Shown here piece by piece: positions 1-64,000 of a stretch of 64,000 bases of DNA. The position numbers and the translations under genes are program-made. Every line of letters starts with the position of its first letter. The first letter of the stretch is position 1. The DNA is from Chryseolinea lacunae (lineage in GTDB: Bacteria; Bacteroidota; Bacteroidia; Cytophagales; Cyclobacteriaceae): the NCBI RefSeq assembly GCF_016735595.1, contig NZ_JAERRB010000002.1:756996-820995 (forward strand), in the 5' to 3' direction. The notes beneath the pieces were generated by a model. The model made no database searches. It had not been told where the DNA came from and saw only the letters and a list, made by a program, of their open reading frames with translations.

Positions 1-366
1 GTCGGTCACGAACACGAAGGGTGCCACCTTGTGCAATGTTTCCACGTCGAAGCCGGGCACGGCCTGAAGTTCGTAGACCGAAATGAAGTTGCTCTGGTTG
101 CTGCGATAGGCGATCAGGTTTTTGATCTGCTGCTCCGACAACATTTTGATGAACCGAAAATCTTCTTCGGATGCCGTGTTGAGGTTGAGCGGATGGGCCA
201 GCAGTTGTGCCAGGTTTTCGTAGAGGTCGCTGTAGTCGAGGTCTTGATCGGGCACACCATACCATTCGTCGGCAAGCTGGTTCAGGTTCACATCCTGGCG
301 CGGATATTCCTGCGCCGAAACCCACGGGCTCCAGCAAAGAACAACGATGACAAACCACGGCTTCAT
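1..366 (-). CDS. Helix-hairpin-helix (ComEA-like) exported protein, 3' part missing
   Basis: Reading the minus strand from the ATG at 364-366 gives 122 codons open to the window edge. The first about 19 residues form a signal peptide (basic start, hydrophobic core, ending VSAQ). Residues about 50-110 carry the LNLNTA...I..YR...EL..VPGF pattern of ComEA-type helix-hairpin-helix repeats. Many Bacteroidota have long exported proteins of this type of unknown role. The start codon overlaps the stop of the upstream porin gene by 4 bases (ATGA), so the two are co-transcribed. Only the N-terminus is visible, so length and function are open. Confidence 0.7.
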   Translation of the reverse strand, partial: MKPWFVIVVLCWSPWVSAQEYPRQDVNLNQLADEWYGVPDQDLDYSDLYENLAQLLAHPLNLNTASEEDFRFIKMLSEQQIKNLIAYRSNQSNFISVYELQAVPGFDVETLHKVAPFVFVTD

Positions 367-1184
367 GGTTGCTTGCTGTTTACGCGATAGGCAACGGTGG
401 CTTCGTGGTGTGCGCCAAACGTGCCGGTGTATTGAAAGGCATAGTCGAGCGCGAATCGTTTTGGCCGGAAGCCCAGGCCTGCAAAGGCGGCGTTGGGGTG
501 GAGGTTGAAGCCGGTGCGCGCAAAAACTTTTTTGTGTACGCGACACTCCAACCCGGTTTTCCACAGCAGCGCATAGTCTAGATCTTTTTGCAACTCGGTG
601 GTGACGCTGGTGTTGTCTGACGCTTTGAACGCGACGCCAGCCGTGATGACAGTAGGCAATCGCTCGTTGTCTGTGGTGGAGAGTAGGGGTTGTGTGAGGT
701 TGGTGATGTAGGCACCCACCGATAGCCTGGACGTGAGCGTGGCAATGCCACCGAAGCTGACACTCACGACACCCTTTGTGCCAAACCCGGTGATGTTGTA
801 TTGCACATAGGTGGCCTTTGCCCCGAGCGACGCCAACCCAAACGCATTGCTGAACCCGACACTGAGCATGTGTTCGTTGTAGACATCGTCGCCAAAACGA
901 TAGACGCCCGCACCCACCACACCAAATGAAAGCGGTGTGGCCACAAGCGCCGCCGTGCGATTGAAAGGTTTGAACGACGGCACGGCATTGTAGGTGAAGG
1001 CGGCGGTAGTTTGTGTCACTCCCGAAAGGCCACCGATGTTGTTGAAGAGCGACCACTCATCGGCCGAGCAACCGGAAGCGTAGCCCATGCCCAGGGCGCG
1101 GGCACTCATTTGTGTGGAGGAACTTTGCGCGATGCAGAGCGGAGAAACAATCAGCATGGCGAAGGCTATCGGTGTGGCTTTCAT
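363..1184 (-). CDS. PorV/PorQ-like outer-membrane beta-barrel protein
   Basis: A 273-residue protein with an N-terminal signal peptide (ends CIAQ). It continues with the SARALGMG pattern near residue 30 that is typical of the PorV/PorQ (UPF0164) family, then alternating amphipathic strands. These proteins are FadL-like barrels in the outer membrane; PorV is the type IX secretion shuttle, while many paralogues have no known role. Length is near the family norm. It overlaps the helix-hairpin-helix gene by 4 bases, suggesting an operon. The specific paralogue cannot be decided from sequence alone. Confidence 0.6.
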   Translation of the reverse strand: MKATPIAFAMLIVSPLCIAQSSSTQMSARALGMGYASGCSADEWSLFNNIGGLSGVTQTTAAFTYNAVPSFKPFNRTAALVATPLSFGVVGAGVYRFGDDVYNEHMLSVGFSNAFGLASLGAKATYVQYNITGFGTKGVVSVSFGGIATLTSRLSVGAYITNLTQPLLSTTDNERLPTVITAGVAFKASDNTSVTTELQKDLDYALLWKTGLECRVHKKVFARTGFNLHPNAAFAGLGFRPKRFALDYAFQYTGTFGAHHEATVAYRVNSKQP

Positions 1185-1396
1185 GACAACGGTGATTTGT
1201 TATTCTGAAGTAACGGAATAGCTACTGGAAAATCAACAAAGATTTATGAAATCGTTGAGCGCGTGTTTGAACGTTGATGATGTGTGATGAAAAGAAAATT
1301 GATGAAGGAACACGTGTGAAAGAAACGCTGATGCGAATAACGGTGAATGACTAACGAATTGTGAGCTGTTGCTTTCGAATGCAGGTGTTTGATGTT

Positions 1397-1486
1397 GCCC
1401 GGCCAGGGATAGCAACGGAAAGCCCGGAGCTGCGTGGGCGTGTGCGGTAGGGCGAGGACTTGGAGTGGATAGCCCGTCCGGCCGCC
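1397..1486. other. GC-rich intergenic element, candidate structured RNA
   Basis: The 363-base gap 1185-1547 has no convincing gene. Inside it lies a GC-rich segment with AGGGATAGCAACGGAAAGCC near 1405 and a second related block, GGAGTGGATAGCCCG, near 1462-1476. Paired blocks of the form GGATAGC..GGAAAGCCCG and GGATAGCCCG recur between genes in many Bacteroidota in my recollection. It sits just downstream of the 3' end of the BamA-like gene. It could be a structured RNA or an intergenic repeat. I could not test folding or copy number. Confidence 0.3.
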
Positions 1487-1547
1487 TGATATGCTTTGTA
1501 AATCCTGGACGAGGAACTTCTGAGAATGGTGGAGTGGTGTTGAGTTT

Positions 1548-3005
1548 TTAAAATTCGCGGCGGAAGTTGAAGAAGAAGCCGTGGTCGCCTTCGCCGTTGA
1601 AGGTGTATTCGAGGCGGAAAACGGAATCGTAGGAGGCCACGATGTCGAGGCCGGCACCGGCACCGGAGATCACTTTGTCGGTGAGGCGCATGCTGTTGGT
1701 GTAGTTGGGATAGTTTTTAACGTAGCCCAGGTCGGCGTAGGTTTTTATGTAGATAGACAACGGCAGGTAGCGGAACTGGCGTATGGGCATGGCGTTGAGG
1801 TTGTAGACCTTTGAGAAGATGCGCTTCTTGAACGTGGTTTTGTTCACCAGGTGCCACGGACCTTCGATGATGTAGAGCTCATAGCCGCGCACGTATTGGC
1901 GGCCATAGCCCAGCGCGCTGTAGTTGGCGTAGGCCAGGTTTTGTGGTGTGCTCCAAAACACGAGGCTGTTGTTGGAGAGAAAGTAGTTTCGTTTGAATTC
2001 GATGAAGTGCGAGTAGGAGGCGTTTAGCTCAAACTTTTTCACATCGTCGTGTTTGCTGAAGCCCACTTTCACGAGGCCTGCTGTGAAGTGATAGCCACGC
2101 AGCGGATAGCCGATGTAGTCGCGGTGGTCTGACGTGAACTGATAGCCGAGGATGGCGAACCGTTGTTTCTTGAGTTCGTTGGTGAAATAGTTTGGTGTGA
2201 GGTATTGAATGGTGTCGGCGATGGTGGAGCTGCGGTATTCTACGCGTATGGCGTGGGTGTCGTAGAACGAGCCGCGGTAGGTGTAGGTGATGCCGCCGCC
2301 GCTGGTGGTTTTCAGGATTTGGTCGGCCTCGGCAAAAACCAGTTTGTGGTCGGCGGTTTTGTAGGCGAGGTTTTTGGTTTCGTTGAAGTCGGCGTTGATG
2401 ATGAGGCCCTGGCGCTGACGACGGTCAATGTAAGGGAAGCGATAGGTGATGTCGAACTTGCGTTGGTAGCCGAATTGTGCCGTGAGGCGCAGTGTTTCGT
2501 TGCGACCGCGCATGTTGTATTGATAGAGGCGCAGGCCGTAGTTGACGCGGTTGAAGTCGTGGTTATAGTTTTGCCACCACTCGTTGAAGTTTCGGTCCGA
2601 CAGTTCGAAGATGGGAGACGGGAAGGTGTACCAGCGTTCGTTGATGTCGATGAGCAGGTCGATGTGGTCCGACTCGTATTCAAGAGGTTTGATCTCGACG
2701 GTGTTGAACAGTCGCGTGTTGATGAGCTTGCGTTTGTCGCGCTCGATCACCAGCGGCAGCATGGCGGTCGACACTGTGTCGCCGGGTTTGAGTGAAAGCT
2801 CGCGCAGCACAATGCGGTCGCGGGTGATGCGGTTGCCCACAATGAAAATGCGGTTCACGTGCAGGATGTGGCGCGACGTGTCGGCTACCGGCGGTTTATG
2901 ACGCGCGGCGCGTTTGGCCGAGTCGGAAACAGCCGGCCGCAACGATGCCGCCAAAGCACCGGAGACGCAGAAAAAGCTTGCAAAAAGGAAGAAAACAACC
3001 CGCAT
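1548..3005 (-). CDS. BamA/TamA-family outer-membrane protein with POTRA domain
   Basis: A 485-residue protein with a signal peptide (ends ALAA). Residues about 45-120 look like a single POTRA domain (NRIFIVGNRITRDRIVLREL, then LINTRLFNTVEI). A roughly 350-residue membrane beta-barrel follows, ending in the aromatic C-terminal residue (RREF) expected for BAM-assembled barrels. BamA proper has five POTRA domains, so this is a shorter Omp85 relative, as is common in Bacteroidota. The conserved VRGYE turn near residue 370 matches the VRGF/Y motif of the Omp85 L6 loop. Its cargo is unknown. Confidence 0.75.
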   Translation of the reverse strand: MRVVFFLFASFFCVSGALAASLRPAVSDSAKRAARHKPPVADTSRHILHVNRIFIVGNRITRDRIVLRELSLKPGDTVSTAMLPLVIERDKRKLINTRLFNTVEIKPLEYESDHIDLLIDINERWYTFPSPIFELSDRNFNEWWQNYNHDFNRVNYGLRLYQYNMRGRNETLRLTAQFGYQRKFDITYRFPYIDRRQRQGLIINADFNETKNLAYKTADHKLVFAEADQILKTTSGGGITYTYRGSFYDTHAIRVEYRSSTIADTIQYLTPNYFTNELKKQRFAILGYQFTSDHRDYIGYPLRGYHFTAGLVKVGFSKHDDVKKFELNASYSHFIEFKRNYFLSNNSLVFWSTPQNLAYANYSALGYGRQYVRGYELYIIEGPWHLVNKTTFKKRIFSKVYNLNAMPIRQFRYLPLSIYIKTYADLGYVKNYPNYTNSMRLTDKVISGAGAGLDIVASYDSVFRLEYTFNGEGDHGFFFNFRREF

Positions 3006-3070
3006 TGTGTACCGCTAAGACCCCCACTGTTGTAACAAGTTTAACGTTACTTTTCGAAAAATCTGGAATT

Positions 3071-4195
3071 TCAGGCTTCCTTTTTTCGGAACGACCACAC
3101 CAGGATGATGATGCCGACGATGACCAGCGGTATGCTCAGAATCTGCCCCATGTTGAGTGGTAATTCGTTTTCGAACGCTTCCTGATTTTCTTTCAGGTAT
3201 TCAAACACAAAACGCAGTCCGAAGCACCAGATGAGGAAGATTCCCAGCAGTCGTCCGGGGGGCAGCTTTTCTTTGTAGAGCGACCAGAGCCACAGCAGGA
3301 AAAGGAAGAGGATAACACAGGCAATGGATTCGTAGAGCTGTGCAGGGTGGCGCGCGATGCCAAAGGTTTGAATGCGCGCCGACAGCGTTCCGTCGGGCAG
3401 CTTCGACATTTGAGTGGTGGTGTTCACACCGGTGGCGTCGAAGTATTCATAGAGGCTGTTGTTGAGCAGGCCGCGCGCGGTGATGTCGGTGATGTTTTGT
3501 GCGGCCGTGGGCGATGCGCCTTTCTTGAAGAAGATGTAGATGTTGATGGGCACACGTCCGTTGGCGCCTTTGGGCAGCGAGTCGTTGCCTTTGTAGGCCA
3601 CGTTGTCGATGATGCCTTCGGGGTCGCTGTGGCGGCTGGTGATGGCTTCGGTGAAGCGGTTCACAAACACCACGCTCCAGGGTTTTTCGGTGGGCAGGCC
3701 AATGATTTCGGAGTTGAAATAATTTCCCAGACGAATCAATGCGCCGGCCAGCGCCACGAGAATCACAATGCGATCGACTACCTGAAAGTAGGACTGACCC
3801 GGCTTGTTCTTGCGGCTGTAGAGCCACAACGCGAACAGGATGCCGATGGCGGCACCGTGGCTGGCCAACCCTTGCAGGCCGGTGAATTCAAAAGGATGAA
3901 GCTTGAAAGGCAGAAAAATGCCCAGAGGATTTTCGAGAATCAATTCCGGCTGATAGAAGATGACGTGGCCCAGGCGTGCACCAATGATGGTGGCGATGAC
4001 CATGTAGATGGTGAGGGTGTCGACGTCGCGTTCGGGTTTGCCCTCCTGCTTGTAGATGTAATACAGGATCTGTTGCGTGATGAGAAACGCAAGGGCAAAC
4101 AGGAGACCGTACCAGCGAAGGGGAAAGCTGCCGAGGGTGAAAATCTCGGGACTGCCGTTCCAAATGATATAATTCAGGATAGCCATAGGCGGCAA
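3071..4195 (-). CDS. lgt: Prolipoprotein diacylglyceryl transferase
   Basis: A multi-pass inner-membrane enzyme that transfers diacylglycerol from phosphatidylglycerol to the lipobox cysteine of prolipoproteins. Family landmarks are the N-terminal RWYGLLFALAF, then GARLGHVIFY, GLASHGAAIG and GNYFNSEIIGLPT. The C-terminal HPAQLYESI and GLRFVFEYLKENQ are also present. At 374 residues it is longer than the usual 260-300. The extra length is a roughly 75-residue insertion around residues 190-270, before HPAQLYES, which is common in Bacteroidota. The start may be the internal ATG at 4186 (MAILNY). Confidence 0.95.
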   Translation of the reverse strand: MPPMAILNYIIWNGSPEIFTLGSFPLRWYGLLFALAFLITQQILYYIYKQEGKPERDVDTLTIYMVIATIIGARLGHVIFYQPELILENPLGIFLPFKLHPFEFTGLQGLASHGAAIGILFALWLYSRKNKPGQSYFQVVDRIVILVALAGALIRLGNYFNSEIIGLPTEKPWSVVFVNRFTEAITSRHSDPEGIIDNVAYKGNDSLPKGANGRVPINIYIFFKKGASPTAAQNITDITARGLLNNSLYEYFDATGVNTTTQMSKLPDGTLSARIQTFGIARHPAQLYESIACVILFLFLLWLWSLYKEKLPPGRLLGIFLIWCFGLRFVFEYLKENQEAFENELPLNMGQILSIPLVIVGIIILVWSFRKKEA

Positions 4196-4325
4196 ATATA
4201 ATCCCTTAATCGAAAGTCTTAGCGTTTGCCCTGCCCGGCTTCACAAAAAAATAAAGAAGGAAACAGGGGTTGTTCGCCGGCGTTGGTTTGATGTCTGAGG
4301 GCGCGAAATACATCCTCAGACAGTC

Positions 4326-6161
4326 CTACAGCGCATTTAGCTGTGCCAACTCGTCGGCAAAGCCCGACGACAGAATGGGGAAGCGGCACCACGACCGCGG
4401 GTCCACGTTGATATCGTCGAGGTGGAAGGCGGGGGCCAGGCGTTCGCGTTTCCACTGGTTGGCCGCCCAGAGGGTGAAGAACTTTTTGAGGTGACGTTTC
4501 AGGGTTTCGGGTTCATGATCGCCGCGCATCGCTTCGAACACCTGCACGGGCGACTTCCGGTCCTGGATGGCATGCTTCTCTATTTCGGCCAGCACGCGAT
4601 AGGGCATGAGGTCCGACTCGTCGGTTTGTTGTCGTTCGAGGGGGCGGAGTTCGGCTGTGGGTTGCAGGTTGTTCACGGGGTTCAGGCCTTCGTGTTGCAA
4701 GGCTTCTTCGGCCCAGCGCAGCCATTGCAGGATAAAGATTTTGCTGAGGCCGGCAATGGGGGCGAGGCTTCCGCTGGTGTCGCCGTCCATGGTGGCATAG
4801 CCCACGTCGCCTTCGCTGCGGTTGGAGGTGGTGAGCAGCACGGCGCGCTTCACGTTGGCCAGCATCCAGATGATGGGCGAGCGCGAGCGGGCCTGTATGT
4901 TTTGCAGCGTGATGTCGTCGGTTTCCCACTTCAGTTCGCGGCCAATGGCGCGGGCTATTTTTTGAGAATAGGACGACACTTCTTCGTCGATGTCCCAACG
5001 GTGAAACCCGGCGCCCACGGAGAGTGCAAGCGTGTGGGCAGCTTCGAAGGTGTCGGTCGATGAGTTGCGTGTGCCCTGATAGGCGCAGGTGAGAATTTGT
5101 CCCACGGCTGCTTTCCAATGTTCGGTTTGCGGGTTGAGGCGCAGAATGGTTTTGGTTTTCTCCCATCCCAGCTCGGCCACGGCGCGCTTCACCATTTCGG
5201 CCACCATCACGGCGCAGATGCTGGAGTCGGCCCCGCCGCTGAGCGAGAGCACAAAACCGTTGGCTTTGCTTTTGCGCACATAGTCGAACAACGCCAGCGA
5301 CAACGCCTGGGTCACTTCTTCATTTCGTTCTTTTATGTCTGCCGAAATGAGTGCCTCGGTTTTGCTGGGATCCTGGAAGTTCACCTCGGTAGCCAGCACG
5401 TTAAAGGGCTGGTAGGAGAGGCGTTTGTTCACGGCCACGAGCTTGCCTTTTTGCCCGATGATGATGTCGCCGTCGTAGATCATGCGGCCGGCTTCGTTGC
5501 CCAGCAGGTTGGCAAACACATAGACGCAATTGAATTTTGACGAGCCTTCGTTCACCACTTCGTCTTCGCGCAACAGGCTTTTGCCCATGGCATAGTGGCT
5601 GGCGCTGGGGTTTAGGATGAGGTCCACACCGCGTTCATAGAGCCGGTAGCCGGGGCGGTTGTGTTTGCGCCAGGCGTCTTCACAAATTTCGAAACCCATG
5701 CGCACGCCGTCGATGGTATACATGAGGTCGCCCACGGTGATGGGTTCGCCGCCGTAGACGATGTCGCGGGTTTCGTTTTTCTGCCAGGCGTTGAACCAAC
5801 GGGGTTCGTAGTGCACGCCGTCGCGGGCCAGGTTTTGTTTGAGGGTGATGCCCTGAATGATTTTGTTGCTGATCACACAGGCACCGTTGTAGGTGATGCC
5901 GTTCATGCGGATGGGCAGGCCCACGCTCACGGTGATGTTTTGACAATGTTCGCGGATGCGCAGCAACTCCTGCCATGCGCGCTCCGAGAGCCACTCGCTC
6001 AGGAACAGGTCTTCGCAGCCATAGCCGGTAATGCACAGCTCGGGCAGACACAAAATCTTCACCTCCTGGCGGATGCCTTCGGTGATGGCGTCGATGATGT
6101 TGGTGGTGTTATGATTCCAGTCGAACGGAATCTGGTTGACGGTGGCTCCTCCTATTTTCAA
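4326..6161 (-). CDS. nadE: Glutamine-dependent NAD+ synthetase
   Basis: This 611-residue protein makes NAD+ from nicotinic acid adenine dinucleotide and ATP, with ammonia from glutamine. The N-terminal half is a nitrilase-type glutaminase: LPELCITGYGCED has the catalytic Glu, and GFEICEDAW has the Cys. The C-terminal synthetase domain has the PP-loop SLSGGADSSICAVM near residue 310 and the later TTSNRSEGDVGYATMDGD segment. Length and domain order match the eukaryote-like long NadE form usual in Bacteroidota. The first codon is TTG (6159-6161); no better ATG is near. Confidence 0.95.
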   Translation of the reverse strand: MKIGGATVNQIPFDWNHNTTNIIDAITEGIRQEVKILCLPELCITGYGCEDLFLSEWLSERAWQELLRIREHCQNITVSVGLPIRMNGITYNGACVISNKIIQGITLKQNLARDGVHYEPRWFNAWQKNETRDIVYGGEPITVGDLMYTIDGVRMGFEICEDAWRKHNRPGYRLYERGVDLILNPSASHYAMGKSLLREDEVVNEGSSKFNCVYVFANLLGNEAGRMIYDGDIIIGQKGKLVAVNKRLSYQPFNVLATEVNFQDPSKTEALISADIKERNEEVTQALSLALFDYVRKSKANGFVLSLSGGADSSICAVMVAEMVKRAVAELGWEKTKTILRLNPQTEHWKAAVGQILTCAYQGTRNSSTDTFEAAHTLALSVGAGFHRWDIDEEVSSYSQKIARAIGRELKWETDDITLQNIQARSRSPIIWMLANVKRAVLLTTSNRSEGDVGYATMDGDTSGSLAPIAGLSKIFILQWLRWAEEALQHEGLNPVNNLQPTAELRPLERQQTDESDLMPYRVLAEIEKHAIQDRKSPVQVFEAMRGDHEPETLKRHLKKFFTLWAANQWKRERLAPAFHLDDINVDPRSWCRFPILSSGFADELAQLNAL

Positions 6162-6216
6162 GATCGTGCAATTTCGGTGAAATCAAATGCCGGATGGCAG
6201 GTGCTGAGATAACGTG

Positions 6217-6951
6217 TCAGCTATTCAATAAATTCAGCATCTCGCAGGTTTTGAAGGCAGCGTCCTGTTCTGCTTTTTTCTTGCTGTTGCCATAGCCGGT
6301 GCCTTTGGCTTCGCTGTTCACCAGCACCTGGGCGGTAAATTCCTTGTGGTTGCGTCCTTTTTTCACGTTCAGAATTTCGAAGCGCACGTCTTTGCCTTCG
6401 CGTTGTGCCCACTCAATGATCTTGCTTTTGAAATTCGAATCGGAGTTCACCAGGTCGTCAACATCGTAGTTGGGATTGATGAGCTTGTCGATCACAAATT
6501 TTTTGGTGCGCAGATAACCTTTGTCGAGGTAGATGGCGCCCACAATGGCTTCGAGCGTGTTGCCGAGGATGACCTGTTGCAGGTGCGCGTTTTTCTGGTC
6601 GTATTGCACGATGTTGGCCACGCCAATTTTGCGGGCCAGCAGGTTGAGGGCTTCGCGGTTCACGATGCGTGAGCGTATTTCGGTGAGGAAACCTTCGGGC
6701 TTGAATGGAAACTTTTTGAACAGGAAGTCGGCCACTGCGGCGCCGAGAATGGCGTCGCCGAGGTATTCGAGGCGTTCGTTTGATTCTTTATAGCCCGTGC
6801 CATTTTCTTTGGCAATGGAGCTGTGCACCGTGGCGAGACGGTAAAGTTCGAGATTGGATGGCGTGAAGCCGGCGATGTTTTGGATGGCCGCCACCAGCTG
6901 TTTATCCGTTTTCGATTTTCCTTTCGGAATAGTGAGGATCTTCCAGACCAA
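6217..6951 (-). CDS. rnc: Ribonuclease III
   Basis: Double-strand-specific endoribonuclease that processes rRNA and some mRNAs. The catalytic signature NERLEYLGDAILG lies at about residues 60-72, and the second acidic cluster LEAIVGAIYLDKGY is present. The last 70 residues form a double-stranded RNA-binding domain (GKDVRFEILNVKKGRNHKEF, then GYGNSKKKAEQDAA). The start appears to be TTG at 6949-6951. It lies downstream of acpP and fabF, the conserved order seen across Bacteroidota. Confidence 0.95.
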   Translation of the reverse strand: MVWKILTIPKGKSKTDKQLVAAIQNIAGFTPSNLELYRLATVHSSIAKENGTGYKESNERLEYLGDAILGAAVADFLFKKFPFKPEGFLTEIRSRIVNREALNLLARKIGVANIVQYDQKNAHLQQVILGNTLEAIVGAIYLDKGYLRTKKFVIDKLINPNYDVDDLVNSDSNFKSKIIEWAQREGKDVRFEILNVKKGRNHKEFTAQVLVNSEAKGTGYGNSKKKAEQDAAFKTCEMLNLLNS

Positions 6952-7080
6952 GTGTTATTCGAATTGAGTTTTACCGGCTGCTAATTTAATAAATATCGGT
7001 AAAGGCCTGCAAGGGTCTTGAAAATCGATTGGTGCGACAAAGAAAGATGAGAAGGGAAAAGACAAGCTGAAAGGTGTGGC

Positions 7081-8331
7081 TTAGTCCACTTTTTTCAGAA
7101 TGATGGAGAAGTTGTGGCCACCAAAGCCGAAGGTGTTGCTCAAGGCAATCTTCACATCGCGTTTTTGTGCGGTGTTGAAGGTGAGGTTGAGGCGTGGATC
7201 CAGATCCACATCGTCGGTGAAGTGGTTGATGGTGGGAGGAACCACCGATTGGTTGATGGCCAGCAGGCAGGCAATGCTTTCAATCGCTCCGGCCGCGCCC
7301 AGCAAGTGGCCGGTCATGGATTTGGTGGAGCTGATGTTCATTTTGTAGGCATGCTCGCCGAATACTTTTTGGATGGCTTTGATTTCGCCAATGTCGCCCA
7401 GCGGTGTGGAAGTGCCGTGGGTGTTCACGTAGTCGATCTGTTCGGGTGTGACACCGGAATCTTCGAGGGCATATTTCATTACTTTGGTGATGCCGGCGCC
7501 TTCGGGATGGGGTGCGGTGATGTGATAGGCATCGGCCGACATGCCGCCGCCGAGAATTTCGCCATAGATTTTGGCGCCACGACGTTTGGCGTGCTCGTAT
7601 TCTTCCAGGATGAGGGCACCGGCGCCTTCGCCCAGCACAAACCCATCGCGGTCTTTATCATACGGGCGCGACGCTGTTTCGGGCGAATCGTTTCGCTCCG
7701 ACAGGGCGCGCATGGCGTTGAAGCCACCCACACCGGCTTCACATACGGCTGCTTCGGAGCCGCCCGACACAATGATGTCGGCCTTGCCCAGGCGCAGGTA
7801 GGTGAAAGCATCGTAGATCGCGTTCGTAGACGAAGCGCAGGCCGAAACCGTTACGAAGTTCGGACCGCGGAAGCCATATTTAATAGAGATGTGGCCTGCG
7901 CTGAGGTCGGGAATCATCTTGGGAATGAAGAAGGGATTAAACCGGGGAGTTCCGTCGCCTCTGGCATACGACTTCACTTCTTCCTGAAAAGTTAATAACC
8001 CCCCGATACCCGAGCCCCAGATCACGCCAACGCGGTCGGGGTCAACTTCAGCTATCGGGAGGTTTGAATCTTTTATGGCCTCATCCACCGCCACCATAGC
8101 ATACTGCGCGAATGGGTCCATTTTGCGGGCCTCCTTGCGGTCCATGAAATTACCGATGTCGAAATTCTTGATTTCGCAGGCAAACTTGGTCTTGTAAAGT
8201 GTGGCATCGAACCGCGTAATAGGAGCTGCACCACTCTTACCGGCTTTCAAAGCTTCCCAAAATTCCTGAAGGGTATTGCCGATGGGAGTGAGTGCACCTA
8301 GTCCTGTAACGACTACTCGTTTCAATGTCAT
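7081..8331 (-). CDS. fabF: Beta-ketoacyl-ACP synthase II
   Basis: Condensing enzyme that elongates acyl-ACP with malonyl-ACP. The 416-residue protein has the catalytic Cys in VSACASSTNAIYDAF and the two His in VNTHGTSTPLGD and STKSMTGHLLGAAGA. The C-terminal glycine motif is NTFGFGGHN. N-terminal VVVTGLGALTPIGN is standard for FabF. It follows acpP by 39 bases on the same strand, so the two are probably one transcript. Confidence 0.97.
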   Translation of the reverse strand: MTLKRVVVTGLGALTPIGNTLQEFWEALKAGKSGAAPITRFDATLYKTKFACEIKNFDIGNFMDRKEARKMDPFAQYAMVAVDEAIKDSNLPIAEVDPDRVGVIWGSGIGGLLTFQEEVKSYARGDGTPRFNPFFIPKMIPDLSAGHISIKYGFRGPNFVTVSACASSTNAIYDAFTYLRLGKADIIVSGGSEAAVCEAGVGGFNAMRALSERNDSPETASRPYDKDRDGFVLGEGAGALILEEYEHAKRRGAKIYGEILGGGMSADAYHITAPHPEGAGITKVMKYALEDSGVTPEQIDYVNTHGTSTPLGDIGEIKAIQKVFGEHAYKMNISSTKSMTGHLLGAAGAIESIACLLAINQSVVPPTINHFTDDVDLDPRLNLTFNTAQKRDVKIALSNTFGFGGHNFSIILKKVD

Positions 8332-8370
8332 GTCTTATGGGGTGTGTGTTTGTACTGAGGCAGTTACCAA

Positions 8371-8610
8371 TTATTTCTTCACGTTTTGCTCCAGGTAAGA
8401 GATAGCCTGGCCAACAGTCGAAATATTTTCAGCCTGATCGTCGGGGATGGAGATATTGAATTCCTTTTCAAATTCCATGATAAGTTCTACGGTGTCAAGG
8501 GAGTCCGCGCCAAGATCGTTGGTGAAGCTCGCTTCTGGAGTAACTTCAGATTCTTCAACACCAAGTTTCTCGATGATGATCTGTTTTACTTTTTGTGCAA
8601 TTTCAGACAT
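8371..8610 (-). CDS. acpP: Acyl carrier protein
   Basis: A 79-residue acidic carrier protein of fatty-acid synthesis. The phosphopantetheine serine is in the intact [16 protein letters not shown] motif, in contrast to the altered carrier domain at 52877. The start is set at the ATG at 8608-8610 because [13 protein letters not shown] is the standard N-terminus; the longer open frame upstream is not ACP-like. It is divergent from the gene at 8726, and the 115-base gap holds promoters for both sides. Confidence 0.97.
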
Positions 8611-8725
8611 GTTTTTACGGTTTAGTGATTTAAAAATCTGTGCAAATAAAGAGATTTGCGGCAATATTGTCAAACTTTTTTGATCTTGCCTGTTTGGTGT
8701 CAAAGCCAGCTTCCAGAGCCCGAAA

Positions 8726-9148
8726 ATGAAGAAAAGCAGATTAGTGATCGACTATGAATTTGACTTCGAACTGCTCGGGCTAACCTCGTCGGCAAAAGGC
8801 TATAAACTGGCGTGGGAAGTGAACCAAGCGTTGAACATCCAGTTGGTGAAACAGCCCGATTTGGTGGTCGGCTTCAAAAATAACGAGGAAAAGAGCTTTT
8901 CCTACTATGCCTACGAAACTCAGCTCAATCGTTTGAAAATGTTCAAAAACCGCCCTTCCGAGACCGATCCCGGAAAGTATTTCCTAATCCCTGAATTTCC
9001 TCACTTCGATTTTATAATTTTGGCTGCTATGGAAGAACAGTACGCTCATCAGCAGTTGATTCAGTTGATCAAACCGATCGCCTCCATTCAGTTAGTATCC
9101 CTCATCCCGTTAGAAGGACTTAAATCCAAATCGAATTTTATCTTCTGA
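8726..9148 (+). CDS. IPExxxVDY family protein
   Basis: A 140-residue protein of unknown function from a family restricted to Bacteroidota. The name motif appears as [12 protein letters not shown] at about residues 92-103, with Phe in place of the usual Tyr. The N-terminus [16 protein letters not shown] and LAWEVNQ also fit. The family is often found next to pyruvate kinase or the acpP-fabF block, and here it lies between both. No catalytic or membrane features are visible. Confidence 0.85.
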
Positions 9149-9207
9149 ATCGCGATGCGTACGCCTTTTCATAACGACCATTCACCACTGATTTTACCTT
9201 TAACCTT

Positions 9208-10638
9208 ATGCTAGAAAAAGTATCGTTCAACAAAACGAAAATTGTTGCCACCGTCGGCCCTGCCTCAAACTCGAAGGAAATGCTTCGCTCTTTAATTAAA
9301 GAGGGCGTGGACGTGTTTCGTCTGAACTTCTCTCACGGCACACACGAAGATCACCTCAAAGTGATCAAGAACGTGCGCGAACTGAACGCCGAAATGGGTT
9401 CACAGATCAGCTTGCTGCAGGATTTGCAAGGCCCTAAAATTCGTGTTAACGAAATGGAGCCCGGCATCGTCATTGAAGGCGGACAAACCCTCATCATCAC
9501 CACACGCGAACTCCTGGGAAACCGCGAGATCGTGAGCACGTCCTATAAAACATTGCCCAAAGACGTGAAGATCGGCGACATGATTCTGGTTGACGATGGT
9601 AAAATAGAACTGAAAGTAACCGAAATCCGCGGCGATGATGTGGTGACCGAAGTGGTATACGGCGGCCCCCTCAAATCGCGCAAGGGCATCAACCTGCCCT
9701 TCACCAAAGTGTCGGCACCCTCGCTCACCGAAAAGGACATGAAAGACCTTGAGTTTGGCCTGGCCAACGACGTGGACTGGATCGCCCTTTCGTTTGTGCG
9801 CAAGGCAGAAGATATTCACTCCATGCGCGCCATCATGGACAAAGCCAAATCGCAGGCCCGCATCGTGGCCAAAATCGAAAAGCCCGAAGCCCTCAGCAAC
9901 ATCGACGAGATCATTGCTGCCACCGATGGGGTGATGGTTGCCCGCGGCGATTTGGGTGTAGAGATCTGGATGGAAGAAGTGCCCATGGTGCAGAAAATGC
10001 TCGTGGAAAAATGTAACCGCGCCGGCAAACCCGTGATCGTGGCCACCCAGATGATGGAAAGCATGATCGAAAACCCGCGCCCTACACGCGCCGAAACCAA
10101 CGACGTGGCCAACGCCGTGATGGACGGAGCCGACGCGCTGATGCTCTCGGCCGAAACCGCCTCGGGAAGATATCCCCTGGAGGTTATCCGCAGCATGGTG
10201 CGCACCATTGCCTCCGTAGAAAAGAACGCGGATATCTACTACAGATTCCGCGAAGTAGACAAAAAATCGCCTACCTATATTCACGACAACTTTGTGCTCG
10301 CGGCGTGTAAGCTTGCCAAAGACGTGGGCGCCAAAGCCATTGTGGGCATGACGCAATCGGGCTACACCGCCTACCAGTCGTCGGCCTATCGCCCCAACGC
10401 CAATGTGTTTGTGTTCACGGCCAACAAGTCGTTGTTGAACAAGATCAACCTCGTGTGGGGCTCACAAGCCTACCACTACGAAAAGACCAACTCCACCGAC
10501 GAAACCATTGCCGACGTAGAGGCCGTGTTGAAAGCCGAAGGTCACGTGAAGTCTGGCGACATCTTCATTTTCCTGGCCAGCATGCCAATCCAGGAAAGGG
10601 GAAGAACCAACACGTTGAAGATTAACATTGTGAAATAA
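9208..10638 (+). CDS. pyk: Pyruvate kinase
   Basis: Last step of glycolysis: phosphoenolpyruvate plus ADP to pyruvate plus ATP. At 476 residues it is normal length. Visible motifs are TKIVATVGPASNSKEM, FRLNFSHGTHEDH, the catalytic-lysine motif IVAKIEKPEAL, MVARGDLGVEI and PVIVATQMMESMIENPRPTRAE. The C-terminal allosteric domain is complete. It sits 59 bases after the IPExxxVDY gene and ends before a strong terminator. Confidence 0.97.
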   Translation: MLEKVSFNKTKIVATVGPASNSKEMLRSLIKEGVDVFRLNFSHGTHEDHLKVIKNVRELNAEMGSQISLLQDLQGPKIRVNEMEPGIVIEGGQTLIITTRELLGNREIVSTSYKTLPKDVKIGDMILVDDGKIELKVTEIRGDDVVTEVVYGGPLKSRKGINLPFTKVSAPSLTEKDMKDLEFGLANDVDWIALSFVRKAEDIHSMRAIMDKAKSQARIVAKIEKPEALSNIDEIIAATDGVMVARGDLGVEIWMEEVPMVQKMLVEKCNRAGKPVIVATQMMESMIENPRPTRAETNDVANAVMDGADALMLSAETASGRYPLEVIRSMVRTIASVEKNADIYYRFREVDKKSPTYIHDNFVLAACKLAKDVGAKAIVGMTQSGYTAYQSSAYRPNANVFVFTANKSLLNKINLVWGSQAYHYEKTNSTDETIADVEAVLKAEGHVKSGDIFIFLASMPIQERGRTNTLKINIVK

Positions 10639-10671
10639 AGCAAAGCCCTGATTCAGGGTGCTCATACAAAG

Positions 10672-10709
10672 GATGCCGTAGACCAGTGATGGATACGGCA
10701 TCTTTTTTT
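10672..10709 (+). terminator. Rho-independent terminator after pyk
   Basis: A perfect 9-bp stem (GATGCCGTA with TACGGCATC, 13-base loop) is followed directly by seven T. It lies 34 bases after the pyk stop and 16 bases before the 3' end of the convergent gene. Confidence 0.9.
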
Positions 10710-10724
10710 GTGACTGATTTTTTT

Positions 10725-12275
10725 CTAACGCTTCGGCTCAACCATAATCACTTCCTCACGGTCCACCACCACCGCTCCCGCGGGATCGCCTTTTCGTTTG
10801 CGAACAAACTTTCGCGGCACCACCACCACAGGACACAGCGTGTCAGTTTTTCGTTTCGAGTGATAGGCCGCCAATTGCGCCGCGCGTTCGATTACATCTT
10901 TCGGGAAATTTTTGCCCGCTTGATGTTTGATGAGCACGTGCGAACCTGCCACGTCTTTGGCGTGAAGCCACAGATCTTCCTTGAAGCCATACTTCAGCGT
11001 GAGCACATCGTTGCTCTCGGCGTTGCGGCCCACCCAGATGCGATAGCCGTTAAATTCAGTTTCGTTGTAGGGGAGAGGCTTGGGTTGTTTTTCTTTGACG
11101 TTGGTCCATCCCAGGTCTTCCGAAAACGAGCGGATGTTTTTTAGCCCGCTCAGGGCTTCGGCGTCGGCCAGCTGGCGTTTCAGTTTGGCGATGTCCTTTT
11201 GTTTCGCATCCAGCAGTTGCTGGATGCGTTGCATTTCGAGTTGTTGCTTTTTTGATTTTTTATAGAACACTTCGGCGTTCTTCTGTGGTGAAAGATCTTT
11301 CTTCAGCTTGATTTCGGTGGGATGATTTTCGAGGTAGAAGTTGGGAAGCACCACGCGGTCCATGCCGGTTTTGATTTCGTGCATGTGGGCCATGATGAGG
11401 TCGGCCCACACCTTATAGTTGTTGTCGCCCTGAAGGGCCGCCAGTTTTTCGGAGGTCTTGGCAAAATACTCTTCGCTGCTGTGGAGCTTTGCCTTGAGCG
11501 AAGCCAGGAGCGACGACCGTTCGCGCCCCAATGCATCCTGCTGCGAATAGGTGAGGAAAAATTCGTTGATGGCGTTGATGGGATCCGAAAAAGTTTTCGC
11601 GATGTCCCCGATGGGCAACAACGAAAACGCGACTTTGCCTTCGAACGACGTGATAAAATAGTGGGGGTGCTCAAGCTCCTGCAACACGGTTTGTATGGCA
11701 TCCCACTTTTCTTTGTCGGCCAGTGTCTGAAAATTTTTCAGATCCAGATAGCGCCACACCAGTTTCCCGAACGTGAAGTAGAGGCCGCCCGGATTTTGGA
11801 TGTGCTGGGCAAATGTTTCGAACGACCAGTCGATGGTGCGGTGAAGTTTGGTACGGTCTATCGCTTCGTCTTCGAGAATGTTGTTTTTGAAAAGTTCGTC
11901 AATGCTGTCGCCCACAAACAGCACGATGTTAGAGCGGTTGCCGTGAAGTTTGAACAGCAGCGACACGTGGTTGTTGAAGTCGATCGAGAAGCTGCGCTCA
12001 TTCTCAAACTGCGTGATGCCCGCCACCCGGTGGCCGATGAGGTTCGAAAAAAGGTCGGCGCTGTTCTTGCGCGCACGATGAAAATTCTCGGGAAAAGACA
12101 CACACGAAAACGACGACAGCAAACTGGCTTTTATAAAAAACGGATCGCCGGCCGTTTCAAACCGGATGATGAGCTCGTCTTTGTTCTGGCTGAAACATTC
12201 CGACACGACCGTGTCTTTCAATCGCTTTTCGAGCGAGGTGGTGAGCTGACGAAGGAAGAAATAGTTGTTGTGCAC
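10725..12275 (-). CDS. NFACT/RqcH-like ribosome quality-control protein
   Basis: A 516-residue NFACT family protein. NFACT-N spans about the first 250 residues, with a short coiled coil around 330-390 (KKSKKQQLEMQRIQQLLDAK). The C-terminal NFACT-R (DUF814) domain contains GYRIWVGRNAESNDVLT, LWLHAKDVAGSHVLI and CPVVVVPRKFVRKRKGDPAG. RqcH relatives bind stalled 60S/50S-tRNA complexes and add Ala tails; older annotations call the family fibronectin-binding. The start is GTG at 12273-12275. Confidence 0.85.
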   Translation of the reverse strand: MHNNYFFLRQLTTSLEKRLKDTVVSECFSQNKDELIIRFETAGDPFFIKASLLSSFSCVSFPENFHRARKNSADLFSNLIGHRVAGITQFENERSFSIDFNNHVSLLFKLHGNRSNIVLFVGDSIDELFKNNILEDEAIDRTKLHRTIDWSFETFAQHIQNPGGLYFTFGKLVWRYLDLKNFQTLADKEKWDAIQTVLQELEHPHYFITSFEGKVAFSLLPIGDIAKTFSDPINAINEFFLTYSQQDALGRERSSLLASLKAKLHSSEEYFAKTSEKLAALQGDNNYKVWADLIMAHMHEIKTGMDRVVLPNFYLENHPTEIKLKKDLSPQKNAEVFYKKSKKQQLEMQRIQQLLDAKQKDIAKLKRQLADAEALSGLKNIRSFSEDLGWTNVKEKQPKPLPYNETEFNGYRIWVGRNAESNDVLTLKYGFKEDLWLHAKDVAGSHVLIKHQAGKNFPKDVIERAAQLAAYHSKRKTDTLCPVVVVPRKFVRKRKGDPAGAVVVDREEVIMVEPKR

Positions 12276-12335
12276 AGCCGAAAGGTAAGAGTTTATTCGC
12301 GCACCACGCGGCCGGTGTGCGCAACAACGATCGGC

Positions 12336-13100
12336 TTAGTTCATTTCAAGCTGCATGCCGTCGTAGGCGAGCAGCACGTTGTCGGGCAATTTTTTTTCTA
12401 CGGCGCCGTGCAGCCCCAGGCGGTGGCTGATGTGGGTCAGATAGGTGCGGCCGGGATTGATGCGTGCAATCATCTTCAGGGCTTCGTCGAGGTTGAAGTG
12501 CGAAATGTGGGGTTCAATCTGCAGCGCATTCAGCACAAGCACCTTGGTGCCGCGAAGGCGCTCAAGCGTTTCGTCGGCGATGGCGTTGGCATCGGTGATG
12601 TAGCTGAAATCGCCAAACCGGAAGCCCAGCACCGGAAGGTGGAGGTGCATGACCGGCAAGGGGGTTATGGGCACGCCGCCCACTTCGAATGGTTTTTCAG
12701 AGATGAGGTTGAGTGTTATGCGCGGGATGCCCGGATAGGCGTCTTTGTTGAAGGCGTAGGCGTATTCTACTTTCAGCTGGTCCAGCACCTGCTGTGTGCC
12801 AAACACGGGCATGTCGGTGCCTTGCATGAAGTTGTAGGCCCGCACGTCGTCAAGGCCGGCCGTGTGGTCGCGGTGCGCGTGCGTGAACAGCACGGCATCG
12901 ACGCGTTTCACATTTTCGCGGAGCATTTGCTGGCGGAAGTCGGGGCCGGTGTCGACGATGAAGCTTTGTCCCCCGGTTTCTACGTGGATGGAGGTGCGGA
13001 GGCGTTTGTTGCGGAAGTCAAGCGATTGGCACACTTCGCAGGTGCAGCCGATCACGGGCACCCCCTGCGATGTTCCGGTGCCGAGAAATGTTATTTTCAA
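12336..13100 (-). CDS. PhnP-like metallo-beta-lactamase fold hydrolase
   Basis: A 254-residue MBL-fold protein. It has TFLGTGTSQGVPVIGC followed by CEVC (a PhnP-type second metal site), the metal motif FTHAHRDHTAGLDD near residue 73, and a late histidine in TYLTHISHRLG. PhnP enzymes cleave cyclic phosphodiesters. The start is taken as TTG at 13098-13100, because the family begins MKITFLGTGTSQG there. That TTG overlaps the stop of the small upstream gene (TTGA), giving translational coupling. The longer open frame upstream lies over that small gene and is not MBL-like. Confidence 0.85.
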   Translation of the reverse strand: MKITFLGTGTSQGVPVIGCTCEVCQSLDFRNKRLRTSIHVETGGQSFIVDTGPDFRQQMLRENVKRVDAVLFTHAHRDHTAGLDDVRAYNFMQGTDMPVFGTQQVLDQLKVEYAYAFNKDAYPGIPRITLNLISEKPFEVGGVPITPLPVMHLHLPVLGFRFGDFSYITDANAIADETLERLRGTKVLVLNALQIEPHISHFNLDEALKMIARINPGRTYLTHISHRLGLHGAVEKKLPDNVLLAYDGMQLEMN

Positions 13101-13366
13101 GCGGCTTCGGTGTGATGCAGTTCGTCGTAAAGCTTTTGGCTTTTGTCTGTGAACCGCGTGCCGTCCAGCACCACGTGCTTTATAATTTCCAGCAAGGCGT
13201 TGATTTTGCCTTCGGTGGTGTAGAACTTGTTGATGATGATGATCTTCTGATCCTTCAACACGCAATAACCCGACTTGAACGTGCCTTTCTCATACCGCAG
13301 GGTGTAGTCCGATTCTGCGATCATATCCTCGAATTTGGTCAAAAACTGGGTTGTGTACTTGATCAT
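13097..13366 (-). CDS. Conserved small protein of unknown function
   Basis: An 89-residue cytoplasmic protein starting at the ATG at 13364-13366 (MIKYTTQFLTKFED). It is rich in Lys/Ile strands (KDQKIIIINKFYTTEGKINALLEII) with no catalytic motif I recognise. The stop overlaps the start of the MBL hydrolase, so both are translated from one message. Alternative upstream starts would add a sequence of atypical composition, so the short form is preferred. Confidence 0.65.
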   Translation of the reverse strand: MIKYTTQFLTKFEDMIAESDYTLRYEKGTFKSGYCVLKDQKIIIINKFYTTEGKINALLEIIKHVVLDGTRFTDKSQKLYDELHHTEAA

Positions 13367-13552
13367 GCTACAGATATTTTCGACGGCAAGATAGCAAGAA
13401 ACCGGGGAAGTCCGAAAGCCGCCCACCGGAAGTTTACCCCCGGCAAAAGAGGCTGTGAACCAGGGCAAACGGGTCTGTTTGCAGCGCGATCACTAGCCGA
13501 AGTTTGGCGCTGATATTTTCAGGATTGATGCCTTGTGGCGTAACTTGCGGTC

Positions 13553-14455
13553 TTGGAGAACAGAAAAAAACTTATTGTGGTGGCGGGCCCGACCGCCGTG
13601 GGAAAAACGGCAGTGGCCCTCGCGTTGGCAAAACACTTTCAAACCGAGATTGTTTCTGCCGACTCGCGCCAGATTTTTCGCGAACTCCACCTGGGCACCG
13701 CCAAGCCATCGGCTGATGAATTGGGGCAGGTGCGTCACCATTTCATCGACAGCCACTCCATCCACGAAGACTACGACGCGGCCCAGTATGGCCACGATGC
13801 GCTGGCGCTCATTCACGAACTGTTCACACAACACAACGAAGTGATTCTGTGCGGAGGCTCCGGTCTCTATGTGAAAGCCGTGTGCGAAGGGTTTGACGAC
13901 ATTCCCGAAATTGACCCGGCCGTGCGCGAAAAACTGACCGCCGAATTTCAGGAACACGGCATCGCCGTGCTGCAGGAAAAAATGCAGACGCTCGACGCTG
14001 AACTCTACGCGACGATCGACCGCCAGAATCCCCAACGCCTCATGCGCGCGCTCGAGGTGAGAATCGGCACGGGCCAGTCCATCGCCTTCTTCCGCAAGCA
14101 AAATAAACGCACCCACAATTTCACCATCATCAAAACCGGGCTCACACTTCCCCGCGAAGAACTCTACGGGCGCATCGACACGCGCATGGACCAGATGATT
14201 GCCGATGGCCTGTTTGCCGAAGCCGAATCGCTCTTTCCGCTGCGGGCACTCAACGCCTTGCAAACCGTGGGCTATCAGGAGATCTTTGATTTCATGGAAG
14301 GAAAATACAACCGCGAAGAAGCCATCCGCTTGCTGAAGCGCAACTCGCGCCACTATGCCAAACGTCAGCTCACGTGGTTCACTCGCGACCCCGGGGTGCA
14401 GTGGTTTTCGCCCGGGGAGGTTGAAAAGATTATAGAAGTCGTGAAGAATGCGTAA
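13553..14455 (+). CDS. miaA: tRNA dimethylallyltransferase
   Basis: Transfers a dimethylallyl group to A37 of tRNAs reading U-starting codons. The 300-residue protein starts at TTG 13553 and has the P-loop VVAGPTAVGKTAVALALA. It also has SADSRQIFRELHLGTAKP and LCGGSGLYVKAV, and ends with RNSRHYAKRQLTWFTRD. Length is typical. It is the first gene of the long plus-strand run of envelope genes. Confidence 0.95.
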   Translation: MENRKKLIVVAGPTAVGKTAVALALAKHFQTEIVSADSRQIFRELHLGTAKPSADELGQVRHHFIDSHSIHEDYDAAQYGHDALALIHELFTQHNEVILCGGSGLYVKAVCEGFDDIPEIDPAVREKLTAEFQEHGIAVLQEKMQTLDAELYATIDRQNPQRLMRALEVRIGTGQSIAFFRKQNKRTHNFTIIKTGLTLPREELYGRIDTRMDQMIADGLFAEAESLFPLRALNALQTVGYQEIFDFMEGKYNREEAIRLLKRNSRHYAKRQLTWFTRDPGVQWFSPGEVEKIIEVVKNA

Positions 14456-14485
14456 ATCGTGTCATCGAAAATTCTGCGCCATCGC

Positions 14486-15784
14486 ATGAAGGAAAATAAA
14501 GTATTGATCGTAACCTACTACTGGCCCCCCAGCGGCGGCAGCGGAGTGCAGCGATGGCTGAAGTTTGTGAAATACCTTCCGGGGTTGGGATGGACGCCCT
14601 ATGTGTTCACACCCGAAAATCCCGCGTTCGACATCCGCGACGAATCGCTTGCCCGCAACGTGCCCCCTGAAGCCAGGGTGATCCGCTTTCCCATATGGGA
14701 ACCCTACGAAGCCTTCTTCGCCATCTCGTCGCTGCTCGGCAAAAAGAAATCGGCCAGGCCCACCGACCTGGTGTCGGGAAAAAATAAATCACTCTTTCAA
14801 ACCTTAAGCACCTGGGTGCGCGGCAACCTCATTGTGCCCGACCCGCGTGTGTTTTGGGTGAAGCCTTCTGTGAAATTTCTGGACACGTTTTTAAAAGAAC
14901 AAAACATCACCACCATCATCACCACCGGTCCGCCCCACAGCATGCACCTCATTGGCTACCGGCTGAAAAAGAAAAATCCCACCCTGCGCTGGATCGCCGA
15001 CTTTCGCGACCCGTGGAGCGAGTGGGGCCTGCTGGAAAGCCTCATGGTGGGCAAGCGCGCTCTGCGGCAACATCAGCAGTGGGAAGCACGCGTGCTGCAA
15101 ACCGCCGATGCCGTCACCACCATCACGCCGTTTTATGTGCGGCGATTCGAAGCACTTGCAAAACGCCCCGTCACGTTGCTGACCAACGGCTATGATGAAG
15201 ATGATTTTGCAACACTCGTCATCCGCCGGCCCGACACGTTTGTGATCCGCCACGTGGGCATCGTGAACGAGAAGTGCGATCCACGTCCCTTCATGCGCGC
15301 GGTGGAAGCGTTGGCAACAACCCACCCGGAGTTTGGAAGATTGGTGCAGATCGATTTTGTGGGCGAAGTACATCCTCAGTTCCGCGCGTTTGTGATGGCC
15401 TCAACTATCCTGGCCGGCATCACCACCTTCACGGCCTCGGTGCCACACCGCGAGTTGATCGCGAAGTATGGCGACGCGGCGTTGTTGCTGCTGGTGCTCA
15501 CAGGCTATAAAGATGCCGAAGGCTACATGCCCGGAAAACTGTTTGAGTATCTCGCCACCGGTCTACCCATCCTGGCCACCGGCCCCGAAGCCGGTGACGC
15601 GGCACAGCTGCTCAACAAGACCAACGCCGGCCGCATGATCGATGGCGACAAACAAGCCGTGATCATCGAAACACTGGCGCACCATTTTGAACACTGGAAG
15701 CAGGGCACGGCGCAGACGAAGAAACATGCGGGCGAAGAATATTCACGCCGCGCCATTGCCCGCAAACTCACGGAAATGTTATGA
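14486..15784 (+). CDS. GT4-like glycosyltransferase
   Basis: A 432-residue GT-B fold glycosyltransferase. The N-terminal domain carries YYWPPSGGSGVQRWLKF, frequent in Bacteroidota polysaccharide genes, and RWIADFRDPWSEWG. The C-terminal donor domain has GYMPGKLFEYLATGLPILATGPEAGD, with the acidic residue expected to bind the sugar nucleotide. The start is placed at the ATG at 14486 rather than the in-frame GTG at 14459, because the family begins MKENKVLIVTYYWPP. It lies next to the flippase and aminotransferase genes. Confidence 0.8.
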   Translation: MKENKVLIVTYYWPPSGGSGVQRWLKFVKYLPGLGWTPYVFTPENPAFDIRDESLARNVPPEARVIRFPIWEPYEAFFAISSLLGKKKSARPTDLVSGKNKSLFQTLSTWVRGNLIVPDPRVFWVKPSVKFLDTFLKEQNITTIITTGPPHSMHLIGYRLKKKNPTLRWIADFRDPWSEWGLLESLMVGKRALRQHQQWEARVLQTADAVTTITPFYVRRFEALAKRPVTLLTNGYDEDDFATLVIRRPDTFVIRHVGIVNEKCDPRPFMRAVEALATTHPEFGRLVQIDFVGEVHPQFRAFVMASTILAGITTFTASVPHRELIAKYGDAALLLLVLTGYKDAEGYMPGKLFEYLATGLPILATGPEAGDAAQLLNKTNAGRMIDGDKQAVIIETLAHHFEHWKQGTAQTKKHAGEEYSRRAIARKLTEML

Positions 15785-15839
15785 CGCGGTCCACCGCTTT
15801 CTATGAAATGATTTACTTGCACGCACAACGATACGCACA

Positions 15840-17285
15840 GTGATTAGCAAAGGGTTTATCAAAAGTTCACTTATCTACACGGTGGCCGGAACGTTGCCGA
15901 TGGCGAGTGGATTTATTTTGTTGCCCTTCTACATCAACCAACTGTCCACAGAACTATACGGTGCACTTTCGGTCTATCTTGTTTTTTCGCTGCTGGTTCA
16001 GATTCTTGTCACGTTCAGTTTTGACACCTCGGTCTACATACATTTTCATGAGCTGAAGGCCGACGCGCAAAAGCTGGCGCGTTTTGTCAGTTCGGCCTTT
16101 GTGTTCATGTTGTTGATGGGGCTGGGCGTGGGGGTGCTGCTGACGTTCACCGGCGATTTTGTTTTCCGATTGGTGTTGTCCGAAAAAAATGTGGCGTTCT
16201 ATCCCTACGGTCTGGTTTCGGTTGGGGCGGGCATCTTTCAGGCCATCTTCAAAGTGCACAGCAGTTTGCTGCAAAGCCGTGAGAAGCCCGAAGTGTTTCT
16301 GCTTTCGAATGTTCTTTCTTTCTCGCTCATTGCAACGTTAACCATCATCGGGTTGATGTTGTATCCGGGCAGTCTGATCGGACCTTTGGTGGGAAGATTT
16401 CTGGCGTCGCTCATTCCCGGTCTTTGGGCACTGGCCCGCATTTTTCGCGAGTTTGGTTTTCACTACGACTTCTCGTGGCTTCGGTCGTCGTTCAGCTTCA
16501 ACGCCTACACGTTCATCTACCAGGTGCAGCAGTGGGTCATCAACCAGTTCGACAGAATTCTCATGCTTTTTTTTCTCACGCTGGGCGATGTGGGGGTATA
16601 CGATTTTGCGATCAAGTGTTTGATTCCCGTCGAGCTGCTCATGAACAGTCTTCACAGTTCGTTCTATCCCAAAGTGGTGAGCACGCTCATTGCGCAGAAA
16701 GAGAAAGGCTCTGTGCCCGAAATCAATCGCTACTATCATGGCCTCACCGCCGTGGTGATGTTGCTGGTGTGTGGCAGCATCCTCGCGCTCCCCTGGGGCA
16801 TTCACCTGTTTGCGCGCAAGGCTTCCTATCAGCAGGCCATTCCCTACATACCCTACATCGGGTTGATTTATTTCTTCCGGACCATGCGCCTGTTTTTCTC
16901 GGTGCCCTATGGCATCTTGAAATATTCAAAACCATTGCCCGTGATCTATCTGGTGATTTCGTCTGTCAAAGTAGTGGGCATGATTGTGTTGATCCGCTAC
17001 CTAAATGTGTATGGCGTTATTGTGGCCTCGCTGTTGAGCGCGGCAATCGAAATTGTGTTGCTGGGCAGCAACATCAGGGGCATGTTCGCCTTTCGCTATA
17101 ACGTATTCAAAATTGTGTTGGCGCCGCTCATCATGTTTGCGTTCATCGTGGTGCTGGAGCCGACGCTGGCAAAAGACTATCCCTTCATCACGCATGCATT
17201 TTACCTGGTCTGCTGTGGTGGATTGCTGTGGTGGGCCTATCGAAAAGAGCTGCCCCTCATCAACCCCCTCCGCAGAAATTTGTAA
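15840..17285 (+). CDS. Wzx-type oligosaccharide flippase (MOP superfamily)
   Basis: A 481-residue membrane protein with about 12-14 hydrophobic segments over its whole length, from FIKSSLIYTVAGTLPMASGFILLPFY at the start. It matches the polysaccharide-export flippase family that moves undecaprenol-linked repeat units across the inner membrane. It starts at GTG 15840. The neighbours are a glycosyltransferase and sugar-modifying enzymes, as expected for a surface-glycan cluster. Confidence 0.8.
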   Translation: MISKGFIKSSLIYTVAGTLPMASGFILLPFYINQLSTELYGALSVYLVFSLLVQILVTFSFDTSVYIHFHELKADAQKLARFVSSAFVFMLLMGLGVGVLLTFTGDFVFRLVLSEKNVAFYPYGLVSVGAGIFQAIFKVHSSLLQSREKPEVFLLSNVLSFSLIATLTIIGLMLYPGSLIGPLVGRFLASLIPGLWALARIFREFGFHYDFSWLRSSFSFNAYTFIYQVQQWVINQFDRILMLFFLTLGDVGVYDFAIKCLIPVELLMNSLHSSFYPKVVSTLIAQKEKGSVPEINRYYHGLTAVVMLLVCGSILALPWGIHLFARKASYQQAIPYIPYIGLIYFFRTMRLFFSVPYGILKYSKPLPVIYLVISSVKVVGMIVLIRYLNVYGVIVASLLSAAIEIVLLGSNIRGMFAFRYNVFKIVLAPLIMFAFIVVLEPTLAKDYPFITHAFYLVCCGGLLWWAYRKELPLINPLRRNL

Positions 17286-17325
17286 CATTGCCTCCGAATT
17301 AATGCTAATTTGCAATTTGTAAAAA

Positions 17326-18408
17326 ATGATCCCCGTCACGAAACCTTTTCTGCCACCGATTCAGGAATATGAGCAATACCTCCAGGACATCTGGAAGCGT
17401 AATTGGCTTACCAACAACGGACCTCTGGTGAACGAACTGGAGCTGAAGCTGAAAGACTACCAGGAGGTGAAACATCTCCTCTACGTCACCAACGGCACCA
17501 TTGCCATACAGCTTGCCATAAAGGCGCTGGGGTTGAAAGGCGAAATCATCACAACACCGTTCTCGTATGTGGCCACCACCAGCAGCATTGTGTGGGAAGG
17601 TTGCACACCGGTGTTTGTAGACATCGACCCCGCTACCTGCAACATCGACCCCGCCAAAATTGAAGCGGCCATCACACCCCAAACGTCGGCCATCCTGGCC
17701 ACGCACGTCTATGGAAATCCCTGCGATGTGGAGGCGATTGATGAGATTGCAAAACGAAGAAACCTCAAAGTTATCTACGACGGCGCGCATGCCTTTGGTG
17801 TGAAATACAAAGGCCGCTCCATCTTTGACTATGGCGATGTGAGCACGTGCAGCTTCCACGCCACAAAACTTTTCCACACCATAGAAGGCGGCTCGGTGGT
17901 CACAAAAGATCCGGAGTTGCTGAAGCGCATGGCCTACCTGCGAAACTTTGGTCACGATGGGCCGGAGCGGTTTGCCGAGCTGGGCATCAACGGCAAAAAT
18001 TCCGAGTTTCATGCGGCCATGGGGTTGGTGAACCTTCGCTATGTTGACCGCATCATCGAAACCCGGAAACAACTGTCGGCGCACTACGATAAATTCATGG
18101 GCACCTTCCAGGGAAGCAAGCCTTCAGTTTCGGCAGATGTGGTCTATAACTATGCCTACTATCCGGTGATCTTTGATTCTGAAAAGCTCCTGGTTCGCGT
18201 GCTCGACACGTTGCAACAAAACTGGGTGCACCCCCGCCGCTATTTCTTTCCCTCGCTGGAAAATCTTCCCTATGTGGAAAAGCGCGGCGTGTGCACGGTG
18301 GCAAACTCCATTGCCCAACGGGCGCTGTGCTTGCCGCTCTACGACACGCTGTCGCCTGAAGAAATCGATATGATCTTCAGAATCATTCTGAGAGTTCAAA
18401 ACAACTGA
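17326..18408 (+). CDS. DegT/DnrJ/EryC1 family sugar aminotransferase
   Basis: A 360-residue PLP enzyme that aminates a keto nucleotide sugar. The N-terminal PFLPPIQEYEQYL..IWKRNWLTNNGP is the family's usual opening. The PLP lysine is in CSFHATKLFHTIEGG near residue 185, and GKNSEFHAAMGL follows. The next gene encodes a PglD/NeuD-like acetyltransferase, so the pair could make an N-acetylated amino sugar. Which sugar cannot be told from sequence. Confidence 0.88.
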   Translation: MIPVTKPFLPPIQEYEQYLQDIWKRNWLTNNGPLVNELELKLKDYQEVKHLLYVTNGTIAIQLAIKALGLKGEIITTPFSYVATTSSIVWEGCTPVFVDIDPATCNIDPAKIEAAITPQTSAILATHVYGNPCDVEAIDEIAKRRNLKVIYDGAHAFGVKYKGRSIFDYGDVSTCSFHATKLFHTIEGGSVVTKDPELLKRMAYLRNFGHDGPERFAELGINGKNSEFHAAMGLVNLRYVDRIIETRKQLSAHYDKFMGTFQGSKPSVSADVVYNYAYYPVIFDSEKLLVRVLDTLQQNWVHPRRYFFPSLENLPYVEKRGVCTVANSIAQRALCLPLYDTLSPEEIDMIFRIILRVQNN

Positions 18409-18415
18409 GGTCGCT

Positions 18416-19078
18416 ATGGTGGTTGTGGGCGCAAAGGGGTTTGCAAAAGAAGTGCTGGAAGTGCTGACGCTCTGTGGCGACGTGAACGACCTCTATTTTT
18501 TTGATGACCTGTCGGCCGACATTCCTGAAAAACTTTTCGACACATTTCCCATTCTGCGTTCCATGGAAGATGTGAAAACTATCTTTCAAACCACGGGCGA
18601 TTCACGGTTCACACTCGGCCTCGGCAACCCTGCACTGCGCCTGAAGTTGTACAGAAAATTTCTGGACGCCGGTGGCATTCTCACCTCAACCATAAGCCCG
18701 AAAGCCGATATCGGTCGCTATGGAATTTCCATTGGCGACGGGTGCAACATTCTTTCGGGTGTGGTAATCACCAGCCAGGTTGTGCTGGGCAGGGGATGCC
18801 TGGTGAACCCCGGATGCATTCTCTCGCACGATGGCGTGGTGGGCGAATTTGTAGAGTTGTCGCCGGGCGTCAGAATCACGGGAAATTGCACGATTGGAAA
18901 CTACACGGTGCTGGGCACAAACGCCGTGATTCTGCCAAAAGTAACGGTGGGGAGCAACGTCATTGTTGGTGCCGGGGCGGTTGTCACAAAAGACGTTCCC
19001 GACAACTGCGTTGTGGCCGGTGTGCCTGCCGTTTTCAAAAGAGCCCTCGCGCCACTTTCTAACACCGCTCTTCGCTAA
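18416..19078 (+). CDS. PglD/NeuD-like sugar O/N-acetyltransferase
   Basis: A 220-residue protein with a nucleotide-binding-like N-terminal fold (MVVVGAKGFAKEVLEVL) and a left-handed beta-helix of hexapeptide repeats (residues about 95-205). The repeats contain GCLVNPGCILSHDGVVGE, with the His at the usual catalytic place, and end VVAGVPAVF. It follows the aminotransferase by 7 bases, so the pair probably acts in sequence on one nucleotide sugar. Confidence 0.8.
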   Translation: MVVVGAKGFAKEVLEVLTLCGDVNDLYFFDDLSADIPEKLFDTFPILRSMEDVKTIFQTTGDSRFTLGLGNPALRLKLYRKFLDAGGILTSTISPKADIGRYGISIGDGCNILSGVVITSQVVLGRGCLVNPGCILSHDGVVGEFVELSPGVRITGNCTIGNYTVLGTNAVILPKVTVGSNVIVGAGAVVTKDVPDNCVVAGVPAVFKRALAPLSNTALR

Positions 19079-19081
19079 AGC

Positions 19082-20170
19082 ATGAACCTTCATATCGTAC
19101 CGGACAGTAGTTTCATCAATGCCTTCTACGATAATCTCAACGAGCTCGGGCTTTTACCCAACAACCGGTTTGTGGTTCGGACAAACGCCGCCAAACTGTC
19201 GGTGATCCGCCACGACCTTCCGTTTGCAAAATTGAACAGCACCAAATTCGCTGCGCTTGTAGGCGACACGTTGCAGTATGACCAGGTCTTTATCCACTAC
19301 TTCACACCGCTGCTCTACCGTTGGGTAGCGCAACATAATTTCAAGGCCTTGCACTGGATGATCTGGGGAGGCGATGTGTATAACCTCAGGTCGCTGGAGC
19401 GGTTTTGTTTTTTGCCGTTAACCTATCAGCGTTATGTGAAGCGCAACACATCGTTGATGAACCTGCTCTATGAATTGAAGATAGCCGTTACGCAAACACC
19501 CTACAGACGAAAGGCCCTTTCGAAAGTCACCAACATCCTCACCTGGATGGAGCATGAATACCAGTTTGCGCAGCACCACCTTCCGGTGAACGCCGCACAC
19601 CGGTTCTTTTTTTATGAGAACAACCAGGCCTATCACAAAATCGATTCGCTGGTGTCGGCCTCCACGCAACGCCGTGAAACGCCAACACTCATTGTAGGGA
19701 ACTCAGGATCGCCGGCCAACAATCACCTCGACCTTGTTCACTACCTGGAAACGCAGGGCATAAAGGCCAATCTTCAGATCCCGGTTTCGTATGGCGACAA
19801 GACCTATATAAAATTTCTACGCGACAATCTCCGCTACAGCCTGGGAAGCGTGGAGTTCGTGGATCGGTATATGAAATTTGAAGAGTATGTGTCGTTTCTT
19901 TCCGAAGCCGACGGGTTGGTCATGAACACCATTCGGCCGCAGGGCTATGGCAACATTCTCATGATGATGTACATGAACAAACCCGTGTTCTTCAACACCG
20001 AAAACATCTCGCTGCCCGACCTCACAAAACTCAACATCAAATGGCATCCCCTTCAGGCCATTCCCGAAAACGCAGGAGGGGAGACCCTGAACCGGACTCA
20101 GGTTCAGCAAGCCTTCTCGCACGATCGGCTTCTGGAAGTTTATAGGGGATTATTCAGCAATAGTCAGTGA
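19082..20170 (+). CDS. WecF/RffT-like (GT56) glycosyltransferase
   Basis: A 362-residue protein resembling TDP-Fuc4NAc:lipid II transferases. It opens MNLHIVPDSSFINAF, has VFIHYFTPLLYRW then HWMIWGGDVYNL, and in the second half TLIVGNSGSPANNH and LMMMYMNKPVFF. In enterobacteria this family completes the ECA repeat. Here it follows an aminotransferase and an acetyltransferase, which would fit use of an acetylated amino sugar. Donor and acceptor are inferred. Confidence 0.7.
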   Translation: MNLHIVPDSSFINAFYDNLNELGLLPNNRFVVRTNAAKLSVIRHDLPFAKLNSTKFAALVGDTLQYDQVFIHYFTPLLYRWVAQHNFKALHWMIWGGDVYNLRSLERFCFLPLTYQRYVKRNTSLMNLLYELKIAVTQTPYRRKALSKVTNILTWMEHEYQFAQHHLPVNAAHRFFFYENNQAYHKIDSLVSASTQRRETPTLIVGNSGSPANNHLDLVHYLETQGIKANLQIPVSYGDKTYIKFLRDNLRYSLGSVEFVDRYMKFEEYVSFLSEADGLVMNTIRPQGYGNILMMMYMNKPVFFNTENISLPDLTKLNIKWHPLQAIPENAGGETLNRTQVQQAFSHDRLLEVYRGLFSNSQ

Positions 20171-20275
20171 AATACTACATCGCCCCCGGCGATACCCCTA
20201 ACATAACGGTTAAGTTTTTAGCTTTGTGCCGGAGCTATTGGCATCGTGCCGGTACACGTTATTCCTTCGGGCGTT

Positions 20276-22078
20276 ATGGCTAAATACGTTTTAATTCTGT
20301 TGTTGCTACTCTCTGCAATACAAAGCTTTTGTCAGGTCGACAACGTCGGTGCCGGCAGAGCTATATCCTTTGACGGGGTGGATGACTACATTGACTTTGG
20401 AAATATCTACGACGACGTCGCCCTTCCCATCACCGTTTCATTCTGGGCCTACATCGATCCGTCCATCACGGCACTGGTGCCGATCTTCGACAACCAGGAT
20501 GGTTCGTCTGTCTACAATGGATTTGCCGTGGTGGCTTCGCATGTGCATGTGGGCATGACCTATGGCGATGGCAAGGGAGGAAACAACCCGGCCTTCCGCC
20601 GATCGAAAGCCGCGCTCATGAGCGACCCCACCGGGAAATGGATAAACGTCACAGTGGTTTTCAGAGGTGCCACCAACATGGATATTTATCTGAATGGAAT
20701 CAATGCAGGTGGCGACTATGAAGGCTACTCAAATGATCCCATGAACTCGAACTCTCCGGGCGAAGTGGCCAAGATGGGCTATTGGTTTAGCAACGGAAAC
20801 TATTTTCGGTATAAGGGCCAGCTGGATGAATTCCGCATCTGGAATCGCGCCTTGAGCGAGTCTGAGATCCGCGAAACGATGTGCAAGAAATTGAAAGGCA
20901 ATGAGACCGGCCTCATCGGCTACTGGAACTTTGATGAGACTTCGGGAAACATAGTGGCCGACAAATCGGTGAAAGGTTTTAATGGCACATTGATGGGCAA
21001 TCCGCAACGTGTCTATTCCAGTGCACCCATCGGCGATGAGAGCGTGTATTTATATCCGGCGTCGTGGGGAGGCAACACGGTTTCGCTGGTGAATGGACTC
21101 GACAAACTAACCGTGTCTAACGTGCAGGGCACACCCGAGGGCGTTCACGTCTACACCGTGAACGACATTCCTTCCCAAACCAACGGACTAAACCTGGCCG
21201 AAGTCGAGAAGCCCTACATGGGCACCTTCGCCGCTGCCTTCGACGTGAACAATGTGATGGACCTGAACTATCAGTACGATGGCGTTTCCATCTGCAAGAA
21301 CTTTCAGCGAAACAACAACAGCGTTGATGTCTGGGCCGAACAACCTTTGACAAGCATTCTTAACCGAACAGAGATTGTGAAAATACCGGCAAGCAATGCA
21401 GACTTCGACCTCGGTCCCGACATCGAAGTCTGCGATCAAAAAGCCATTACGCTTTCTGCCCCCGCTTCGGTTTCCGGCAAGTCCTTGTTGTGGAGCACTG
21501 GCCAAACATCGGCATCCATCGTGGTTTCCACGTCGGGCAACTATTGGCTTCGCGCAGGGGGCACCTGCAGCAAGGGGCGCGACACCATTTCCGTTGCCTA
21601 CCTGAAACCCCCACCACCGTTTTCGCTTGGCGATGATGAGACACTTTGCATCCTCACACCGCGAAAGCTTAGCCCCCTCAAAAATCCGGAGGGCTACCAA
21701 TTTGTGTGGCAGGATGGTTCCACGGACTCCACGTTTGTAACGAACACCTTTGGCGAATACGCCGTGACCGTCTCAAACGCTTGTGGCACCAGCAGCGACA
21801 AGATCACGCTCACGCCCGTGTTGTTTGACAAAAACAAGATTCCAAACATCATCACCCCCGGAAACGATTTGCTTAACGAACATTTCATGATCGAGGAATC
21901 GTTGTTTGGCGCGCGGTTCTCGGTCTACAACCGGTGGGGCGAACAGGTGTATGACAACCCGAACTATCGCAACGATTGGAATGGGGCGGGCCTGACAAAC
22001 GGAATCTACTTCTACCTGCTCACCGGCGATTGCATTGGAAAAATAAAGGGCAGTGTCACGCTAATAAAAGGCAACTGA
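20276..22078 (+). CDS. Secreted LamG-domain protein with type IX secretion (type B) C-terminus
   Basis: A 600-residue exported protein. It has a signal peptide (MAKYVLILLLLLSAIQSFCQ) and then a LamG/concanavalin-like domain at about residues 25-225 (ISFDGVDDYIDFG, RIWNRALSESEI, GLIGYWNFDE). A middle region follows, with two short Ig-like segments (DLGPDIEVCDQ and SLGDDETLC). The last about 85 residues are the CHU_C/gliding-motility-associated domain (NIITPGNDLLNEHF, YNRWGEQVYDN, NDWNGAGLTNGIYFYLL). The ATG at 20276 is preferred over GTG 20246 because it directly begins the signal peptide. The likely fate is type IX export and surface anchoring or release. Confidence 0.85.
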   Translation: MAKYVLILLLLLSAIQSFCQVDNVGAGRAISFDGVDDYIDFGNIYDDVALPITVSFWAYIDPSITALVPIFDNQDGSSVYNGFAVVASHVHVGMTYGDGKGGNNPAFRRSKAALMSDPTGKWINVTVVFRGATNMDIYLNGINAGGDYEGYSNDPMNSNSPGEVAKMGYWFSNGNYFRYKGQLDEFRIWNRALSESEIRETMCKKLKGNETGLIGYWNFDETSGNIVADKSVKGFNGTLMGNPQRVYSSAPIGDESVYLYPASWGGNTVSLVNGLDKLTVSNVQGTPEGVHVYTVNDIPSQTNGLNLAEVEKPYMGTFAAAFDVNNVMDLNYQYDGVSICKNFQRNNNSVDVWAEQPLTSILNRTEIVKIPASNADFDLGPDIEVCDQKAITLSAPASVSGKSLLWSTGQTSASIVVSTSGNYWLRAGGTCSKGRDTISVAYLKPPPPFSLGDDETLCILTPRKLSPLKNPEGYQFVWQDGSTDSTFVTNTFGEYAVTVSNACGTSSDKITLTPVLFDKNKIPNIITPGNDLLNEHFMIEESLFGARFSVYNRWGEQVYDNPNYRNDWNGAGLTNGIYFYLLTGDCIGKIKGSVTLIKGN

Positions 22079-22111
22079 TTAATCCTTAACTTTCGCTTTT
22101 ACTGCACTCGC

Positions 22112-22750
22112 ATGGACATCACCAAATTCAGCAAAGTACTTGTGCTGGCACCACACACCGACGACGGTGAGCTGGGCGCCGGAGGAACCATTGCCAAACT
22201 GATTGAAGGCGGAGCCGACGTATACTACGCGGCCTTCTCCACAGCCGAGCAATCGGTGCCCGACGGTTTTCCCAAAGACATTCTGAAAACGGAAGTGAAG
22301 AACGCCACCCTTCGCCTGGGCATCAAACCCGAAAACCTCATCATCTACAACTATGAAGTGCGCAAGCTCAACTATGTTCGCCAGGAAATTCTGGAAGGAC
22401 TCATTCAGCTGCGCAAGCAAATAAATCCCGACCTGGTGTTGCTGCCCTCGCTTCACGACATCCACCAGGACCACAGCACCGTGGCACAGGAGGGACTGCG
22501 GGCCTTCAAGCAACGCACCATTCTTGGCTATGAGCTCATCTGGAACAACCTCACGTTCAGCACCAGCTGCTTTGTGCAGTTGAACAAGGAACACATCCAG
22601 CGCAAATGCGATGCCCTCAAAGCCTACGAATCGCAGCAACATCGCGACTACATCTCCGAAGAGTTTGTGTTCTCGCTGGCCAAAGCACGCGGTGTGCAGA
22701 TCGGCAGCGCCTATGCGGAGGCGTTCGAAGTGATCCGCCTCATATTCTAA
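22112..22750 (+). CDS. PIG-L family deacetylase
   Basis: A 212-residue Zn-dependent N-deacetylase fold protein. The first metal motif is APHTDDGELGAGG (residues about 12-24), a variant of the AHPDDE form. The third ligand lies in LPSLHDIHQDHSTVAQEG. Members remove acetyl groups from GlcNAc-type sugars and related small molecules. Its place after glycan genes fits a role in modifying the surface polysaccharide. Confidence 0.85.
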   Translation: MDITKFSKVLVLAPHTDDGELGAGGTIAKLIEGGADVYYAAFSTAEQSVPDGFPKDILKTEVKNATLRLGIKPENLIIYNYEVRKLNYVRQEILEGLIQLRKQINPDLVLLPSLHDIHQDHSTVAQEGLRAFKQRTILGYELIWNNLTFSTSCFVQLNKEHIQRKCDALKAYESQQHRDYISEEFVFSLAKARGVQIGSAYAEAFEVIRLIF

Positions 22751-22756
22751 ATTCGC

Positions 22757-23905
22757 TCAGGCGATGCGTGCCAGCGCTTCCAGGAAAATTTTCTGATTGT
22801 GTTCTGCACTCAGCTCGCGGGCGGCAACGTCGGTGTTGGCTTTGAAGCGGGCAATGTCGTTTGTGGTGAGCGCCTTCAGTGCGTTGGCCATGCCCTGGCC
22901 GGTGAAATCTTCCGACACCACGCCGATGTCATAGTGCTTCACAATTTGTGCGATCTCGCGCAGCGGGCCGGCCACCATGCCGATGCGGGCCTGAATGCAG
23001 TCGAAGAGTTTGTTGGGCAAGCCGTTTTCGTAATTGAAATTCACGGGCGGTATCAGAATGATGCCCAGGTCGTAGGTGGCATGCAACGACGGCACAATTT
23101 CGCTGCCCTTCAGTGCGGGCAGGATGTTGATCTTGCCGGTGGCAGCGGCTTTCGCCTTATAGGTTTCGAAGTATTCTTTGGTTTGGGGTGAGGCGCTGCC
23201 GGGAAGGAGGTAGATCAGATCCAGGGTGAACCGGTTGTCGAGTGCTTCCATCATGTCGATCATCAGCTCGGGCCGGCGCGACATGTTGAAGATGCCGTGG
23301 TGCACCAGGCGGATGGGATTGGCCACGGAGGCGTTGGCGTGGAGGTCGATGAACGGCGACGCGTTGGTGACGATGATGGGTTTCACACCAAAATGTTTTT
23401 CATATTCCGATGCCAGCCCATTGTTGATGGTAGACATGCCCGCCACGCGGGGAATGTAGTGCCGGCACAACGCCGTGTTGAAGCGTTGAAAAAAGATGCG
23501 CCAGTAGAGACGGTCTTCAAAATGACGTGGTGCGTATTCGTGGGCATCAAAAAAAACTTTGCTGTGCTGGCCGGCAATAGAGAAGGCGAGGGGCAGGGCC
23601 TCGATGTCGTTGGCCACAATGATGTCGAACTTGCGGTCGCGAAGCGTGGGCACATAGGACTGATAGTTGTGCAGCAACGCATAGGCAATGCGGTTGATGC
23701 CCAGCAACAGAAAAACAGAGGCCACGGCTTTCCGCAAAAAAGTAAGGTTTGTTTTTTTGATCACAAATAACTCGCGCCCCGGGTCGGGATAGGCATCGAA
23801 AACTGCGGCGGTGACGCGATAGGTTTCTTTCAGAAAATTTACCTGACGCGTCACGCGGGCGTCGTTCTTAAGGTCGGTGAAGCAGAGAACAAGCAGGGAC
23901 TTCAT
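22757..23905 (-). CDS. GT4-family glycosyltransferase
   Basis: A 382-residue GT-B protein, convergent with the PIG-L gene (6-base gap). Landmarks are LCFTDLKNDARVTRQVNFL at the N-terminus and DIIVANDIEALPLAFSIA, then FFDAHEYAPRHFED. The donor-site segment ENGLPNKLFDCIQARIGMVAGPLREIA is near residue 310. The role in the glycan cluster is inferred from position. Confidence 0.82.
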   Translation of the reverse strand: MKSLLVLCFTDLKNDARVTRQVNFLKETYRVTAAVFDAYPDPGRELFVIKKTNLTFLRKAVASVFLLLGINRIAYALLHNYQSYVPTLRDRKFDIIVANDIEALPLAFSIAGQHSKVFFDAHEYAPRHFEDRLYWRIFFQRFNTALCRHYIPRVAGMSTINNGLASEYEKHFGVKPIIVTNASPFIDLHANASVANPIRLVHHGIFNMSRRPELMIDMMEALDNRFTLDLIYLLPGSASPQTKEYFETYKAKAAATGKINILPALKGSEIVPSLHATYDLGIILIPPVNFNYENGLPNKLFDCIQARIGMVAGPLREIAQIVKHYDIGVVSEDFTGQGMANALKALTTNDIARFKANTDVAARELSAEHNQKIFLEALARIA

Positions 23906-23935
23906 GCGGAAAAAATTTCGTAAAGATGTGTGTTT

Positions 23936-24490
23936 TTATTTGGCCCGGCCCGGATTTTCTTTCACAAAAGACTCCCATGTTTTGCTCTTGGCTTTTGCAT
24001 CGCCTTTCTGAAAATGGTGGCACAAGGCCACGGCCAGTGCGTCGGTGGCGTCGAGAAGTTTGGGAACTTCTTTTATGGCAAACTGCATCATCAGCATTTT
24101 GGCTACTTGCTCTTTGGAGGCGTTGCCATTGCCGGTGACCGACTGCTTCACTTTCTTGGGAGCATATTCCATGATGGGAATTTCGCGCGACAGCGCCGCG
24201 GCCATGGCCACACCTTGTGCGCGCCCCAGCTTCAGCATGGACTGCACGTTCTTGCCAAAGAAGGGAGCCTCCAGCGCCACCTCGTCGGGACCAAACTCGT
24301 CGATGAGGCTGATGACCCGTTCGAAGATTTTTTTCAGCCGCAGCTCGTGTCCGGCATACTTGCTGAGGTGAATAACCCCAAACTGCAACAGATCGATTTT
24401 GGGCTTCCGCACCAGGATGACGCCATAGCCCATCACGTTTGTGCCGGGATCGAGGCCCAGGATGATCTTCTCTTTCACAATATTTACCAC
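23936..24490 (-). CDS. ruvC: Crossover junction endodeoxyribonuclease RuvC
   Basis: Holliday-junction resolvase, 184 residues. Acidic catalytic residues are seen in [14 protein letters not shown] (first Asp), [16 protein letters not shown] (Glu) and [15 protein letters not shown] (last Asp pair). The [24 protein letters not shown] segment is diagnostic. The start codon is GTG, at 24488-24490 or possibly 12 bases further in. Confidence 0.95.
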
Positions 24491-24534
24491 GGCCCAAGAT
24501 AGGTAGCGTTTATAAATTAGTGAAATTGCAAGGC

Positions 24535-25668
24535 ATGGCCACCGTCATCTTCATCGCATTTGCCCTCTACACCGCCCTGGTGCTGGCACTGCTCGCGGGC
24601 TGGCGCAAAGCCATTCGCGAAAAGCCACCGGTGCAGGTGGGTGAACAACCGCTGGTGACGGTGGTCATTGCCGTGCGAAACGAAGCGCCAAACATCGCGC
24701 GGCTGTGGCGCGATTTGGAAGCCCAACGTTATGCAAAGTTGGAGGTGATTTTTGTCGACGACCATTCGGAAGACGAGACGTTGACTGCACTCGCGAGTTG
24801 TCACTCCGAAGTTATTTCCATCAAGATTCTGAAGAACACCGGTGTGGGAAAGAAGGCGGCGCTAACGCTGGGTGTTCAGTCGGCGCAGGGAACGCTGGTG
24901 GCCACCACAGACGCCGATTGCAGCCTGCCACCGGCATGGATCGAGACCCTGGTGGCCGCGGCTTCGGCACAGGGCATACACATGGTGTTTGGCGGTGTGC
25001 GCATTGAACCCCATCATTATTTTTCGTCGCTGCAATCGCTGGAATTTGTGAGCCTCATCGGTTCGGGGGCAGCCACCCTGGCGTTGGGTGCGCCCACCAT
25101 GTGCAATGGGGCAAACCTCGCATTTCGCAAGCAGGCCTTCGATGCCGTGGGCGGCTATAGCGGCAACCTGCACATCCCTTCGGGCGACGACGAATTTCTG
25201 CTGCGTAAAATTGCGCATGCTTTTCCGGGTGGTGTGGCGTTTGTGCGGGACCCGCACGGGGTGGTGAGCACACTGCCCAGCCCAAGCCTGCATAGCTTCG
25301 TGCAGCAGCGCATTCGTTGGGCCGGCAAGTGGCGGCATCACCAATCGTTTGTTAGCAAAGCGCTGGCGGCTTTCATTGCCGTGTTTCAATGCCTTGTGTT
25401 TCTTCTTCCGGTGCTTGCGTTTTGGGGTGTTCTGTCGCCCACGGTGGCGTTGGTGTTGTGGAGTGCAAAGGCACTGGTTGAATATGGCTTCTTGCGCAGT
25501 GTGTCGGCGTTTCTTCGCCTTTCGTGGAGGTGGCCCGCTTTTCTATCGTTGTTGGTTGTTTATCCACTTTATATTTTGACGATTGGCATGATTTCGAACT
25601 TTCATTCGTTTGAGTGGAAGGGAAGAAAACTAAAATCCCTCACCGTCAGTCATATCAGCACGAAGTGA
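24535..25668 (+). CDS. Membrane-bound GT2 glycosyltransferase
   Basis: A 377-residue family 2 glycosyltransferase. It has an N-terminal membrane helix, then [17 protein letters not shown] and VDDHSEDET. The metal motif is TTDADCSLP, and [10 protein letters not shown] is the Q-x-x-R-W motif of processive or lipid-acceptor enzymes. Two or three C-terminal membrane helices ([19 protein letters not shown] and others) complete it. The ATG at 24535 is preferred to the in-frame GTG at 24520. It is divergent from ruvC. Confidence 0.85.
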
Positions 25669-25736
25669 GTAAAACATGTTAACGCCTGTTAAAAGGGTTG
25701 TGTACAATTCGCTTTTCAGTTTAACTTTACCGTAAC

Positions 25737-26963
25737 ATGACCGAACAAACCCTCAAGGCTAAATTTGAAATCAAAGAGCTCGAGCTAAACGCGCTGCTGG
25801 AGATCACTCAAGCTATAAACAGTAACCTGCCGGAAGAGTCGCTCTACAAAATTTATAACTTCACCCTTCGCTCAAACCTCAACATCCAAAAGCTCGCGCT
25901 GTTTGTGCTCGACGACGAGTGGAGTTGCAAAGTGAGCTTCGGCACCAAAAAACATTTTCACCGCGCCGACCTCCTGCCGGCATTCAAGACCATACAAGAC
26001 ATTACGCACCTGCGCGAATTTGAAGACTGCGACTTCACCGTGTTCGACATCATCATTCCCGTGACGCACAAAAGCACAACCCTGGCGTTGGTGTTTGTGG
26101 GCGGCCTGGAGAAAGACGATCTGCGCTACGAAAACGAAGACGGCATCAAATTCATACAAGCCCTCAGCAACATCATTATCGTTGCCATCGAAAACAAAAA
26201 GCTGGTGCGCAAACAACTGGAGCAGGAATCGTTTCGCAAAGAGCTCGAAATTGCCAGCGACGTGCAGCAATTTCTTTTCCCCGACAAACTTCCCAACACC
26301 GAGTTGTTGAAAGTGGAAGCCAGCTATCTGCCACACGACATGGTGGGCGGCGACTACTACGACTACATACCCATCAACAAAAATCAATTCCTCATCTGCG
26401 TGGCCGACGTGAGCGGCAAGGGCATACCCGCGGCTTTGATGATGTCTAACTTTCAGGCGTCGTTGCGCACACTGCTGCGCCAAACACCCAACCTCACCGA
26501 CATCATTGAGGCGTTGAATTTCCAGGTGTTGGAAAACACAAAGGGCGAAAAGTTCATCACCTTCTTTGCCGCCATCTATGACCTGCGGTTGAAGACCATG
26601 GTCTATGTGAATGCCGGACACAATCCGCCGATATTGATCGATCGCAAGAACGGCCTTCGGTTGTTGGAAGATGGATCGACCGTGCTCGGTGCCATGCACC
26701 CGCTGCCGTTTCTGAACGAAGGTTTTGTGACCGACCTCGACGACTTCCTGCTGTTCTGCTACACCGACGGCCTCACCGAAACACGCAGCGAAAAAGATGC
26801 AGAGTTTGGCGTGGAAGCGTTGCTGAGCTATTTCAGCGACGAGGAAACCTTCAACAAACCCCTGCGCATGATTCACCAGGACATCATCGTGGCGCTCGAC
26901 ACGTTCAAGGGAAAGAATGGCTACAACGACGACATCACCATCTTGTCGTGCAAAGTAGGCTAG
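25737..26963 (+). CDS. SpoIIE/RsbU-type PP2C serine phosphatase with GAF-like sensor
   Basis: A 408-residue regulator. Residues about 1-165 look like a GAF-type sensor, followed by a short helix (KQLEQESFRKELEIASDVQQ). The PP2C domain carries the metal-binding motifs MVGGDYYDY and CVADVSGKGIPAALMM, then FCYTDGLTETRS and GYNDDITILSCK at the end. Such proteins dephosphorylate anti-sigma-factor antagonists or related switches. The partner is not in the window. Confidence 0.88.
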   Translation: MTEQTLKAKFEIKELELNALLEITQAINSNLPEESLYKIYNFTLRSNLNIQKLALFVLDDEWSCKVSFGTKKHFHRADLLPAFKTIQDITHLREFEDCDFTVFDIIIPVTHKSTTLALVFVGGLEKDDLRYENEDGIKFIQALSNIIIVAIENKKLVRKQLEQESFRKELEIASDVQQFLFPDKLPNTELLKVEASYLPHDMVGGDYYDYIPINKNQFLICVADVSGKGIPAALMMSNFQASLRTLLRQTPNLTDIIEALNFQVLENTKGEKFITFFAAIYDLRLKTMVYVNAGHNPPILIDRKNGLRLLEDGSTVLGAMHPLPFLNEGFVTDLDDFLLFCYTDGLTETRSEKDAEFGVEALLSYFSDEETFNKPLRMIHQDIIVALDTFKGKNGYNDDITILSCKVG

Positions 26964-27031
26964 TGGCTTCGACTTAAGTTTTTAAACACTGTGTTGTTTC
27001 GGGCTTCCGAAACAACTTCCGGATTTTGCTT

Positions 27032-27670
27032 ATGCTCCATCGCACACCGTTCTTTCTGCCCATGCTCTATCCTTCGCTCACCTGGAGAGTGGAAGGAGCC
27101 CGCAAAGAATTGTACCTCACGTTTGACGATGGCCCCGTGCCCGGCCCCACAGAATTTGTGCTCGAAACCCTGGCGGCTTATCAGGCCAAAGCCACCTTCT
27201 TTTGCATAGGCGACAACGTGCGCAAACACCCCGACATCTTCAGGCGAATCGCAGCGCAAGGACACGTCACCGCCAACCACACCTTCAACCACATGAACGG
27301 CTGGAAGAACAACGCCACCGACTACAAACAAAACGTGCAACGCTGCCAGGAGGAAATGACACTCCAGGCCAAGCCTGCGCACAGCGTGGCAAGTCGCCCA
27401 CTGTTTCGCCCACCCTATGGGCGCATCACCCGAAACCAGATTTTGGCGCTCCAGGATTTTAACATCATTATGTGGGACGTGCTGTCGGTAGACTATGCAA
27501 AGAGCCTGGCCCGCGAACGTTGTCTTCGAAACACCGTGAAGGCTACACGTGCAGGATCAATCATTGTTTTTCACGACAGCCTCAAAGCCGAGAAGAACAT
27601 GACCTACGCCCTGCCGCGCCTGCTCGATCATTTCTCTGCGCTCGATTTCCAGTTCAAGACCCTGGCATGA
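27032..27670 (+). CDS. Polysaccharide deacetylase (CE4)
   Basis: A 212-residue NodB-homology enzyme that removes acetyl groups from surface or wall glycans. Motifs seen are YLTFDDGPVPGPTE (catalytic Asp), TANHTFNHMN (metal His pair) and FRPPYGRITRNQ. The tail IIVFHDSLKA carries the last catalytic His. No signal peptide is evident. The ATG at 27032 is chosen over TTG 27026. It overlaps the next gene by 4 bases (ATGA). Confidence 0.88.
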   Translation: MLHRTPFFLPMLYPSLTWRVEGARKELYLTFDDGPVPGPTEFVLETLAAYQAKATFFCIGDNVRKHPDIFRRIAAQGHVTANHTFNHMNGWKNNATDYKQNVQRCQEEMTLQAKPAHSVASRPLFRPPYGRITRNQILALQDFNIIMWDVLSVDYAKSLARERCLRNTVKATRAGSIIVFHDSLKAEKNMTYALPRLLDHFSALDFQFKTLA

Positions 27671-28749
27671 TCAAACGTGTTCTCATAGCACCGCTCGACT
27701 GGGGTCTGGGGCATGCCACCCGGTGCATTCCGCTGATCCGCGCATTGCAGCAACGGCAGTGCGACATTTTTATCGCCGGCAGCGGCGATGCACAGGTGTT
27801 GTTGCAGGAAGAATTTCCATCGCTCACCTTTCTCGACCTGCCGGGCTATCAACCCGAATACAGCACCGGTTCCATGGTGTGGAGCATGGCCAAACAGTTG
27901 CCCAAGTTTGTGCGCGTGATCCGCGACGAACACGAACTGCTGGAACGCCACGTGAAGCAACACAACATAGACCTGGTGATTTCCGACAATCGCTATGGAT
28001 GCTGGTCGGCAAAGGTGCCTTCCATTTTCATTACCCATCAAAGCAACATCCTCATGCCAAAACGATTTGGCTGGTTGTCGCCCTGGGTTCGCCGACGCAA
28101 CCACGCACTCATTCGCCGGTTTGCACAATGCTGGATTCCCGATGTTCCCGGCCACGACAGTCTTGCGGGCAGCCTCATTGCGTTTGGTGAAACCAGTGCG
28201 TTAAAGAATGTGCACTACATCGGCCCACAGTCGCGCTTCACGCCATCGGAGAAAACAGAAACGGTGTTCGACGTGGTCTGTGTGTTCTCCGGCCCTGAGC
28301 CCCAGCGCAGCCATTTCGAAAAGAAGGTGGTTGACCAGGTGAAGGCTTCGGGCCTCAAATATTTTATTGTGCGTGGACTTCCCTCGGCCCGCGAGCAGCA
28401 AGATGACCGGAATTGTGTTAACTTCCTGAAGGGCGAGGCGCTTCAGAAGGTGTTGGAACAGTCAACCTGCGTGATTGCCCGCAGTGGCTTCAGCACCGTG
28501 ATGGACCTTGCCGCCCTGCGACGGCGCGCCATCTTTGTGCCCACACCGGGGCAGACCGAACAGGAGTATCTTGCCACACGCTTAATGAACCAGGGCGTGG
28601 CCTATGCGCAAGAGCAACATCGCTTCGATTTTGCAAGCGCATGGCAGGAATCGAAAAAGTATTCCGGGTTCACAGCCCTGCCTGCCAGCGGTGCGTTGCT
28701 TCAAAAAGCGTTAGACGTTCTGTTCGATGCAAAGGGAACGATGCCGTGA
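27667..28749 (+). CDS. MurG-like (GT28-type) glycosyltransferase
   Basis: A 360-residue GT-B protein. The N-terminal VLIAPLDWGLGHATRCIPLIRAL is the typical glycine-rich loop, and the C-terminal half has VIARSGFSTVMDLAALRRRAIFVPTPGQTEQEYLA, a MurG-style donor site. The start is the ATG at 27667, overlapping the deacetylase stop; the long in-frame extension to 27472 lies over the deacetylase gene and is not real. The product may extend a lipid-linked or cell-surface sugar. Confidence 0.8.
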   Translation: MIKRVLIAPLDWGLGHATRCIPLIRALQQRQCDIFIAGSGDAQVLLQEEFPSLTFLDLPGYQPEYSTGSMVWSMAKQLPKFVRVIRDEHELLERHVKQHNIDLVISDNRYGCWSAKVPSIFITHQSNILMPKRFGWLSPWVRRRNHALIRRFAQCWIPDVPGHDSLAGSLIAFGETSALKNVHYIGPQSRFTPSEKTETVFDVVCVFSGPEPQRSHFEKKVVDQVKASGLKYFIVRGLPSAREQQDDRNCVNFLKGEALQKVLEQSTCVIARSGFSTVMDLAALRRRAIFVPTPGQTEQEYLATRLMNQGVAYAQEQHRFDFASAWQESKKYSGFTALPASGALLQKALDVLFDAKGTMP

Positions 28750-28915
28750 TTGAAGCATACAAAAAACACGTTGGCCGCCAAACACAAACAACAGCCGTTG
28801 CGCATAGGCGAATAGACTCAACGCACGGGCAACCGAACCGATAGGCAACTACACTCCACACTATGCCGTTGATTGGGCACGACAACAACCGTAAAATTTT
28901 TTAGCTAAGAAAAGT

Positions 28916-29263
28916 ATGAGACGCCTCCTGAAAAGTTTTGTGTATGCGTTCCATGGCATCTGGTCGGGCATTTCCGGCGAGCGCAACCTGAAGGTGCAAA
29001 TTGGCGTGGCCCTGTTGGTGGTTGGCGCCGGATTTTATGTGCAGATCACGCCCGAAGAATGGTGCATTGTGTGTTTGTGCATTGGGGTGGTGATTGGCCT
29101 GGAGCTGATGAACTCGGCCATTGAAGAGCTGGTGAACATGATCACGCTGGAGCGCAACCCGCAGGCCGGCAAAATAAAAGACATTGCCGCTGGCGCCGTG
29201 CTGGTGGTGTCGTGCATGGCCGTGGTGGTGGGCATCATCATTTTTCGGAAATATTTGTTGTGA
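28916..29263 (+). CDS. dgkA: Diacylglycerol/undecaprenol kinase
   Basis: A 115-residue integral membrane kinase. FHGIWSGISGERNLKVQI precedes the first of three helices. The conserved ELMNSAIEELVNMITLE carries the acidic active-site residues, and IKDIAAGAVLVVS follows. In Gram-positives and Bacteroidota this family can phosphorylate undecaprenol, which would suit the surrounding glycan genes. The 166 bases before it hold no gene. Confidence 0.9.
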   Translation: MRRLLKSFVYAFHGIWSGISGERNLKVQIGVALLVVGAGFYVQITPEEWCIVCLCIGVVIGLELMNSAIEELVNMITLERNPQAGKIKDIAAGAVLVVSCMAVVVGIIIFRKYLL

Positions 29264-29359
29264 CGGCCCCACGGCAACGCACCGGCAGGGATTGACCGAT
29301 TGCATTTTTATTGCCGGTTTTATTCGCACTCTCTCCGCCAGACCTCGTATTTTTGAAAC

Positions 29360-30129
29360 ATGAATTTCTACGTCGACACACACGCCCACATCTATCACGA
29401 GGACTTTATTAAGGATTATGACGACATGCTGCACCGCTGCGAGGAGCAGCGCATCGGCAAAATATTTATGCCCAACGTAGACCACACGTCCATAGACCGC
29501 ATGATGGAGCTGGAAAGCCGCTCACCCCAAACCTGCTATGCCATGATGGGCCTCCATCCGTGTTCGGTGAAGAAAGACTTTGAACGCGAACTCTACACCG
29601 TGGAGACCTGGCTGGGCAAGCGCAAGTTTGCCGCTGTGGGCGAAATAGGAACCGATTTGTATTGGGACAAGACCTTCTGGGAACAACAGGTGGAAGCCTT
29701 TAACGTGCAGGTGGCGTGGGCCAAAAAATATGTGCTCCCCATCGTGATCCATTGCCGCGAAAGCCTCGACGAAACCATTGCCCTGGTGGAGAAGGTTCAG
29801 GATGGACGCCTCACCGGAATTTTTCATTGCTATGGCGGCACCACAGCCCAGGCCGAACGCATCACCAAGCTGGGCTTTCTGCTGGGCATTGGCGGCGTGG
29901 CCACGTTCAAGAACGGTGGCCTCGATGCCATGCTGGAAGCGGTGAGCCTCGAGCATATGGTTTTGGAAACCGATAGTCCTTATCTTGCCCCGGTGCCACA
30001 CCGTGGAAAACGAAACGAGCCATCCTACATTCCGCTGGTGGCCCGCAAAATTGCAGACGTGAAAAGAATGCCTGTGGAAGAAGTTGAAACCATGACCACC
30101 AAAAATGCGCTAGCGCTGTTCAATCCTGC

Positions 30130-30133
<4 letters not shown>
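29360..30133 (+). CDS. tatD: TatD family metal-dependent hydrolase
   Basis: A 257-residue TIM-barrel nuclease-like hydrolase. It has the N-terminal YVDTHAHIYHEDF metal site, then MGLHPCSV and AVGEIGTDLYWD. IVIHCRESLDET, GIFHCYGG and LETDSPYLAPVPHRGKRNEPSY are also present. All expected metal ligands are there. It overlaps the asparaginase gene by 4 bases (ATGA). Confidence 0.93.
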
Positions 30134-31197
<1,064 letters not shown>

Positions 31198-31259
31198 ACA
31201 CTTGGAAACTGCGATTTTTATTGATTTCTTTGTGCCCCGTTTCCAGGCCCAACACAAAA

Positions 31260-31346
31260 GGAGAGGTGTCCGAGTGGTTGAAGGAGCACGCCTGGAAAGT
31301 GTGTATACTCGAAAGGGTATCGCGGGTTCGAATCCCGCCCTCTCCG
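31260..31346 (+). tRNA. tRNA-Ser (GGA anticodon)
   Basis: The 87-base gene has a perfect 7-bp acceptor stem (GGAGAGG with CCTCTCC, discriminator G). It has the D-arm GTCCGAGTGGTTGAAGGAG and anticodon loop CTGGAAA, giving GGA. The long variable arm is typical of tRNA-Ser, and the T-loop is GGTTCGAATCC. CCA is not encoded. It forms the left border of the accessory region. Confidence 0.95.
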
Positions 31347-31370
31347 CGTAAATGAATACAAATGAATTGA

Positions 31371-31405
31371 AACCTCAAGATCTGCTATGATTTTGAGGTT
31401 TTTTG
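31371..31405 (+). terminator. Terminator after tRNA-Ser
   Basis: An 8-bp stem AACCTCAA / TTGAGGTT is followed by TTTTG and a further T-run, 24 bases after the tRNA. Its right arm is part of the imperfect direct repeat that recurs at 34144. Confidence 0.75.
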
Positions 31406-31410
31406 TTTTC
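31385..31410 (+). repeat. Left copy of imperfect 26-bp direct repeat (candidate attachment site)
   Basis: CTATGATTTTGAGGTTTTTT begins the repeat, which covers the right arm of the tRNA-Ser terminator. It matches 34144-34169 at 24 of 26 positions. Both copies are also followed by ATCC within one or two bases. Confidence 0.5.
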
Positions 31411-31601
31411 ATCCCGGTCATTTTCTGATAAAAAAGATCAACTCCCAGGTGATAAATTCGGGGATACCACCTCTGTCGGAAATTGGTATCACCGAATGCC
31501 GAAACAGATTGGAAACGCACTTTTCTCAATTGAAAAGCTATCGTTCACCCAGGCTGTATAAGTCGATTTTTAACTTAACCTCGGTGATATGAACACGACA
31601 A

Positions 31602-32030
31602 TTATCCTCGTTTCTTTTTCCTTTTCTTCTTTTTCAATGATGGATTAATCGGTTCTTGCCCGGATTTTTCAGCCTTCATCACATTCAAGAACTCTTTTGC
31701 AATGTCATGTATCCAGGTGGGTAGAGAAAGATCGCGGAGTTGAAGTTGCGGCAATTCTGAACCTTGTGGAGTAAGCGCATGCCTTTCTTTTTCACCAGCC
31801 GTCACCAGACGAGGCTTCTCTTCAAACCGCTTAATTAATGCCTGTCCACTATAGCCTTTCCCAAGATCGCTTCCATTAAATACCGCGCATTTCCGATTGT
31901 CGACCAAAGTCAATCCGTAAACCGTTCCATCTTTACCTTCTCTGAACCGGGCGTTGATTAAGCTCGAGGATTTGTGAAATGAAATCATACATACCAAGGA
32001 ATCGAAAGCGGAACTAAGATATTCAGCCAT
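31602..32030 (-). pseudogene. C-terminal fragment of a Bacteroidota relaxase/mobilisation nuclease
   Basis: A 142-codon open frame whose segment GLTLVDNRKCAVFNGSDLGK, followed by GYSGQALIKRF, matches the region after the nuclease domain in Bacteroidota MobB/relaxase proteins (usual form: G-[IL]-T-[FY]-V-D...VFNGSDLGK-x-YS). The catalytic N-terminal two-thirds are missing, and the 160 bases upstream contain no continuation. The tail is Lys-rich (KKKKRKKKRG). It is read as a remnant of a mobilisable element inserted at the tRNA-Ser gene. Recognition is from memory of the family, not a search. Confidence 0.6.
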
Positions 32031-32197
32031 GATTGACGATAGAGTATGGGAACTAATAACCCTTGGTAGCTTGAAGCGGAAAATCGAAGTTTAATCCAAA
32101 TTTTAAACATTGATGGTAATACCTATTTTAATTTTTTTTTATACCTTCAGAAGCCCGTCTAAGTCAGATTCAATTAGATAAGTAACCCTAATTGAAT

Positions 32198-34096
32198 ATG
32201 AAATATTTACAAAACTTGGCTCGACTTGCCCTTTGGCTGGCGGTTTTATGTTTGCTGTTGCATGACTTTGCCCGTGCGCAAAAACCACCTCGGAAGCATC
32301 CGCAAGGGATGGATTTAAGTGACAATGCTAGAGCAGTTATCTCCATCTACGAAGATAGTTATGGCTCTGATACTTTGAAGTCTATCTATCTGGCTGAACA
32401 CCCGTTTGTGGAGCAAGTTACATTTGTTGATGATCGTAGCAAAGTGATCATTTACATCAATCGCGACTCATTGTCCGGTTTCGCTGACTTTCTGGGGTCG
32501 GTATCGTTAACAGCGAAGATAAATAATCGCGCAATTGAGGTTAGTCCGTATTCTGAAGTTGGCAAAGAGTCGAAACCCATAGGAGTAAAAGGAGTTAACA
32601 GCAGTCGCGACTTCGCCTCGTCACTGTCGAGTTTTATTACAGAAACAAATCGATTTAACCATGCGACATTTTGTGAATTTCTAAACCGGTACAACGAGAT
32701 AAACGACCGTCGTACGATCGACAGCAAAATCGCGTCATTGCAAACGAGGCATGATTTATTCAAACAGCTTCGGGAGGGTCTGCGGGCACTGATGATCACA
32801 ACATCCGAAGGCATTAAGCAAGCCAATACCATCGACCCCGCCATTAAAATTGATACAGCCGTCTCGTCGACACAATTAATGCAGATAGTATCTGCGCAAG
32901 TGATGGCGTTAGAGATTGAGGCAAAGAAGTATCAGGCTGATGAAATAAGCAATTCTATGATAACGTCGATCTTGAAAGTGAAAACTCACCTAAAATTGAT
33001 CAAAGGTTACATAGATTATTTCAGCAAAACAGATGGCGAGACAAGACGCGCGTATTCCAAGAGCATCGATAAAGACCCAATTTTCGTTCAGCACATTAGC
33101 GCCACGTTCGATTCGGCTATAAACAATTTCAACGCGGTCATCCAAAGAGTGCAAAAGGTACAGGCAAAAACCGCCCAACCCACGAACGCCGAACTAAGAA
33201 GCATGCAGATGCGATCGGCAGTCGAGGATATTGGGTATGTAACTCTTCAACTTAAAAACTTGAGGGACTTCGTTATGTTGCCCCAATTGAAAATAATCGA
33301 AAAACAACAGGATTCAGCAAAAATAGCGCAAGCGCGTTTGTTGTTTAACGCGAGAAATAGTATTAAAAAGAGCGGCCTATTCATCACATTCGATCTCCAG
33401 TTAAGTCAGGCATCGAACGACTGTTCCGGAGCAACCAATCAATTGGATCTTGAATTCCTAATGAGTCATCCACCAATTCGAGCTGCATACAATGAGTTTT
33501 TAGCTCGGACAGCGTCTCGCTATATTTTTGCAAAGCTTGAGCCTGCCGTAATCGATTTGCGAAAGGAGGATGCGAAAGAGGGCGACATTTTGCGCATCTA
33601 CGTAGCTCGCTACGGATCGGAACCCAACGAAGAAGACCTATACAATTCGCGGCAAAACCGATCGGACAGTTTGAGGAAGAAAGAGGTGTTAATTGCTGCA
33701 TACGATATCAAAGAGCTTGGGTTTCGGATGAAGATTGCCGACTCATTTTTACTTATTAACAGACTGCATGTGGATAAGGACGATTCGGATGTGTCACCAT
33801 CGAAATACAAAGGGGCACCTGGAGTTTCGCTAATGTGGGCTTACGGCAGCGACAACGGCAAACGGAAGTTTTTAAAGTGGTGGGAGCCGAGCTTTGGGAT
33901 CAATGTTAGTTACATTGACTTCTCAGAAAGTAGGGACGTCGAAATTGGTGTTGCTGGCGTGTTGGGGCTGTTTCGTAATAAGATATTTGTCGTCGCTGGC
34001 AAGAATCTAAACGTCGATAAGGACTCCAGCTACATCGGGCTTGGGTTTAGCTTTACAAATCTTGCGGGGAAGTTCGTTGACGCGGACAAAAAGTAA
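32198..34096 (+). CDS. Exported protein with possible outer-membrane C-terminus, function unknown
   Basis: A 632-residue protein I do not recognise. A signal peptide is clear (MKYLQNLARLALWLAVLCLL, cleavage after RAQ). Residues about 150-370 are mostly helical and charged, with coiled-coil-like stretches. The last about 110 residues alternate polar and aromatic strands (FLKWWEPSFGINVSYIDF, IGVAGVLGLF, SYIGLGFSFTN) as in small beta-barrels. Codon use is AT-richer than the housekeeping genes to the left. It lies between the two copies of the 26-bp repeat, so it may be cargo of the lost element. Confidence 0.6.
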   Translation: MKYLQNLARLALWLAVLCLLLHDFARAQKPPRKHPQGMDLSDNARAVISIYEDSYGSDTLKSIYLAEHPFVEQVTFVDDRSKVIIYINRDSLSGFADFLGSVSLTAKINNRAIEVSPYSEVGKESKPIGVKGVNSSRDFASSLSSFITETNRFNHATFCEFLNRYNEINDRRTIDSKIASLQTRHDLFKQLREGLRALMITTSEGIKQANTIDPAIKIDTAVSSTQLMQIVSAQVMALEIEAKKYQADEISNSMITSILKVKTHLKLIKGYIDYFSKTDGETRRAYSKSIDKDPIFVQHISATFDSAINNFNAVIQRVQKVQAKTAQPTNAELRSMQMRSAVEDIGYVTLQLKNLRDFVMLPQLKIIEKQQDSAKIAQARLLFNARNSIKKSGLFITFDLQLSQASNDCSGATNQLDLEFLMSHPPIRAAYNEFLARTASRYIFAKLEPAVIDLRKEDAKEGDILRIYVARYGSEPNEEDLYNSRQNRSDSLRKKEVLIAAYDIKELGFRMKIADSFLLINRLHVDKDDSDVSPSKYKGAPGVSLMWAYGSDNGKRKFLKWWEPSFGINVSYIDFSESRDVEIGVAGVLGLFRNKIFVVAGKNLNVDKDSSYIGLGFSFTNLAGKFVDADKK

Positions 34097-34143
34097 CATA
34101 TGTGAAAACTGACATAACCTGTAATAAATGGTACTCGATGTTC

Positions 34144-34169
34144 CTATGATTTTGAGTTTTTTTGTTTTT
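34144..34169 (+). repeat. Right copy of imperfect 26-bp direct repeat (candidate attachment site)
   Basis: CTATGATTTTGAGTTTTTTT begins this copy, which matches the tRNA-Ser terminator repeat at 31385-31410 with two mismatches. Unlike the left copy it lacks the left terminator arm, as expected for an attachment-site duplicate rather than an independent terminator. Confidence 0.45.
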
Positions 34170-34293
34170 AATCCAGCATATCCAAACTTCGGGATCCGTA
34201 AGATGATAGCAATTGCAAGAGAAAGGTGTAATGACGAGGCAATTGCGTTGTTTGATATAAAACGTTCCGACAAACAAAGACTTTGAAGTGAAA

Positions 34294-34578
34294 ATGATAT
34301 CAAGATTCAGAATTAAAGACACATTCATTATTACCGACCGTGGGCTGGTTTTAGCAGGGACAATTGAGGAAGGTGTGGTTTATTTTGGCGACTATATTGA
34401 ATTTGATGCATTTGGTAAGAAGAGAAAAAGGAGAATAAAGGGGGTTTCTTCCATGAGGAAGGCGGATGATGAGACGATGAACATGGGACTTCTTATTGAG
34501 TGTGAAAATGAAAGCGAAATGCTGGAACTAAGGAGATGGAGACCAGAGAACGAACTCGGGATTCTTACCAAGCATTGA
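34294..34578 (+). CDS. Small stand-alone EF-Tu domain II-like protein
   Basis: A 94-residue protein starting at ATG 34294 (GTG 34288 is possible). The sequence FRIKDTFIITDRGLVLAGTI, with the following VYFGDYIEFDAFGKKRKRRIKGV, resembles the beta-barrel second domain of translational GTPases, without any GTPase domain. Similar short proteins occur in Bacteroidota with no known function. Its 3' end overlaps the 3' end of the convergent lipoprotein gene by 14 bases. Confidence 0.6.
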   Translation: MISRFRIKDTFIITDRGLVLAGTIEEGVVYFGDYIEFDAFGKKRKRRIKGVSSMRKADDETMNMGLLIECENESEMLELRRWRPENELGILTKH

Positions 34579-35563
34579 AACGGTTGAAAGTAATCTGCTT
34601 CTTATTTGTCCCGTCGGCATTCATCGTCCACAACGTGCCATTCACATCGTCAACACCTTGATAGTCGAATTTTGAGTAAACGATTTTGCCGGAGGGTGAC
34701 CAGGAAAAATGCGTAATATGTTCGTCGGTAATTGTTTTTAGTTTCGATCCGTCGGCTTCCATCCTAAAGAGCATGGAGAAAGCTGTTGGTGTGTTGGTGT
34801 AGTGACCCACAAAGGCAATGGTTTTGCCGTCGGGGCTAAACTGTGGAGGGCCGTCAAACACCACCTTGTTTGCATTGGGGTCGAAAAATGTAGTGGCCTC
34901 GCCGGTGCCGGTGTCATACTTCACGCCGCCGGTAAACACAGCCTTGTTGTCCAGGCCCCAATATGGCATACGGCCCAGGCCGTAATATTTTAAATCATCG
35001 CCGTTGTTGTTCACAACGAGGGTGCCGCAACTGTTTGGCGGCACGGGTGTGGTGGCACTGCCGCAATCTGTGTTGTCGAAGGCAATAAACGAATCGTCGG
35101 GGCTCCATGCAGGAAAGAAATTGCGGCCGCTCTTGGTGAGCAAAATAATGTTGGTGGTGTCAAATTCAGCACCATCAAACGGCATTTTATAAATCCCTCC
35201 ACTAAAGCCAAACGCTATCCACTTGCCATCACGACTCCACACCGGCGTTTCGAGCATGGCCGGCAGCGCCCGCCGCTTGTTTGTGCCATCGCTGCCCGCA
35301 AGCCAAAATCCGACGGAATCTTCTTTGTAAGTGTAGGTAGCTTGCAGAGGGCAATCTTTGCCATAGCCATAATCAATCTCCTTGATGGGCCTGTGGTTGA
35401 AGCCAATAATGTCGCCGTTGGGGTGCCAAATGGGATTGCTGTAGGGCGCTGAAGGAACGATTGAAAATGGAGGACAACTGCCATTCTTTTCGCTCGCATC
35501 GTCGCCACAACTCAGCAACGTGAGCATTACAAGAATGATAACAAATGGCAAAAGAGTTTTCAT
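34565..35563 (-). CDS. TolB-like (WD40/PD40) beta-propeller lipoprotein
   Basis: A 332-residue protein with a lipoprotein signal (lipobox LLSC at residues about 16-19), starting at the ATG at 35561-35563. It contains repeated PD40-type blades: NPIWHPNGDIIGFN, TPVWSRDGKWIAFGFSGG, FPAWSPDDSFIAFD, PPQFSPDGKTIAFVG and HFSWSPSGKIVYSKFD. It is predicted to be anchored in a membrane facing the periplasm. Base composition resembles core genes more than the AT-rich genes to its right. No specific role is known. Confidence 0.8.
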   Translation of the reverse strand: MKTLLPFVIILVMLTLLSCGDDASEKNGSCPPFSIVPSAPYSNPIWHPNGDIIGFNHRPIKEIDYGYGKDCPLQATYTYKEDSVGFWLAGSDGTNKRRALPAMLETPVWSRDGKWIAFGFSGGIYKMPFDGAEFDTTNIILLTKSGRNFFPAWSPDDSFIAFDNTDCGSATTPVPPNSCGTLVVNNNGDDLKYYGLGRMPYWGLDNKAVFTGGVKYDTGTGEATTFFDPNANKVVFDGPPQFSPDGKTIAFVGHYTNTPTAFSMLFRMEADGSKLKTITDEHITHFSWSPSGKIVYSKFDYQGVDDVNGTLWTMNADGTNKKQITFNRFNAW

Positions 35564-35715
35564 TGTGCTAACGGCCCAAACATGGACCCGTTGGTTAAAC
35601 ACGCGTTTTCTTAATCTGTGGTTACCAAAGAGGGTGACATTGGTGCAACCGAATATAATTCAATATTAGCCTAAAGTCAAGAGTTCAAAAAGAGCGCGCA
35701 AGCAGCACATGTGTG

Positions 35716-35928
35716 TCAGGTTGTAGGTGGCAAGCACTCGAGTTCAAAGTCACCATCATATAGTGCCCACCGTCCATCGGCACGTCCTTCTATGTTTGCA
35801 TAGTAGTTAAGAAACTCCTTTTCATCTTTCAAGTAGGCTTTATCTACGATGATGGCAAACTCACCTGTTTTCTTTAGTCGGACCACGGTGCCTACTGGAT
35901 ATTTTCCGCGTTCGTGTTGGAATGGCAT
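35716..35928 (-). CDS. Small conserved protein, function unknown
   Basis: A 70-residue protein (MPFQHERGKYPVGTVVRLKK). It has a beta-rich, SH3-like look: GTVVRLKKTGEFAIIVDKAY, then RWALYDGDFELECLPP. I recognise no catalytic motif. A clear ATG at 35926-35928 and coding-like composition support it. The 152 bases between it and the lipoprotein gene show no further gene. Confidence 0.55.
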   Translation of the reverse strand: MPFQHERGKYPVGTVVRLKKTGEFAIIVDKAYLKDEKEFLNYYANIEGRADGRWALYDGDFELECLPPTT

Positions 35929-36007
35929 AGTAGCAAATCGGTTTAAGTGGGACTTAAATCGTCGCTACGCCATAGCATTACAAAAATAGATTATTTTTTA
36001 AGAACCT

Positions 36008-36901
36008 TTATTGCTTTAGCGTTGACGGGATTTCAATTTCTTTTCTGTTTGGATAGTTTGGGTTAATCCATTTGTCCAAGGCAGATTTAGTTGTAAAATA
36101 GGAAAGGACGTGTAAAATGGTAAAAAGGGCAATTGACGCTATGATAACTTGAAAATAAGTAAATCTCATACTTGTTCTTTCGCGAGGGTTGTTGGCGTTA
36201 TGAATTGTGAGAATGTATTTTAAAAATAACCAGTTTCCCAAGCTCTTGTTAGGTCTACCTAGCTTTGCTGACAGCCGCTCTAAGAAAATTAATAATAGAA
36301 CGAAGAGAGCAATTGAGAAAATTACCAATACAACTATAATTACTATAAACGTTATTGGGTAAGAAAGCTTCATCTCATTAGTGAATGCATCACCACTACC
36401 TTCGATAGTTCCCGATATTTTTAACAGGGGTTCGCGGTCGGATTGATAAATAATCTGACCAATGCAGCCATCATTCTGTTCAAGGATTTTGAAATTGATG
36501 CTAAGCGTATTTTTGAGAAGCGAATCCAGCTGTAACGTCAGTCCCGTGACTTCTCTAGTTACTTTAATCAGCTTGACGCTCAATATCTTCGCGCTATCAT
36601 CGGATAATTGAATAAATAACGGCTTAAGGATATCTTCATCTTTAATGGGTTCTTTACCCTGATTGAAGAAGTAAAACTTGGTAGAATATACGTTAGTTGC
36701 AATAGGTAGTCCTTCACTATCATAAATCTTGATAGGGGCGGATAGTACCAGATTCTTGGAGACAATTTCAGTCCTAAAGGGTTCTTCAAAGAACGTGGGA
36801 ATTCTCTCTCTTTTTGCATCCTCATAGAAATAGAAAGAGGTGATGAAACTGATGATGGTCAGTATCCATGATAGGTACGTCCAAAATAATTTAGTTCTCA
36901 T
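36008..36901 (-). CDS. Membrane protein of unknown function in AT-rich pair
   Basis: A 297-residue protein, not recognised. Three membrane spans are visible: YLSWILTIISFITSFYFY at the N-terminus, FIVIIVVLVIFSIALFVLLL near residue 185, and FQVIIASIALFTILHVLSYF near 255. The roughly 160-residue loop between the first two is probably extracytoplasmic. It is markedly AT-rich compared with genes left of 31 kb, suggesting transfer. It follows the 36914-37873 gene by 12 bases, so the two form a unit. Confidence 0.65.
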   Translation of the reverse strand: MRTKLFWTYLSWILTIISFITSFYFYEDAKRERIPTFFEEPFRTEIVSKNLVLSAPIKIYDSEGLPIATNVYSTKFYFFNQGKEPIKDEDILKPLFIQLSDDSAKILSVKLIKVTREVTGLTLQLDSLLKNTLSINFKILEQNDGCIGQIIYQSDREPLLKISGTIEGSGDAFTNEMKLSYPITFIVIIVVLVIFSIALFVLLLIFLERLSAKLGRPNKSLGNWLFLKYILTIHNANNPRERTSMRFTYFQVIIASIALFTILHVLSYFTTKSALDKWINPNYPNRKEIEIPSTLKQ

Positions 36902-36913
36902 GGTTTTAATTTC

Positions 36914-37873
36914 CTATTTCAAAATACTGTAGATGTCATTTAAATATTTGTCTGCGAACATTATCCCCACACCTATGAAGCTCAAAATTTCAAGTTCTGT
37001 CGCCTCAAAGTAGAACCTAGTTAGATTCTTCATGTATATCTCTTGGAATATTTCTGCTTCAACTGATGCGAAAGAATTAACAGGAATTTTTTGGCCGTTA
37101 ACAACATCATATGCGGTGGGCTCGAATGTTAGTTTGTCAAATTTAACTGTAATGCTATTTATTTGCTTGTGGCCGCGAATTGTATTGCCATATACAAGGC
37201 CGGAGCTATTGACGAGCGATAGATTCTCGATAAAACTATGGGCTAAATCAAATTCATGACAATTTACAATTATGACCGAATTGAAAACGCCCTGAAGAAC
37301 TGAGGCATTTTCCGAATTCACCAGAACAAGATTTTTAAAGGGGTTACTATATTGGCAATCGATTATCGCATTCTTTCCGGTTCCAAAGTAGAAAGTGCTA
37401 TTCCATTCGTCAGTAATCTTTACGTCACCGATAGACAATCCATGCGCCTCTTTAGCTTCCGTCATCGGCCTATTGTGACCGGACTTTCCAGAGTAGTAAA
37501 ACAATCTCTTTATGTGTGGATTGTTATATGGTTGGACTGATTCCAGGATCGAAGTAATGTCGGCATGTAAAGGGGCTAGAAGCTTTATCGTGTTGTCTGC
37601 TTGAAAGCCTGACAGAGAATCCGCCCTAGGAAAAGATATGTGAACCTTATCCATATCCACGGGCTTGCCTAATGTAGGTACGATAATTTGTTCGTAAATG
37701 TCAAGGTATGATTTTTCGTAGATTGCTCGGAGTGCATGGAGAGCGGATGACATCCGCGTGTTCATGAATTTCTTAGGGTTACCGTATTTGCAGGTTTCGT
37801 AAAATTCAATAATTTCTTGATGATAGTATTTAGCAGCCTCAAGTTCATCGAAGCAGTCTGCTTTGCGGCTCAT
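36914..37873 (-). CDS. Uncharacterised protein, partner of the adjacent membrane protein
   Basis: A 319-residue protein, not recognised. The N-terminal third is helical (DELEAAKYYHQEIIEFYETC). The middle (about residues 150-250) has short repeated strand-like units rich in Asn and hydrophobics (NLVLVNSENASVLQGVFNSVIIVNCHEFDL), reminiscent of a right-handed beta-helix. A weak hydrophobic segment lies near the C-terminus. AT-rich codon use matches its partner. The start is the ATG at 37871-37873. Confidence 0.6.
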   Translation of the reverse strand: MSRKADCFDELEAAKYYHQEIIEFYETCKYGNPKKFMNTRMSSALHALRAIYEKSYLDIYEQIIVPTLGKPVDMDKVHISFPRADSLSGFQADNTIKLLAPLHADITSILESVQPYNNPHIKRLFYYSGKSGHNRPMTEAKEAHGLSIGDVKITDEWNSTFYFGTGKNAIIDCQYSNPFKNLVLVNSENASVLQGVFNSVIIVNCHEFDLAHSFIENLSLVNSSGLVYGNTIRGHKQINSITVKFDKLTFEPTAYDVVNGQKIPVNSFASVEAEIFQEIYMKNLTRFYFEATELEILSFIGVGIMFADKYLNDIYSILK

Positions 37874-37936
37874 GGTGGAAAACGTTACCTAAGGTTAATA
37901 TAGCCAATTCTTTTTAAACGGGGCTTCCGAATCCCA

Positions 37937-38041
37937 TCACCACCCCGCCTGATGATTTCTCTTATACTCCGCCAACACCTGATTATAAACCCGCTGCCCC
38001 GGCTTAACTTCTTCCGATAAGCCGCCACCCGACAGGGTCTT
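37937..38041 (-). pseudogene. 3'-end remnant of an unidentified gene
   Basis: The minus strand carries 34 coding-like codons ending GQRVYNQVLAEYKRNHQAGW and a TGA stop at 37937-37939. An in-frame TGA lies immediately upstream (38042-38044). The GC-rich, coding-like composition differs from the AT-rich gene to its left. It looks like the tail of a core gene cut off by rearrangement. The 306-base gap 37874-38179 otherwise holds only the terminator at 38044-38090. Confidence 0.3.
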
Positions 38042-38043
38042 TC

Positions 38044-38090
38044 ACAAAAAATGAGCCCATCCATCCGCTCGAAAGCAGATTGATGGGCTC
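38044..38090 (-). terminator. Rho-independent terminator downstream of the 38180-38911 gene
   Basis: On the minus strand a perfect 9-bp stem (GAGCCCATC with GATGGGCTC, 20-base loop) is followed by ATTTTTTG. It lies 90 bases after the stop of the minus-strand gene. Confidence 0.8.
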
Positions 38091-38179
38091 ATGCCCGAAG
38101 ATAGAAAAATTTGAAACGCTTACGCCGCTTGCACGGGAAAAAAAGTTAACCGTGCCAACACCGATCTAAAGCATTCAAC

Positions 38180-38911
38180 CTATGCCAGCTTCTTGAACGG
38201 TATGGCCCGCATTTTTTGCGCTGCAGGGTCGCGCACTTGCGTGACGGAGATCACATAGTTTTTTACCGCCATCGAAATATCATAGAGCCCCGTGTTTGCG
38301 GCGTAGAGCACGGCGTTGCGCTCTATGCGCAGGCTCGTGATGACCGCCGCCGTTTGTTTGGCTTTCAGATTTTTTTCTTCGAGGTCCGCCACCAGCTTCT
38401 GAAGGGTCTCCACCTTCAGGTCGGCCTCGTTGGGTTTGTAGAGTGGTTCCTTGCTAATGCCATCGACAAACTCGCGAAAGTGTTTCACCTGACTATCGAA
38501 GCCCCGCTGCGACGACGACGCCGTGGTGGGCGCGGGTGGCGACGTCGTGTCGGTGATGGCCACCACTTTTGGTTTCACGCGCGTGCCGCGCATCTTGCGC
38601 ACGTGTTCGCGCGCATCCACAAGATCTTTTTCGCCGATGCGCGCCGCCGCCAGCGCGCGCAACACGCGCGTGCTCATTTTCAGTAAACTTTGAAAAAGGG
38701 TTGACCGGGCGTTCACGTTCATATCATAGTCCGTCTTGGCGCTGCCCACGGCCGCCAGCACCGCCTTGGCCCGTGTGCTCAGTTCCGAAAGCTTGACCAA
38801 CTGCAAATCGTCTTGCGCCGGATTGTAGCGTTCTTTCAGGGTTTTACATTGTTCAATGAGCACGTCAAAGTTTGCTACATTCTTTTCGTGGCTTTGTTCA
38901 TTCGAGTTCAT
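38180..38911 (-). CDS. Helical protein of unknown function
   Basis: A 243-residue soluble protein, not recognised. It is almost entirely helical, with a Pro/Thr/Ser-rich linker (TTSPPAPTTASSSQ) near residue 125 splitting it into two helical halves. The N-terminal part resembles a four-helix arrangement (LSTRAKAVLAAVGSAKTDYD), and the C-terminal part has DLKVETLQKLVADLEEKNLKA. No signal peptide or enzyme motif is seen. It has its own terminator, suggesting a single-gene transcript. Confidence 0.6.
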   Translation of the reverse strand: MNSNEQSHEKNVANFDVLIEQCKTLKERYNPAQDDLQLVKLSELSTRAKAVLAAVGSAKTDYDMNVNARSTLFQSLLKMSTRVLRALAAARIGEKDLVDAREHVRKMRGTRVKPKVVAITDTTSPPAPTTASSSQRGFDSQVKHFREFVDGISKEPLYKPNEADLKVETLQKLVADLEEKNLKAKQTAAVITSLRIERNAVLYAANTGLYDISMAVKNYVISVTQVRDPAAQKMRAIPFKKLA

Positions 38912-39075
38912 GGTAGTGAAATTTTAAAATTGGTTTAGAAAATAATTTCGTATGCCAACCCCCGAAACAACCCTCGGGCCAATTCAAAAACGCAGATTCC
39001 AGCCTGAATTCGCACTTTCAGTGTTTTGCAGCCAACGAAAAAACGAATCATCCAACGATATTTCGTCGGTTCAGT

Positions 39076-39180
39076 GCGCACTCAAGCAATGGCAAAGCGT
39101 GCACACGCCGTGGCTTGCCGTGCAGAAGCTATTGCGGTGCGTGCACTTGCTATGGTGCGGAATGCACGAGCCATTGCACC
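39076..39180 (+). repeat. Five tandem imperfect 21-bp repeats
   Basis: Five consecutive 21-base units (39076, 39097, 39118, 39139, 39160) share the pattern CGTGCA-N3-GC-N2-T-x-GC. In one frame they give a heptad-like R-A-x-A-x-A-x repeat inside a 61-codon open frame (39026-39211) with no other support. The 647-base gap 38912-39558 holds nothing else I can call. Confidence 0.6.
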
Positions 39181-39558
39181 GCGTGGTTTCAGGAAAGATT
39201 TTTATAAATGAGCTTTTGGCGGTTCGGCACGCGCTGGTGCTGCGCGTGTTTTTGAAATGGAGAGGCTTGCACGAGCGAAAGGCCGGGCGAAAGTTGGTTG
39301 TGCGTTTTGTTTTTTCGCGTGTTCAGGGTTTGCATGCGCGAGTGCAGCGCGTGCGGGTGGGGGAAAGGGGTGGTGATGGAAAATGATCTGTAAACTATAT
39401 CTCCGGCACTAGTTAGTTTACTTCAGAGCACCGGTTCGAACCAGGGGATGTGGCAATTTTTTCCGCCAGATCTTTATCTTCACTGCTGTGAGCGTGGAAT
39501 GCTTTGGCCACGATAGGTTAATTTTATAGCAAGCACAAAGCCTGAAGTGCGCGAACCA

Positions 39559-40014
39559 TTATTTAGCAGCGCGATCTTCCAGCAACTTTTGAAGCAAAGC
39601 AATCCGCTCGTCCTTCTCTTTTAGCAAAGCGTCTTTCTCCTTTAATAAAGTCTCGTACAACTTTTTGTTCTCAGCCAACAAAGCGTCGTTGGCATTTTCA
39701 TAGGTGACAGTGCTATAGCTAATGCCAGGACCTGAGTGGTCGTTGAATATGTTTGAAATAAAAGCAAGGGTCTTCTCCTCATCAAAATGTTCAATGGCTG
39801 CGGGTGTCACATGCAGCGCCTTTGCCAATTGCTCAAGCAATGCCGGTTCTATTTCTTCCATAGCTTCTATCTGCGACACTTTCTTTTGTGTCCAATCTCC
39901 ACCCAACGCTGCGGCCAAGGCTTCCTGTTTCAGGCGCGCCATGTCGCGAAAGCGTCTCACATTGCGACCTTGATGTGGTCTGGATGCTTTTTCAGAAAAT
40001 TCATATTCCTTCAT
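39559..40014 (-). CDS. Xre-family helix-turn-helix protein with C-terminal coiled coil
   Basis: A 151-residue DNA-binding protein. The helix-turn-helix lies at about residues 20-75 (FRDMARLKQEALAAALGGDW, then KKVSQIEAMEEIEPALLEQLAKALHV). The last 40 residues are a heptad-rich coiled coil (LYETLLKEKDALLKEKDERI), likely for oligomerisation. Similar short regulators are common in Bacteroidota accessory regions. It is divergent from the 40148 gene with a 133-base gap and may regulate it. Target unknown. Confidence 0.8.
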   Translation of the reverse strand: MKEYEFSEKASRPHQGRNVRRFRDMARLKQEALAAALGGDWTQKKVSQIEAMEEIEPALLEQLAKALHVTPAAIEHFDEEKTLAFISNIFNDHSGPGISYSTVTYENANDALLAENKKLYETLLKEKDALLKEKDERIALLQKLLEDRAAK

Positions 40015-40147
40015 GTCAACAAATATATAAATAATGTCAAGTTTCCCCGATCATAATTTAGCCCGAAAACCGGATAAATTATGCCACGCCCTGCTGGCCG
40101 GTTTCAGTATGCGCACCGTGTTTCGTGACAAACAAAACCCAAACGTC

Positions 40148-40441
40148 ATGAACGAGCAAAACAAAATCATCAGGCCGCTCCCGGAATTCCTCACCCAGGA
40201 AGTCATAGACAAGCTGGCCCACCTCCTCGACACCGCCTCGGCCAACGACTATCGCGAAACCCTCATCGAACTCTACCACGTCTACATCCTGCGCGAACAC
40301 AACGCGCTGCACGTGAAATTCACCGAGATGGCCCACCATGTGGACTTGCTGTGCGAGCTACTGAAAATGATAGACGGGGTGCTTCATCCCCGGCCGCGGC
40401 GGTCAGGCATTGAGGAAACTCGGTTAAGGAAACCCCGGTAG
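40148..40441 (+). CDS. Small hypothetical protein
   Basis: A 97-residue protein starting at ATG 40148 (MNEQNKIIRPLPEFLTQEVI). It is helical and acidic/His-rich in the middle (HVYILREHNALHVKFTEMAHHVDLL), with an Arg-rich tail. No family is recognised. Open frame beyond the ATG to 40034 lies in the region divergent with the regulator gene and is probably non-coding. The next 249 bases to 40690 show no supported gene. Confidence 0.4.
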   Translation: MNEQNKIIRPLPEFLTQEVIDKLAHLLDTASANDYRETLIELYHVYILREHNALHVKFTEMAHHVDLLCELLKMIDGVLHPRPRRSGIEETRLRKPR

Positions 40442-40690
40442 CCTTGGAGCATGTTCAGCCGAGAGTGGACGGCGAACGCCTTGGTGATCCGCCTGTCGGG
40501 CGAACTGATTTGTTCACTGTTTTTGAATGTTCATTTTATATGAACAAAGAATAAAAATGAACAACAAGAATCAACATGACTTAGATATAGTTCAGAATAA
40601 TATATACCCAACCGAAGTAACGCGGGTAACTTTGACAATCGTAGGTCTTTTTGACAAGTTTGATTGTCGAAGTTTGTCCCGCGCGTTTGG

Positions 40691-42007
40691 TTATTTAGAC
40701 CTCTCCTCGGTAAAGTGTATTTGGCTTTTTATGTTCTCTGCTGTTTTTGCTCCCAACAGGTATCCGGCCTCAATTGAGGGTCGGTAGTGAATCCCTCCAT
40801 AAAATCTTGATAGTCCTGCTTCCTTGCCGGCTTCTTCAAAATTCCTGAAGCTTCTTGGCCGAAAGCCCAGATCGTCATAGCTGTGATCGGTGAACTTGAT
40901 GTTGCTGCCCAGCGTGTAGGTAAGGGCTTTGGCTGCGGCCATCGACACGGATGCGTGAGCCGCCGGATATTCGGGATGAGCTGGGGTAGTGATTAGCGAC
41001 TGCCATTCCGGATGATTCATGTATCTGTGAACGTAAGTAATGGGCCGGAGCACGTTGTAGGTATATTTGGCTTTCCAGCAGGCGTTGAAGGCATCCAGTA
41101 GGGTGGTGGTCATTTGCGCGTATGCCTCCGACGCTTTGACCAGCGACAACTTTTCTGAATCGATGATCTGCCTCAAGATAGAAGCCCAATGCCCTGAAGC
41201 ACCGTAGTACCTGCCGTCTGGAAAGTCGTCCCAGAAAAGTGCCATCGATTTTTGATCTTCCGTTAAAGCCAGCGAAGCCTGATATACCTCCTGCACCATA
41301 TTATAGAAATCCGACGCAGGCGTAGCGGCAAAACTTATAGGAGGAACGGGCAACGTGTTGCTACCGCTGTTTTTTATGCACGTTCTATTCTGAGAAGCAT
41401 ACGGTGCAGCCGGTGCAGTAAATCCGGGAGGTGTGGGTTCCCACAATCCGTCACCCTTTGGCACCTCGTATGGCGGATATGTTTTTGCAGCACCGTCGCG
41501 CTTTGCCCATTCCAGAACAGCCGTAGCGATGGACACGCCAAAGTCAGCTCCTGTTTTGATCTGATCCTTCGTGAAGCCATCTTTTGCAAACACACTCAGG
41601 TAATAATTTTCAAGTGAGTCAATGCGATTTGTACTCGACGGATTGTCTGCATAGAAGTTCCGTAATGTGGAAGCGATCGCGGCATTGCCACTGGCTACAC
41701 GACATGTTTTTTTCTCCGTGGGAGCGGCGGGTATATTCTCTAAATCCTGCAATTGATTTTTCAGCGATACGTAACGACCGTCGCCCGCTGCAACGGCTTC
41801 ATAGAACGCGACGCTGCTATAGGCAAATTGTCGGTTGAGCTGTCCCTGACTTAAGCCCTTCGTCTTCCGGATCAGCTTGAGATGAAGTGCGATCCAGTCA
41901 GACAGTAGCTTTCCGTCGGGTTTGGCGGGAGGCAGCGCAAGACTTTCAGTTGTTATAACTGTCCACTGAAGTAAGAGCAGGAATACGATGAGGTATCTTT
42001 TTTTCAT
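40691..42007 (-). CDS. Exported vanadium-haloperoxidase/PAP2-like protein
   Basis: A 438-residue protein with a signal peptide (MKKRYLIVFLLLLQW, ending ESLA). The C-terminal half carries PAP2/vanadium-haloperoxidase site motifs: HPEYPAAHASVSMAAAKAL (variant of P-S-G-H) and LSRFYGGIHYRPSIEAG (SR-x5-H-x3-D, with Asp changed). Bacteroidota have many such exported proteins, acting as phosphatases or haloperoxidases. The start is the ATG at 42005-42007. Activity is uncertain because both motifs deviate slightly. Confidence 0.75.
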   Translation of the reverse strand: MKKRYLIVFLLLLQWTVITTESLALPPAKPDGKLLSDWIALHLKLIRKTKGLSQGQLNRQFAYSSVAFYEAVAAGDGRYVSLKNQLQDLENIPAAPTEKKTCRVASGNAAIASTLRNFYADNPSSTNRIDSLENYYLSVFAKDGFTKDQIKTGADFGVSIATAVLEWAKRDGAAKTYPPYEVPKGDGLWEPTPPGFTAPAAPYASQNRTCIKNSGSNTLPVPPISFAATPASDFYNMVQEVYQASLALTEDQKSMALFWDDFPDGRYYGASGHWASILRQIIDSEKLSLVKASEAYAQMTTTLLDAFNACWKAKYTYNVLRPITYVHRYMNHPEWQSLITTPAHPEYPAAHASVSMAAAKALTYTLGSNIKFTDHSYDDLGFRPRSFRNFEEAGKEAGLSRFYGGIHYRPSIEAGYLLGAKTAENIKSQIHFTEERSK

Positions 42008-42174
42008 AATCACTTAATAGAGGGTTAGCGTTGGCGTTTACATCGATCAAAAATCGTAATGCCAAATTGCGTTGCCGGGGCAATAAGTTCTACCTTGAAT
42101 TGTTCAAAGAATGCCCGTAACTGTTCAAATTGATCTGGGGAGGTCTATTGCACGGGAGAAGAACGTGGTCATCG

Positions 42175-43266
42175 CTATCGGTTAGCTGAAGCCAGAACTT
42201 CGGAAGGCATACATCCAAATTTTTCGGCAAAGCACTTCGAGAAATAGGAAGGATTGCTATAGCCGACTTCCAATGCTATTTGTGAGATGTTTTTGGTGCG
42301 TTGTTTCAACAACGTCAGTGATTTTTCAAGACGAATGTCCCTGAGAAAGTCATTGGGTGCCCTGCCGGTTAGTGCCGTCACTTTTCTGTAGAGCTGCGGC
42401 CGGCTCACGCCGATGTCTTTGCAGATGGTGGCCACATTAAAATTCTCATCGGCAAGTTTGGTGTCTGCAATGTTTAATAAATCGAAGACAAACGCTTCTT
42501 CGTGGCTGCCCAGAAATCTGATTTGACCAGACGTTTTTACGCCCGCACAAAGTTTACTGGCCAGTGCCGAGACCAGAATTTGATTGTCGAAAGCTGTGGT
42601 GCACAAACGATGGCTTAATCGAATAGCTTTCGAGAAAAATTCGCCATCAGGCGTCACGGGCTGGTCGGCACTGATGCCCATTTTGAAAAGTACTTTTGGC
42701 TGCTCTACGCTATGCTGTAGTTCGTCCTGGATTTTTGCAGCACACCGGATAGCGTCTTCCACATCGTTAAACACGCCGATGATGGTGTCGTCGGCTTCGG
42801 CTTTCTTTGTGCGCCCGCGATTCAACTTAATATTTTTGGAAACCGTTTCTTTTGCCCAGAATGGAATTTGCAGGCGCTGGAAGTCACTGGAATTTTTAGC
42901 GGTGGTAATGCCCCGTATAGACGCCACGAGCACGGAGCGATAGCCCTCGTCAATTTCCCCGTCTTCATGGCGCGTTAGTCCATGGTCCACTACCAATTTA
43001 TCGCCCATAAAAAGGTTGAAGCTGCTCCCTTCCACTTCCGTCATCGCACAAGCCAAATTGCCATGCGCTATCTGATGTACGAGCTCGCAGGTTTTGGCAT
43101 CGGGACCTTCCACCAGGCAAAAAACGGTACCCTCTTTTTGGTTTACCCAAAATTGATGGTATTTAACGCCATACTTTTCCTGAACGGATTCATCTGCCAT
43201 GTGCGCGGAGAGCACGTCGTCAATTGTAACGTTCTCAATTTTATGAAAATCCATGTAGAGTGGCAT
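42175..43266 (-). CDS. DUF4242 - cyclase-like - AraC-type regulator fusion
   Basis: A 363-residue protein of three parts. Residues 1-85 are a DUF4242 (nickel-binding SCO4226-like) domain: MPLYMDFHKIENVTIDDV, then KYHQFWVNQKEGTVFCLVEG. Residues about 100-260 resemble a class III nucleotide cyclase domain without clear metal Asp residues (VLVASIRGI, GVFNDVEDAIRCAAKIQDEL, FKMGISADQPV). Residues about 275-363 are an AraC/XylS DNA-binding domain (VATICKDIGVSRPQLYRKVT, then QIALEVGYSNPSYFSKCFAEKFG). It probably acts as a transcription regulator with a ligand-sensing front. It may regulate neighbours at 40691 or 43431. Confidence 0.8.
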   Translation of the reverse strand: MPLYMDFHKIENVTIDDVLSAHMADESVQEKYGVKYHQFWVNQKEGTVFCLVEGPDAKTCELVHQIAHGNLACAMTEVEGSSFNLFMGDKLVVDHGLTRHEDGEIDEGYRSVLVASIRGITTAKNSSDFQRLQIPFWAKETVSKNIKLNRGRTKKAEADDTIIGVFNDVEDAIRCAAKIQDELQHSVEQPKVLFKMGISADQPVTPDGEFFSKAIRLSHRLCTTAFDNQILVSALASKLCAGVKTSGQIRFLGSHEEAFVFDLLNIADTKLADENFNVATICKDIGVSRPQLYRKVTALTGRAPNDFLRDIRLEKSLTLLKQRTKNISQIALEVGYSNPSYFSKCFAEKFGCMPSEVLASANR

Positions 43267-43430
43267 ACTCGATTGGCTCGGTTTAGGTATTTGAATATAA
43301 CAATTATTTGGGTGGCCAGAAGGATTTAAATTTATTATTCCGGAGGTTGTCGCCCATACCAGAATTATTGTCTTTGGAAACCTTAACCCCTAGCGTTGCC
43401 ATGTATCGCCGATTGTTGGTGAGTTTCTGC

Positions 43431-44159
43431 TTATGGGGTTTTACGATTGGGTTTCTCACTTGACTTCCACTCGTCAAATTTTTGACGGAGAGCTTCCACT
43501 GCGCGGGTACGATCATCGTTGCCATAGATAACTAAATTGAGCCAATGCTTATCTACATCTTCCGGTTGCGACACGGTGAGGAATGAACTTGATGCCTTTC
43601 TTTCTCCACATCTTTTGTCACCACCAAATTTTGCGCCTGCTTCCAAAGCAATCATCAATATATCCTCGATAGCGAGCGAATCTTTTTGAGCTTTTACCGC
43701 CGCATCAAACACCGCTTTCAAAACATCTGCACTTGTCAACATGTTGCCCTGCACGGAAATGCCGTGTCCTGTCAAACTGCCGGCATAAGAAATTGTTTTT
43801 GTTCCGGTATAGGTAACGGGATGGTCAACGTCGGTCAGGGAGAGTATGGCATATTGTTGGTTTTCGGGATCGAACTGAGGTTGTTTGAGCGTTTCAAGTA
43901 TTGTTGCCGGTGCCGTTCCGCTCATAATCATCTCAAATCCTCGCAATTTTGCATAACCATTTGCATTCGCCTGCACCACTATCGCACCCTTGCCCGGCAT
44001 AATGGCCCCAATGCCATAAACGCTCTGCGTGCACGAAGCTCCTGCAATTCCTATTTCTTTTGTTTTGGGATTTGCCACGATGATAGACCACGTGGCGAAA
44101 GATGAAAACCCTTGTGTCGCCAGTAAGAGTACTAAAAAGAGAGTCTTGGTTACGTTCAT
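43431..44159 (-). CDS. Exported DUF1028 family protein
   Basis: A 242-residue protein with a signal peptide (MNVTKTLFLVLLLATQGFSS), starting at the ATG at 44157-44159. The mature part opens TWSIIVANPKTKEIGIAGAS, and GAIVVQANANGYAKLRGFEM follows, the standard DUF1028 pattern (Ntn-hydrolase-like fold). The function of the family is not established. Some members sit beside peptidases. The longer open frame upstream to 44315 is rejected because it precedes the signal peptide. Confidence 0.85.
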   Translation of the reverse strand: MNVTKTLFLVLLLATQGFSSFATWSIIVANPKTKEIGIAGASCTQSVYGIGAIMPGKGAIVVQANANGYAKLRGFEMIMSGTAPATILETLKQPQFDPENQQYAILSLTDVDHPVTYTGTKTISYAGSLTGHGISVQGNMLTSADVLKAVFDAAVKAQKDSLAIEDILMIALEAGAKFGGDKRCGERKASSSFLTVSQPEDVDKHWLNLVIYGNDDRTRAVEALRQKFDEWKSSEKPNRKTP

Positions 44160-44596
44160 AGTTAACATGTTATGATTTAGACAGAACCAATTTACATAAG
44201 ATGCTCTATACTTCAGCCATCCGATGGGTGTTTCATAGAGTGTCTTGCAGGTTGATAGAAACAAGAGCGTTCTTCCAAAGTCCTTAACGTCTCGCCTACA
44301 AAAGTGTTCGCGCACAGCTTGCCAACAGACACATCACTTGCCTTGTGACTGGAAAAATAGTTTTGGAGGTTTGAATTTATTGCTAAATTACTGTAGGGTC
44401 CGGCATCGTGAATTGATTTGCGTAGGGGGTAACCGGTCGGTCCGGGATGCGTTGTCTGATAGTTTCGTTTGGTTGTTTAGTTGATTTCTTTTCCTTGGTT
44501 TCTTTCTTTTTTGCCCGGCTTGTTTAAAGGCTTCATGCGTAGTGCCGGGTGCTTTTCCTTTTTTAGGTGTCAGACGTTGGTGATCTTTGTGTCTCT
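44160..44596. other. 437-base non-coding gap before the lanthipeptide locus
   Basis: Divergent region between the DUF1028 gene and the phosphopantetheinyl transferase gene. I see no gene. A short GC hairpin (CCCGGC with GCCGGG, 44514-44549) is followed by a T-rich run and could be an attenuator or a stray terminator. No copy of the LytTR-type direct repeats is present, so the 44597 gene seems to lack that control. Confidence 0.4.
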
Positions 44597-45235
44597 ATGG
44601 TAAAAATTTTTGTTTCTGAAAATAACATTTGCTGGGAGAAGTCGGTTTATGAAGCGGTTGCGAACCGGCTGCCGCAGGCGTTGTTGGAGAAGGCCGGCAA
44701 ATACAGGCGTTGGGAAGATGCACAGGCTTTCCTGATGGGAAGGTTGTTGCTCGGAAAAGGATTGGCGGCACAGGGTGTTAACGGCCACGAAGAAATAATT
44801 CAATACAACGCCTATAATCGCCCCTACATAGCGGGCGCGAACGTTGATTTCAACATATCGCACTCGGGCGGTTTTGTTGTTTGCGCGCTGGGATCAAACT
44901 GCAGGGTGGGAGTTGATATTGAAAGGATCCACGATGTGAACGTGCATGATTTTGCAGATTGTTTGACCGGCGAAGAGTGGCGCCGCGTGAACGCGCAAAA
45001 GGAGAGCCTGCCGGAATTTTTCAGGATCTGGACGATCAAGGAGGCCGTGATAAAGGCCGATGGCCGGGGACTGCAGATTCCGTTGAAGGAAATACAAAGT
45101 GACGAACAAATTTATATGGCCGACACGCTGTGGAGTATTTATCCGTTGCATATCGCGCAGGGCTATAAGGCGCATCTGGCCATCGACAAGCGTGTGGAAA
45201 CCATCGAAGTTCACACCATCTCAATTTTTGATTAG
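44597..45235 (+). CDS. Sfp-type 4'-phosphopantetheinyl transferase
   Basis: A 212-residue enzyme of the Sfp/Gsp class, which transfers phosphopantetheine from CoA to a carrier-protein serine. The signature is complete: FNISHSGGFVVCALG, then VGVDIERI and WTIKEAVIKADGRGL (W-x3-KEA-x3-K). It is the first gene of the lanthipeptide-type locus, 137 bases before LanB. Its expected partner would be the carrier domain at 52877, but that domain lacks the acceptor serine. The ATG at 44597 is preferred over GTG 44567. Confidence 0.9.
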   Translation: MVKIFVSENNICWEKSVYEAVANRLPQALLEKAGKYRRWEDAQAFLMGRLLLGKGLAAQGVNGHEEIIQYNAYNRPYIAGANVDFNISHSGGFVVCALGSNCRVGVDIERIHDVNVHDFADCLTGEEWRRVNAQKESLPEFFRIWTIKEAVIKADGRGLQIPLKEIQSDEQIYMADTLWSIYPLHIAQGYKAHLAIDKRVETIEVHTISIFD

Positions 45236-45372
45236 TCTGTAAAAAAAGCTGAAAGTGTTTTTAACATGCCGTGGGGTCGAGGCACCAGAGGAGTGTTGTG
45301 AAATGGATGGAGGCGACAGGTACTTTGAAACCACATTGTTGTTGCAGTACTGTTTCTTCAAAAAAACCACCT

Positions 45373-48300
45373 ATGATCACACATGAGTCGTACTTCATTT
45401 TGCGAACACCCCTCTTTCCCTATCACACCGCCGACCTGCTTGACATTGACGCTTTAAAATCAAAATTTTCAGACCCGATGGTGAAGGAAGCACTTTACCT
45501 GGCGTCGTCGGCGCTATATGCCAAGCTGGACCCATTCCTGCAGTCGGCACTAAGCGAAGGAGAGATGAAACGCGTGGCGTTCTCGCTCCAGAAATATTTG
45601 CTGCGGCTATCGTGCCGGCCCACGCCGTTTGGATTGTTCTCGGGGATAACAAAAGGAATCTGGTCAGACACTCCACAGACCATACTTCCCGCCAGCATTA
45701 AACGGCACACACGGCTCGACACAGACTTTGTTTCGACACTGGCGGCTGCCATGATGGCCCAACCGGAAATTGGCGATGCTGTGAAGTTCTTTCCAAACAA
45801 CACCTTGTATGCCGTTGGCAACACCTTGCGCTACATCGAATACACGATCGAGAATGGCAGACGGACCTACAGCCTCTCCAACCTCGACGACAACGACAGC
45901 ATTCGCCACGTGCTGGAGCAGGCGCGCCACGGAAAAAACAAGCGCGCCCTGGCGTTGAGTCTTGTGAACGACGACATCGATTTTGAAGAGGCCTATGGAT
46001 TTGTGGAATTGATTATCCGAAACCAACTGCTCACCAGCGAGCTTGAAATCAACCTGACCCGTTGCGACTATTTTTCGAATGTGCAATCGGTGCTGCAACA
46101 GCATCGCATACCGGCGCCGGTGTTGGATCACATTCAGAAATATCTCACGCAACTCGATCGCCAGGTAGCCCACGAAAATCTATCGGTCTATCCCGCGCTC
46201 ATGAACACGCTACGCCAGTTTGCAAACCCGAACAGTCCCGTAAACTATTTGCAGGTCGATGCATACCGGGATGGTACCGTGGCATTGACCCGGAACATTG
46301 CCGACACCGTTCAGGATGCTGTGGAGACGCTATCGGGACTGATGGCTCCGGAAGAAGGGAAAACGCTCGACGATTTTTGCAAGGCTTTTTACGAGCGCTA
46401 CGAGCATCAAACCATAGACCTTTGCATCGCCCTCGATCCGGAAGTGGGTGTGGGATATCCCGTGCAATATTCCGTTCCGATCGAGGATTCGATGTTGCTG
46501 AAAGACATTGGTTTTGCAAGGGAAAAAGATGCCGTGGTGTTTACGTCGTCTGACTTTTATAAATTTCTGTTGGGCAAATATCATGAAGCGATACAGCACA
46601 AACAGCCCCTGCTGTTGACAAAAGACGAATTGCGTCCCTTCATTAAACCCGGCAAACTTCCCTCTTCATTGTATGCCTTTGTTTCGCTTCACAACAAAAC
46701 CCTGGCCACCGGCGAGCAACACACCGATGTTTTCTTTACGGGCGCCTATGGCCCGTCGGCGGCCTCGCTCATTGCGCGGTTTTGTCACTTGCGCAAAGAC
46801 ATTGCAGATGATCTTTGTGAAACCCTGCGAAGGGAAGAGCAAAATTATGCCGATGCAATCTTTGCCGAAGTTGTTCACGCAAACGAGGCGCGCATCGGCA
46901 ACATCTCTACCCGGCCCGTGTTGCGACCTTACGAAATACCCATTCTCGCCCGAAGCGGTGTTGACAACGATCACACGGTGTCGATCAACGATCTGACGCT
47001 CGCGCTGGTGGGAGGGCGGCTGGTGCTGCGATCGAAGAAGCTGGACCGCGAAATTATTCCGCGACTCAGTTCGGCGCATAACTTTTCCAACGACACCATT
47101 GCGGCCTACAGGTTCTTGTGCGACTTGCAATATCAGGGCATTCAATCGTCGGTGATGTGGGACTGGGGGCCTTTGAAAAACGCACCCTACCTGCCCACGG
47201 TGAAAATGGGGAACGTGATTTTGTCGGCGGCAAAATGGCAATTAACCGCCGGAGAAGTTGAGGCCATCGCAAAGACCGATAACGTGAAGCGTGTAGTGGA
47301 GGCATTGCGAAAAAAGCATGGCATACCCCGCCGGGTGGTGTTGGGGGAACGCGATAACAAAATACCACTTGATCTGGAGAACGACAGCCATCTGCCGGTG
47401 CTTCAAAAGCTGGTGGAAACCATAAACGTGTTGGAGGAGAGTATTACGAACGAAGGAAATTTGCTTTTTCGCGATGCCGCCGGAAATGGCTACAGCAACG
47501 AATTGATTGTGCCCCTGGCAAACAACGCGGCGCAAGGTCACCACACACCAAGCCGAACGATGCCGCTGAAGGCAAGGCGGTCGTTCGCGCTGGGTTCTGA
47601 ATGGATATATTATAAGATCTATTGCAACACCAGGGCGTCAGATCAGGTGTTGCTGGCGTTGGTGAAGCCGCTGGCGGAGTACTTGTTGGAGCAGGGCATC
47701 GTTGACCGATGGTTTTTTATCCGCTATAGAGATCCCTTGAATCATGTTCGTGTCCGGTTCAACGGAAAAGGTTTGTTCTACCACACGGTGATCGCGGAAT
47801 TTCAGAAGGGAGCGCATCGGCTGATGGAGGCCGGCGTGATTTCCGACATCCAGACAACCACTTACAGACGCGAAATTGAGCGCTATGGCGACGAGAACAT
47901 CGACACCAGCGAGTCGTTGTTTTTTCTCGATTCAGAATCGGTCATTCAATTGCTGGCGCATGTAGACGACGAGGACTTGCGTTGGAAGCTGGGGCTGGCC
48001 CTGGTGAACCAATGGTTTCAGGTTTTCGACATGGGCGCGACTGAGCAACAGGCGATCGTGTATGATCTGCGACAGCAATTTTTCAAGGAGATGGATGTTA
48101 CGTCGGCGATGAAGCGCTCCCTGGCCGACAAACTGCGGGGCTATCGAACGGCCATCGGGCAAGTGTTGCAGGGAGATGCCTTTGCGGAACCTATACAGGA
48201 AATTATTCTGACACGCGGTGTGGCTATGCGGCCTTTTGCTGCAGAGATTTTGAAGAAACAACGTGAGGGAACGTTGTCGGTGCCCGTGCCGTTGCTGCTG

Positions 48301-48426
48301 AAACACTACATTCACCTTTCGTTGAACCGCCTGCTGCCCGCAAACCCCCGCTATCATGAAATGGTGCTCTACGACTTTTTGTTCCAGCACTATCAGTCAC
48401 AAGCGAAGCGAAACGTGGTGGTTTGA
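45373..48426 (+). CDS. Full-length class I lantibiotic dehydratase (LanB)
   Basis: A 1017-residue enzyme that dehydrates Ser/Thr of a precursor peptide using glutamyl-tRNA. The N-terminal glutamylation domain begins YFILRTPLFPYHT and has the family motif LLRLSCRPTPFGLFSG at about residues 74-90. The C-terminal elimination domain (SpaB_C/thiopep_ocin) starts near residue 740 with EWIYYKIYCNTRASDQVLL, followed by WFFIRYRDPLNHVRVRF. Both domains are on one chain, unlike the split LanB of pinensin. The conserved Arg/His-bearing motifs look intact. The ATG at 45373 is preferred to the upstream open frame because family homology starts there. Confidence 0.92.
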   Translation: MITHESYFILRTPLFPYHTADLLDIDALKSKFSDPMVKEALYLASSALYAKLDPFLQSALSEGEMKRVAFSLQKYLLRLSCRPTPFGLFSGITKGIWSDTPQTILPASIKRHTRLDTDFVSTLAAAMMAQPEIGDAVKFFPNNTLYAVGNTLRYIEYTIENGRRTYSLSNLDDNDSIRHVLEQARHGKNKRALALSLVNDDIDFEEAYGFVELIIRNQLLTSELEINLTRCDYFSNVQSVLQQHRIPAPVLDHIQKYLTQLDRQVAHENLSVYPALMNTLRQFANPNSPVNYLQVDAYRDGTVALTRNIADTVQDAVETLSGLMAPEEGKTLDDFCKAFYERYEHQTIDLCIALDPEVGVGYPVQYSVPIEDSMLLKDIGFAREKDAVVFTSSDFYKFLLGKYHEAIQHKQPLLLTKDELRPFIKPGKLPSSLYAFVSLHNKTLATGEQHTDVFFTGAYGPSAASLIARFCHLRKDIADDLCETLRREEQNYADAIFAEVVHANEARIGNISTRPVLRPYEIPILARSGVDNDHTVSINDLTLALVGGRLVLRSKKLDREIIPRLSSAHNFSNDTIAAYRFLCDLQYQGIQSSVMWDWGPLKNAPYLPTVKMGNVILSAAKWQLTAGEVEAIAKTDNVKRVVEALRKKHGIPRRVVLGERDNKIPLDLENDSHLPVLQKLVETINVLEESITNEGNLLFRDAAGNGYSNELIVPLANNAAQGHHTPSRTMPLKARRSFALGSEWIYYKIYCNTRASDQVLLALVKPLAEYLLEQGIVDRWFFIRYRDPLNHVRVRFNGKGLFYHTVIAEFQKGAHRLMEAGVISDIQTTTYRREIERYGDENIDTSESLFFLDSESVIQLLAHVDDEDLRWKLGLALVNQWFQVFDMGATEQQAIVYDLRQQFFKEMDVTSAMKRSLADKLRGYRTAIGQVLQGDAFAEPIQEIILTRGVAMRPFAAEILKKQREGTLSVPVPLLLKHYIHLSLNRLLPANPRYHEMVLYDFLFQHYQSQAKRNVVV

Positions 48427-48434
48427 CGCAGCTT

Positions 48435-48827
48435 CTATTTTTTGATGTTCATCACTTTTTCGATGCTTTGCAAAAATTGCTCAAACGAAAAGGGTTTTGT
48501 GAGATGATCGACCAGAAGAAGATTGTCGGACCGGAAAGCATCCATCTTTTTGCTGGATGGCGGCACACTCGACGTGATGATAAAATAGTAGGTGTTTTGT
48601 GATTCCACCGTCATTTTTTCGACGAGGTCGAAACCGGAGACGGACTCCAGATTTAAATCCAGAAACACAATATCCACGTGGTGAGAAGCGATGGCTTCGT
48701 ATGCTTCTTCAACACTTTCACATTTTCCGATCAGCTTAAGTTGGTCTAACCGGGTAATGTATTTTTCCAGAAGCTGCAGGGCCAGTGGTTCGTCTTCGAC
48801 GATGATGCAGTATAGTATTTTTTTCAA
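48435..48827 (-). CDS. Receiver-only response regulator
   Basis: A 130-residue CheY-like protein on the opposite strand to the rest of the locus. It shows the acidic pocket (CIIVEDEP), the phospho-acceptor Asp in DIVFLDLNLESVSGFDL near residue 57, then IITSS and LTKPFSFEQFL with the conserved Lys. No output domain. The start is TTG at 48825-48827. It lies 8 bases beyond the LanB stop, tail to tail, and diverges from the LytS kinase gene. It may act as a phosphate sink or competing partner of that kinase. Confidence 0.85.
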   Translation of the reverse strand: MKKILYCIIVEDEPLALQLLEKYITRLDQLKLIGKCESVEEAYEAIASHHVDIVFLDLNLESVSGFDLVEKMTVESQNTYYFIITSSVPPSSKKMDAFRSDNLLLVDHLTKPFSFEQFLQSIEKVMNIKK

Positions 48828-48906
48828 AACGGTAGTCCCTCCGAGCGACTTAGTGATTTGTATTTTTTGTTAAAAAGGGTATATTTGGTTACTTTCCTAA
48901 ATGATC

Positions 48907-48957
48907 TAGACGAACTCATGAATATTGTCGACATTCTTCGACAGCTTTTAGACGTAG
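48907..48957. promoter_or_regulatory. Possible weak LytTR-type half-sites between divergent regulator genes
   Basis: On the minus strand, TACGTCTA (complement of 48950-48957) matches the first half-site of the strong sites at 51017 and 55216. Looser matches lie 22 and 43 bases away (TCGACATT at 48928, TAGACGAA at 48907). The spacing is suggestive but the sequence match is poor, so this is tentative. Confidence 0.25.
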
Positions 48958-49016
48958 CACTTTGATGATAGGTCTTTTTTTGGAAGTTGTTGGAGGTCGT
49001 ATTTATTGTTTTGTGA

Positions 49017-50147
49017 ATGAAACCTAACGTTTGGCGGAAGCTTCAGAACACCCGAGAATATCTCAAATACCTTCGCATTGCCCTGCATGTTCTGTTCTGG
49101 TTGATCATCTTCTTTTTCTTTATCTATGTAAAGAAACCATTGATGGGATTGTCGCTTGGCATGACGGCCCTGGTGGAAGTGAAAGATGTTATCATCATTT
49201 CAAGCATATTCTATTTCCTGTCCTACTACGTTGTTCCCAAATTGTTGTTCAAACGGAAGTATCTGCACATGGCCCTTTGTTTGGTGCTGGTCTATTACTT
49301 CTATGCCTTTGTGGCGTTTGTTGAATATTCGCTTCTGCCGCGGTTTGTCGACATCCCCGGCAAGGGATATCATATGTATGCACAACGCTTATTGAACGAG
49401 GGCGTGGTTGGAATTTTGCGTCTGAAGGATGCGCCCGAAATCTTACTCGACCTGTCGTATTTGCTTTCGCCGGCCCTCATCATGAAATTGGCCGTGACCG
49501 TGCTCAACCTCAGCACACAGGCTTTCAAATTGGAGCGCGACAACCTGAATCTTGAGCTGGCTTTTCTAAAGTCTCAGATCAACCCGCATTTCCTGTTCAA
49601 CACCCTCAACAATATTTATTCGCTCACGCTCGACAAAAGCGACAACGCGCCGGCGATCGTGCTGAAGCTGGCCGACCTGATGCGCTACACACTATACGAC
49701 TCCAATGCTCCCAGTGTGCCCCTGGAAAAGGAGTTGCTTTTTTTTGCCAACTATGTGGAGCTCGAAAAAATCAGGCACACCAAGCGCGTAACCATCGATG
49801 TGGAGTTTTATGGAAACAGCGATGGCCTTAGCATCGCACCCCTGATCATTTTTCCTTTCATTGAAAATGCATTCAAGCACGGCATCAACAAGTCGATCAA
49901 GCGATCGTGGGTGAGCATCAGGTTGGGTGCCGAAAACGGAGTGCTGAAAGCCGAGGTGGGCAATAGCCGCTTCAGTCCCACACCAACGGAAAGAGAGAAG
50001 GAGAAGAATAAGGGCAAGAAAGTGGGGGGCATTGGCATTGCCAACGCCCGCAAGCGCCTGGACCTGCTTTATCCGCACGCATATACCCTGAATGTTGTAG
50101 AAGATGTGTCGTCTTTTTTGATAAATTTGACGATAACGCTGAAATAG
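49017..50147 (+). CDS. LytS/YehU-type sensor histidine kinase
   Basis: A 376-residue membrane kinase. Four hydrophobic helices fill the first about 180 residues (LHVLFWLIIFFFFIYV, VIIISSIFYFLSYYVV, LVLVYYFYAFVAFVEY, LLSPALIMKLAVTVLNL). The His_kinase domain follows, with the phospho-acceptor in LKSQINPHFLFNTLNNIYSL near residue 192. The ATPase N-box is PFIENAFKHGIN and the G-box KVGGIGIANARKRLDLLY. It lies 40 bases before a LytTR regulator, forming a classic LytS/LytR pair inside the locus. It could sense the peptide or envelope stress. Confidence 0.92.
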   Translation: MKPNVWRKLQNTREYLKYLRIALHVLFWLIIFFFFIYVKKPLMGLSLGMTALVEVKDVIIISSIFYFLSYYVVPKLLFKRKYLHMALCLVLVYYFYAFVAFVEYSLLPRFVDIPGKGYHMYAQRLLNEGVVGILRLKDAPEILLDLSYLLSPALIMKLAVTVLNLSTQAFKLERDNLNLELAFLKSQINPHFLFNTLNNIYSLTLDKSDNAPAIVLKLADLMRYTLYDSNAPSVPLEKELLFFANYVELEKIRHTKRVTIDVEFYGNSDGLSIAPLIIFPFIENAFKHGINKSIKRSWVSIRLGAENGVLKAEVGNSRFSPTPTEREKEKNKGKKVGGIGIANARKRLDLLYPHAYTLNVVEDVSSFLINLTITLK

Positions 50148-50187
50148 CGTCAAGGTCTAAATTTGGTTACCAAAACCCCACACACCC

Positions 50188-50901
50188 ATGTCCACGATCA
50201 GGTGCCTCATAATTGACGACGAGCCGCTTGCTCAAAATGTACTGGAGACGTTCATTCAACGCATAAACTTTCTTACCCTGGTAGGCAAATGCGATAACGC
50301 CATAGATGCCTTCGACAAGGTGAATGCGGCGTCGGTCGATCTCATTTTTTGTGATATCCAGATGCCCCAGATAACCGGTATCGAGTTTGTGAAGGCGCTC
50401 AAGGAGACTCCTTATGTGATCTTCACGACAGCCTACCCGGAGTATGCCCTGGAAGGTTTTAATGTTGACGCCATAGACTACCTCATCAAACCCATTCCGT
50501 TTGAGCGTTTTCTGAAATCTGTTAACAAGGTGAAAATGCAGCAGAAGCAGGGCACTGCCGACGCGCATGAAGGCCAGACCAGCCAGACCAATCACATCTT
50601 TGTGAAGCAGGACTACAAGCTGGTGAAGATCAACTATGACGACATCATCTCTATAGAGGGCATGAAAGACTATGTGAAGGTGCATACGTCGCAGAAGGTC
50701 ATCATCACCCACATCACCATGAAACGGCTTGAAGAGCTATTGCCCAATACCCTTTTCTTCAGAAGCCATAAATCCTATATCGTAAGACTAAATGCCATAA
50801 AGGCTATAAATGGAAACGTTATTGAGCTCATCAATAACTTCCAGGCACCCATTGGGCTGCAATACCGAGATGCCCTGCTGAACCAACTCAAGAACATTTA
50901 A
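50188..50901 (+). CDS. LytTR-family response regulator
   Basis: A 237-residue regulator. The receiver domain (residues about 1-120) has IDDEP, phospho-Asp in LIFCDIQMPQITG near residue 54, FTTAYPEYA and LIKPIPFERFL. The LytTR DNA-binding domain (about 135-235) has IFVKQDYKLVKINYDDIISI, DYVKVHT, and FFRSHKSYIVRLNAI. LytTR domains bind paired direct repeats about two helical turns apart. Such pairs occur at 51017 and 55216, making it the likely activator of the precursor and the glycosyltransferase-LanC promoters. Confidence 0.92.
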   Translation: MSTIRCLIIDDEPLAQNVLETFIQRINFLTLVGKCDNAIDAFDKVNAASVDLIFCDIQMPQITGIEFVKALKETPYVIFTTAYPEYALEGFNVDAIDYLIKPIPFERFLKSVNKVKMQQKQGTADAHEGQTSQTNHIFVKQDYKLVKINYDDIISIEGMKDYVKVHTSQKVIITHITMKRLEELLPNTLFFRSHKSYIVRLNAIKAINGNVIELINNFQAPIGLQYRDALLNQLKNI

Positions 50902-50930
50902 CGTCTTTTAACGGGTTTCTTGCCGTAAGA

Positions 50931-50963
50931 AAGGCTTCCAGCACCCCTGGAAGCCTTGTTTTT
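50931..50963 (+). terminator. Rho-independent terminator after the LytTR gene
   Basis: A perfect 11-bp stem (AAGGCTTCCAG with CTGGAAGCCTT, 5-base loop) is followed by GTTTTTG. It separates the regulator operon from the precursor array, so the array must have its own promoter. Confidence 0.9.
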
Positions 50964-51016
50964 GTGCCTTTTCAGGTCCACGAAAAGAACGTTGGTCTTT
51001 ACATTCTTCAATTTTT

Positions 51017-51086
51017 CATGTACGTCTAATTTATAGACATGTTGGTCTAAAATCTTTTCAGACGGCGTGGTGGCGATGTTACTTAG
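51017..51086 (+). promoter_or_regulatory. LytTR-type direct-repeat site and promoter of the precursor array
   Basis: Two 13-base direct repeats, CATGTACGTCTAA (51017-51029) and CATGTTGGTCTAA (51038-51050), are offset by 21 bases. A -7-like box TACTTAG follows at 51080-51086. The same repeats, offset and box position recur at 55216-55285. This places the transcript start near 51092, about 77 bases before the first precursor ATG. A 6-bp hairpin (ATCAAC/GTTGAT, 51091-51115) would sit at the transcript's 5' end. Confidence 0.7.
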
Positions 51087-51168
51087 TATCATCAACGCAG
51101 GCAAACACGGTTGATGTTTGAAAAAGTCGTTGAGAAAAAAAGTATTCAACAACCCAAAAGAAAAAACC

Positions 51169-51297
51169 ATGAAAACTAACAAACTCACCCTCGCAAAAAG
51201 AACAGTAGCCCGCTTGAATGCCAACGCCAGCAACAACCGCTCCGTGGTGCTTTCATTTCTCCCCATGTGCACCGAGCTGAAGGCACGCGGCATCTGA
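51169..51297 (+). CDS. Class I lanthipeptide-type precursor peptide 1
   Basis: A 42-residue peptide, first of five. Leader: MKTNKLTLAKRTVARLN, matching the L-x-L-x-K-x-[TI]-V-x-x-L leader of Bacteroidota class I lanthipeptides. Core: NNRSVVLSFLPMCTELKARG, with Ser25, Ser29, Cys34 and Thr35. Ser29 and Cys34 could form one lanthionine ring of the S-F-L-P-M-C segment. It shares its last 15 residues, except the final one, with peptides 2 and 3. It lies 77 bases after the predicted transcript start. Confidence 0.88.
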   Translation: MKTNKLTLAKRTVARLNANASNNRSVVLSFLPMCTELKARGI

Positions 51298-51339
51298 AAC
51301 GAAACTGTAGAAATTTTACCACACTCTAAACAACAACCC

Positions 51340-51468
51340 ATGAAAACGCAAAGACTGTCCCTCTCCAAAAGAACTGTTGCAAGACTAAGCGGCCACGCGG
51401 GCTGCCATCGCTCTATAGTGCTGTCGTTCCTGCCCATGTGCACCGAACTGAAAGCGCGCGGCAACTAA
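51340..51468 (+). CDS. Class I lanthipeptide-type precursor peptide 2
   Basis: A 42-residue peptide, 42 bases after peptide 1. Leader MKTQRLSLSKRTVARLS. The core region CHRSIVLSFLPMCTELKARG has an additional Cys22 not found in peptides 1, 3 or 4, so a second thioether (Cys22 with Ser25 or another Dha) is possible. It differs from peptide 3 only at that position (Cys versus Ser), showing recent duplication. Confidence 0.88.
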   Translation: MKTQRLSLSKRTVARLSGHAGCHRSIVLSFLPMCTELKARGN

Positions 51469-51512
51469 TCCTCACAAATTGAATCTCTAACAACCCCAAA
51501 AACAACAACCCC

Positions 51513-51641
51513 ATGAAAACGCAAAGACTGTCCCTCTCCAAAAGAACTGTTGCAAGATTAAGCGGCCATGCCGGCAGCCATCGCTCTATAGTGCTGTCGT
51601 TCCTGCCCATGTGCACCGAACTGAAAGCCCGCGGCAACTAG
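51513..51641 (+). CDS. Class I lanthipeptide-type precursor peptide 3
   Basis: A 42-residue peptide identical to peptide 2 except Ser22 for Cys22; the nucleotide sequences are nearly identical as well. The leader has the same L-S-L-S-K-R-T-V-A-R-L motif. Ser17, Ser22, Ser25, Ser29 and Thr35 are potential dehydration sites, and Cys34 is the only thiol. Upstream it has the CAACAACCCC motif shared by neighbours, likely part of the translation start region. Confidence 0.88.
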   Translation: MKTQRLSLSKRTVARLSGHAGSHRSIVLSFLPMCTELKARGN

Positions 51642-51680
51642 CCTCACAAACAGAAACTCCCAGACCCAAAAAACAACCCC

Positions 51681-51809
51681 ATGAAAACGCAAAAACTATC
51701 ACTCTCCAAAAGAACTGTTGCAAGATTAAACGCACACGCCGGCAGCCACCGCGCTGTAGTACTGTCGTTCCTCCCCATGTGCACGGAACTGAAGCCGCGG
51801 GGCTGCTGA
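51681..51809 (+). CDS. Class I lanthipeptide-type precursor peptide 4
   Basis: A 42-residue peptide with leader MKTQKLSLSKRTVARLN and core SHRAVVLSFLPMCTELKPRG, then a C-terminal Cys42. The Ser25 of the other copies is Ala, and a Pro is added near the end. The terminal Cys could close a C-terminal ring. It keeps the invariant S-F-L-P-M-C-T-E-L. Confidence 0.88.
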   Translation: MKTQKLSLSKRTVARLNAHAGSHRAVVLSFLPMCTELKPRGC

Positions 51810-51874
51810 CCGAAACACGGTCGCCACTATTTTCATCATTCATCGTCCCCCAGTAGTTAAAACGTGTCATCACC

Positions 51875-52006
51875 ATGGAAACCCAAAAACTTACTTTCAG
51901 AAAAAGAACTGTAGCAAAATTGAGTGCATCCATGCCCTGTGGGCGCACGATAGCACCATCATTTCTTCCAACGTGCACAGCTTCCCAACCGGGTGGCGCA
52001 CGATGA
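51875..52006 (+). CDS. Class I lanthipeptide-type precursor peptide 5 (divergent)
   Basis: A 43-residue peptide. The leader keeps the motif (METQKLTFRKRTVAKLS). The core region has diverged: CGRTIAPSFLPTCTASQPGG, with Cys22, Thr25, Ser29, Thr33, Cys34, Thr35 and Ser37. The S-F-L-P-x-C-T centre is kept, pointing to a conserved ring. Two Cys and more Ser/Thr make it the member with most thioether options. It is separated from peptide 4 by 65 bases. Confidence 0.82.
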   Translation: METQKLTFRKRTVAKLSASMPCGRTIAPSFLPTCTASQPGGAR

Positions 52007-52248
52007 CAACGAATACGTTGACATTCCGAAACAGAATGTTTCCGTAAGCCTTCACTTGATTTTCGACTCGTAATGCGAAGGGTTACTTGGCGTAGCACGA
52101 TAACGCCCCAACCCCGAGGCCTGTATCCAACCCGATACGCAAAGGCAATCCAAAATTTGCTGCCGGTTCGTCCGACAGCACCAGTCTCTTTTTGCCTTGC
52201 CGGTTTTTCCTGGCACGAATAGCAAAACTATGAGCAAAAAATAACCCG

Positions 52249-52281
52249 TGTGACCCACGACGGCGAAGCCCTGCCCAACAG
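52249..52281 (+). promoter_or_regulatory. Leader RNA element A, before the NusG-like gene
   Basis: TGTGACCCAC, 3 bases, then GGCGAAGCCCTG and a nearby CAG. GGC-GAA-GCC can form a tiny hairpin and CTG/CAG a second one. A close copy lies at 55440 before the glycosyltransferase gene. It sits within the 316-base gap 52007-52322, which has no gene and holds another short hairpin (GTATC/GATAC near 52129). It is a candidate RNA target of the NusG-like protein. Confidence 0.45.
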
Positions 52282-52322
52282 ACAACGCCGCGGCATATCC
52301 AACTTTGTAAAAATGATTTTGT

Positions 52323-52832
52323 ATGAACACATTTGAAATCCCCTGGTATGTTGTTTACACCTATCCCAAGCAGGAAAGGCGGATTTTTGAGGATTTGACC
52401 GAGCAAAACATCAATGCGTTTTTTCCCTGTCAAAAAGTGGTGAAGCAATGGAGCGATCGCAAGAAGAAGCTCAGTGTTCCGTTGTTTCCCAACTATGTGT
52501 TTGTGCAGATCTCACTCAGAGATCGTTTCAAAGTGTTTAACGTTCCGGGCATCACACGTTTCATTTCCGTCGACGGGCTGCCATCGGCTGTGCCGCAAAA
52601 GGAAATCACCACCATAAAACGATTGCTCGACGAAGACGTGAGCATCGAGAATGAAGAATTTTATGAAACCGGCGAAAATGTGAGAGTGACACAAGGTCCT
52701 TTTGCAGGCATGGTCGGTGTCTTGTTGGAGAAGAAGGGAGGTAGACGTTTCGGTATTCGCTTCGGCTCCATTGCACAAGCTATTTCGGTCGACATTCAAT
52801 CCAGTTTTCTTGAAAAGGTCGACGCACTATAG
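52323..52832 (+). CDS. Specialised NusG paralogue (UpxY/LoaP-like antiterminator)
   Basis: A 169-residue protein with a NusG N-terminal domain (WYVVYTYPKQERRIFEDL, PLFPNYVFVQISLRDRF, VPGITRFISVDGLP) and a C-terminal KOW motif (NVRVTQGPFAGMVGVLLEKK). Paralogues of this kind (UpxY in Bacteroides capsule loci, LoaP in Bacillus natural-product loci) travel with one long operon and prevent early termination in it. Its place directly after the precursor array and before the roughly 11-kb modification and export genes fits that role. Confidence 0.88.
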   Translation: MNTFEIPWYVVYTYPKQERRIFEDLTEQNINAFFPCQKVVKQWSDRKKKLSVPLFPNYVFVQISLRDRFKVFNVPGITRFISVDGLPSAVPQKEITTIKRLLDEDVSIENEEFYETGENVRVTQGPFAGMVGVLLEKKGGRRFGIRFGSIAQAISVDIQSSFLEKVDAL

Positions 52833-52876
52833 CTGTCAGGTCAGTATAGCCGTAAGTCAAAAAAATCCCAAAAGTC

Positions 52877-54505
52877 ATGACAAAAACAGTAGTTACTCAA
52901 GACATCAATGATGTGGCACCCCGCCAAGAGGGTGCGCCACTGTCGGTGCAGGAGCGCGTTTCACCAACAGCAAGCGAAGATCGCTTTGTGAGCGTTTGGA
53001 AGGAAGTTTTTCGACGGAATGACATCAACGTCAACGATAATTTTTTTAGCATTGGAGGCGACCCGATGATTGCCGTCGAAATTGCATCGCGTCTTTCACA
53101 ACATGGCATCAGTGTTAAAATAAGCGACATACTCATTTACCGCACCATTGAAAAAATCGCGTCACACCAGGAGGTGGAAACCGTGAAGGTGCCGGTAAAG
53201 AACAAAAAGAAACCAAGCGAAACGCGAATCGCTCCCATGGAGAAATGGTTCTTTGAACAACATTTTGAAAACCCACATCACTATAACCAGTCGTTTGCGT
53301 TTGCACTCAAACGTCCTGTAGACAAGGCCATGCTTGAAGAGGCGTTTCGAAAACTGCTTCTGTATCACGATGGTTTGCGCGTTGGCTATGACGAAAGCAA
53401 AGGAACCACGGCGGTTCAGCCCGAGCATACGATGACGAATTTTGCGCTGGACGAATTTGTGTTTGAAGATCATCTTTCGCTGGTGCTGGAAGAAAACATA
53501 GACCAGGCAGCGACCTTGTCGAAATGGAAGGGCCAATTTGACCTGGCAAAAAATATTCTGATGAAAGCGGCCATCGTGAAGGTTCGCCACGGCGGCAGCT
53601 ATTTGCTCGTCACCGCCCATCAATTGCTGATGGACAACACCTCGTGGCAGATTTTTATAAAGGACCTGTATTCGGTATATCATTCCCTGGAAGTTGGCAA
53701 GCGACCACGCTTGCTGAAAGGCACGGCCTCGGCCACCACATTGCACGACGAAGGTTCGGCCTGCGTGGAAAGCGCCCCCGACTATTGGGAAGTTGTTCAC
53801 AACACGCCTTTCTCCATACCCCTTGATTTCGACACACCCGACTGGCGGTCGGGCAATGCTTGCCGGGTTATTGGCTACCTCGAAGCCGGCCCCACCAAGT
53901 TTCTCCTGGGCGATGCCCATCAACGCTACCACACCACGGTGCTGGTGGTGCTGAACGTGTCGCTTGCCCTCACCCTCAGCGAGTGGACGGGAGCCGACAC
54001 CGTAGTGATTGAACAGGAAGACAGCGGCCGGCACATCTGCGGCATGGACTTTTCGAGAACCATTGGCTGGTTGTCGACCCTATATCCCTTGCGGCTTGCC
54101 TTGCATGGCGAGTCGCTTGGTCAACTGATCGAATCGCTCAAAGCGCAGGTGGATTCTGTGCCGCATTGCGACCTCAGCTATGGCCTGCAGCACTTTCAAA
54201 GTCATACCGACAACGAATCGTTTGAGCGATCGGAAGTGCGCCTGAAATATCTGGGAGCATTGAGCTCCGATTTTAACAACGAACTTTTTGATTTTCAACC
54301 CGGAGGCGAACTGGGCGATGTTGACAAAGAAAATCACATGACCACAAAGCTGGAATTTCTAACGATGGTCATAGACGGTCAGCTGCTGGTGGAGATTGTA
54401 TACAACGCAAAAGCCCACGAGTGCAAAACCATAGAACGCCTTCGAAAGGGGTTCTTCCGAAACCTGAACCGGGTGTTACATCATCTGCAAACGGGTCGTT
54501 CCTGA
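52877..54505 (+). CDS. NRPS fragment: carrier domain plus epimerisation-like condensation domain, active sites altered
   Basis: A 542-residue protein. Residues about 35-95 are a peptidyl-carrier domain (VNDNFFSIGGDPMIAVEI), but the phosphopantetheine serine is Pro63 (GGD-P for GGD-S). Residues about 115-535 are a condensation-superfamily domain of epimerisation type: APMEKWFFEQ (E1), HQLLMDNTSW (E2), SRTIGWLSTLYP (E5) and LKYLGALSSDF (E7). The E2 motif HHxxxDG reads H248-Q249-x3-D253-N, so the usual catalytic second His is Gln. No adenylation or thioesterase domain is present. Both active sites look disabled, suggesting a binding or scaffold role, unless a distinct chemistry applies. Confidence 0.85.
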   Translation: MTKTVVTQDINDVAPRQEGAPLSVQERVSPTASEDRFVSVWKEVFRRNDINVNDNFFSIGGDPMIAVEIASRLSQHGISVKISDILIYRTIEKIASHQEVETVKVPVKNKKKPSETRIAPMEKWFFEQHFENPHHYNQSFAFALKRPVDKAMLEEAFRKLLLYHDGLRVGYDESKGTTAVQPEHTMTNFALDEFVFEDHLSLVLEENIDQAATLSKWKGQFDLAKNILMKAAIVKVRHGGSYLLVTAHQLLMDNTSWQIFIKDLYSVYHSLEVGKRPRLLKGTASATTLHDEGSACVESAPDYWEVVHNTPFSIPLDFDTPDWRSGNACRVIGYLEAGPTKFLLGDAHQRYHTTVLVVLNVSLALTLSEWTGADTVVIEQEDSGRHICGMDFSRTIGWLSTLYPLRLALHGESLGQLIESLKAQVDSVPHCDLSYGLQHFQSHTDNESFERSEVRLKYLGALSSDFNNELFDFQPGGELGDVDKENHMTTKLEFLTMVIDGQLLVEIVYNAKAHECKTIERLRKGFFRNLNRVLHHLQTGRS

Positions 54506-54589
54506 GCCGGAATAAGAGAATGTTTTTGAATTGAACACTAACCGCCCCATCGGCCTTTCGCGCCGACAGGATAATGATATTTTTTTGCA

Positions 54590-55183
54590 ATGAACAACAC
54601 GCAACAACACGGCAAAATCAACAAAGCGATTTTTGTTGATAAGGATGGCACGCTGCTGGTCGACGTGCCCTATAATGTTGATCCTTCGCGGATGGAATTT
54701 TACGAAGGGGCACGCGAAAGTTTGCGCCAGCTTCAGGAACACGGTTTTCTCATCATTGTTGTAACCAACCAGTCTGGCGTGGCCAGAGGTTTTTTTACAG
54801 AAGAGGCGGTTATAAACGTGGGCAATGTTGTGGCAACGGAGTTGGCAAACTATTGCGTGACGCTCGATGGCTTTTACTTTTGCCCGCATCATCCGGCAGG
54901 AAGTGTGGCGGCCTATGCGCGGCCTTGCAACTGTCGCAAGCCCGCGCCGGGCATGTTGCTGCGCGCGGCCGAAGACTTTAACATCGACTTGCAAAACTCC
55001 TGGATGATTGGCAACAGCCTCGACGACGTGGCTGCGGGGCGCCGCGCCGGCTGTTTCACCCTTTTAATTTCGGACACTGAAACAACCCGCGATCGTGCGG
55101 GAAGCATACCTCCAACGGCAACGGCCACAAGCTTGAGCGAAGCGGCTGCCATCGTGCTCGAAAACCAACGGGTGCTGGTCTGA
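54590..55183 (+). CDS. GmhB-like HAD phosphatase (heptose bisphosphatase family)
   Basis: A 197-residue HAD-superfamily phosphatase. Motif I is FVDKDGTLLVD, and motif II lies in IIVVTNQSGVARG. The Zn-binding loop is FYFCPHHPAG...CNCRKPAPGM, diagnostic of the GmhB/HisB-N group, and motif IV is IGNSLDDVAAGRRAGC. GmhB removes the 7-phosphate of manno-heptose bisphosphate during ADP/GDP-heptose synthesis. Other heptose genes are absent from the window. Its place beside a glycosyltransferase suggests a sugar, perhaps a heptose, for the peptide; alternatively it acts on another phosphate. Confidence 0.85.
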   Translation: MNNTQQHGKINKAIFVDKDGTLLVDVPYNVDPSRMEFYEGARESLRQLQEHGFLIIVVTNQSGVARGFFTEEAVINVGNVVATELANYCVTLDGFYFCPHHPAGSVAAYARPCNCRKPAPGMLLRAAEDFNIDLQNSWMIGNSLDDVAAGRRAGCFTLLISDTETTRDRAGSIPPTATATSLSEAAAIVLENQRVLV

Positions 55184-55215
55184 CGGAAATGTTTTGCGGG
55201 AATCCTGCAAAATCC

Positions 55216-55285
55216 CATGTACGTCTAAAACGGATCCACGTTGGTCTAAAAGTTTTTCTGCCCGAGGGCATTCTGCCGTATTTAG
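55216..55285 (+). promoter_or_regulatory. Second LytTR-type direct-repeat site and promoter
   Basis: CATGTACGTCTAA (55216-55228) and CACGTTGGTCTAA (55237-55249) are again 21 bases apart, with the -7-like box TATTTAG at 55279-55285 exactly as far from the repeats as in the 51017 site. The sequence between the repeats differs, so this is a conserved site and not a recent copy. It would drive the glycosyltransferase-LanC block, with a leader of about 220 bases before 55514. Confidence 0.7.
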
Positions 55286-55289
55286 AACC

Positions 55290-55370
55290 ATGATAGCAAA
55301 ACACACCCTGACCATCGAAAAAAAGCCCTGCCATCGTGAGCATCGGTTTTGTCGCGGGTATAGTTGTTAA
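55290..55370 (+). CDS. Candidate 26-residue Cys-containing peptide (uncertain)
   Basis: An ATG frame directly downstream of the second LytTR-type promoter. It encodes MIAKHTLTIEKKPCHREHRF followed by a short tail, with Cys at 14, 21 and 26. The start K-x-T-L-x-x-x-K faintly resembles the precursor leader. The predicted transcript start falls on or just after the ATG, so it would be leaderless or untranslated. The remaining gap 55371-55513 holds the leader element at 55440 and no other gene. Confidence 0.25.
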   Translation: MIAKHTLTIEKKPCHREHRFCRGYSC

Positions 55371-55439
55371 GCAAGGCATTGCCAACCGATTGCTCTGAGG
55401 GCAGCGGTACTTTCCAAAGAATTGATAAAAAAATGAGAA

Positions 55440-55475
55440 TGTGACTCACCGTTGGCGAAGCCCTGTCTGCACAGG
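55440..55475 (+). promoter_or_regulatory. Leader RNA element B, before the glycosyltransferase gene
   Basis: TGTGACTCAC, 4 bases, GGCGAAGCCCTG, then a hairpin CCTGT-CTGC-ACAGG. It matches element A at 52249 in sequence and layout, both following an A-rich run. It lies in the long untranslated leader of the second LytTR-type promoter. Confidence 0.45.
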
Positions 55476-55513
55476 TAGGTGCGCTGACCATCACACACTA
55501 ATTGTTCACTGCT

Positions 55514-56290
55514 ATGATACGCAACAAGAAAGTGTCTTTTTGTATTACCTGCAAAAACAGATTTCACCAGATTTCTAAAACGCTTGGCCAGAATCTGGAG
55601 GGAAACAAAATGCTGAAGGATATCACCGAGTTTGTTTTGGTTGACCTCAGCAGCAAAGACGGACTGCAACACTGGGTGTTGTCAAATTTCAAAGAAGCAT
55701 TAGACGAAGGATACCTGCGCTATTTCTATACGGAAGAGATGCCCGCCTGGCATGCTTCCATTGCCAAGAACACGGCACACTACTATGGCATGGGCGAATT
55801 TCTGGTGAACCTGGATGGCGACAATCTTATAGGTGCCAACGGAAGTGCTTTTGTGCTTGACCAGTTCTTGCAGCACGGCGAAAAATTATTGCTCCATCAA
55901 TTCGATGGCGACTATCAGGCCGGGAGCTATGGACGCATTGGCATGCACAACAAATATTTTCGCCACATCGGAGGCTATGACGAGGCGCTCGAACCTATGG
56001 GACACGAAGACATGGACCTCATCAACCGGTTGGCAGAGTTTGGATTGATGTATCGGCGTTTCCCCGATGCGCAATACATCGCAGCCATCAAGAACACAAA
56101 AGAAGACAGCATCAAGAATTGTGACTCGCGCCTGTCGTGGGAAGAAATGGAATTTCGCAATTCACGACGATCGTGCACCAATCTGCTGGCGGGCAGAATC
56201 GTATCGAACCAGGGTCATTTTGGCATCCGCAAAAATATGCTGACCTACAAATCGGGCGCGATGGTGCCCGTTGAACACATGGACCACTAA
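55514..56290 (+). CDS. GT2-family (galactosyltransferase-like) glycosyltransferase
   Basis: A 258-residue soluble GT-A protein. N-terminal VSFCITCKNRFHQISKTL is the nucleotide-binding start. NLDGDNLIGANG carries the D-x-D metal motif near residue 105, and IGGYDEALEPMGHEDMDLINRL is the galactosyltransferase C-terminal acceptor motif. The ATG at 55514 is preferred to TTG 55502. It has no membrane segment, so the acceptor is probably a cytoplasmic peptide or nucleotide-linked sugar; peptide glycosylation is an inference from position. Confidence 0.82.
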   Translation: MIRNKKVSFCITCKNRFHQISKTLGQNLEGNKMLKDITEFVLVDLSSKDGLQHWVLSNFKEALDEGYLRYFYTEEMPAWHASIAKNTAHYYGMGEFLVNLDGDNLIGANGSAFVLDQFLQHGEKLLLHQFDGDYQAGSYGRIGMHNKYFRHIGGYDEALEPMGHEDMDLINRLAEFGLMYRRFPDAQYIAAIKNTKEDSIKNCDSRLSWEEMEFRNSRRSCTNLLAGRIVSNQGHFGIRKNMLTYKSGAMVPVEHMDH

Positions 56291-56312
56291 GCGTACCTAG
56301 TTTTACACACCG

Positions 56313-57245
56313 ATGAAAATCATACAAAGTTTTTGGTCTAAGCCGTCAACGTTGAACCTGAGCAGCCGGAGCAACGGAGGCTGGGCCGAAAGAAAATATC
56401 AGTTGATGGCCTATTCGCTGAGCTGCCTGCAGCTTCGCAGATTCTATGACCAGGTGGAATTGGTGACCGACGAATTGGGTAGCCAACTGTTTGCCGCACT
56501 TGATCTTCCCTACACAAAGGTTGTGCTGGCGCTCGATGCCCTGAACGAATATGATGCAGACTTGTGGTCGCTCGCCAAAGTGCACACGTTTTGCAACCAA
56601 CGCGAACCCTTTCTCCATGTCGATCACGACGTTTTTATTTTTGAAAAGCTCCATGCGGCACTGGAGCATGCACCGCTGGTGATGCAAAACAAAATGTTGA
56701 TGCCTCCCGAATGCAATTTGATGTTGCTCGACATGATGGCCGGTTTTGCGTTTGTGCCAACATGTTTTTCGGACCATGCACAGAGCGATGAAGATTTTAT
56801 CAGTGTTTTCAACCCGGGCGTGAGCGGTGGCAGCGATGTGGAGTTTTTGGAGGCATATGCCCGCGAGGTTTTTGCGTTTGTGAACAACAACCTCCACATC
56901 ATCGATGCCCATCTTCCGTATCTGGAACGCGACCTGATGATGAGCTCGGGCACCAACAAAATCGATATTATGAATGCAATTATTGAGTCTTACATTTTTA
57001 CCTGCTTCACCGGCAAGCACAACCGAAACGTTGCCTGTGTGCTGGACGATGCAAGCTACAATACGTTTCCTCAGGCGCAGTTCATCGGGCAGCGGGGAAG
57101 TAACGCCTACGTGCACCCCATTTTTGGGTTCAAGAAGAACATGACGGTTTGTGCTCAGCTGGAATATAAACTCCGCAAGCATCATCCCGATCACTATTTC
57201 AAGATCATTGATATTCTCGAAGAACTTGACACGATACAGCTATGA
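56313..57245 (+). CDS. DUF6734-like protein, possible glycosyltransferase fold
   Basis: A 310-residue protein. The opening MKIIQSFWSKPSTLNLSSRS, then GGWAERKYQLMAYSLSCLQL, and FLHVDHDVFIFEKL near residue 105 fit a Bacteroidota family I know as DUF6734. Its D-x-D-like DHD and overall pattern suggest a GT-A fold. Biochemistry is unknown. It is 22 bases after the GT2 gene and overlaps the LanC-like start by 4 bases (ATGA), so the three proteins are made together. Confidence 0.6.
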   Translation: MKIIQSFWSKPSTLNLSSRSNGGWAERKYQLMAYSLSCLQLRRFYDQVELVTDELGSQLFAALDLPYTKVVLALDALNEYDADLWSLAKVHTFCNQREPFLHVDHDVFIFEKLHAALEHAPLVMQNKMLMPPECNLMLLDMMAGFAFVPTCFSDHAQSDEDFISVFNPGVSGGSDVEFLEAYAREVFAFVNNNLHIIDAHLPYLERDLMMSSGTNKIDIMNAIIESYIFTCFTGKHNRNVACVLDDASYNTFPQAQFIGQRGSNAYVHPIFGFKKNMTVCAQLEYKLRKHHPDHYFKIIDILEELDTIQL

Positions 57246-59266
57246 ACGTAACAAAAAGTATTTCATTCCTGGAAGAAGCCATCACCCTTGGCGACAAAAT
57301 AGCACGCCGTGGCGACAGCGTGCTGGATCCGCTCAAAAGCGATCGCAAGCAGCATGCTTCGGCATCGCTGGCAAACGGTGTTTCGGGCGTGACCCTGTTC
57401 CTGATCGAGCTCTATCGCCAGACGCAGGACCCACGGTATATTTCGCTGGCCAACCAGGCCGTGAAAAACCTGGTGCGGTTCGTGAACACACAACCCGCAG
57501 CCGACTATTCGTTTGCACACGGCCGAATGGGCGTGGCCTACACGCTGCTTCAGTTCTACAAGGTGAGCCTGAACGCAGTTTGCCTTGACGAAGCAAAAAA
57601 GATTGCACAAAAAAGCGCAGAGCAATATCTCAACAACCCCGGCACATTCAACACCTTTCACAAGGGACGAGCCGGCAGCCTTCTGGTGCTTCTTCACCTG
57701 CATGCACTCACCGACGAAAAATGGGTTCTCGATCTGATAAACCTCTATGTCAACAAACTCATGCGCGATGTGCGCCACGGCCGCCAGGGATTGTATTGGA
57801 AAAGTGCGCAGGTGAATGCACACAGCGAATGCGGATTTCCGCTTGGCGCATCGGGCATTGGCTATGTGTTGCTGGAGCTTGGTCGCTATTTTGAAAACGA
57901 CACCTTCTACACCTTCGCCGAACAGGTCTTCTTCTTTGAAGACTATTACAGGAGCGAAGAGAGAAATAACTGGCCCAACCAAAGTGCTGAAACCCGTAAT
58001 GCGGAGGATTATTTTATTCAGCGCGAAAATTTTAAGACAGGCAATTTCGAGGCGTTCCGGCAATCGGAAGACCTCGTGTCGTATAACGGTGCGGCGGGCA
58101 TTGGATTGGCCCGAAGCCGCGCCTATGAACTATTAGGAAAAACACGGTATCGAACCGATATGGATAATGTATTTGACAAAGTGTCGACGACCATGAGCGA
58201 CCTGCCGGCGTATGGACTATACGACGGAAAAATAGGCTGTGGCATGTTTGCACTGGAAGCCTACCGCATTACAAAGGATGTGAAGTATCTGCAGTTTGCC
58301 AAACGGACGGCACGCGAACTGAGCTATGGTGTTGACTATTCGACACAGGTTGAAGGCCGCGAAGATTTTAGTCTGTATCATGGCATGAGCGGTGTGGGAT
58401 ATTTTTATATGATGTTGCAAAACCCGTTCGACACCACATCGTTGGTGTTGCCCGGGCTGGAGTTTCCCATTGGCGACGCCCACGAAACAAGCGCAATGCC
58501 GTTCATCGGCATGTCGCGGGTCGAATTGGCAAAACGACTGTTGGGTAAAATTTTCTACCGCACCATTTTTATGTTGGAGAACCTGGCGCCTGCGGCATGG
58601 CGTGAATTTCTGAATGTGGCGATTGGCGAAGCAGACATCAAGAACAGATTCATGATGTTTGCAGAAGCCGTGATTCCCACCCTCGATGAGAAATACATTC
58701 AGGCGATTAGCGACATCTTCAACCTGGAACGTGCCAAGGTGCGACTGGAAGACAACATGATTAGCGAGTCGTTTGTGCAAATGAACGAAATCATGGCGTT
58801 GGAAAAAGCAGAGGCTTTGGTTGGGCAGCCCGACGGCCTTTGTGAAGATGTGTGGCTGTCGCTTGCCGACAACATTGTGCAGGTGCAAACCTCCATCAAT
58901 CCCAACATGAAAGTGGATCTGGGATTTTCTGAAAACGTGTTCAAGAGCGATCGTCAACACACCGTGCTGCTAAAAGCAACAAGCCGGGTTTCGATGGTAA
59001 AAGACATTCGTCAGACAACGCTGGAGTTTAAAACACGCCGGAACGATGCACACGTTCAGGAGATCTATCCAAACAAAGTACAGTCGCTGTTGCTGTCGAG
59101 GCTGAACGAGTCTTGCCAGGTGAAAACACTGATGAACGACATTTCGAAAATTTGCCATGTGGCGTTGACCAGCGAAGATGCGATGACACCGGCCGCCGTG
59201 CTGCGACAGATAAAAGATGATCTCATTGCGGGCATCCTGGTGGCTAACCCCACGGCAAGTGTTTAG
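57242..59266 (+). CDS. LanC-like protein lacking the Zn ligands, with C-terminal extension
   Basis: A 674-residue protein. Residues about 35-400 form an alpha/alpha barrel with seven G-x-x-G helix turns (LANGVSGVTL, FAHGRMGVAY, FHKGRAGSLL, PLGASGIGYV, SYNGAAGIGL, LYDGKIGCGM, LYHGMSGVGY), as in LanC cyclases. The fifth and sixth turns normally hold Cys and Cys-His. Here they have Tyr281, and Tyr327-Asp328. The 46-residue spacing equals that of Cys284 and Cys330 in NisC, supporting the alignment. The last about 240 residues are not recognised. It is probably not a Zn-dependent cyclase; a chaperone or adaptor role is possible. Confidence 0.82.
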   Translation: MNVTKSISFLEEAITLGDKIARRGDSVLDPLKSDRKQHASASLANGVSGVTLFLIELYRQTQDPRYISLANQAVKNLVRFVNTQPAADYSFAHGRMGVAYTLLQFYKVSLNAVCLDEAKKIAQKSAEQYLNNPGTFNTFHKGRAGSLLVLLHLHALTDEKWVLDLINLYVNKLMRDVRHGRQGLYWKSAQVNAHSECGFPLGASGIGYVLLELGRYFENDTFYTFAEQVFFFEDYYRSEERNNWPNQSAETRNAEDYFIQRENFKTGNFEAFRQSEDLVSYNGAAGIGLARSRAYELLGKTRYRTDMDNVFDKVSTTMSDLPAYGLYDGKIGCGMFALEAYRITKDVKYLQFAKRTARELSYGVDYSTQVEGREDFSLYHGMSGVGYFYMMLQNPFDTTSLVLPGLEFPIGDAHETSAMPFIGMSRVELAKRLLGKIFYRTIFMLENLAPAAWREFLNVAIGEADIKNRFMMFAEAVIPTLDEKYIQAISDIFNLERAKVRLEDNMISESFVQMNEIMALEKAEALVGQPDGLCEDVWLSLADNIVQVQTSINPNMKVDLGFSENVFKSDRQHTVLLKATSRVSMVKDIRQTTLEFKTRRNDAHVQEIYPNKVQSLLLSRLNESCQVKTLMNDISKICHVALTSEDAMTPAAVLRQIKDDLIAGILVANPTASV

Positions 59267-59312
59267 TGCCGATGATGATATCGTGACCATTGCTTATTTA
59301 AAATATGTTCGT

Positions 59313-60842
59313 ATGAAAAAAGCTATTCTATTTCTTTTGGTATGGTGCGGAGCAATTCTTGCATTCGGTCAGGACAAGTATTGGGTCTTTTTTAAGGATA
59401 AGGAGTTTAAGGCCGACGTTTCGTATATCTCCCGTGAGGCGGCCATCAACAGGCAACGGCTGCAACTGAATGTTACTCAATATTCAGACGCGCCTGTGAA
59501 CGAAGCCTATGTTCGCCAGCTGCAATCAGCCACCGGAGCGCAGATTATCAACTATTCGAAATGGCTCAATGCCGTGACGACGCGCCTCACCGACCAGCAA
59601 GCCTGTGACGTTGCACTTATGCATGGCGTTGTGTCGGTTCGGCGAGTGCAGAACCGGGTCACGCTGGCCGCAGCAAAGTCGTCGCCGGAAAGTTTTGCGT
59701 TGGGCCAGATCAATGCATGGGCCCTGGAAGAAGCCGGCTTGTCGGGCCGCGGTGTGAACGTGGGCGTTATCGATGGCAACTACTATTGTGCCGACATAGA
59801 CCCGGCATTGCAACATGTTTTTGCAAACAAGCAAATCGTTGCCGCACGTGACTTTGCCGAATCGAAATCGCCGGGCGACTTGTTCAAGCCGCTACGGAAC
59901 GACAATGAGATGCACGGCAGCGCAGTGCTTAAGCTGATTGCCGGCTACGACAAAAACAAGGATGAACGATTTGGTGCGGCACCCTCGGTGCGATTTTACC
60001 TGGCGCGCACAGAAGTTTCGGATAAGGAATTTAGAGGCGAAGAGGACTATTGGATCTCGGCCCTCGAATGGATGGACAGCGTTGGTGTTCGTCTGGTGAA
60101 TTCGTCGCTGGGCTATACGTCAGGCTTTGACAATCCCGAAGAGAATCATACACCCGAGCAAATGGATGGAACGGCCAGCCCGATTTCAAGCGTGGCCAAC
60201 ATTGCCACACGCGACAAAGGCATGGTGCTGGTGATTGCCGCCGGCAACGAGGGCGAGAATCTCGACTGGCAGGTGGTGGCCGCGCCGGCCGATGCCAAGG
60301 GTGTGATTACCGTTGGCACCACCGATGTGTTTGGTCTCAAAAAGCGATGGAGTTCTATCGGCCCCAGTGCATTAACATATGTTAAACCAAACGTATCGGT
60401 CTATTCTTCAACCGGCACGTCCTACTCGGCGCCGGTCATCACCGGAATTGTGGCGTGTATGCTAGAGAAGAATCCTTCGCTAACGAGCCACCAGGTGTTG
60501 AACATTCTTCAAGCGTCCAGTCACCTTGCGGGCTATGGAAACAACTACCTGGGCTATGGGGTGCCCGATGCGCGCAAAGTGCTTGTGTTGCTGAGCGACA
60601 GTAACGCCGTGGTTGCGCCGGTGAGTGAAGAAGTGAAACAGGCGGGCAATGTTTTCAGCCTTCGCGTTCCTGAGTCGGAAAGTTTGTCGGCAGTGGTGTT
60701 TCACAAAGGCGACCAATTCTTTGTGCGCGACCAGGAATACATCGACATCATCAAAGAGAGCCTGTCGGTAACAAAGCCTTATCGCGCCAGACGATCTACC
60801 GTGGTATTGAAAAATAGAACCATTGAAATCATTTGGGAGTAG
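59313..60842 (+). CDS. Exported S8 (subtilase) peptidase, candidate leader peptidase
   Basis: A 509-residue protease with a signal peptide (MKKAILFLLVWCGAILAFGQ) and an inhibitor-like propeptide (residues about 20-115). The catalytic triad looks intact: Asp in VGVIDGNYY near 153, His in EMHGSAVLKLIAGYD near 200, Ser in GTSYSAPVITGI near 370, plus oxyanion Asn in AAGNEGEN. It is 47 bases after the LanC-like gene. Class I lanthipeptide leaders are often removed by subtilases (LanP). The signal peptide means processing would occur after export of the peptide. Confidence 0.88.
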   Translation: MKKAILFLLVWCGAILAFGQDKYWVFFKDKEFKADVSYISREAAINRQRLQLNVTQYSDAPVNEAYVRQLQSATGAQIINYSKWLNAVTTRLTDQQACDVALMHGVVSVRRVQNRVTLAAAKSSPESFALGQINAWALEEAGLSGRGVNVGVIDGNYYCADIDPALQHVFANKQIVAARDFAESKSPGDLFKPLRNDNEMHGSAVLKLIAGYDKNKDERFGAAPSVRFYLARTEVSDKEFRGEEDYWISALEWMDSVGVRLVNSSLGYTSGFDNPEENHTPEQMDGTASPISSVANIATRDKGMVLVIAAGNEGENLDWQVVAAPADAKGVITVGTTDVFGLKKRWSSIGPSALTYVKPNVSVYSSTGTSYSAPVITGIVACMLEKNPSLTSHQVLNILQASSHLAGYGNNYLGYGVPDARKVLVLLSDSNAVVAPVSEEVKQAGNVFSLRVPESESLSAVVFHKGDQFFVRDQEYIDIIKESLSVTKPYRARRSTVVLKNRTIEIIWE

Positions 60843-60859
60843 GTGATAACTGCAGCAAT

Positions 60860-62182
60860 ATGAAAACATTCAAGAAACAATATGTCCTCCTGCCGCTGGT
60901 GTCGTTGTTTGTAGCCGGCGTGGTGTCGGCACAGTCAAATGAAAAGCCGGCAATAAAAAATGTGAAGGCCAAGCTTGACAAGGCACACAACCGACTGGTG
61001 GTGCAATATGATGTGCGCGATAAAGAAGAGTCGGTGGTGAGCATTGCCCTGAAAATATCGGACGACGGCGGGGAATCCTATTTGGTGAACACAACTTCTG
61101 CGAAGGGTGATGTGGGATATCCGGTAAAGGTAGGGAAGCGCAGAAGAATATTCTGGAATCTTCCCGCGCGCGCGCGCATCGAAGACCTGAAGATTAAACT
61201 GGTGGCCGACGATCTTTATAAAATTGATATCCAGTCGATCGTGAACCAGGTCGACTCTGCGCGTGTCCGCAACCTCATTCTGGCCATTAACGGAGAGCGC
61301 AACTATCATTCGCCCCAAACCCTTGCACACCTCGGCGAGGTGCGCAAAACAATCGACAACAGCTACCGTGGCACGGGCATCACGCCCTACCGGCAAATAT
61401 TTGCATATCCAAAAGAAGTGAAGGATCACGTGGGCGAGAACATCATCGGGCGCATTGCCGGGCAGTATGAAGAAAACGAAACCTATCTTCTCACCGCCCA
61501 CTATGATTGCGCACCAAACAGCCCCGGGGCCGACGACAACGCCACGGGTGTGGCCGGCATGCTGGAGGCCATGCGCGTCTTGTCGCAATATGATTTTGAA
61601 AAGTCTATCAAGTTCATAAATTTCGATCTCGAAGAAGATGGATGTCTGGGCAGCAAGGCCTACGTTGACAAGAACGGCATTCGGCGATATGAAAACATTG
61701 CCAGCGTAATCAACTACGACATGATCGGATTTTCGTCTGACGAAGATAGCAGCCAATATATACCCGAAGGCTTTGACCAACTTTTTCCGGTGGCCTACAG
61801 CGAAGTGTCGCAGAATTATTTCAGAGGCAATTTTGTAATAAACACCTCCAACGAACAGTCTGTTGAATTCGGGCAACGATTCACCCAGGCGGCGGGAAAA
61901 TATGTGCCGAACCTGAAAGTGGTTTCGCTCATGGCCGAGGGGGATGGAGAGGCAACGCCCAATCTTGCAGCAAGCGATCACTATGAATTTTGGGTGAATG
62001 GGTTTAGTGCACTTCACATCGGCGATGGCGGCGAGTCACGCAATGTGTACCTCAATGGTCCCGACGATGTGTTGAAGAATATCAACTACAGGTTTGTTTG
62101 TGATGTGGTGAGGGCTACGGTGGGAGCCTTTGCGGAAGTGGCCGGGGCACGACATGTTACGATCGTATACGTGTCGTTATAG
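60860..62182 (+). CDS. Exported M28 family metallopeptidase
   Basis: A 440-residue protein with a signal peptide ending VVSAQ. A beta-rich N-terminal domain is followed by the M28 core. The Zn ligands and catalytic Glu are in LTAHYDCAPNSPGADDNATG and NFDLEEDGCLGSKAY, with later Asp in NYDMIGF and His in ALHIGDGG. Members are aminopeptidases or carboxypeptidases. It is 17 bases after the S8 gene and may trim the peptide after leader cleavage. The ATG at 60860 is chosen because it starts the signal peptide. Confidence 0.85.
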   Translation: MKTFKKQYVLLPLVSLFVAGVVSAQSNEKPAIKNVKAKLDKAHNRLVVQYDVRDKEESVVSIALKISDDGGESYLVNTTSAKGDVGYPVKVGKRRRIFWNLPARARIEDLKIKLVADDLYKIDIQSIVNQVDSARVRNLILAINGERNYHSPQTLAHLGEVRKTIDNSYRGTGITPYRQIFAYPKEVKDHVGENIIGRIAGQYEENETYLLTAHYDCAPNSPGADDNATGVAGMLEAMRVLSQYDFEKSIKFINFDLEEDGCLGSKAYVDKNGIRRYENIASVINYDMIGFSSDEDSSQYIPEGFDQLFPVAYSEVSQNYFRGNFVINTSNEQSVEFGQRFTQAAGKYVPNLKVVSLMAEGDGEATPNLAASDHYEFWVNGFSALHIGDGGESRNVYLNGPDDVLKNINYRFVCDVVRATVGAFAEVAGARHVTIVYVSL

Positions 62183-62256
62183 AACGGGCGATGCCAAGGA
62201 AGCGCATTCCCGCATGAACGGATATTTTAAAATTTGTAAACTCAAAACGTAGCAGA

Positions 62257-64000
62257 ATGATTAAGACGTATTTTAAAACGGCTATTCGAAATATGTTAAG
62301 GCATAAGTTTTATTTCCTTATCAATATTTTTAGTCTGTCCATCGGCATGACCAGCAGTTTGGTGATCCTGTCGTATGTGTGGGGTGAGCTAAGTTTTGAT
62401 AAATTTCATGAGGAAGCGCAGAACGTGAATCGTGTGAACCTTGAATTGATATGGGGGGGAGAAGTGACACAACAATCCACCACGCCGCCGCCACTGGCAC
62501 ACACGTTGAAGGACGAATTTCCCGAAGTGACGGCCGCCACGCATATTTATAAGTTTGATGAAATTATTGTTCGCGATGGCGACAATTTTTATGCCGAAGA
62601 GGCGCTGGCGGTTGACTCCAGCTTCTTTAAAGTATTCACCTTCCCGTTTGCAGAAGGCAATCCGGCCACAGCGTTAAGCAAGCCCAACAGCATCGTGATA
62701 ACACAGGAAACGGCCAGGCGCTATTTCAACGGAAAGCAATCGGCCTTGGGCGAAGTGTTGCAGGTGGGCAAAGACAATGTTGCCTACACGGTGACGGGCG
62801 TCGTGAAAGACATTCCTGAAAATTCTCACTTTCGCTTCACCATGCTCACGTCTATCTATTCGCTTGACTTTGTGCAGGAAGAAAAAGACAACTGGAGTTG
62901 GCCTCGTTTGTCAACGTATGTGCGGCTAAAAAACGGCACATCGGGATCAACGCTGGAATCAAAATTTCCGGACATGTGCACACGAACGATGGGGCAGCCG
63001 CTTGTAGACTGGAAAAAGAATGGTGGCGGCTACACGTTGTTTTTGCAACCCATCACAAAAATTCATTTGTATTCGGGACATCTGCTGAGCCACCTCGGCC
63101 CCACCGAAGACATCCAGTATCTTTATATACTGGGCCTCGTAGGCATATTTATTGTGCTTATTGCCAGCATTAACTTCATGAACCTTTCCACCGCGAAGTC
63201 GGCAAATCGTGCAAAGGAATCGGGCATCAGGAAAGTGTCGGGGTCAACCCGGTCCGATCTCATTCTGCAGTTTCTCACCGAGTCGGTGATGCTCACCTTC
63301 TTCGCACTGTTCATCGCCCTGCTGGTGGTCTATGCCCTGCAAAATCAGCTTGGTGAAATTTTAGGAAAGACATTCTATTTTTCCATGATTTTCCAGGATG
63401 TGCGCGTCATCGGATTGATCCTGCTGCTCACCATTTTCATCGGCGTCATATCCGGATGTTATCCTGCGTTTTACCTCACATCGTTTAGCACAGTCGATAT
63501 CCTTAAAGGAAAAATCAAGTCGGGCATAAATGCAAAAGGCATTCGTAGCGCCCTGGTGATCTTTCAGTTCGCACTGTCTATCGGTTTCATCATCTGCACA
63601 TCATTGGTATATCAACAATTGCAGCACATGCGCGAACAAAAACTGGGCTTCGACAAAGAGAATGTTGTGGTGATTGTGAATTCGAACGATCGGTTAATGG
63701 AGAGCAGAATGGCCTTCAAGCAAGAGTTGTTGCGCCAGAGCCAGGTTGAAAGTGTTTCGTTCACCAACAGCTTTCCCGGCAAAGAGTATCGCGTGTCGGC
63801 GCTTAAGCCGGAGGGCGCATCGCAAGACATCCTGCTCAAGTCTTCTTTCATTGACTACGACTATCTGCAAACCCTGAAAATCGATCTTCTTGCCGGACGA
63901 AATTTTTCACAGGAAATGACGTCCGATATGATGACCGACGACGAAGCGTCGGTGATCATCATCAACGAAGCTGCCGCAGAACAGATCAAGGTAGACGATC
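62257..64000 (+). CDS. FtsX/MacB-type ABC transporter permease, 3' end outside the window
   Basis: An open frame of 581 codons runs to the window edge. It begins MIKTYFKTAIRNMLRHKFYF, then a first membrane helix (INIFSLSIGMTSSLVILSYV) and a large periplasmic MacB_PCD domain (VNRVNLELIWGGEVTQQS, FPEVTAATHIYKF). Three membrane helices (YILGLVGIFIVLIASINFMN, LTFFALFIALLVVYAL, LILLLTIFIGVISGCYPAFY) and another from about residue 425 (ALVIFQFALSIGFIICTSLV) follow. Bacteroidota proteins of this type are about 800 residues with two permease halves. They export peptides or confer self-protection. Here it follows the peptidases 74 bases downstream, fitting export or immunity. Confidence 0.85.
   Translation, partial: MIKTYFKTAIRNMLRHKFYFLINIFSLSIGMTSSLVILSYVWGELSFDKFHEEAQNVNRVNLELIWGGEVTQQSTTPPPLAHTLKDEFPEVTAATHIYKFDEIIVRDGDNFYAEEALAVDSSFFKVFTFPFAEGNPATALSKPNSIVITQETARRYFNGKQSALGEVLQVGKDNVAYTVTGVVKDIPENSHFRFTMLTSIYSLDFVQEEKDNWSWPRLSTYVRLKNGTSGSTLESKFPDMCTRTMGQPLVDWKKNGGGYTLFLQPITKIHLYSGHLLSHLGPTEDIQYLYILGLVGIFIVLIASINFMNLSTAKSANRAKESGIRKVSGSTRSDLILQFLTESVMLTFFALFIALLVVYALQNQLGEILGKTFYFSMIFQDVRVIGLILLLTIFIGVISGCYPAFYLTSFSTVDILKGKIKSGINAKGIRSALVIFQFALSIGFIICTSLVYQQLQHMREQKLGFDKENVVVIVNSNDRLMESRMAFKQELLRQSQVESVSFTNSFPGKEYRVSALKPEGASQDILLKSSFIDYDYLQTLKIDLLAGRNFSQEMTSDMMTDDEASVIIINEAAAEQIKVDD

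Follow-up and report, generated by a model that had tools for sequence, protein, structure and literature searches.

A locus of Chryseolinea lacunae, contained in the 64,000-nt stretch of DNA that was analysed here (the window), probably encodes a peptide pheromone that is modified by a LanB dehydratase, induces its own synthesis and switches on the UpxY-assisted expression of non-ribosomal peptide synthetase (NRPS) genes. In particular, LanB, five short peptides, a LytS-type histidine kinase and a LytTR response regulator would together form a quorum-sensing-type switch. The sequences support the recurrence of this cassette, the operators and the genes behind them, the identity of the UpxY protein, and the heptose and FAAL-NRPS genes; modification, export and sensing of the peptide are predicted steps.

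The preliminary description had listed the genes of this region, and family searches uphold that list with corrections. All features given here lie on the plus strand, except for a lone receiver-domain protein. An Sfp-type phosphopantetheinyl transferase (44567..45235; ACPS PF01648, E 6e-15) is likely to prime the NRPS carrier domains. The LanB dehydratase (45373..48426) is full-length, as had been claimed, with both of its domains above cut-off (Lant_dehydr_N, E 3e-134; Lant_dehydr_C, E 7e-59), and it more likely starts at the ATG at 45373 than at the GTG at 45271 of the listed open reading frame. The lone receiver protein (48435..48827, minus strand), which was missing from the earlier gene list, abuts LanB and lies between it and LytS; response-regulator families match over its receiver part, and it is also present at the equivalent position in a related genome, G163. 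The LytS kinase (49017..50147; PF06580, E 1e-25) has four transmembrane-like segments and a KSQINPHFLFN motif. Its partner (50188..50901) best matches the LytTR regulators BtsR and LytR, not OmpR-type regulators, and is 67% identical to its G163 counterpart; a terminator-like hairpin of 11 pairs (50931..50957) lies 3′ of its gene.

The five tandem precursors likewise hold, as peptides of 42 aa (51169..51297, 51340..51468, 51513..51641 and 51681..51809) and 43 aa (51875..52006), the fifth being the most divergent. The synonymous differences between the first peptide and the second to fourth (pS 0.63-0.67) far exceed the nonsynonymous ones (pN 0.14-0.16), and therefore these four tested peptides are coding. 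The lant_leader_L1a model scored 13.8-19.9 bits, always below its cut-off of 22, in four of the five window peptides (19.5 bits for the first) and in the G163 peptide.

Downstream, the claimed dedicated NusG is a UpxY-family antiterminator (52323..52832; NF033644, 141.8 bits, cut-off 100). The protein first described as carrier/epimerase-like (52877..54505) does contain a PCP and an epimerase/condensation-like domain, according to PP-binding and Condensation matches and an alignment to PvdL; the active-site motif of its E-like domain is altered (HQLLMDN versus HHLVVDG in PvdL). The proposed heptose-phosphatase-like enzyme (54590..55183) resembles the HAD-type heptose bisphosphate phosphatase GmhB, with scores just below cut-off (NF006506, 154 bits against 178; TIGR00213, 146.5 against 149.6). 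Of two suggested glycosyltransferases, one is probable with weak matches (55502..56290; Glyco_tranf_2_2, 2e-7; Glyco_transf_7C, 6e-6), and the second is a DUF6734 protein (56313..57245; PF20508, 9e-76), a family without an assigned function. A LanC-like protein (57242..59266) matches LANC_like (4e-38) over residues 40-396 of 674 and bears a C-terminal extension of about 270 aa. The expected peptidases and permease were found: a subtilase (S8; 59313..60842, listed from 59217; PF00082, 2e-26), an M28-like aminopeptidase (60860..62182, listed from 60833; LapA family, 1.5e-9, far below cut-off), both with export signals seen by eye, and an ADOP/MacB-type ABC permease (TIGR03434, 4e-55, below cut-off) that begins at 62257 and runs on beyond the window's end at 64000. 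The window cuts the locus; directly 3′ of the permease, an NRPS with the order FAAL-like-PCP-C-A-PCP-C-A (L003:1781 onwards) runs off its contig.

A precursor sequence search across 295 genomes of the family matched G000 itself, G163 and, doubtfully, G103, with a stop codon; because this gave a single sound relative, comparison required synteny around LanB. The LanB sample is partial and includes 60 fetched regions, of which 58 surround listed LanB matches and one (L104) contains no LanB; weaker and fragmentary matches were excluded. After removing exact duplicates and fragments shorter than 1,800 bases, and keeping near-identical rows, there were 80 distinct Bacteroidota LanB genes. At 17 of these, the window included, LanB occurs together with short peptides, a LytS kinase and a LytTR regulator, leaving 63 others. 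The nearest LytS is 0-1,155 bp from LanB in these 17 rows, compared to about 0.85 rows expected from LytS density. The cassettes fall into five or six LanB clades, requiring 6 label changes on the LanB tree versus a shuffled mean of 15.6 (0 of 500 shuffles as low). A profile of six cassette LanB sequences gives a nearly full-length alignment with NisB (positions 24-1004) that takes in the RYG and HxxxNR regions. One carrier of a cassette is the harmless soil strain Mucilaginibacter lappiensis ATCC BAA-1855 (L067). A short candidate peptide lies beside the cassette in all 17 loci, some candidates being weak; those of L113, L118 and L126 show no clear class I leader and are doubtful. Small receiver-like proteins in L103 and L108 matched no NCBIfam family. 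A search for C39 peptidases brought to light no dedicated exporter or leader protease next to the stand-alone cassettes, which counts against the pheromone reading.

The genes around the cassette differ from locus to locus. Neighbours or operator targets include NRPS, radical-SAM RiPP, MNIO-type RiPP and ketosynthase genes, and a UpxY gene lies near LanB in 4 of the 17 cassettes versus none of the 63 other rows. When 11 further window proteins were compared, 13 of the 16 other cassettes had no neighbouring relative of any of them; the L078 cassette adjoins a phosphopantetheinyl transferase and UpxY, the L077 cassette adjoins UpxY, and relatives of the NRPS, phosphatase and permease adjoin the cassette in G163 alone. 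The G163 locus holds LanB, LytS, LytTR, a peptide, UpxY, heptose genes and a FAAL-NRPS-like gene; a family search found no LANC_like gene in that genome. These comparisons bear on the earlier view of a single pathway, in which LanB, the LanC-like protein, the PCP-E didomain and the sugar enzymes convert the peptides into one dehydrated, glycosylated product. All genes but the lone receiver share one strand and the two operators are identical, as that reading would have it. The preliminary description had named as a refutation any relatives that retain LanB and precursors but lack the carrier, sugar and LanC-like genes, and by this test the single-pathway view fails. In G163, moreover, LanB, peptide, UpxY, heptose genes and NRPS are not accompanied by any LanC-like gene, and the cassette of G573 is on a different contig from its NRPS genes. 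A single hybrid lanthipeptide-NRPS pathway is probably not what the locus encodes, and such a common product is highly improbable. A hybrid product, considered after the FAAL-like NRPS was found, was dropped when G163, L077 and L078 proved to have the same regulatory genes before different operons. Lipolanthines such as microvionin also bring together lanthipeptide-type and fatty-acid/NRPS-type genes, as in the window, and employ a class III synthetase; here, in contrast, the genes appear to be linked by regulation only. The earlier claim that LanB, peptides, regulators and NRPS-type genes belong together stands, as does the choice to pick out the dedicated NusG; the link looks regulatory rather than biosynthetic.

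The evidence for this regulatory link includes paired direct repeats. The putative operator 1 (51020..51050), located 149 bp upstream of the first peptide, reads GTACGTCTAA-N11-GTTGGTCTAA with a 21-bp period; the putative operator 2 (55219..55249), about 285 bp upstream of the glycosyltransferase-like gene, has the same two 10-mers and period, and both are exact matches in the genome scan. They have 18 of 18 half-site letters in common, compared to 14 in the best of 20 shuffles. In a leave-one-locus-out scan, where the model excludes the tested locus and seed half-sites were chosen by eye at seven loci, the two operators tie as the best sites in 24 kb of the window. Overall, 6 of the 17 loci have paired direct repeats with a 21-22-bp period located 89-164 bp upstream of the peptide gene and on its strand, and in each the pair scores highest (jointly so in the window); in the other 11 the best site lies elsewhere, with the second best before the peptide in L103. 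At scores of at least 17, the 17 cassette loci (0.41 Mb) contain 11 pairs at 21-22 bp, all but one of them at 21 bp, against 18 pairs over 15 other spacings from 14 to 30; in 59 non-cassette loci (1.06 Mb) the counts are 2 at 21-22 bp versus 49 over the other 15 spacings. Among the 11 high-scoring cassette pairs, those of L113 and L126 precede no evident target. Two of the four UpxY-linked cassettes, L077 and L078, have no shared operator between peptide and UpxY.

Whole-genome scans were compared with a reversed-pattern control. In the window genome (7.9 Mb), against 1 site in the control, 3 were found: one ahead of the peptides, one ahead of the run from glycosyltransferase to NRPS, and one far away, ahead of an NRPS condensation-domain gene. 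This third site has 3 mismatches, and the control also yields one such match. The counts were 2 versus 0 in G163, 3 versus 0 in G573, 3 versus 0 in G673, 5 versus 1 in G501, 1 versus 1 in G768 and 0 versus 1 in G732, whose peptide site has a 22-bp period outside the scanned pattern. Several G501 and G673 sites precede genes without a clear role. In G573, which belongs to another family, one site precedes the peptide and two lie on a different contig; behind one are UpxY, nitroreductase-like, ACP, NRPS and phosphopantetheinyl transferase genes, and behind the other are FAAL and NRPS genes, the FAAL gene beginning about 1.35 kb downstream with another open reading frame intervening. All three G573 sites share the spacer type GCGGA-A/T-GC-C/G-GG. 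Further, in all four promoters examined in the window genome and G163, the distance between the operator start and a TTAG-T/A-A element is exactly 63 bp. Four same-genus control genomes without a matching LanB yielded 1 site (3 mismatches), within a coding frame and lacking the +63 element, whereas the reversed pattern gave 4. A simple test for repeats ahead of the peptide gene was not significant in the window (shuffle value 0.565) or G163 (0.485) and fell below 0.05 in only L091, L107, L108 and L114 of 16 loci; the operator claim rests instead on the leave-one-locus-out scan and the whole-genome counts. A sigma-70 promoter scan was uninformative (5 found versus 4.0 expected).

Since an operator precedes the peptides as well as other secondary-metabolite genes, LytS could instead sense membrane stress or the NRPS product, with LanB and the peptides as a further output of the regulon, such as a narrow-spectrum toxin. 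We consider this quite improbable because LanB, peptide, LytS and LytTR are retained together in separate LanB clades while neighbours and targets vary, which is the pattern of a signal-receptor pair.

The features of the peptides bear on a further reading, a nisin-like autoinduced antimicrobial, where the five peptides would be both an antibiotic lanthipeptide and its inducer, and the NRPS would merely obey the same regulator. The five copies share a conserved SFLP-M/T-CT core with at least one Cys each, LanB is full-length, and a LanC-like gene, peptidases and a permease lie behind the second operator, all in keeping with it. Against it, Cys is absent from the candidate peptide in 11 of the 17 loci, making lanthionine formation impossible there, and a C39 peptidase lies close to just 2 of the 17 cassette LanB rows versus 36 of 63 others, a difference from Bacteroidota class I lanthipeptides. 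Moreover, the LanC-like protein, which was first assumed to be a cyclase, lost that role because the residues that bind the catalytic zinc are missing: SYNG and YDG replace WCYG and CHG. In three other cassettes the peptide is followed by a gene with a weak LanC-like match, and the zinc ligands (Cys, Cys-His) are all absent from these proteins too; three LanCs near C39-linked LanB genes retain both motifs. The absence of a LANC_like gene in G163 also counts against an antimicrobial, which we judge unlikely. The LanC-like protein scored 96.5 bits against NF038151, a test for class III LanKC-type synthetases (cut-off 575).

The pheromone reading, in comparison, would proceed as follows. LanB would dehydrate Ser and Thr residues of the short peptides, and the processed peptide would leave the cell and accumulate; LytS would sense it in the membrane and phosphorylate LytTR, which would bind the paired repeats and activate the peptide-UpxY transcript, creating positive feedback. 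LytTR may also activate the gene series that leads from the glycosyltransferase through the LanC-like protein, peptidases and permease to FAAL/NRPS, as a putative operon, and, at a third promoter, the NRPS condensation-domain gene. By antitermination, UpxY would then allow RNA polymerase to read through very long operons. UpxY genes follow the peptides in the window and G163, and directly follow the operator in G573; NF033644 scores are 138.9 (G163), 118.1 (L077), 147.1 (L078) and 154.6 bits (G573), against the cut-off of 100. GmhB lies in the window and GmhA, HldE and HldD adjoin NRPS genes on contig 25, and so the gene arrangement suggests that heptose decoration of the NRPS product is a better fit than that of the 42-aa peptides. 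The ends of contigs 12 and 25 are putatively linked. The product under control is probably a heptose-carrying lipopeptide.

The proposed switch has parallels in known systems. The agr-type quorum sensing system of Gram-positive bacteria (AgrBDCA) also combines a short propeptide gene with a membrane kinase and a LytTR regulator, as do the 17 loci, with the peptide doubtful in the three named above. AgrB is a protease, and the modifying enzyme here is instead a LanB dehydratase; the kinase is of the PF06580 type, and the genes under control would be of the NRPS and RiPP kinds, in Gram-negative Bacteroidota. In agr, direct repeats ahead of P2 and P3 serve as binding sites for AgrA (PMC4227749), and 6 of the 17 loci similarly have a direct-repeat operator upstream of the propeptide. 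In the autoinduction of nisin and subtilin (NisK-NisR), a LanB-modified peptide has its own two-component system, as is proposed here. NisR is an OmpR-type regulator, unlike the LytTR regulator; further differences are the short, often Cys-free peptides, the LanC-like protein without zinc ligands, and the proposed control of other metabolites, also at a distance. NisK detects nisin (PMC8895600). Bacteroidota class I lanthipeptide leaders have the motif LxLxKx5L (PMC7268733), which is seen by eye in window peptides 1-4, and these lanthipeptides, pinensin being an example, have a related LanB. LoaP, a NusG paralogue, promotes read-through of antibiotic operons (PMC12691694); UpxY is likewise a NusG paralogue, here beside a putative antibiotic operon and following the peptides or the operator. 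Spirosoma linguale Slin_0903 and Slin_2131 appear in a 2010 table as 'LanB only', without LanA or LanC, with no mention of a regulator link (PMC3091789).

More broadly, LanB may act as a pheromone synthase across the Bacteroidota, a generalization that we regard as evenly balanced: short Ser/Thr-rich, often Cys-free peptides would become dehydroamino-acid signals that are read by LytS-LytTR and command NRPS, ketosynthase-type and RiPP clusters, near or far, with UpxY as an amplifying arm. If so, the LanC-like proteins of the cassettes, devoid of zinc ligands, would have been repurposed as a partner. To our knowledge, the triggers of Bacteroidota biosynthetic clusters are mostly unknown. The phylum, and Chitinophaga above all, has many clusters with unknown products (PMC9248904). 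If a small LanB-made peptide switches these clusters on, they could be activated by supplying the peptide or by expressing the regulator, and the 21-bp operator would reveal which clusters obey which signal, even across contigs. It would also explain, and assign a function to, the LanB genes without a lantibiotic cluster in some Bacteroidota, on record since 2010 (PMC3091789), and it would extend peptide quorum sensing by a Gram-negative branch.

Family searches bear out the gene list of the preliminary description. In particular, the C. lacunae window (G000:C12:756996-820995; genome of 7.9 Mb in 29 contigs) encodes a full-length LanB, a LytS-type kinase, a LytTR regulator, a UpxY-family NusG paralogue and a LANC_like protein, together with a phosphopantetheinyl transferase (PPTase), a PCP + epimerase/condensation-like didomain, a GmhB-like phosphatase, a glycosyltransferase-like protein, DUF6734, S8 and M28-like peptidases, and a permease. 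The didomain (52877-54505) has HQLLMDN where PvdL has HHLVVDG, and is probably not an ordinary epimerase. At the genome's second LanB locus (L076, G000:C12:393000-412999), the LanC keeps its zinc ligands, the GG-type peptide contains Cys, and two C39 peptidases are encoded; this ordinary lanthipeptide locus offers a useful contrast inside the same genome.

LanB loci were screened from a family sample (matches in 22 of 390 genomes), a class sample (42 of 395) and 15 named loci. At 17 of the 80 distinct LanB rows, LytS and LytTR genes lie within 3.5 kb, with the nearest LytS 0-1,155 bp away; of the remaining rows, 36 have a C39 peptidase no more than 6 kb away and 27 have neither. C39 is also near 2 of the 17. 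At a LytS density of 3.0 per Mb (12 of the genomes), about 0.85 of 80 rows would be expected to have one that close, a figure that assumes independent rows, which these are not. On a LanB tree (a fast tree with many weak branches), the 17 cassettes of LanB, short peptide(s), LytS and LytTR need 6 label changes, compared to a shuffled mean of 15.6 and with 0 of 500 shuffles as low; thus, the LanB-LytS-LytTR association arose or moved several times.

The window's gene order (LanB, lone receiver, LytS, LytTR, peptide, UpxY) is shared by its nearest relative with the peptide, the same-genus genome G163, where GmhA-like, HldE and GmhB genes come next, along with further sugar genes (by eye) and a permease. 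The FAAL-NRPS-like gene there is 31% identical to that of C. lacunae. In two more distant relatives, a very small peptide and UpxY accompany LanB, LytS and LytTR, and the genes nearby are different: at locus L077, a radical-SAM gene that comes with repeated short peptides, plus one for a cupin/JmjC protein; at L078, genes of AMP-ligase, PPTase-like, FabA-like and ketosynthase type. Across 20-23 kb per locus, 13 of the 16 other cassettes have no match to any of 11 additional proteins of the window; the matches are to the phosphatase, permease, NRPS and UpxY in G163, to the PPTase and UpxY at L078, and to UpxY at L077. The earlier view of a single hybrid lanthipeptide/NRPS/sugar pathway is therefore not borne out. 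LanB, peptide, LytS and LytTR, plus an operator where found, are constant while biosynthetic neighbours, targets and output vary, as would be expected of a signal-receptor pair and the regulon it commands, not of a single biosynthetic pathway.

Individual cassettes have further features. At the loci of three Mucilaginibacter species (L065, L067, L068), an alpha/beta-hydrolase-like gene (by eye) separates two LanB genes, and the peptide is followed by a second LytTR gene; L087 (5585-8676) has two tandem LytS-type kinases between LanB and LytTR. Small proteins resembling degenerate receivers (by eye) occur at L103 (11237-11593), L107 (11281-11688) and L108 (8117-8482), and those of L103 and L108 have no NCBIfam family match.

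The window's five peptides (51169-52006) are 42-43 aa long. P1-P4 are coding because P1 differs from P2-P4 with a pS of 0.63-0.67 and a pN of 0.14-0.16. The NCBI Bacteroidota class I leader model matches all four of the five peptides that were scanned, weakly and below its cut-off, and peptides 1-4 show, by eye, the LxLxKx5L motif described from class I leaders of Bacteroidetes (PMC7268733). A short ORF of 35-67 aa lies next to LytS or LanB in 17 of 17 cassette loci, which is weak on its own, as every intergenic stretch contains some short ORF. The candidate peptides are supported by leader-like starts, Ser/Thr-rich ends, operators at six loci, and conservation across the three Mucilaginibacter species (pS 0.37-0.45, pN 0.14-0.25); the candidates of L113, L118 and L126 have no clear leader, L118 despite its operator.

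The candidate peptide is Cys-free in 11 of 17 loci. A total of 15 LANC_like matches come from 12 cassette genomes. Three of them, with weak scores, directly follow the peptide (L091, L078, L114); these three and the window protein have no zinc ligands, which are kept in three LanCs near C39-linked LanB genes. Cys-free peptides would fit a loss of thiol chemistry, with the exception of the window, whose peptides contain Cys.

Direct repeats of the LytTR family have a 21-22-bp period. AgrA and other regulators of the LytTR type bind to direct repeats that precede their target promoters (PMC4227749). Several peptide genes are preceded by two near-identical 9-10-mers, 21 or 22 bp apart. When 20-40 kb per locus was scanned on both strands with a matrix from other loci only, at 6 of 17 loci the best site (tied best in the window) preceded the peptide by 89-164 bp on the same strand; at L103 the second-best site is at the peptide, and the other 10 have no peptide-upstream site among the four listed per locus. 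At score 17, cassette loci (0.41 Mb) contain 10 pairs at 21 bp and 1 at 22 bp, versus 18 over 15 other spacings (14-30), and 59 other loci (1.06 Mb) contain 2 at 21-22 bp versus 49 over other spacings. Six of the 11 cassette pairs are at a peptide, one is the window's second site, two precede GG-type peptides (L075, L103), and two (L113, L126) have no evident target. A strong 21-bp operator-like pair also occurs at L109 (14987, minus strand), near a LanB without LytS and with no clear gene directly behind.

In the window, both 10-mers of operator 1 are repeated at 55219, before the glycosyltransferase-like gene. A scan of the entire 7.9-Mb genome with up to 3 mismatches picks up, besides these two exact matches, a third site with 3 mismatches on contig 25 (reversed control, 1). 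It lies about 139 nt ahead of a condensation-domain gene in the genome's NRPS region. G163 has 2 sites, one at the peptide and one in the stretch that separates receiver and LytS (control, 0). At all three C. lacunae sites and the G163 peptide promoter, the distance between TTAG-T/A-A and the operator start is exactly 63 bp.

Five more cassette genomes contain 12 sites matching a degenerate 21-bp pattern with at most 1 mismatch, versus 3 in the reversed control. In G573, from another family, contig 1 has the cassette and contig 2 the two remaining sites. The first of these precedes UpxY, nitroreductase-like, ACP, NRPS, methyltransferase-/thioesterase-like (by eye) and PPTase (tblastn) genes; the second precedes a short ORF followed by FAAL + NRPS genes, the FAAL beginning about 1.35 kb past the site. 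One site precedes GG-leader peptides, a radical-SAM maturase (nearest YhhB, below its cut-off) and C39 in G768, and one precedes GG-type peptides and C39 in G191 (L075). In G673, two sites stand in front of an XRE-like regulator and an ABC-transporter-like gene (by eye). In G501, one precedes ferritin-like, Cys-rich (weak BufA2 match) and MbnB/TglH/ChrH-family genes (L185, 5056-8129) and another a GG-type peptide; the gene for a 3,223-aa protein (L187, 6751-16422) begins about 285 nt downstream of a third, and a further site is 579 nt from a sugar-phosphate-deaminase-like gene (by eye). G732, whose peptide site has a 22-bp period, has no match to the 21-bp pattern, and four same-genus genomes without a matching LanB have 1 site versus 4 in the control.

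Beyond the window, an NRPS gene (FAAL-like, PCP, C, A, PCP, C, A) starts directly after the permease and runs off contig 12. Three of the genome's 22 condensation-domain matches are there, at the locus; the other 19 are on contig 25, at 470-570 kb and up to the contig end, where one domain is cut. Genes for GmhA-like, HldE and HldD proteins are found close to the far edge of this contig 25 region, and GmhB is in the window. We infer one NRPS cluster of more than 100 kb with a heptose donor pathway, across contigs 12 and 25 (ends not joined).

In the proposed signal-receptor switch, LanB would modify the short peptides, which would leave the cell and be sensed by LytS, and LytTR would bind the paired repeats. 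UpxY would fit as a read-through factor for very long operons, in the same role as LoaP, which gives read-through at the difficidin and macrolactin operons (PMC12691694). The main gap is the missing exporter.

Among the matches listed, the titles and abstract openings of the open-access literature, with subscription papers mostly outside, contain no LanB-dependent signal or Bacteroidota LanB-LytS-LytTR cassette. Spirosoma linguale Slin_0903 and Slin_2131 are tabulated as 'LanB only' (PMC3091789), LanB is said to be absent from Bacteroidales (PMC10352776), and chitinopeptin and pinensin loci are described in Chitinophaga (PMC9248904). A peptide signal with a two-component system is of an already known kind; what appears new, as read from sequence, is LanB as the signal's putative enzyme, the often Cys-free peptides, the Gram-negative phylum, and the proposed control of distant NRPS genes.
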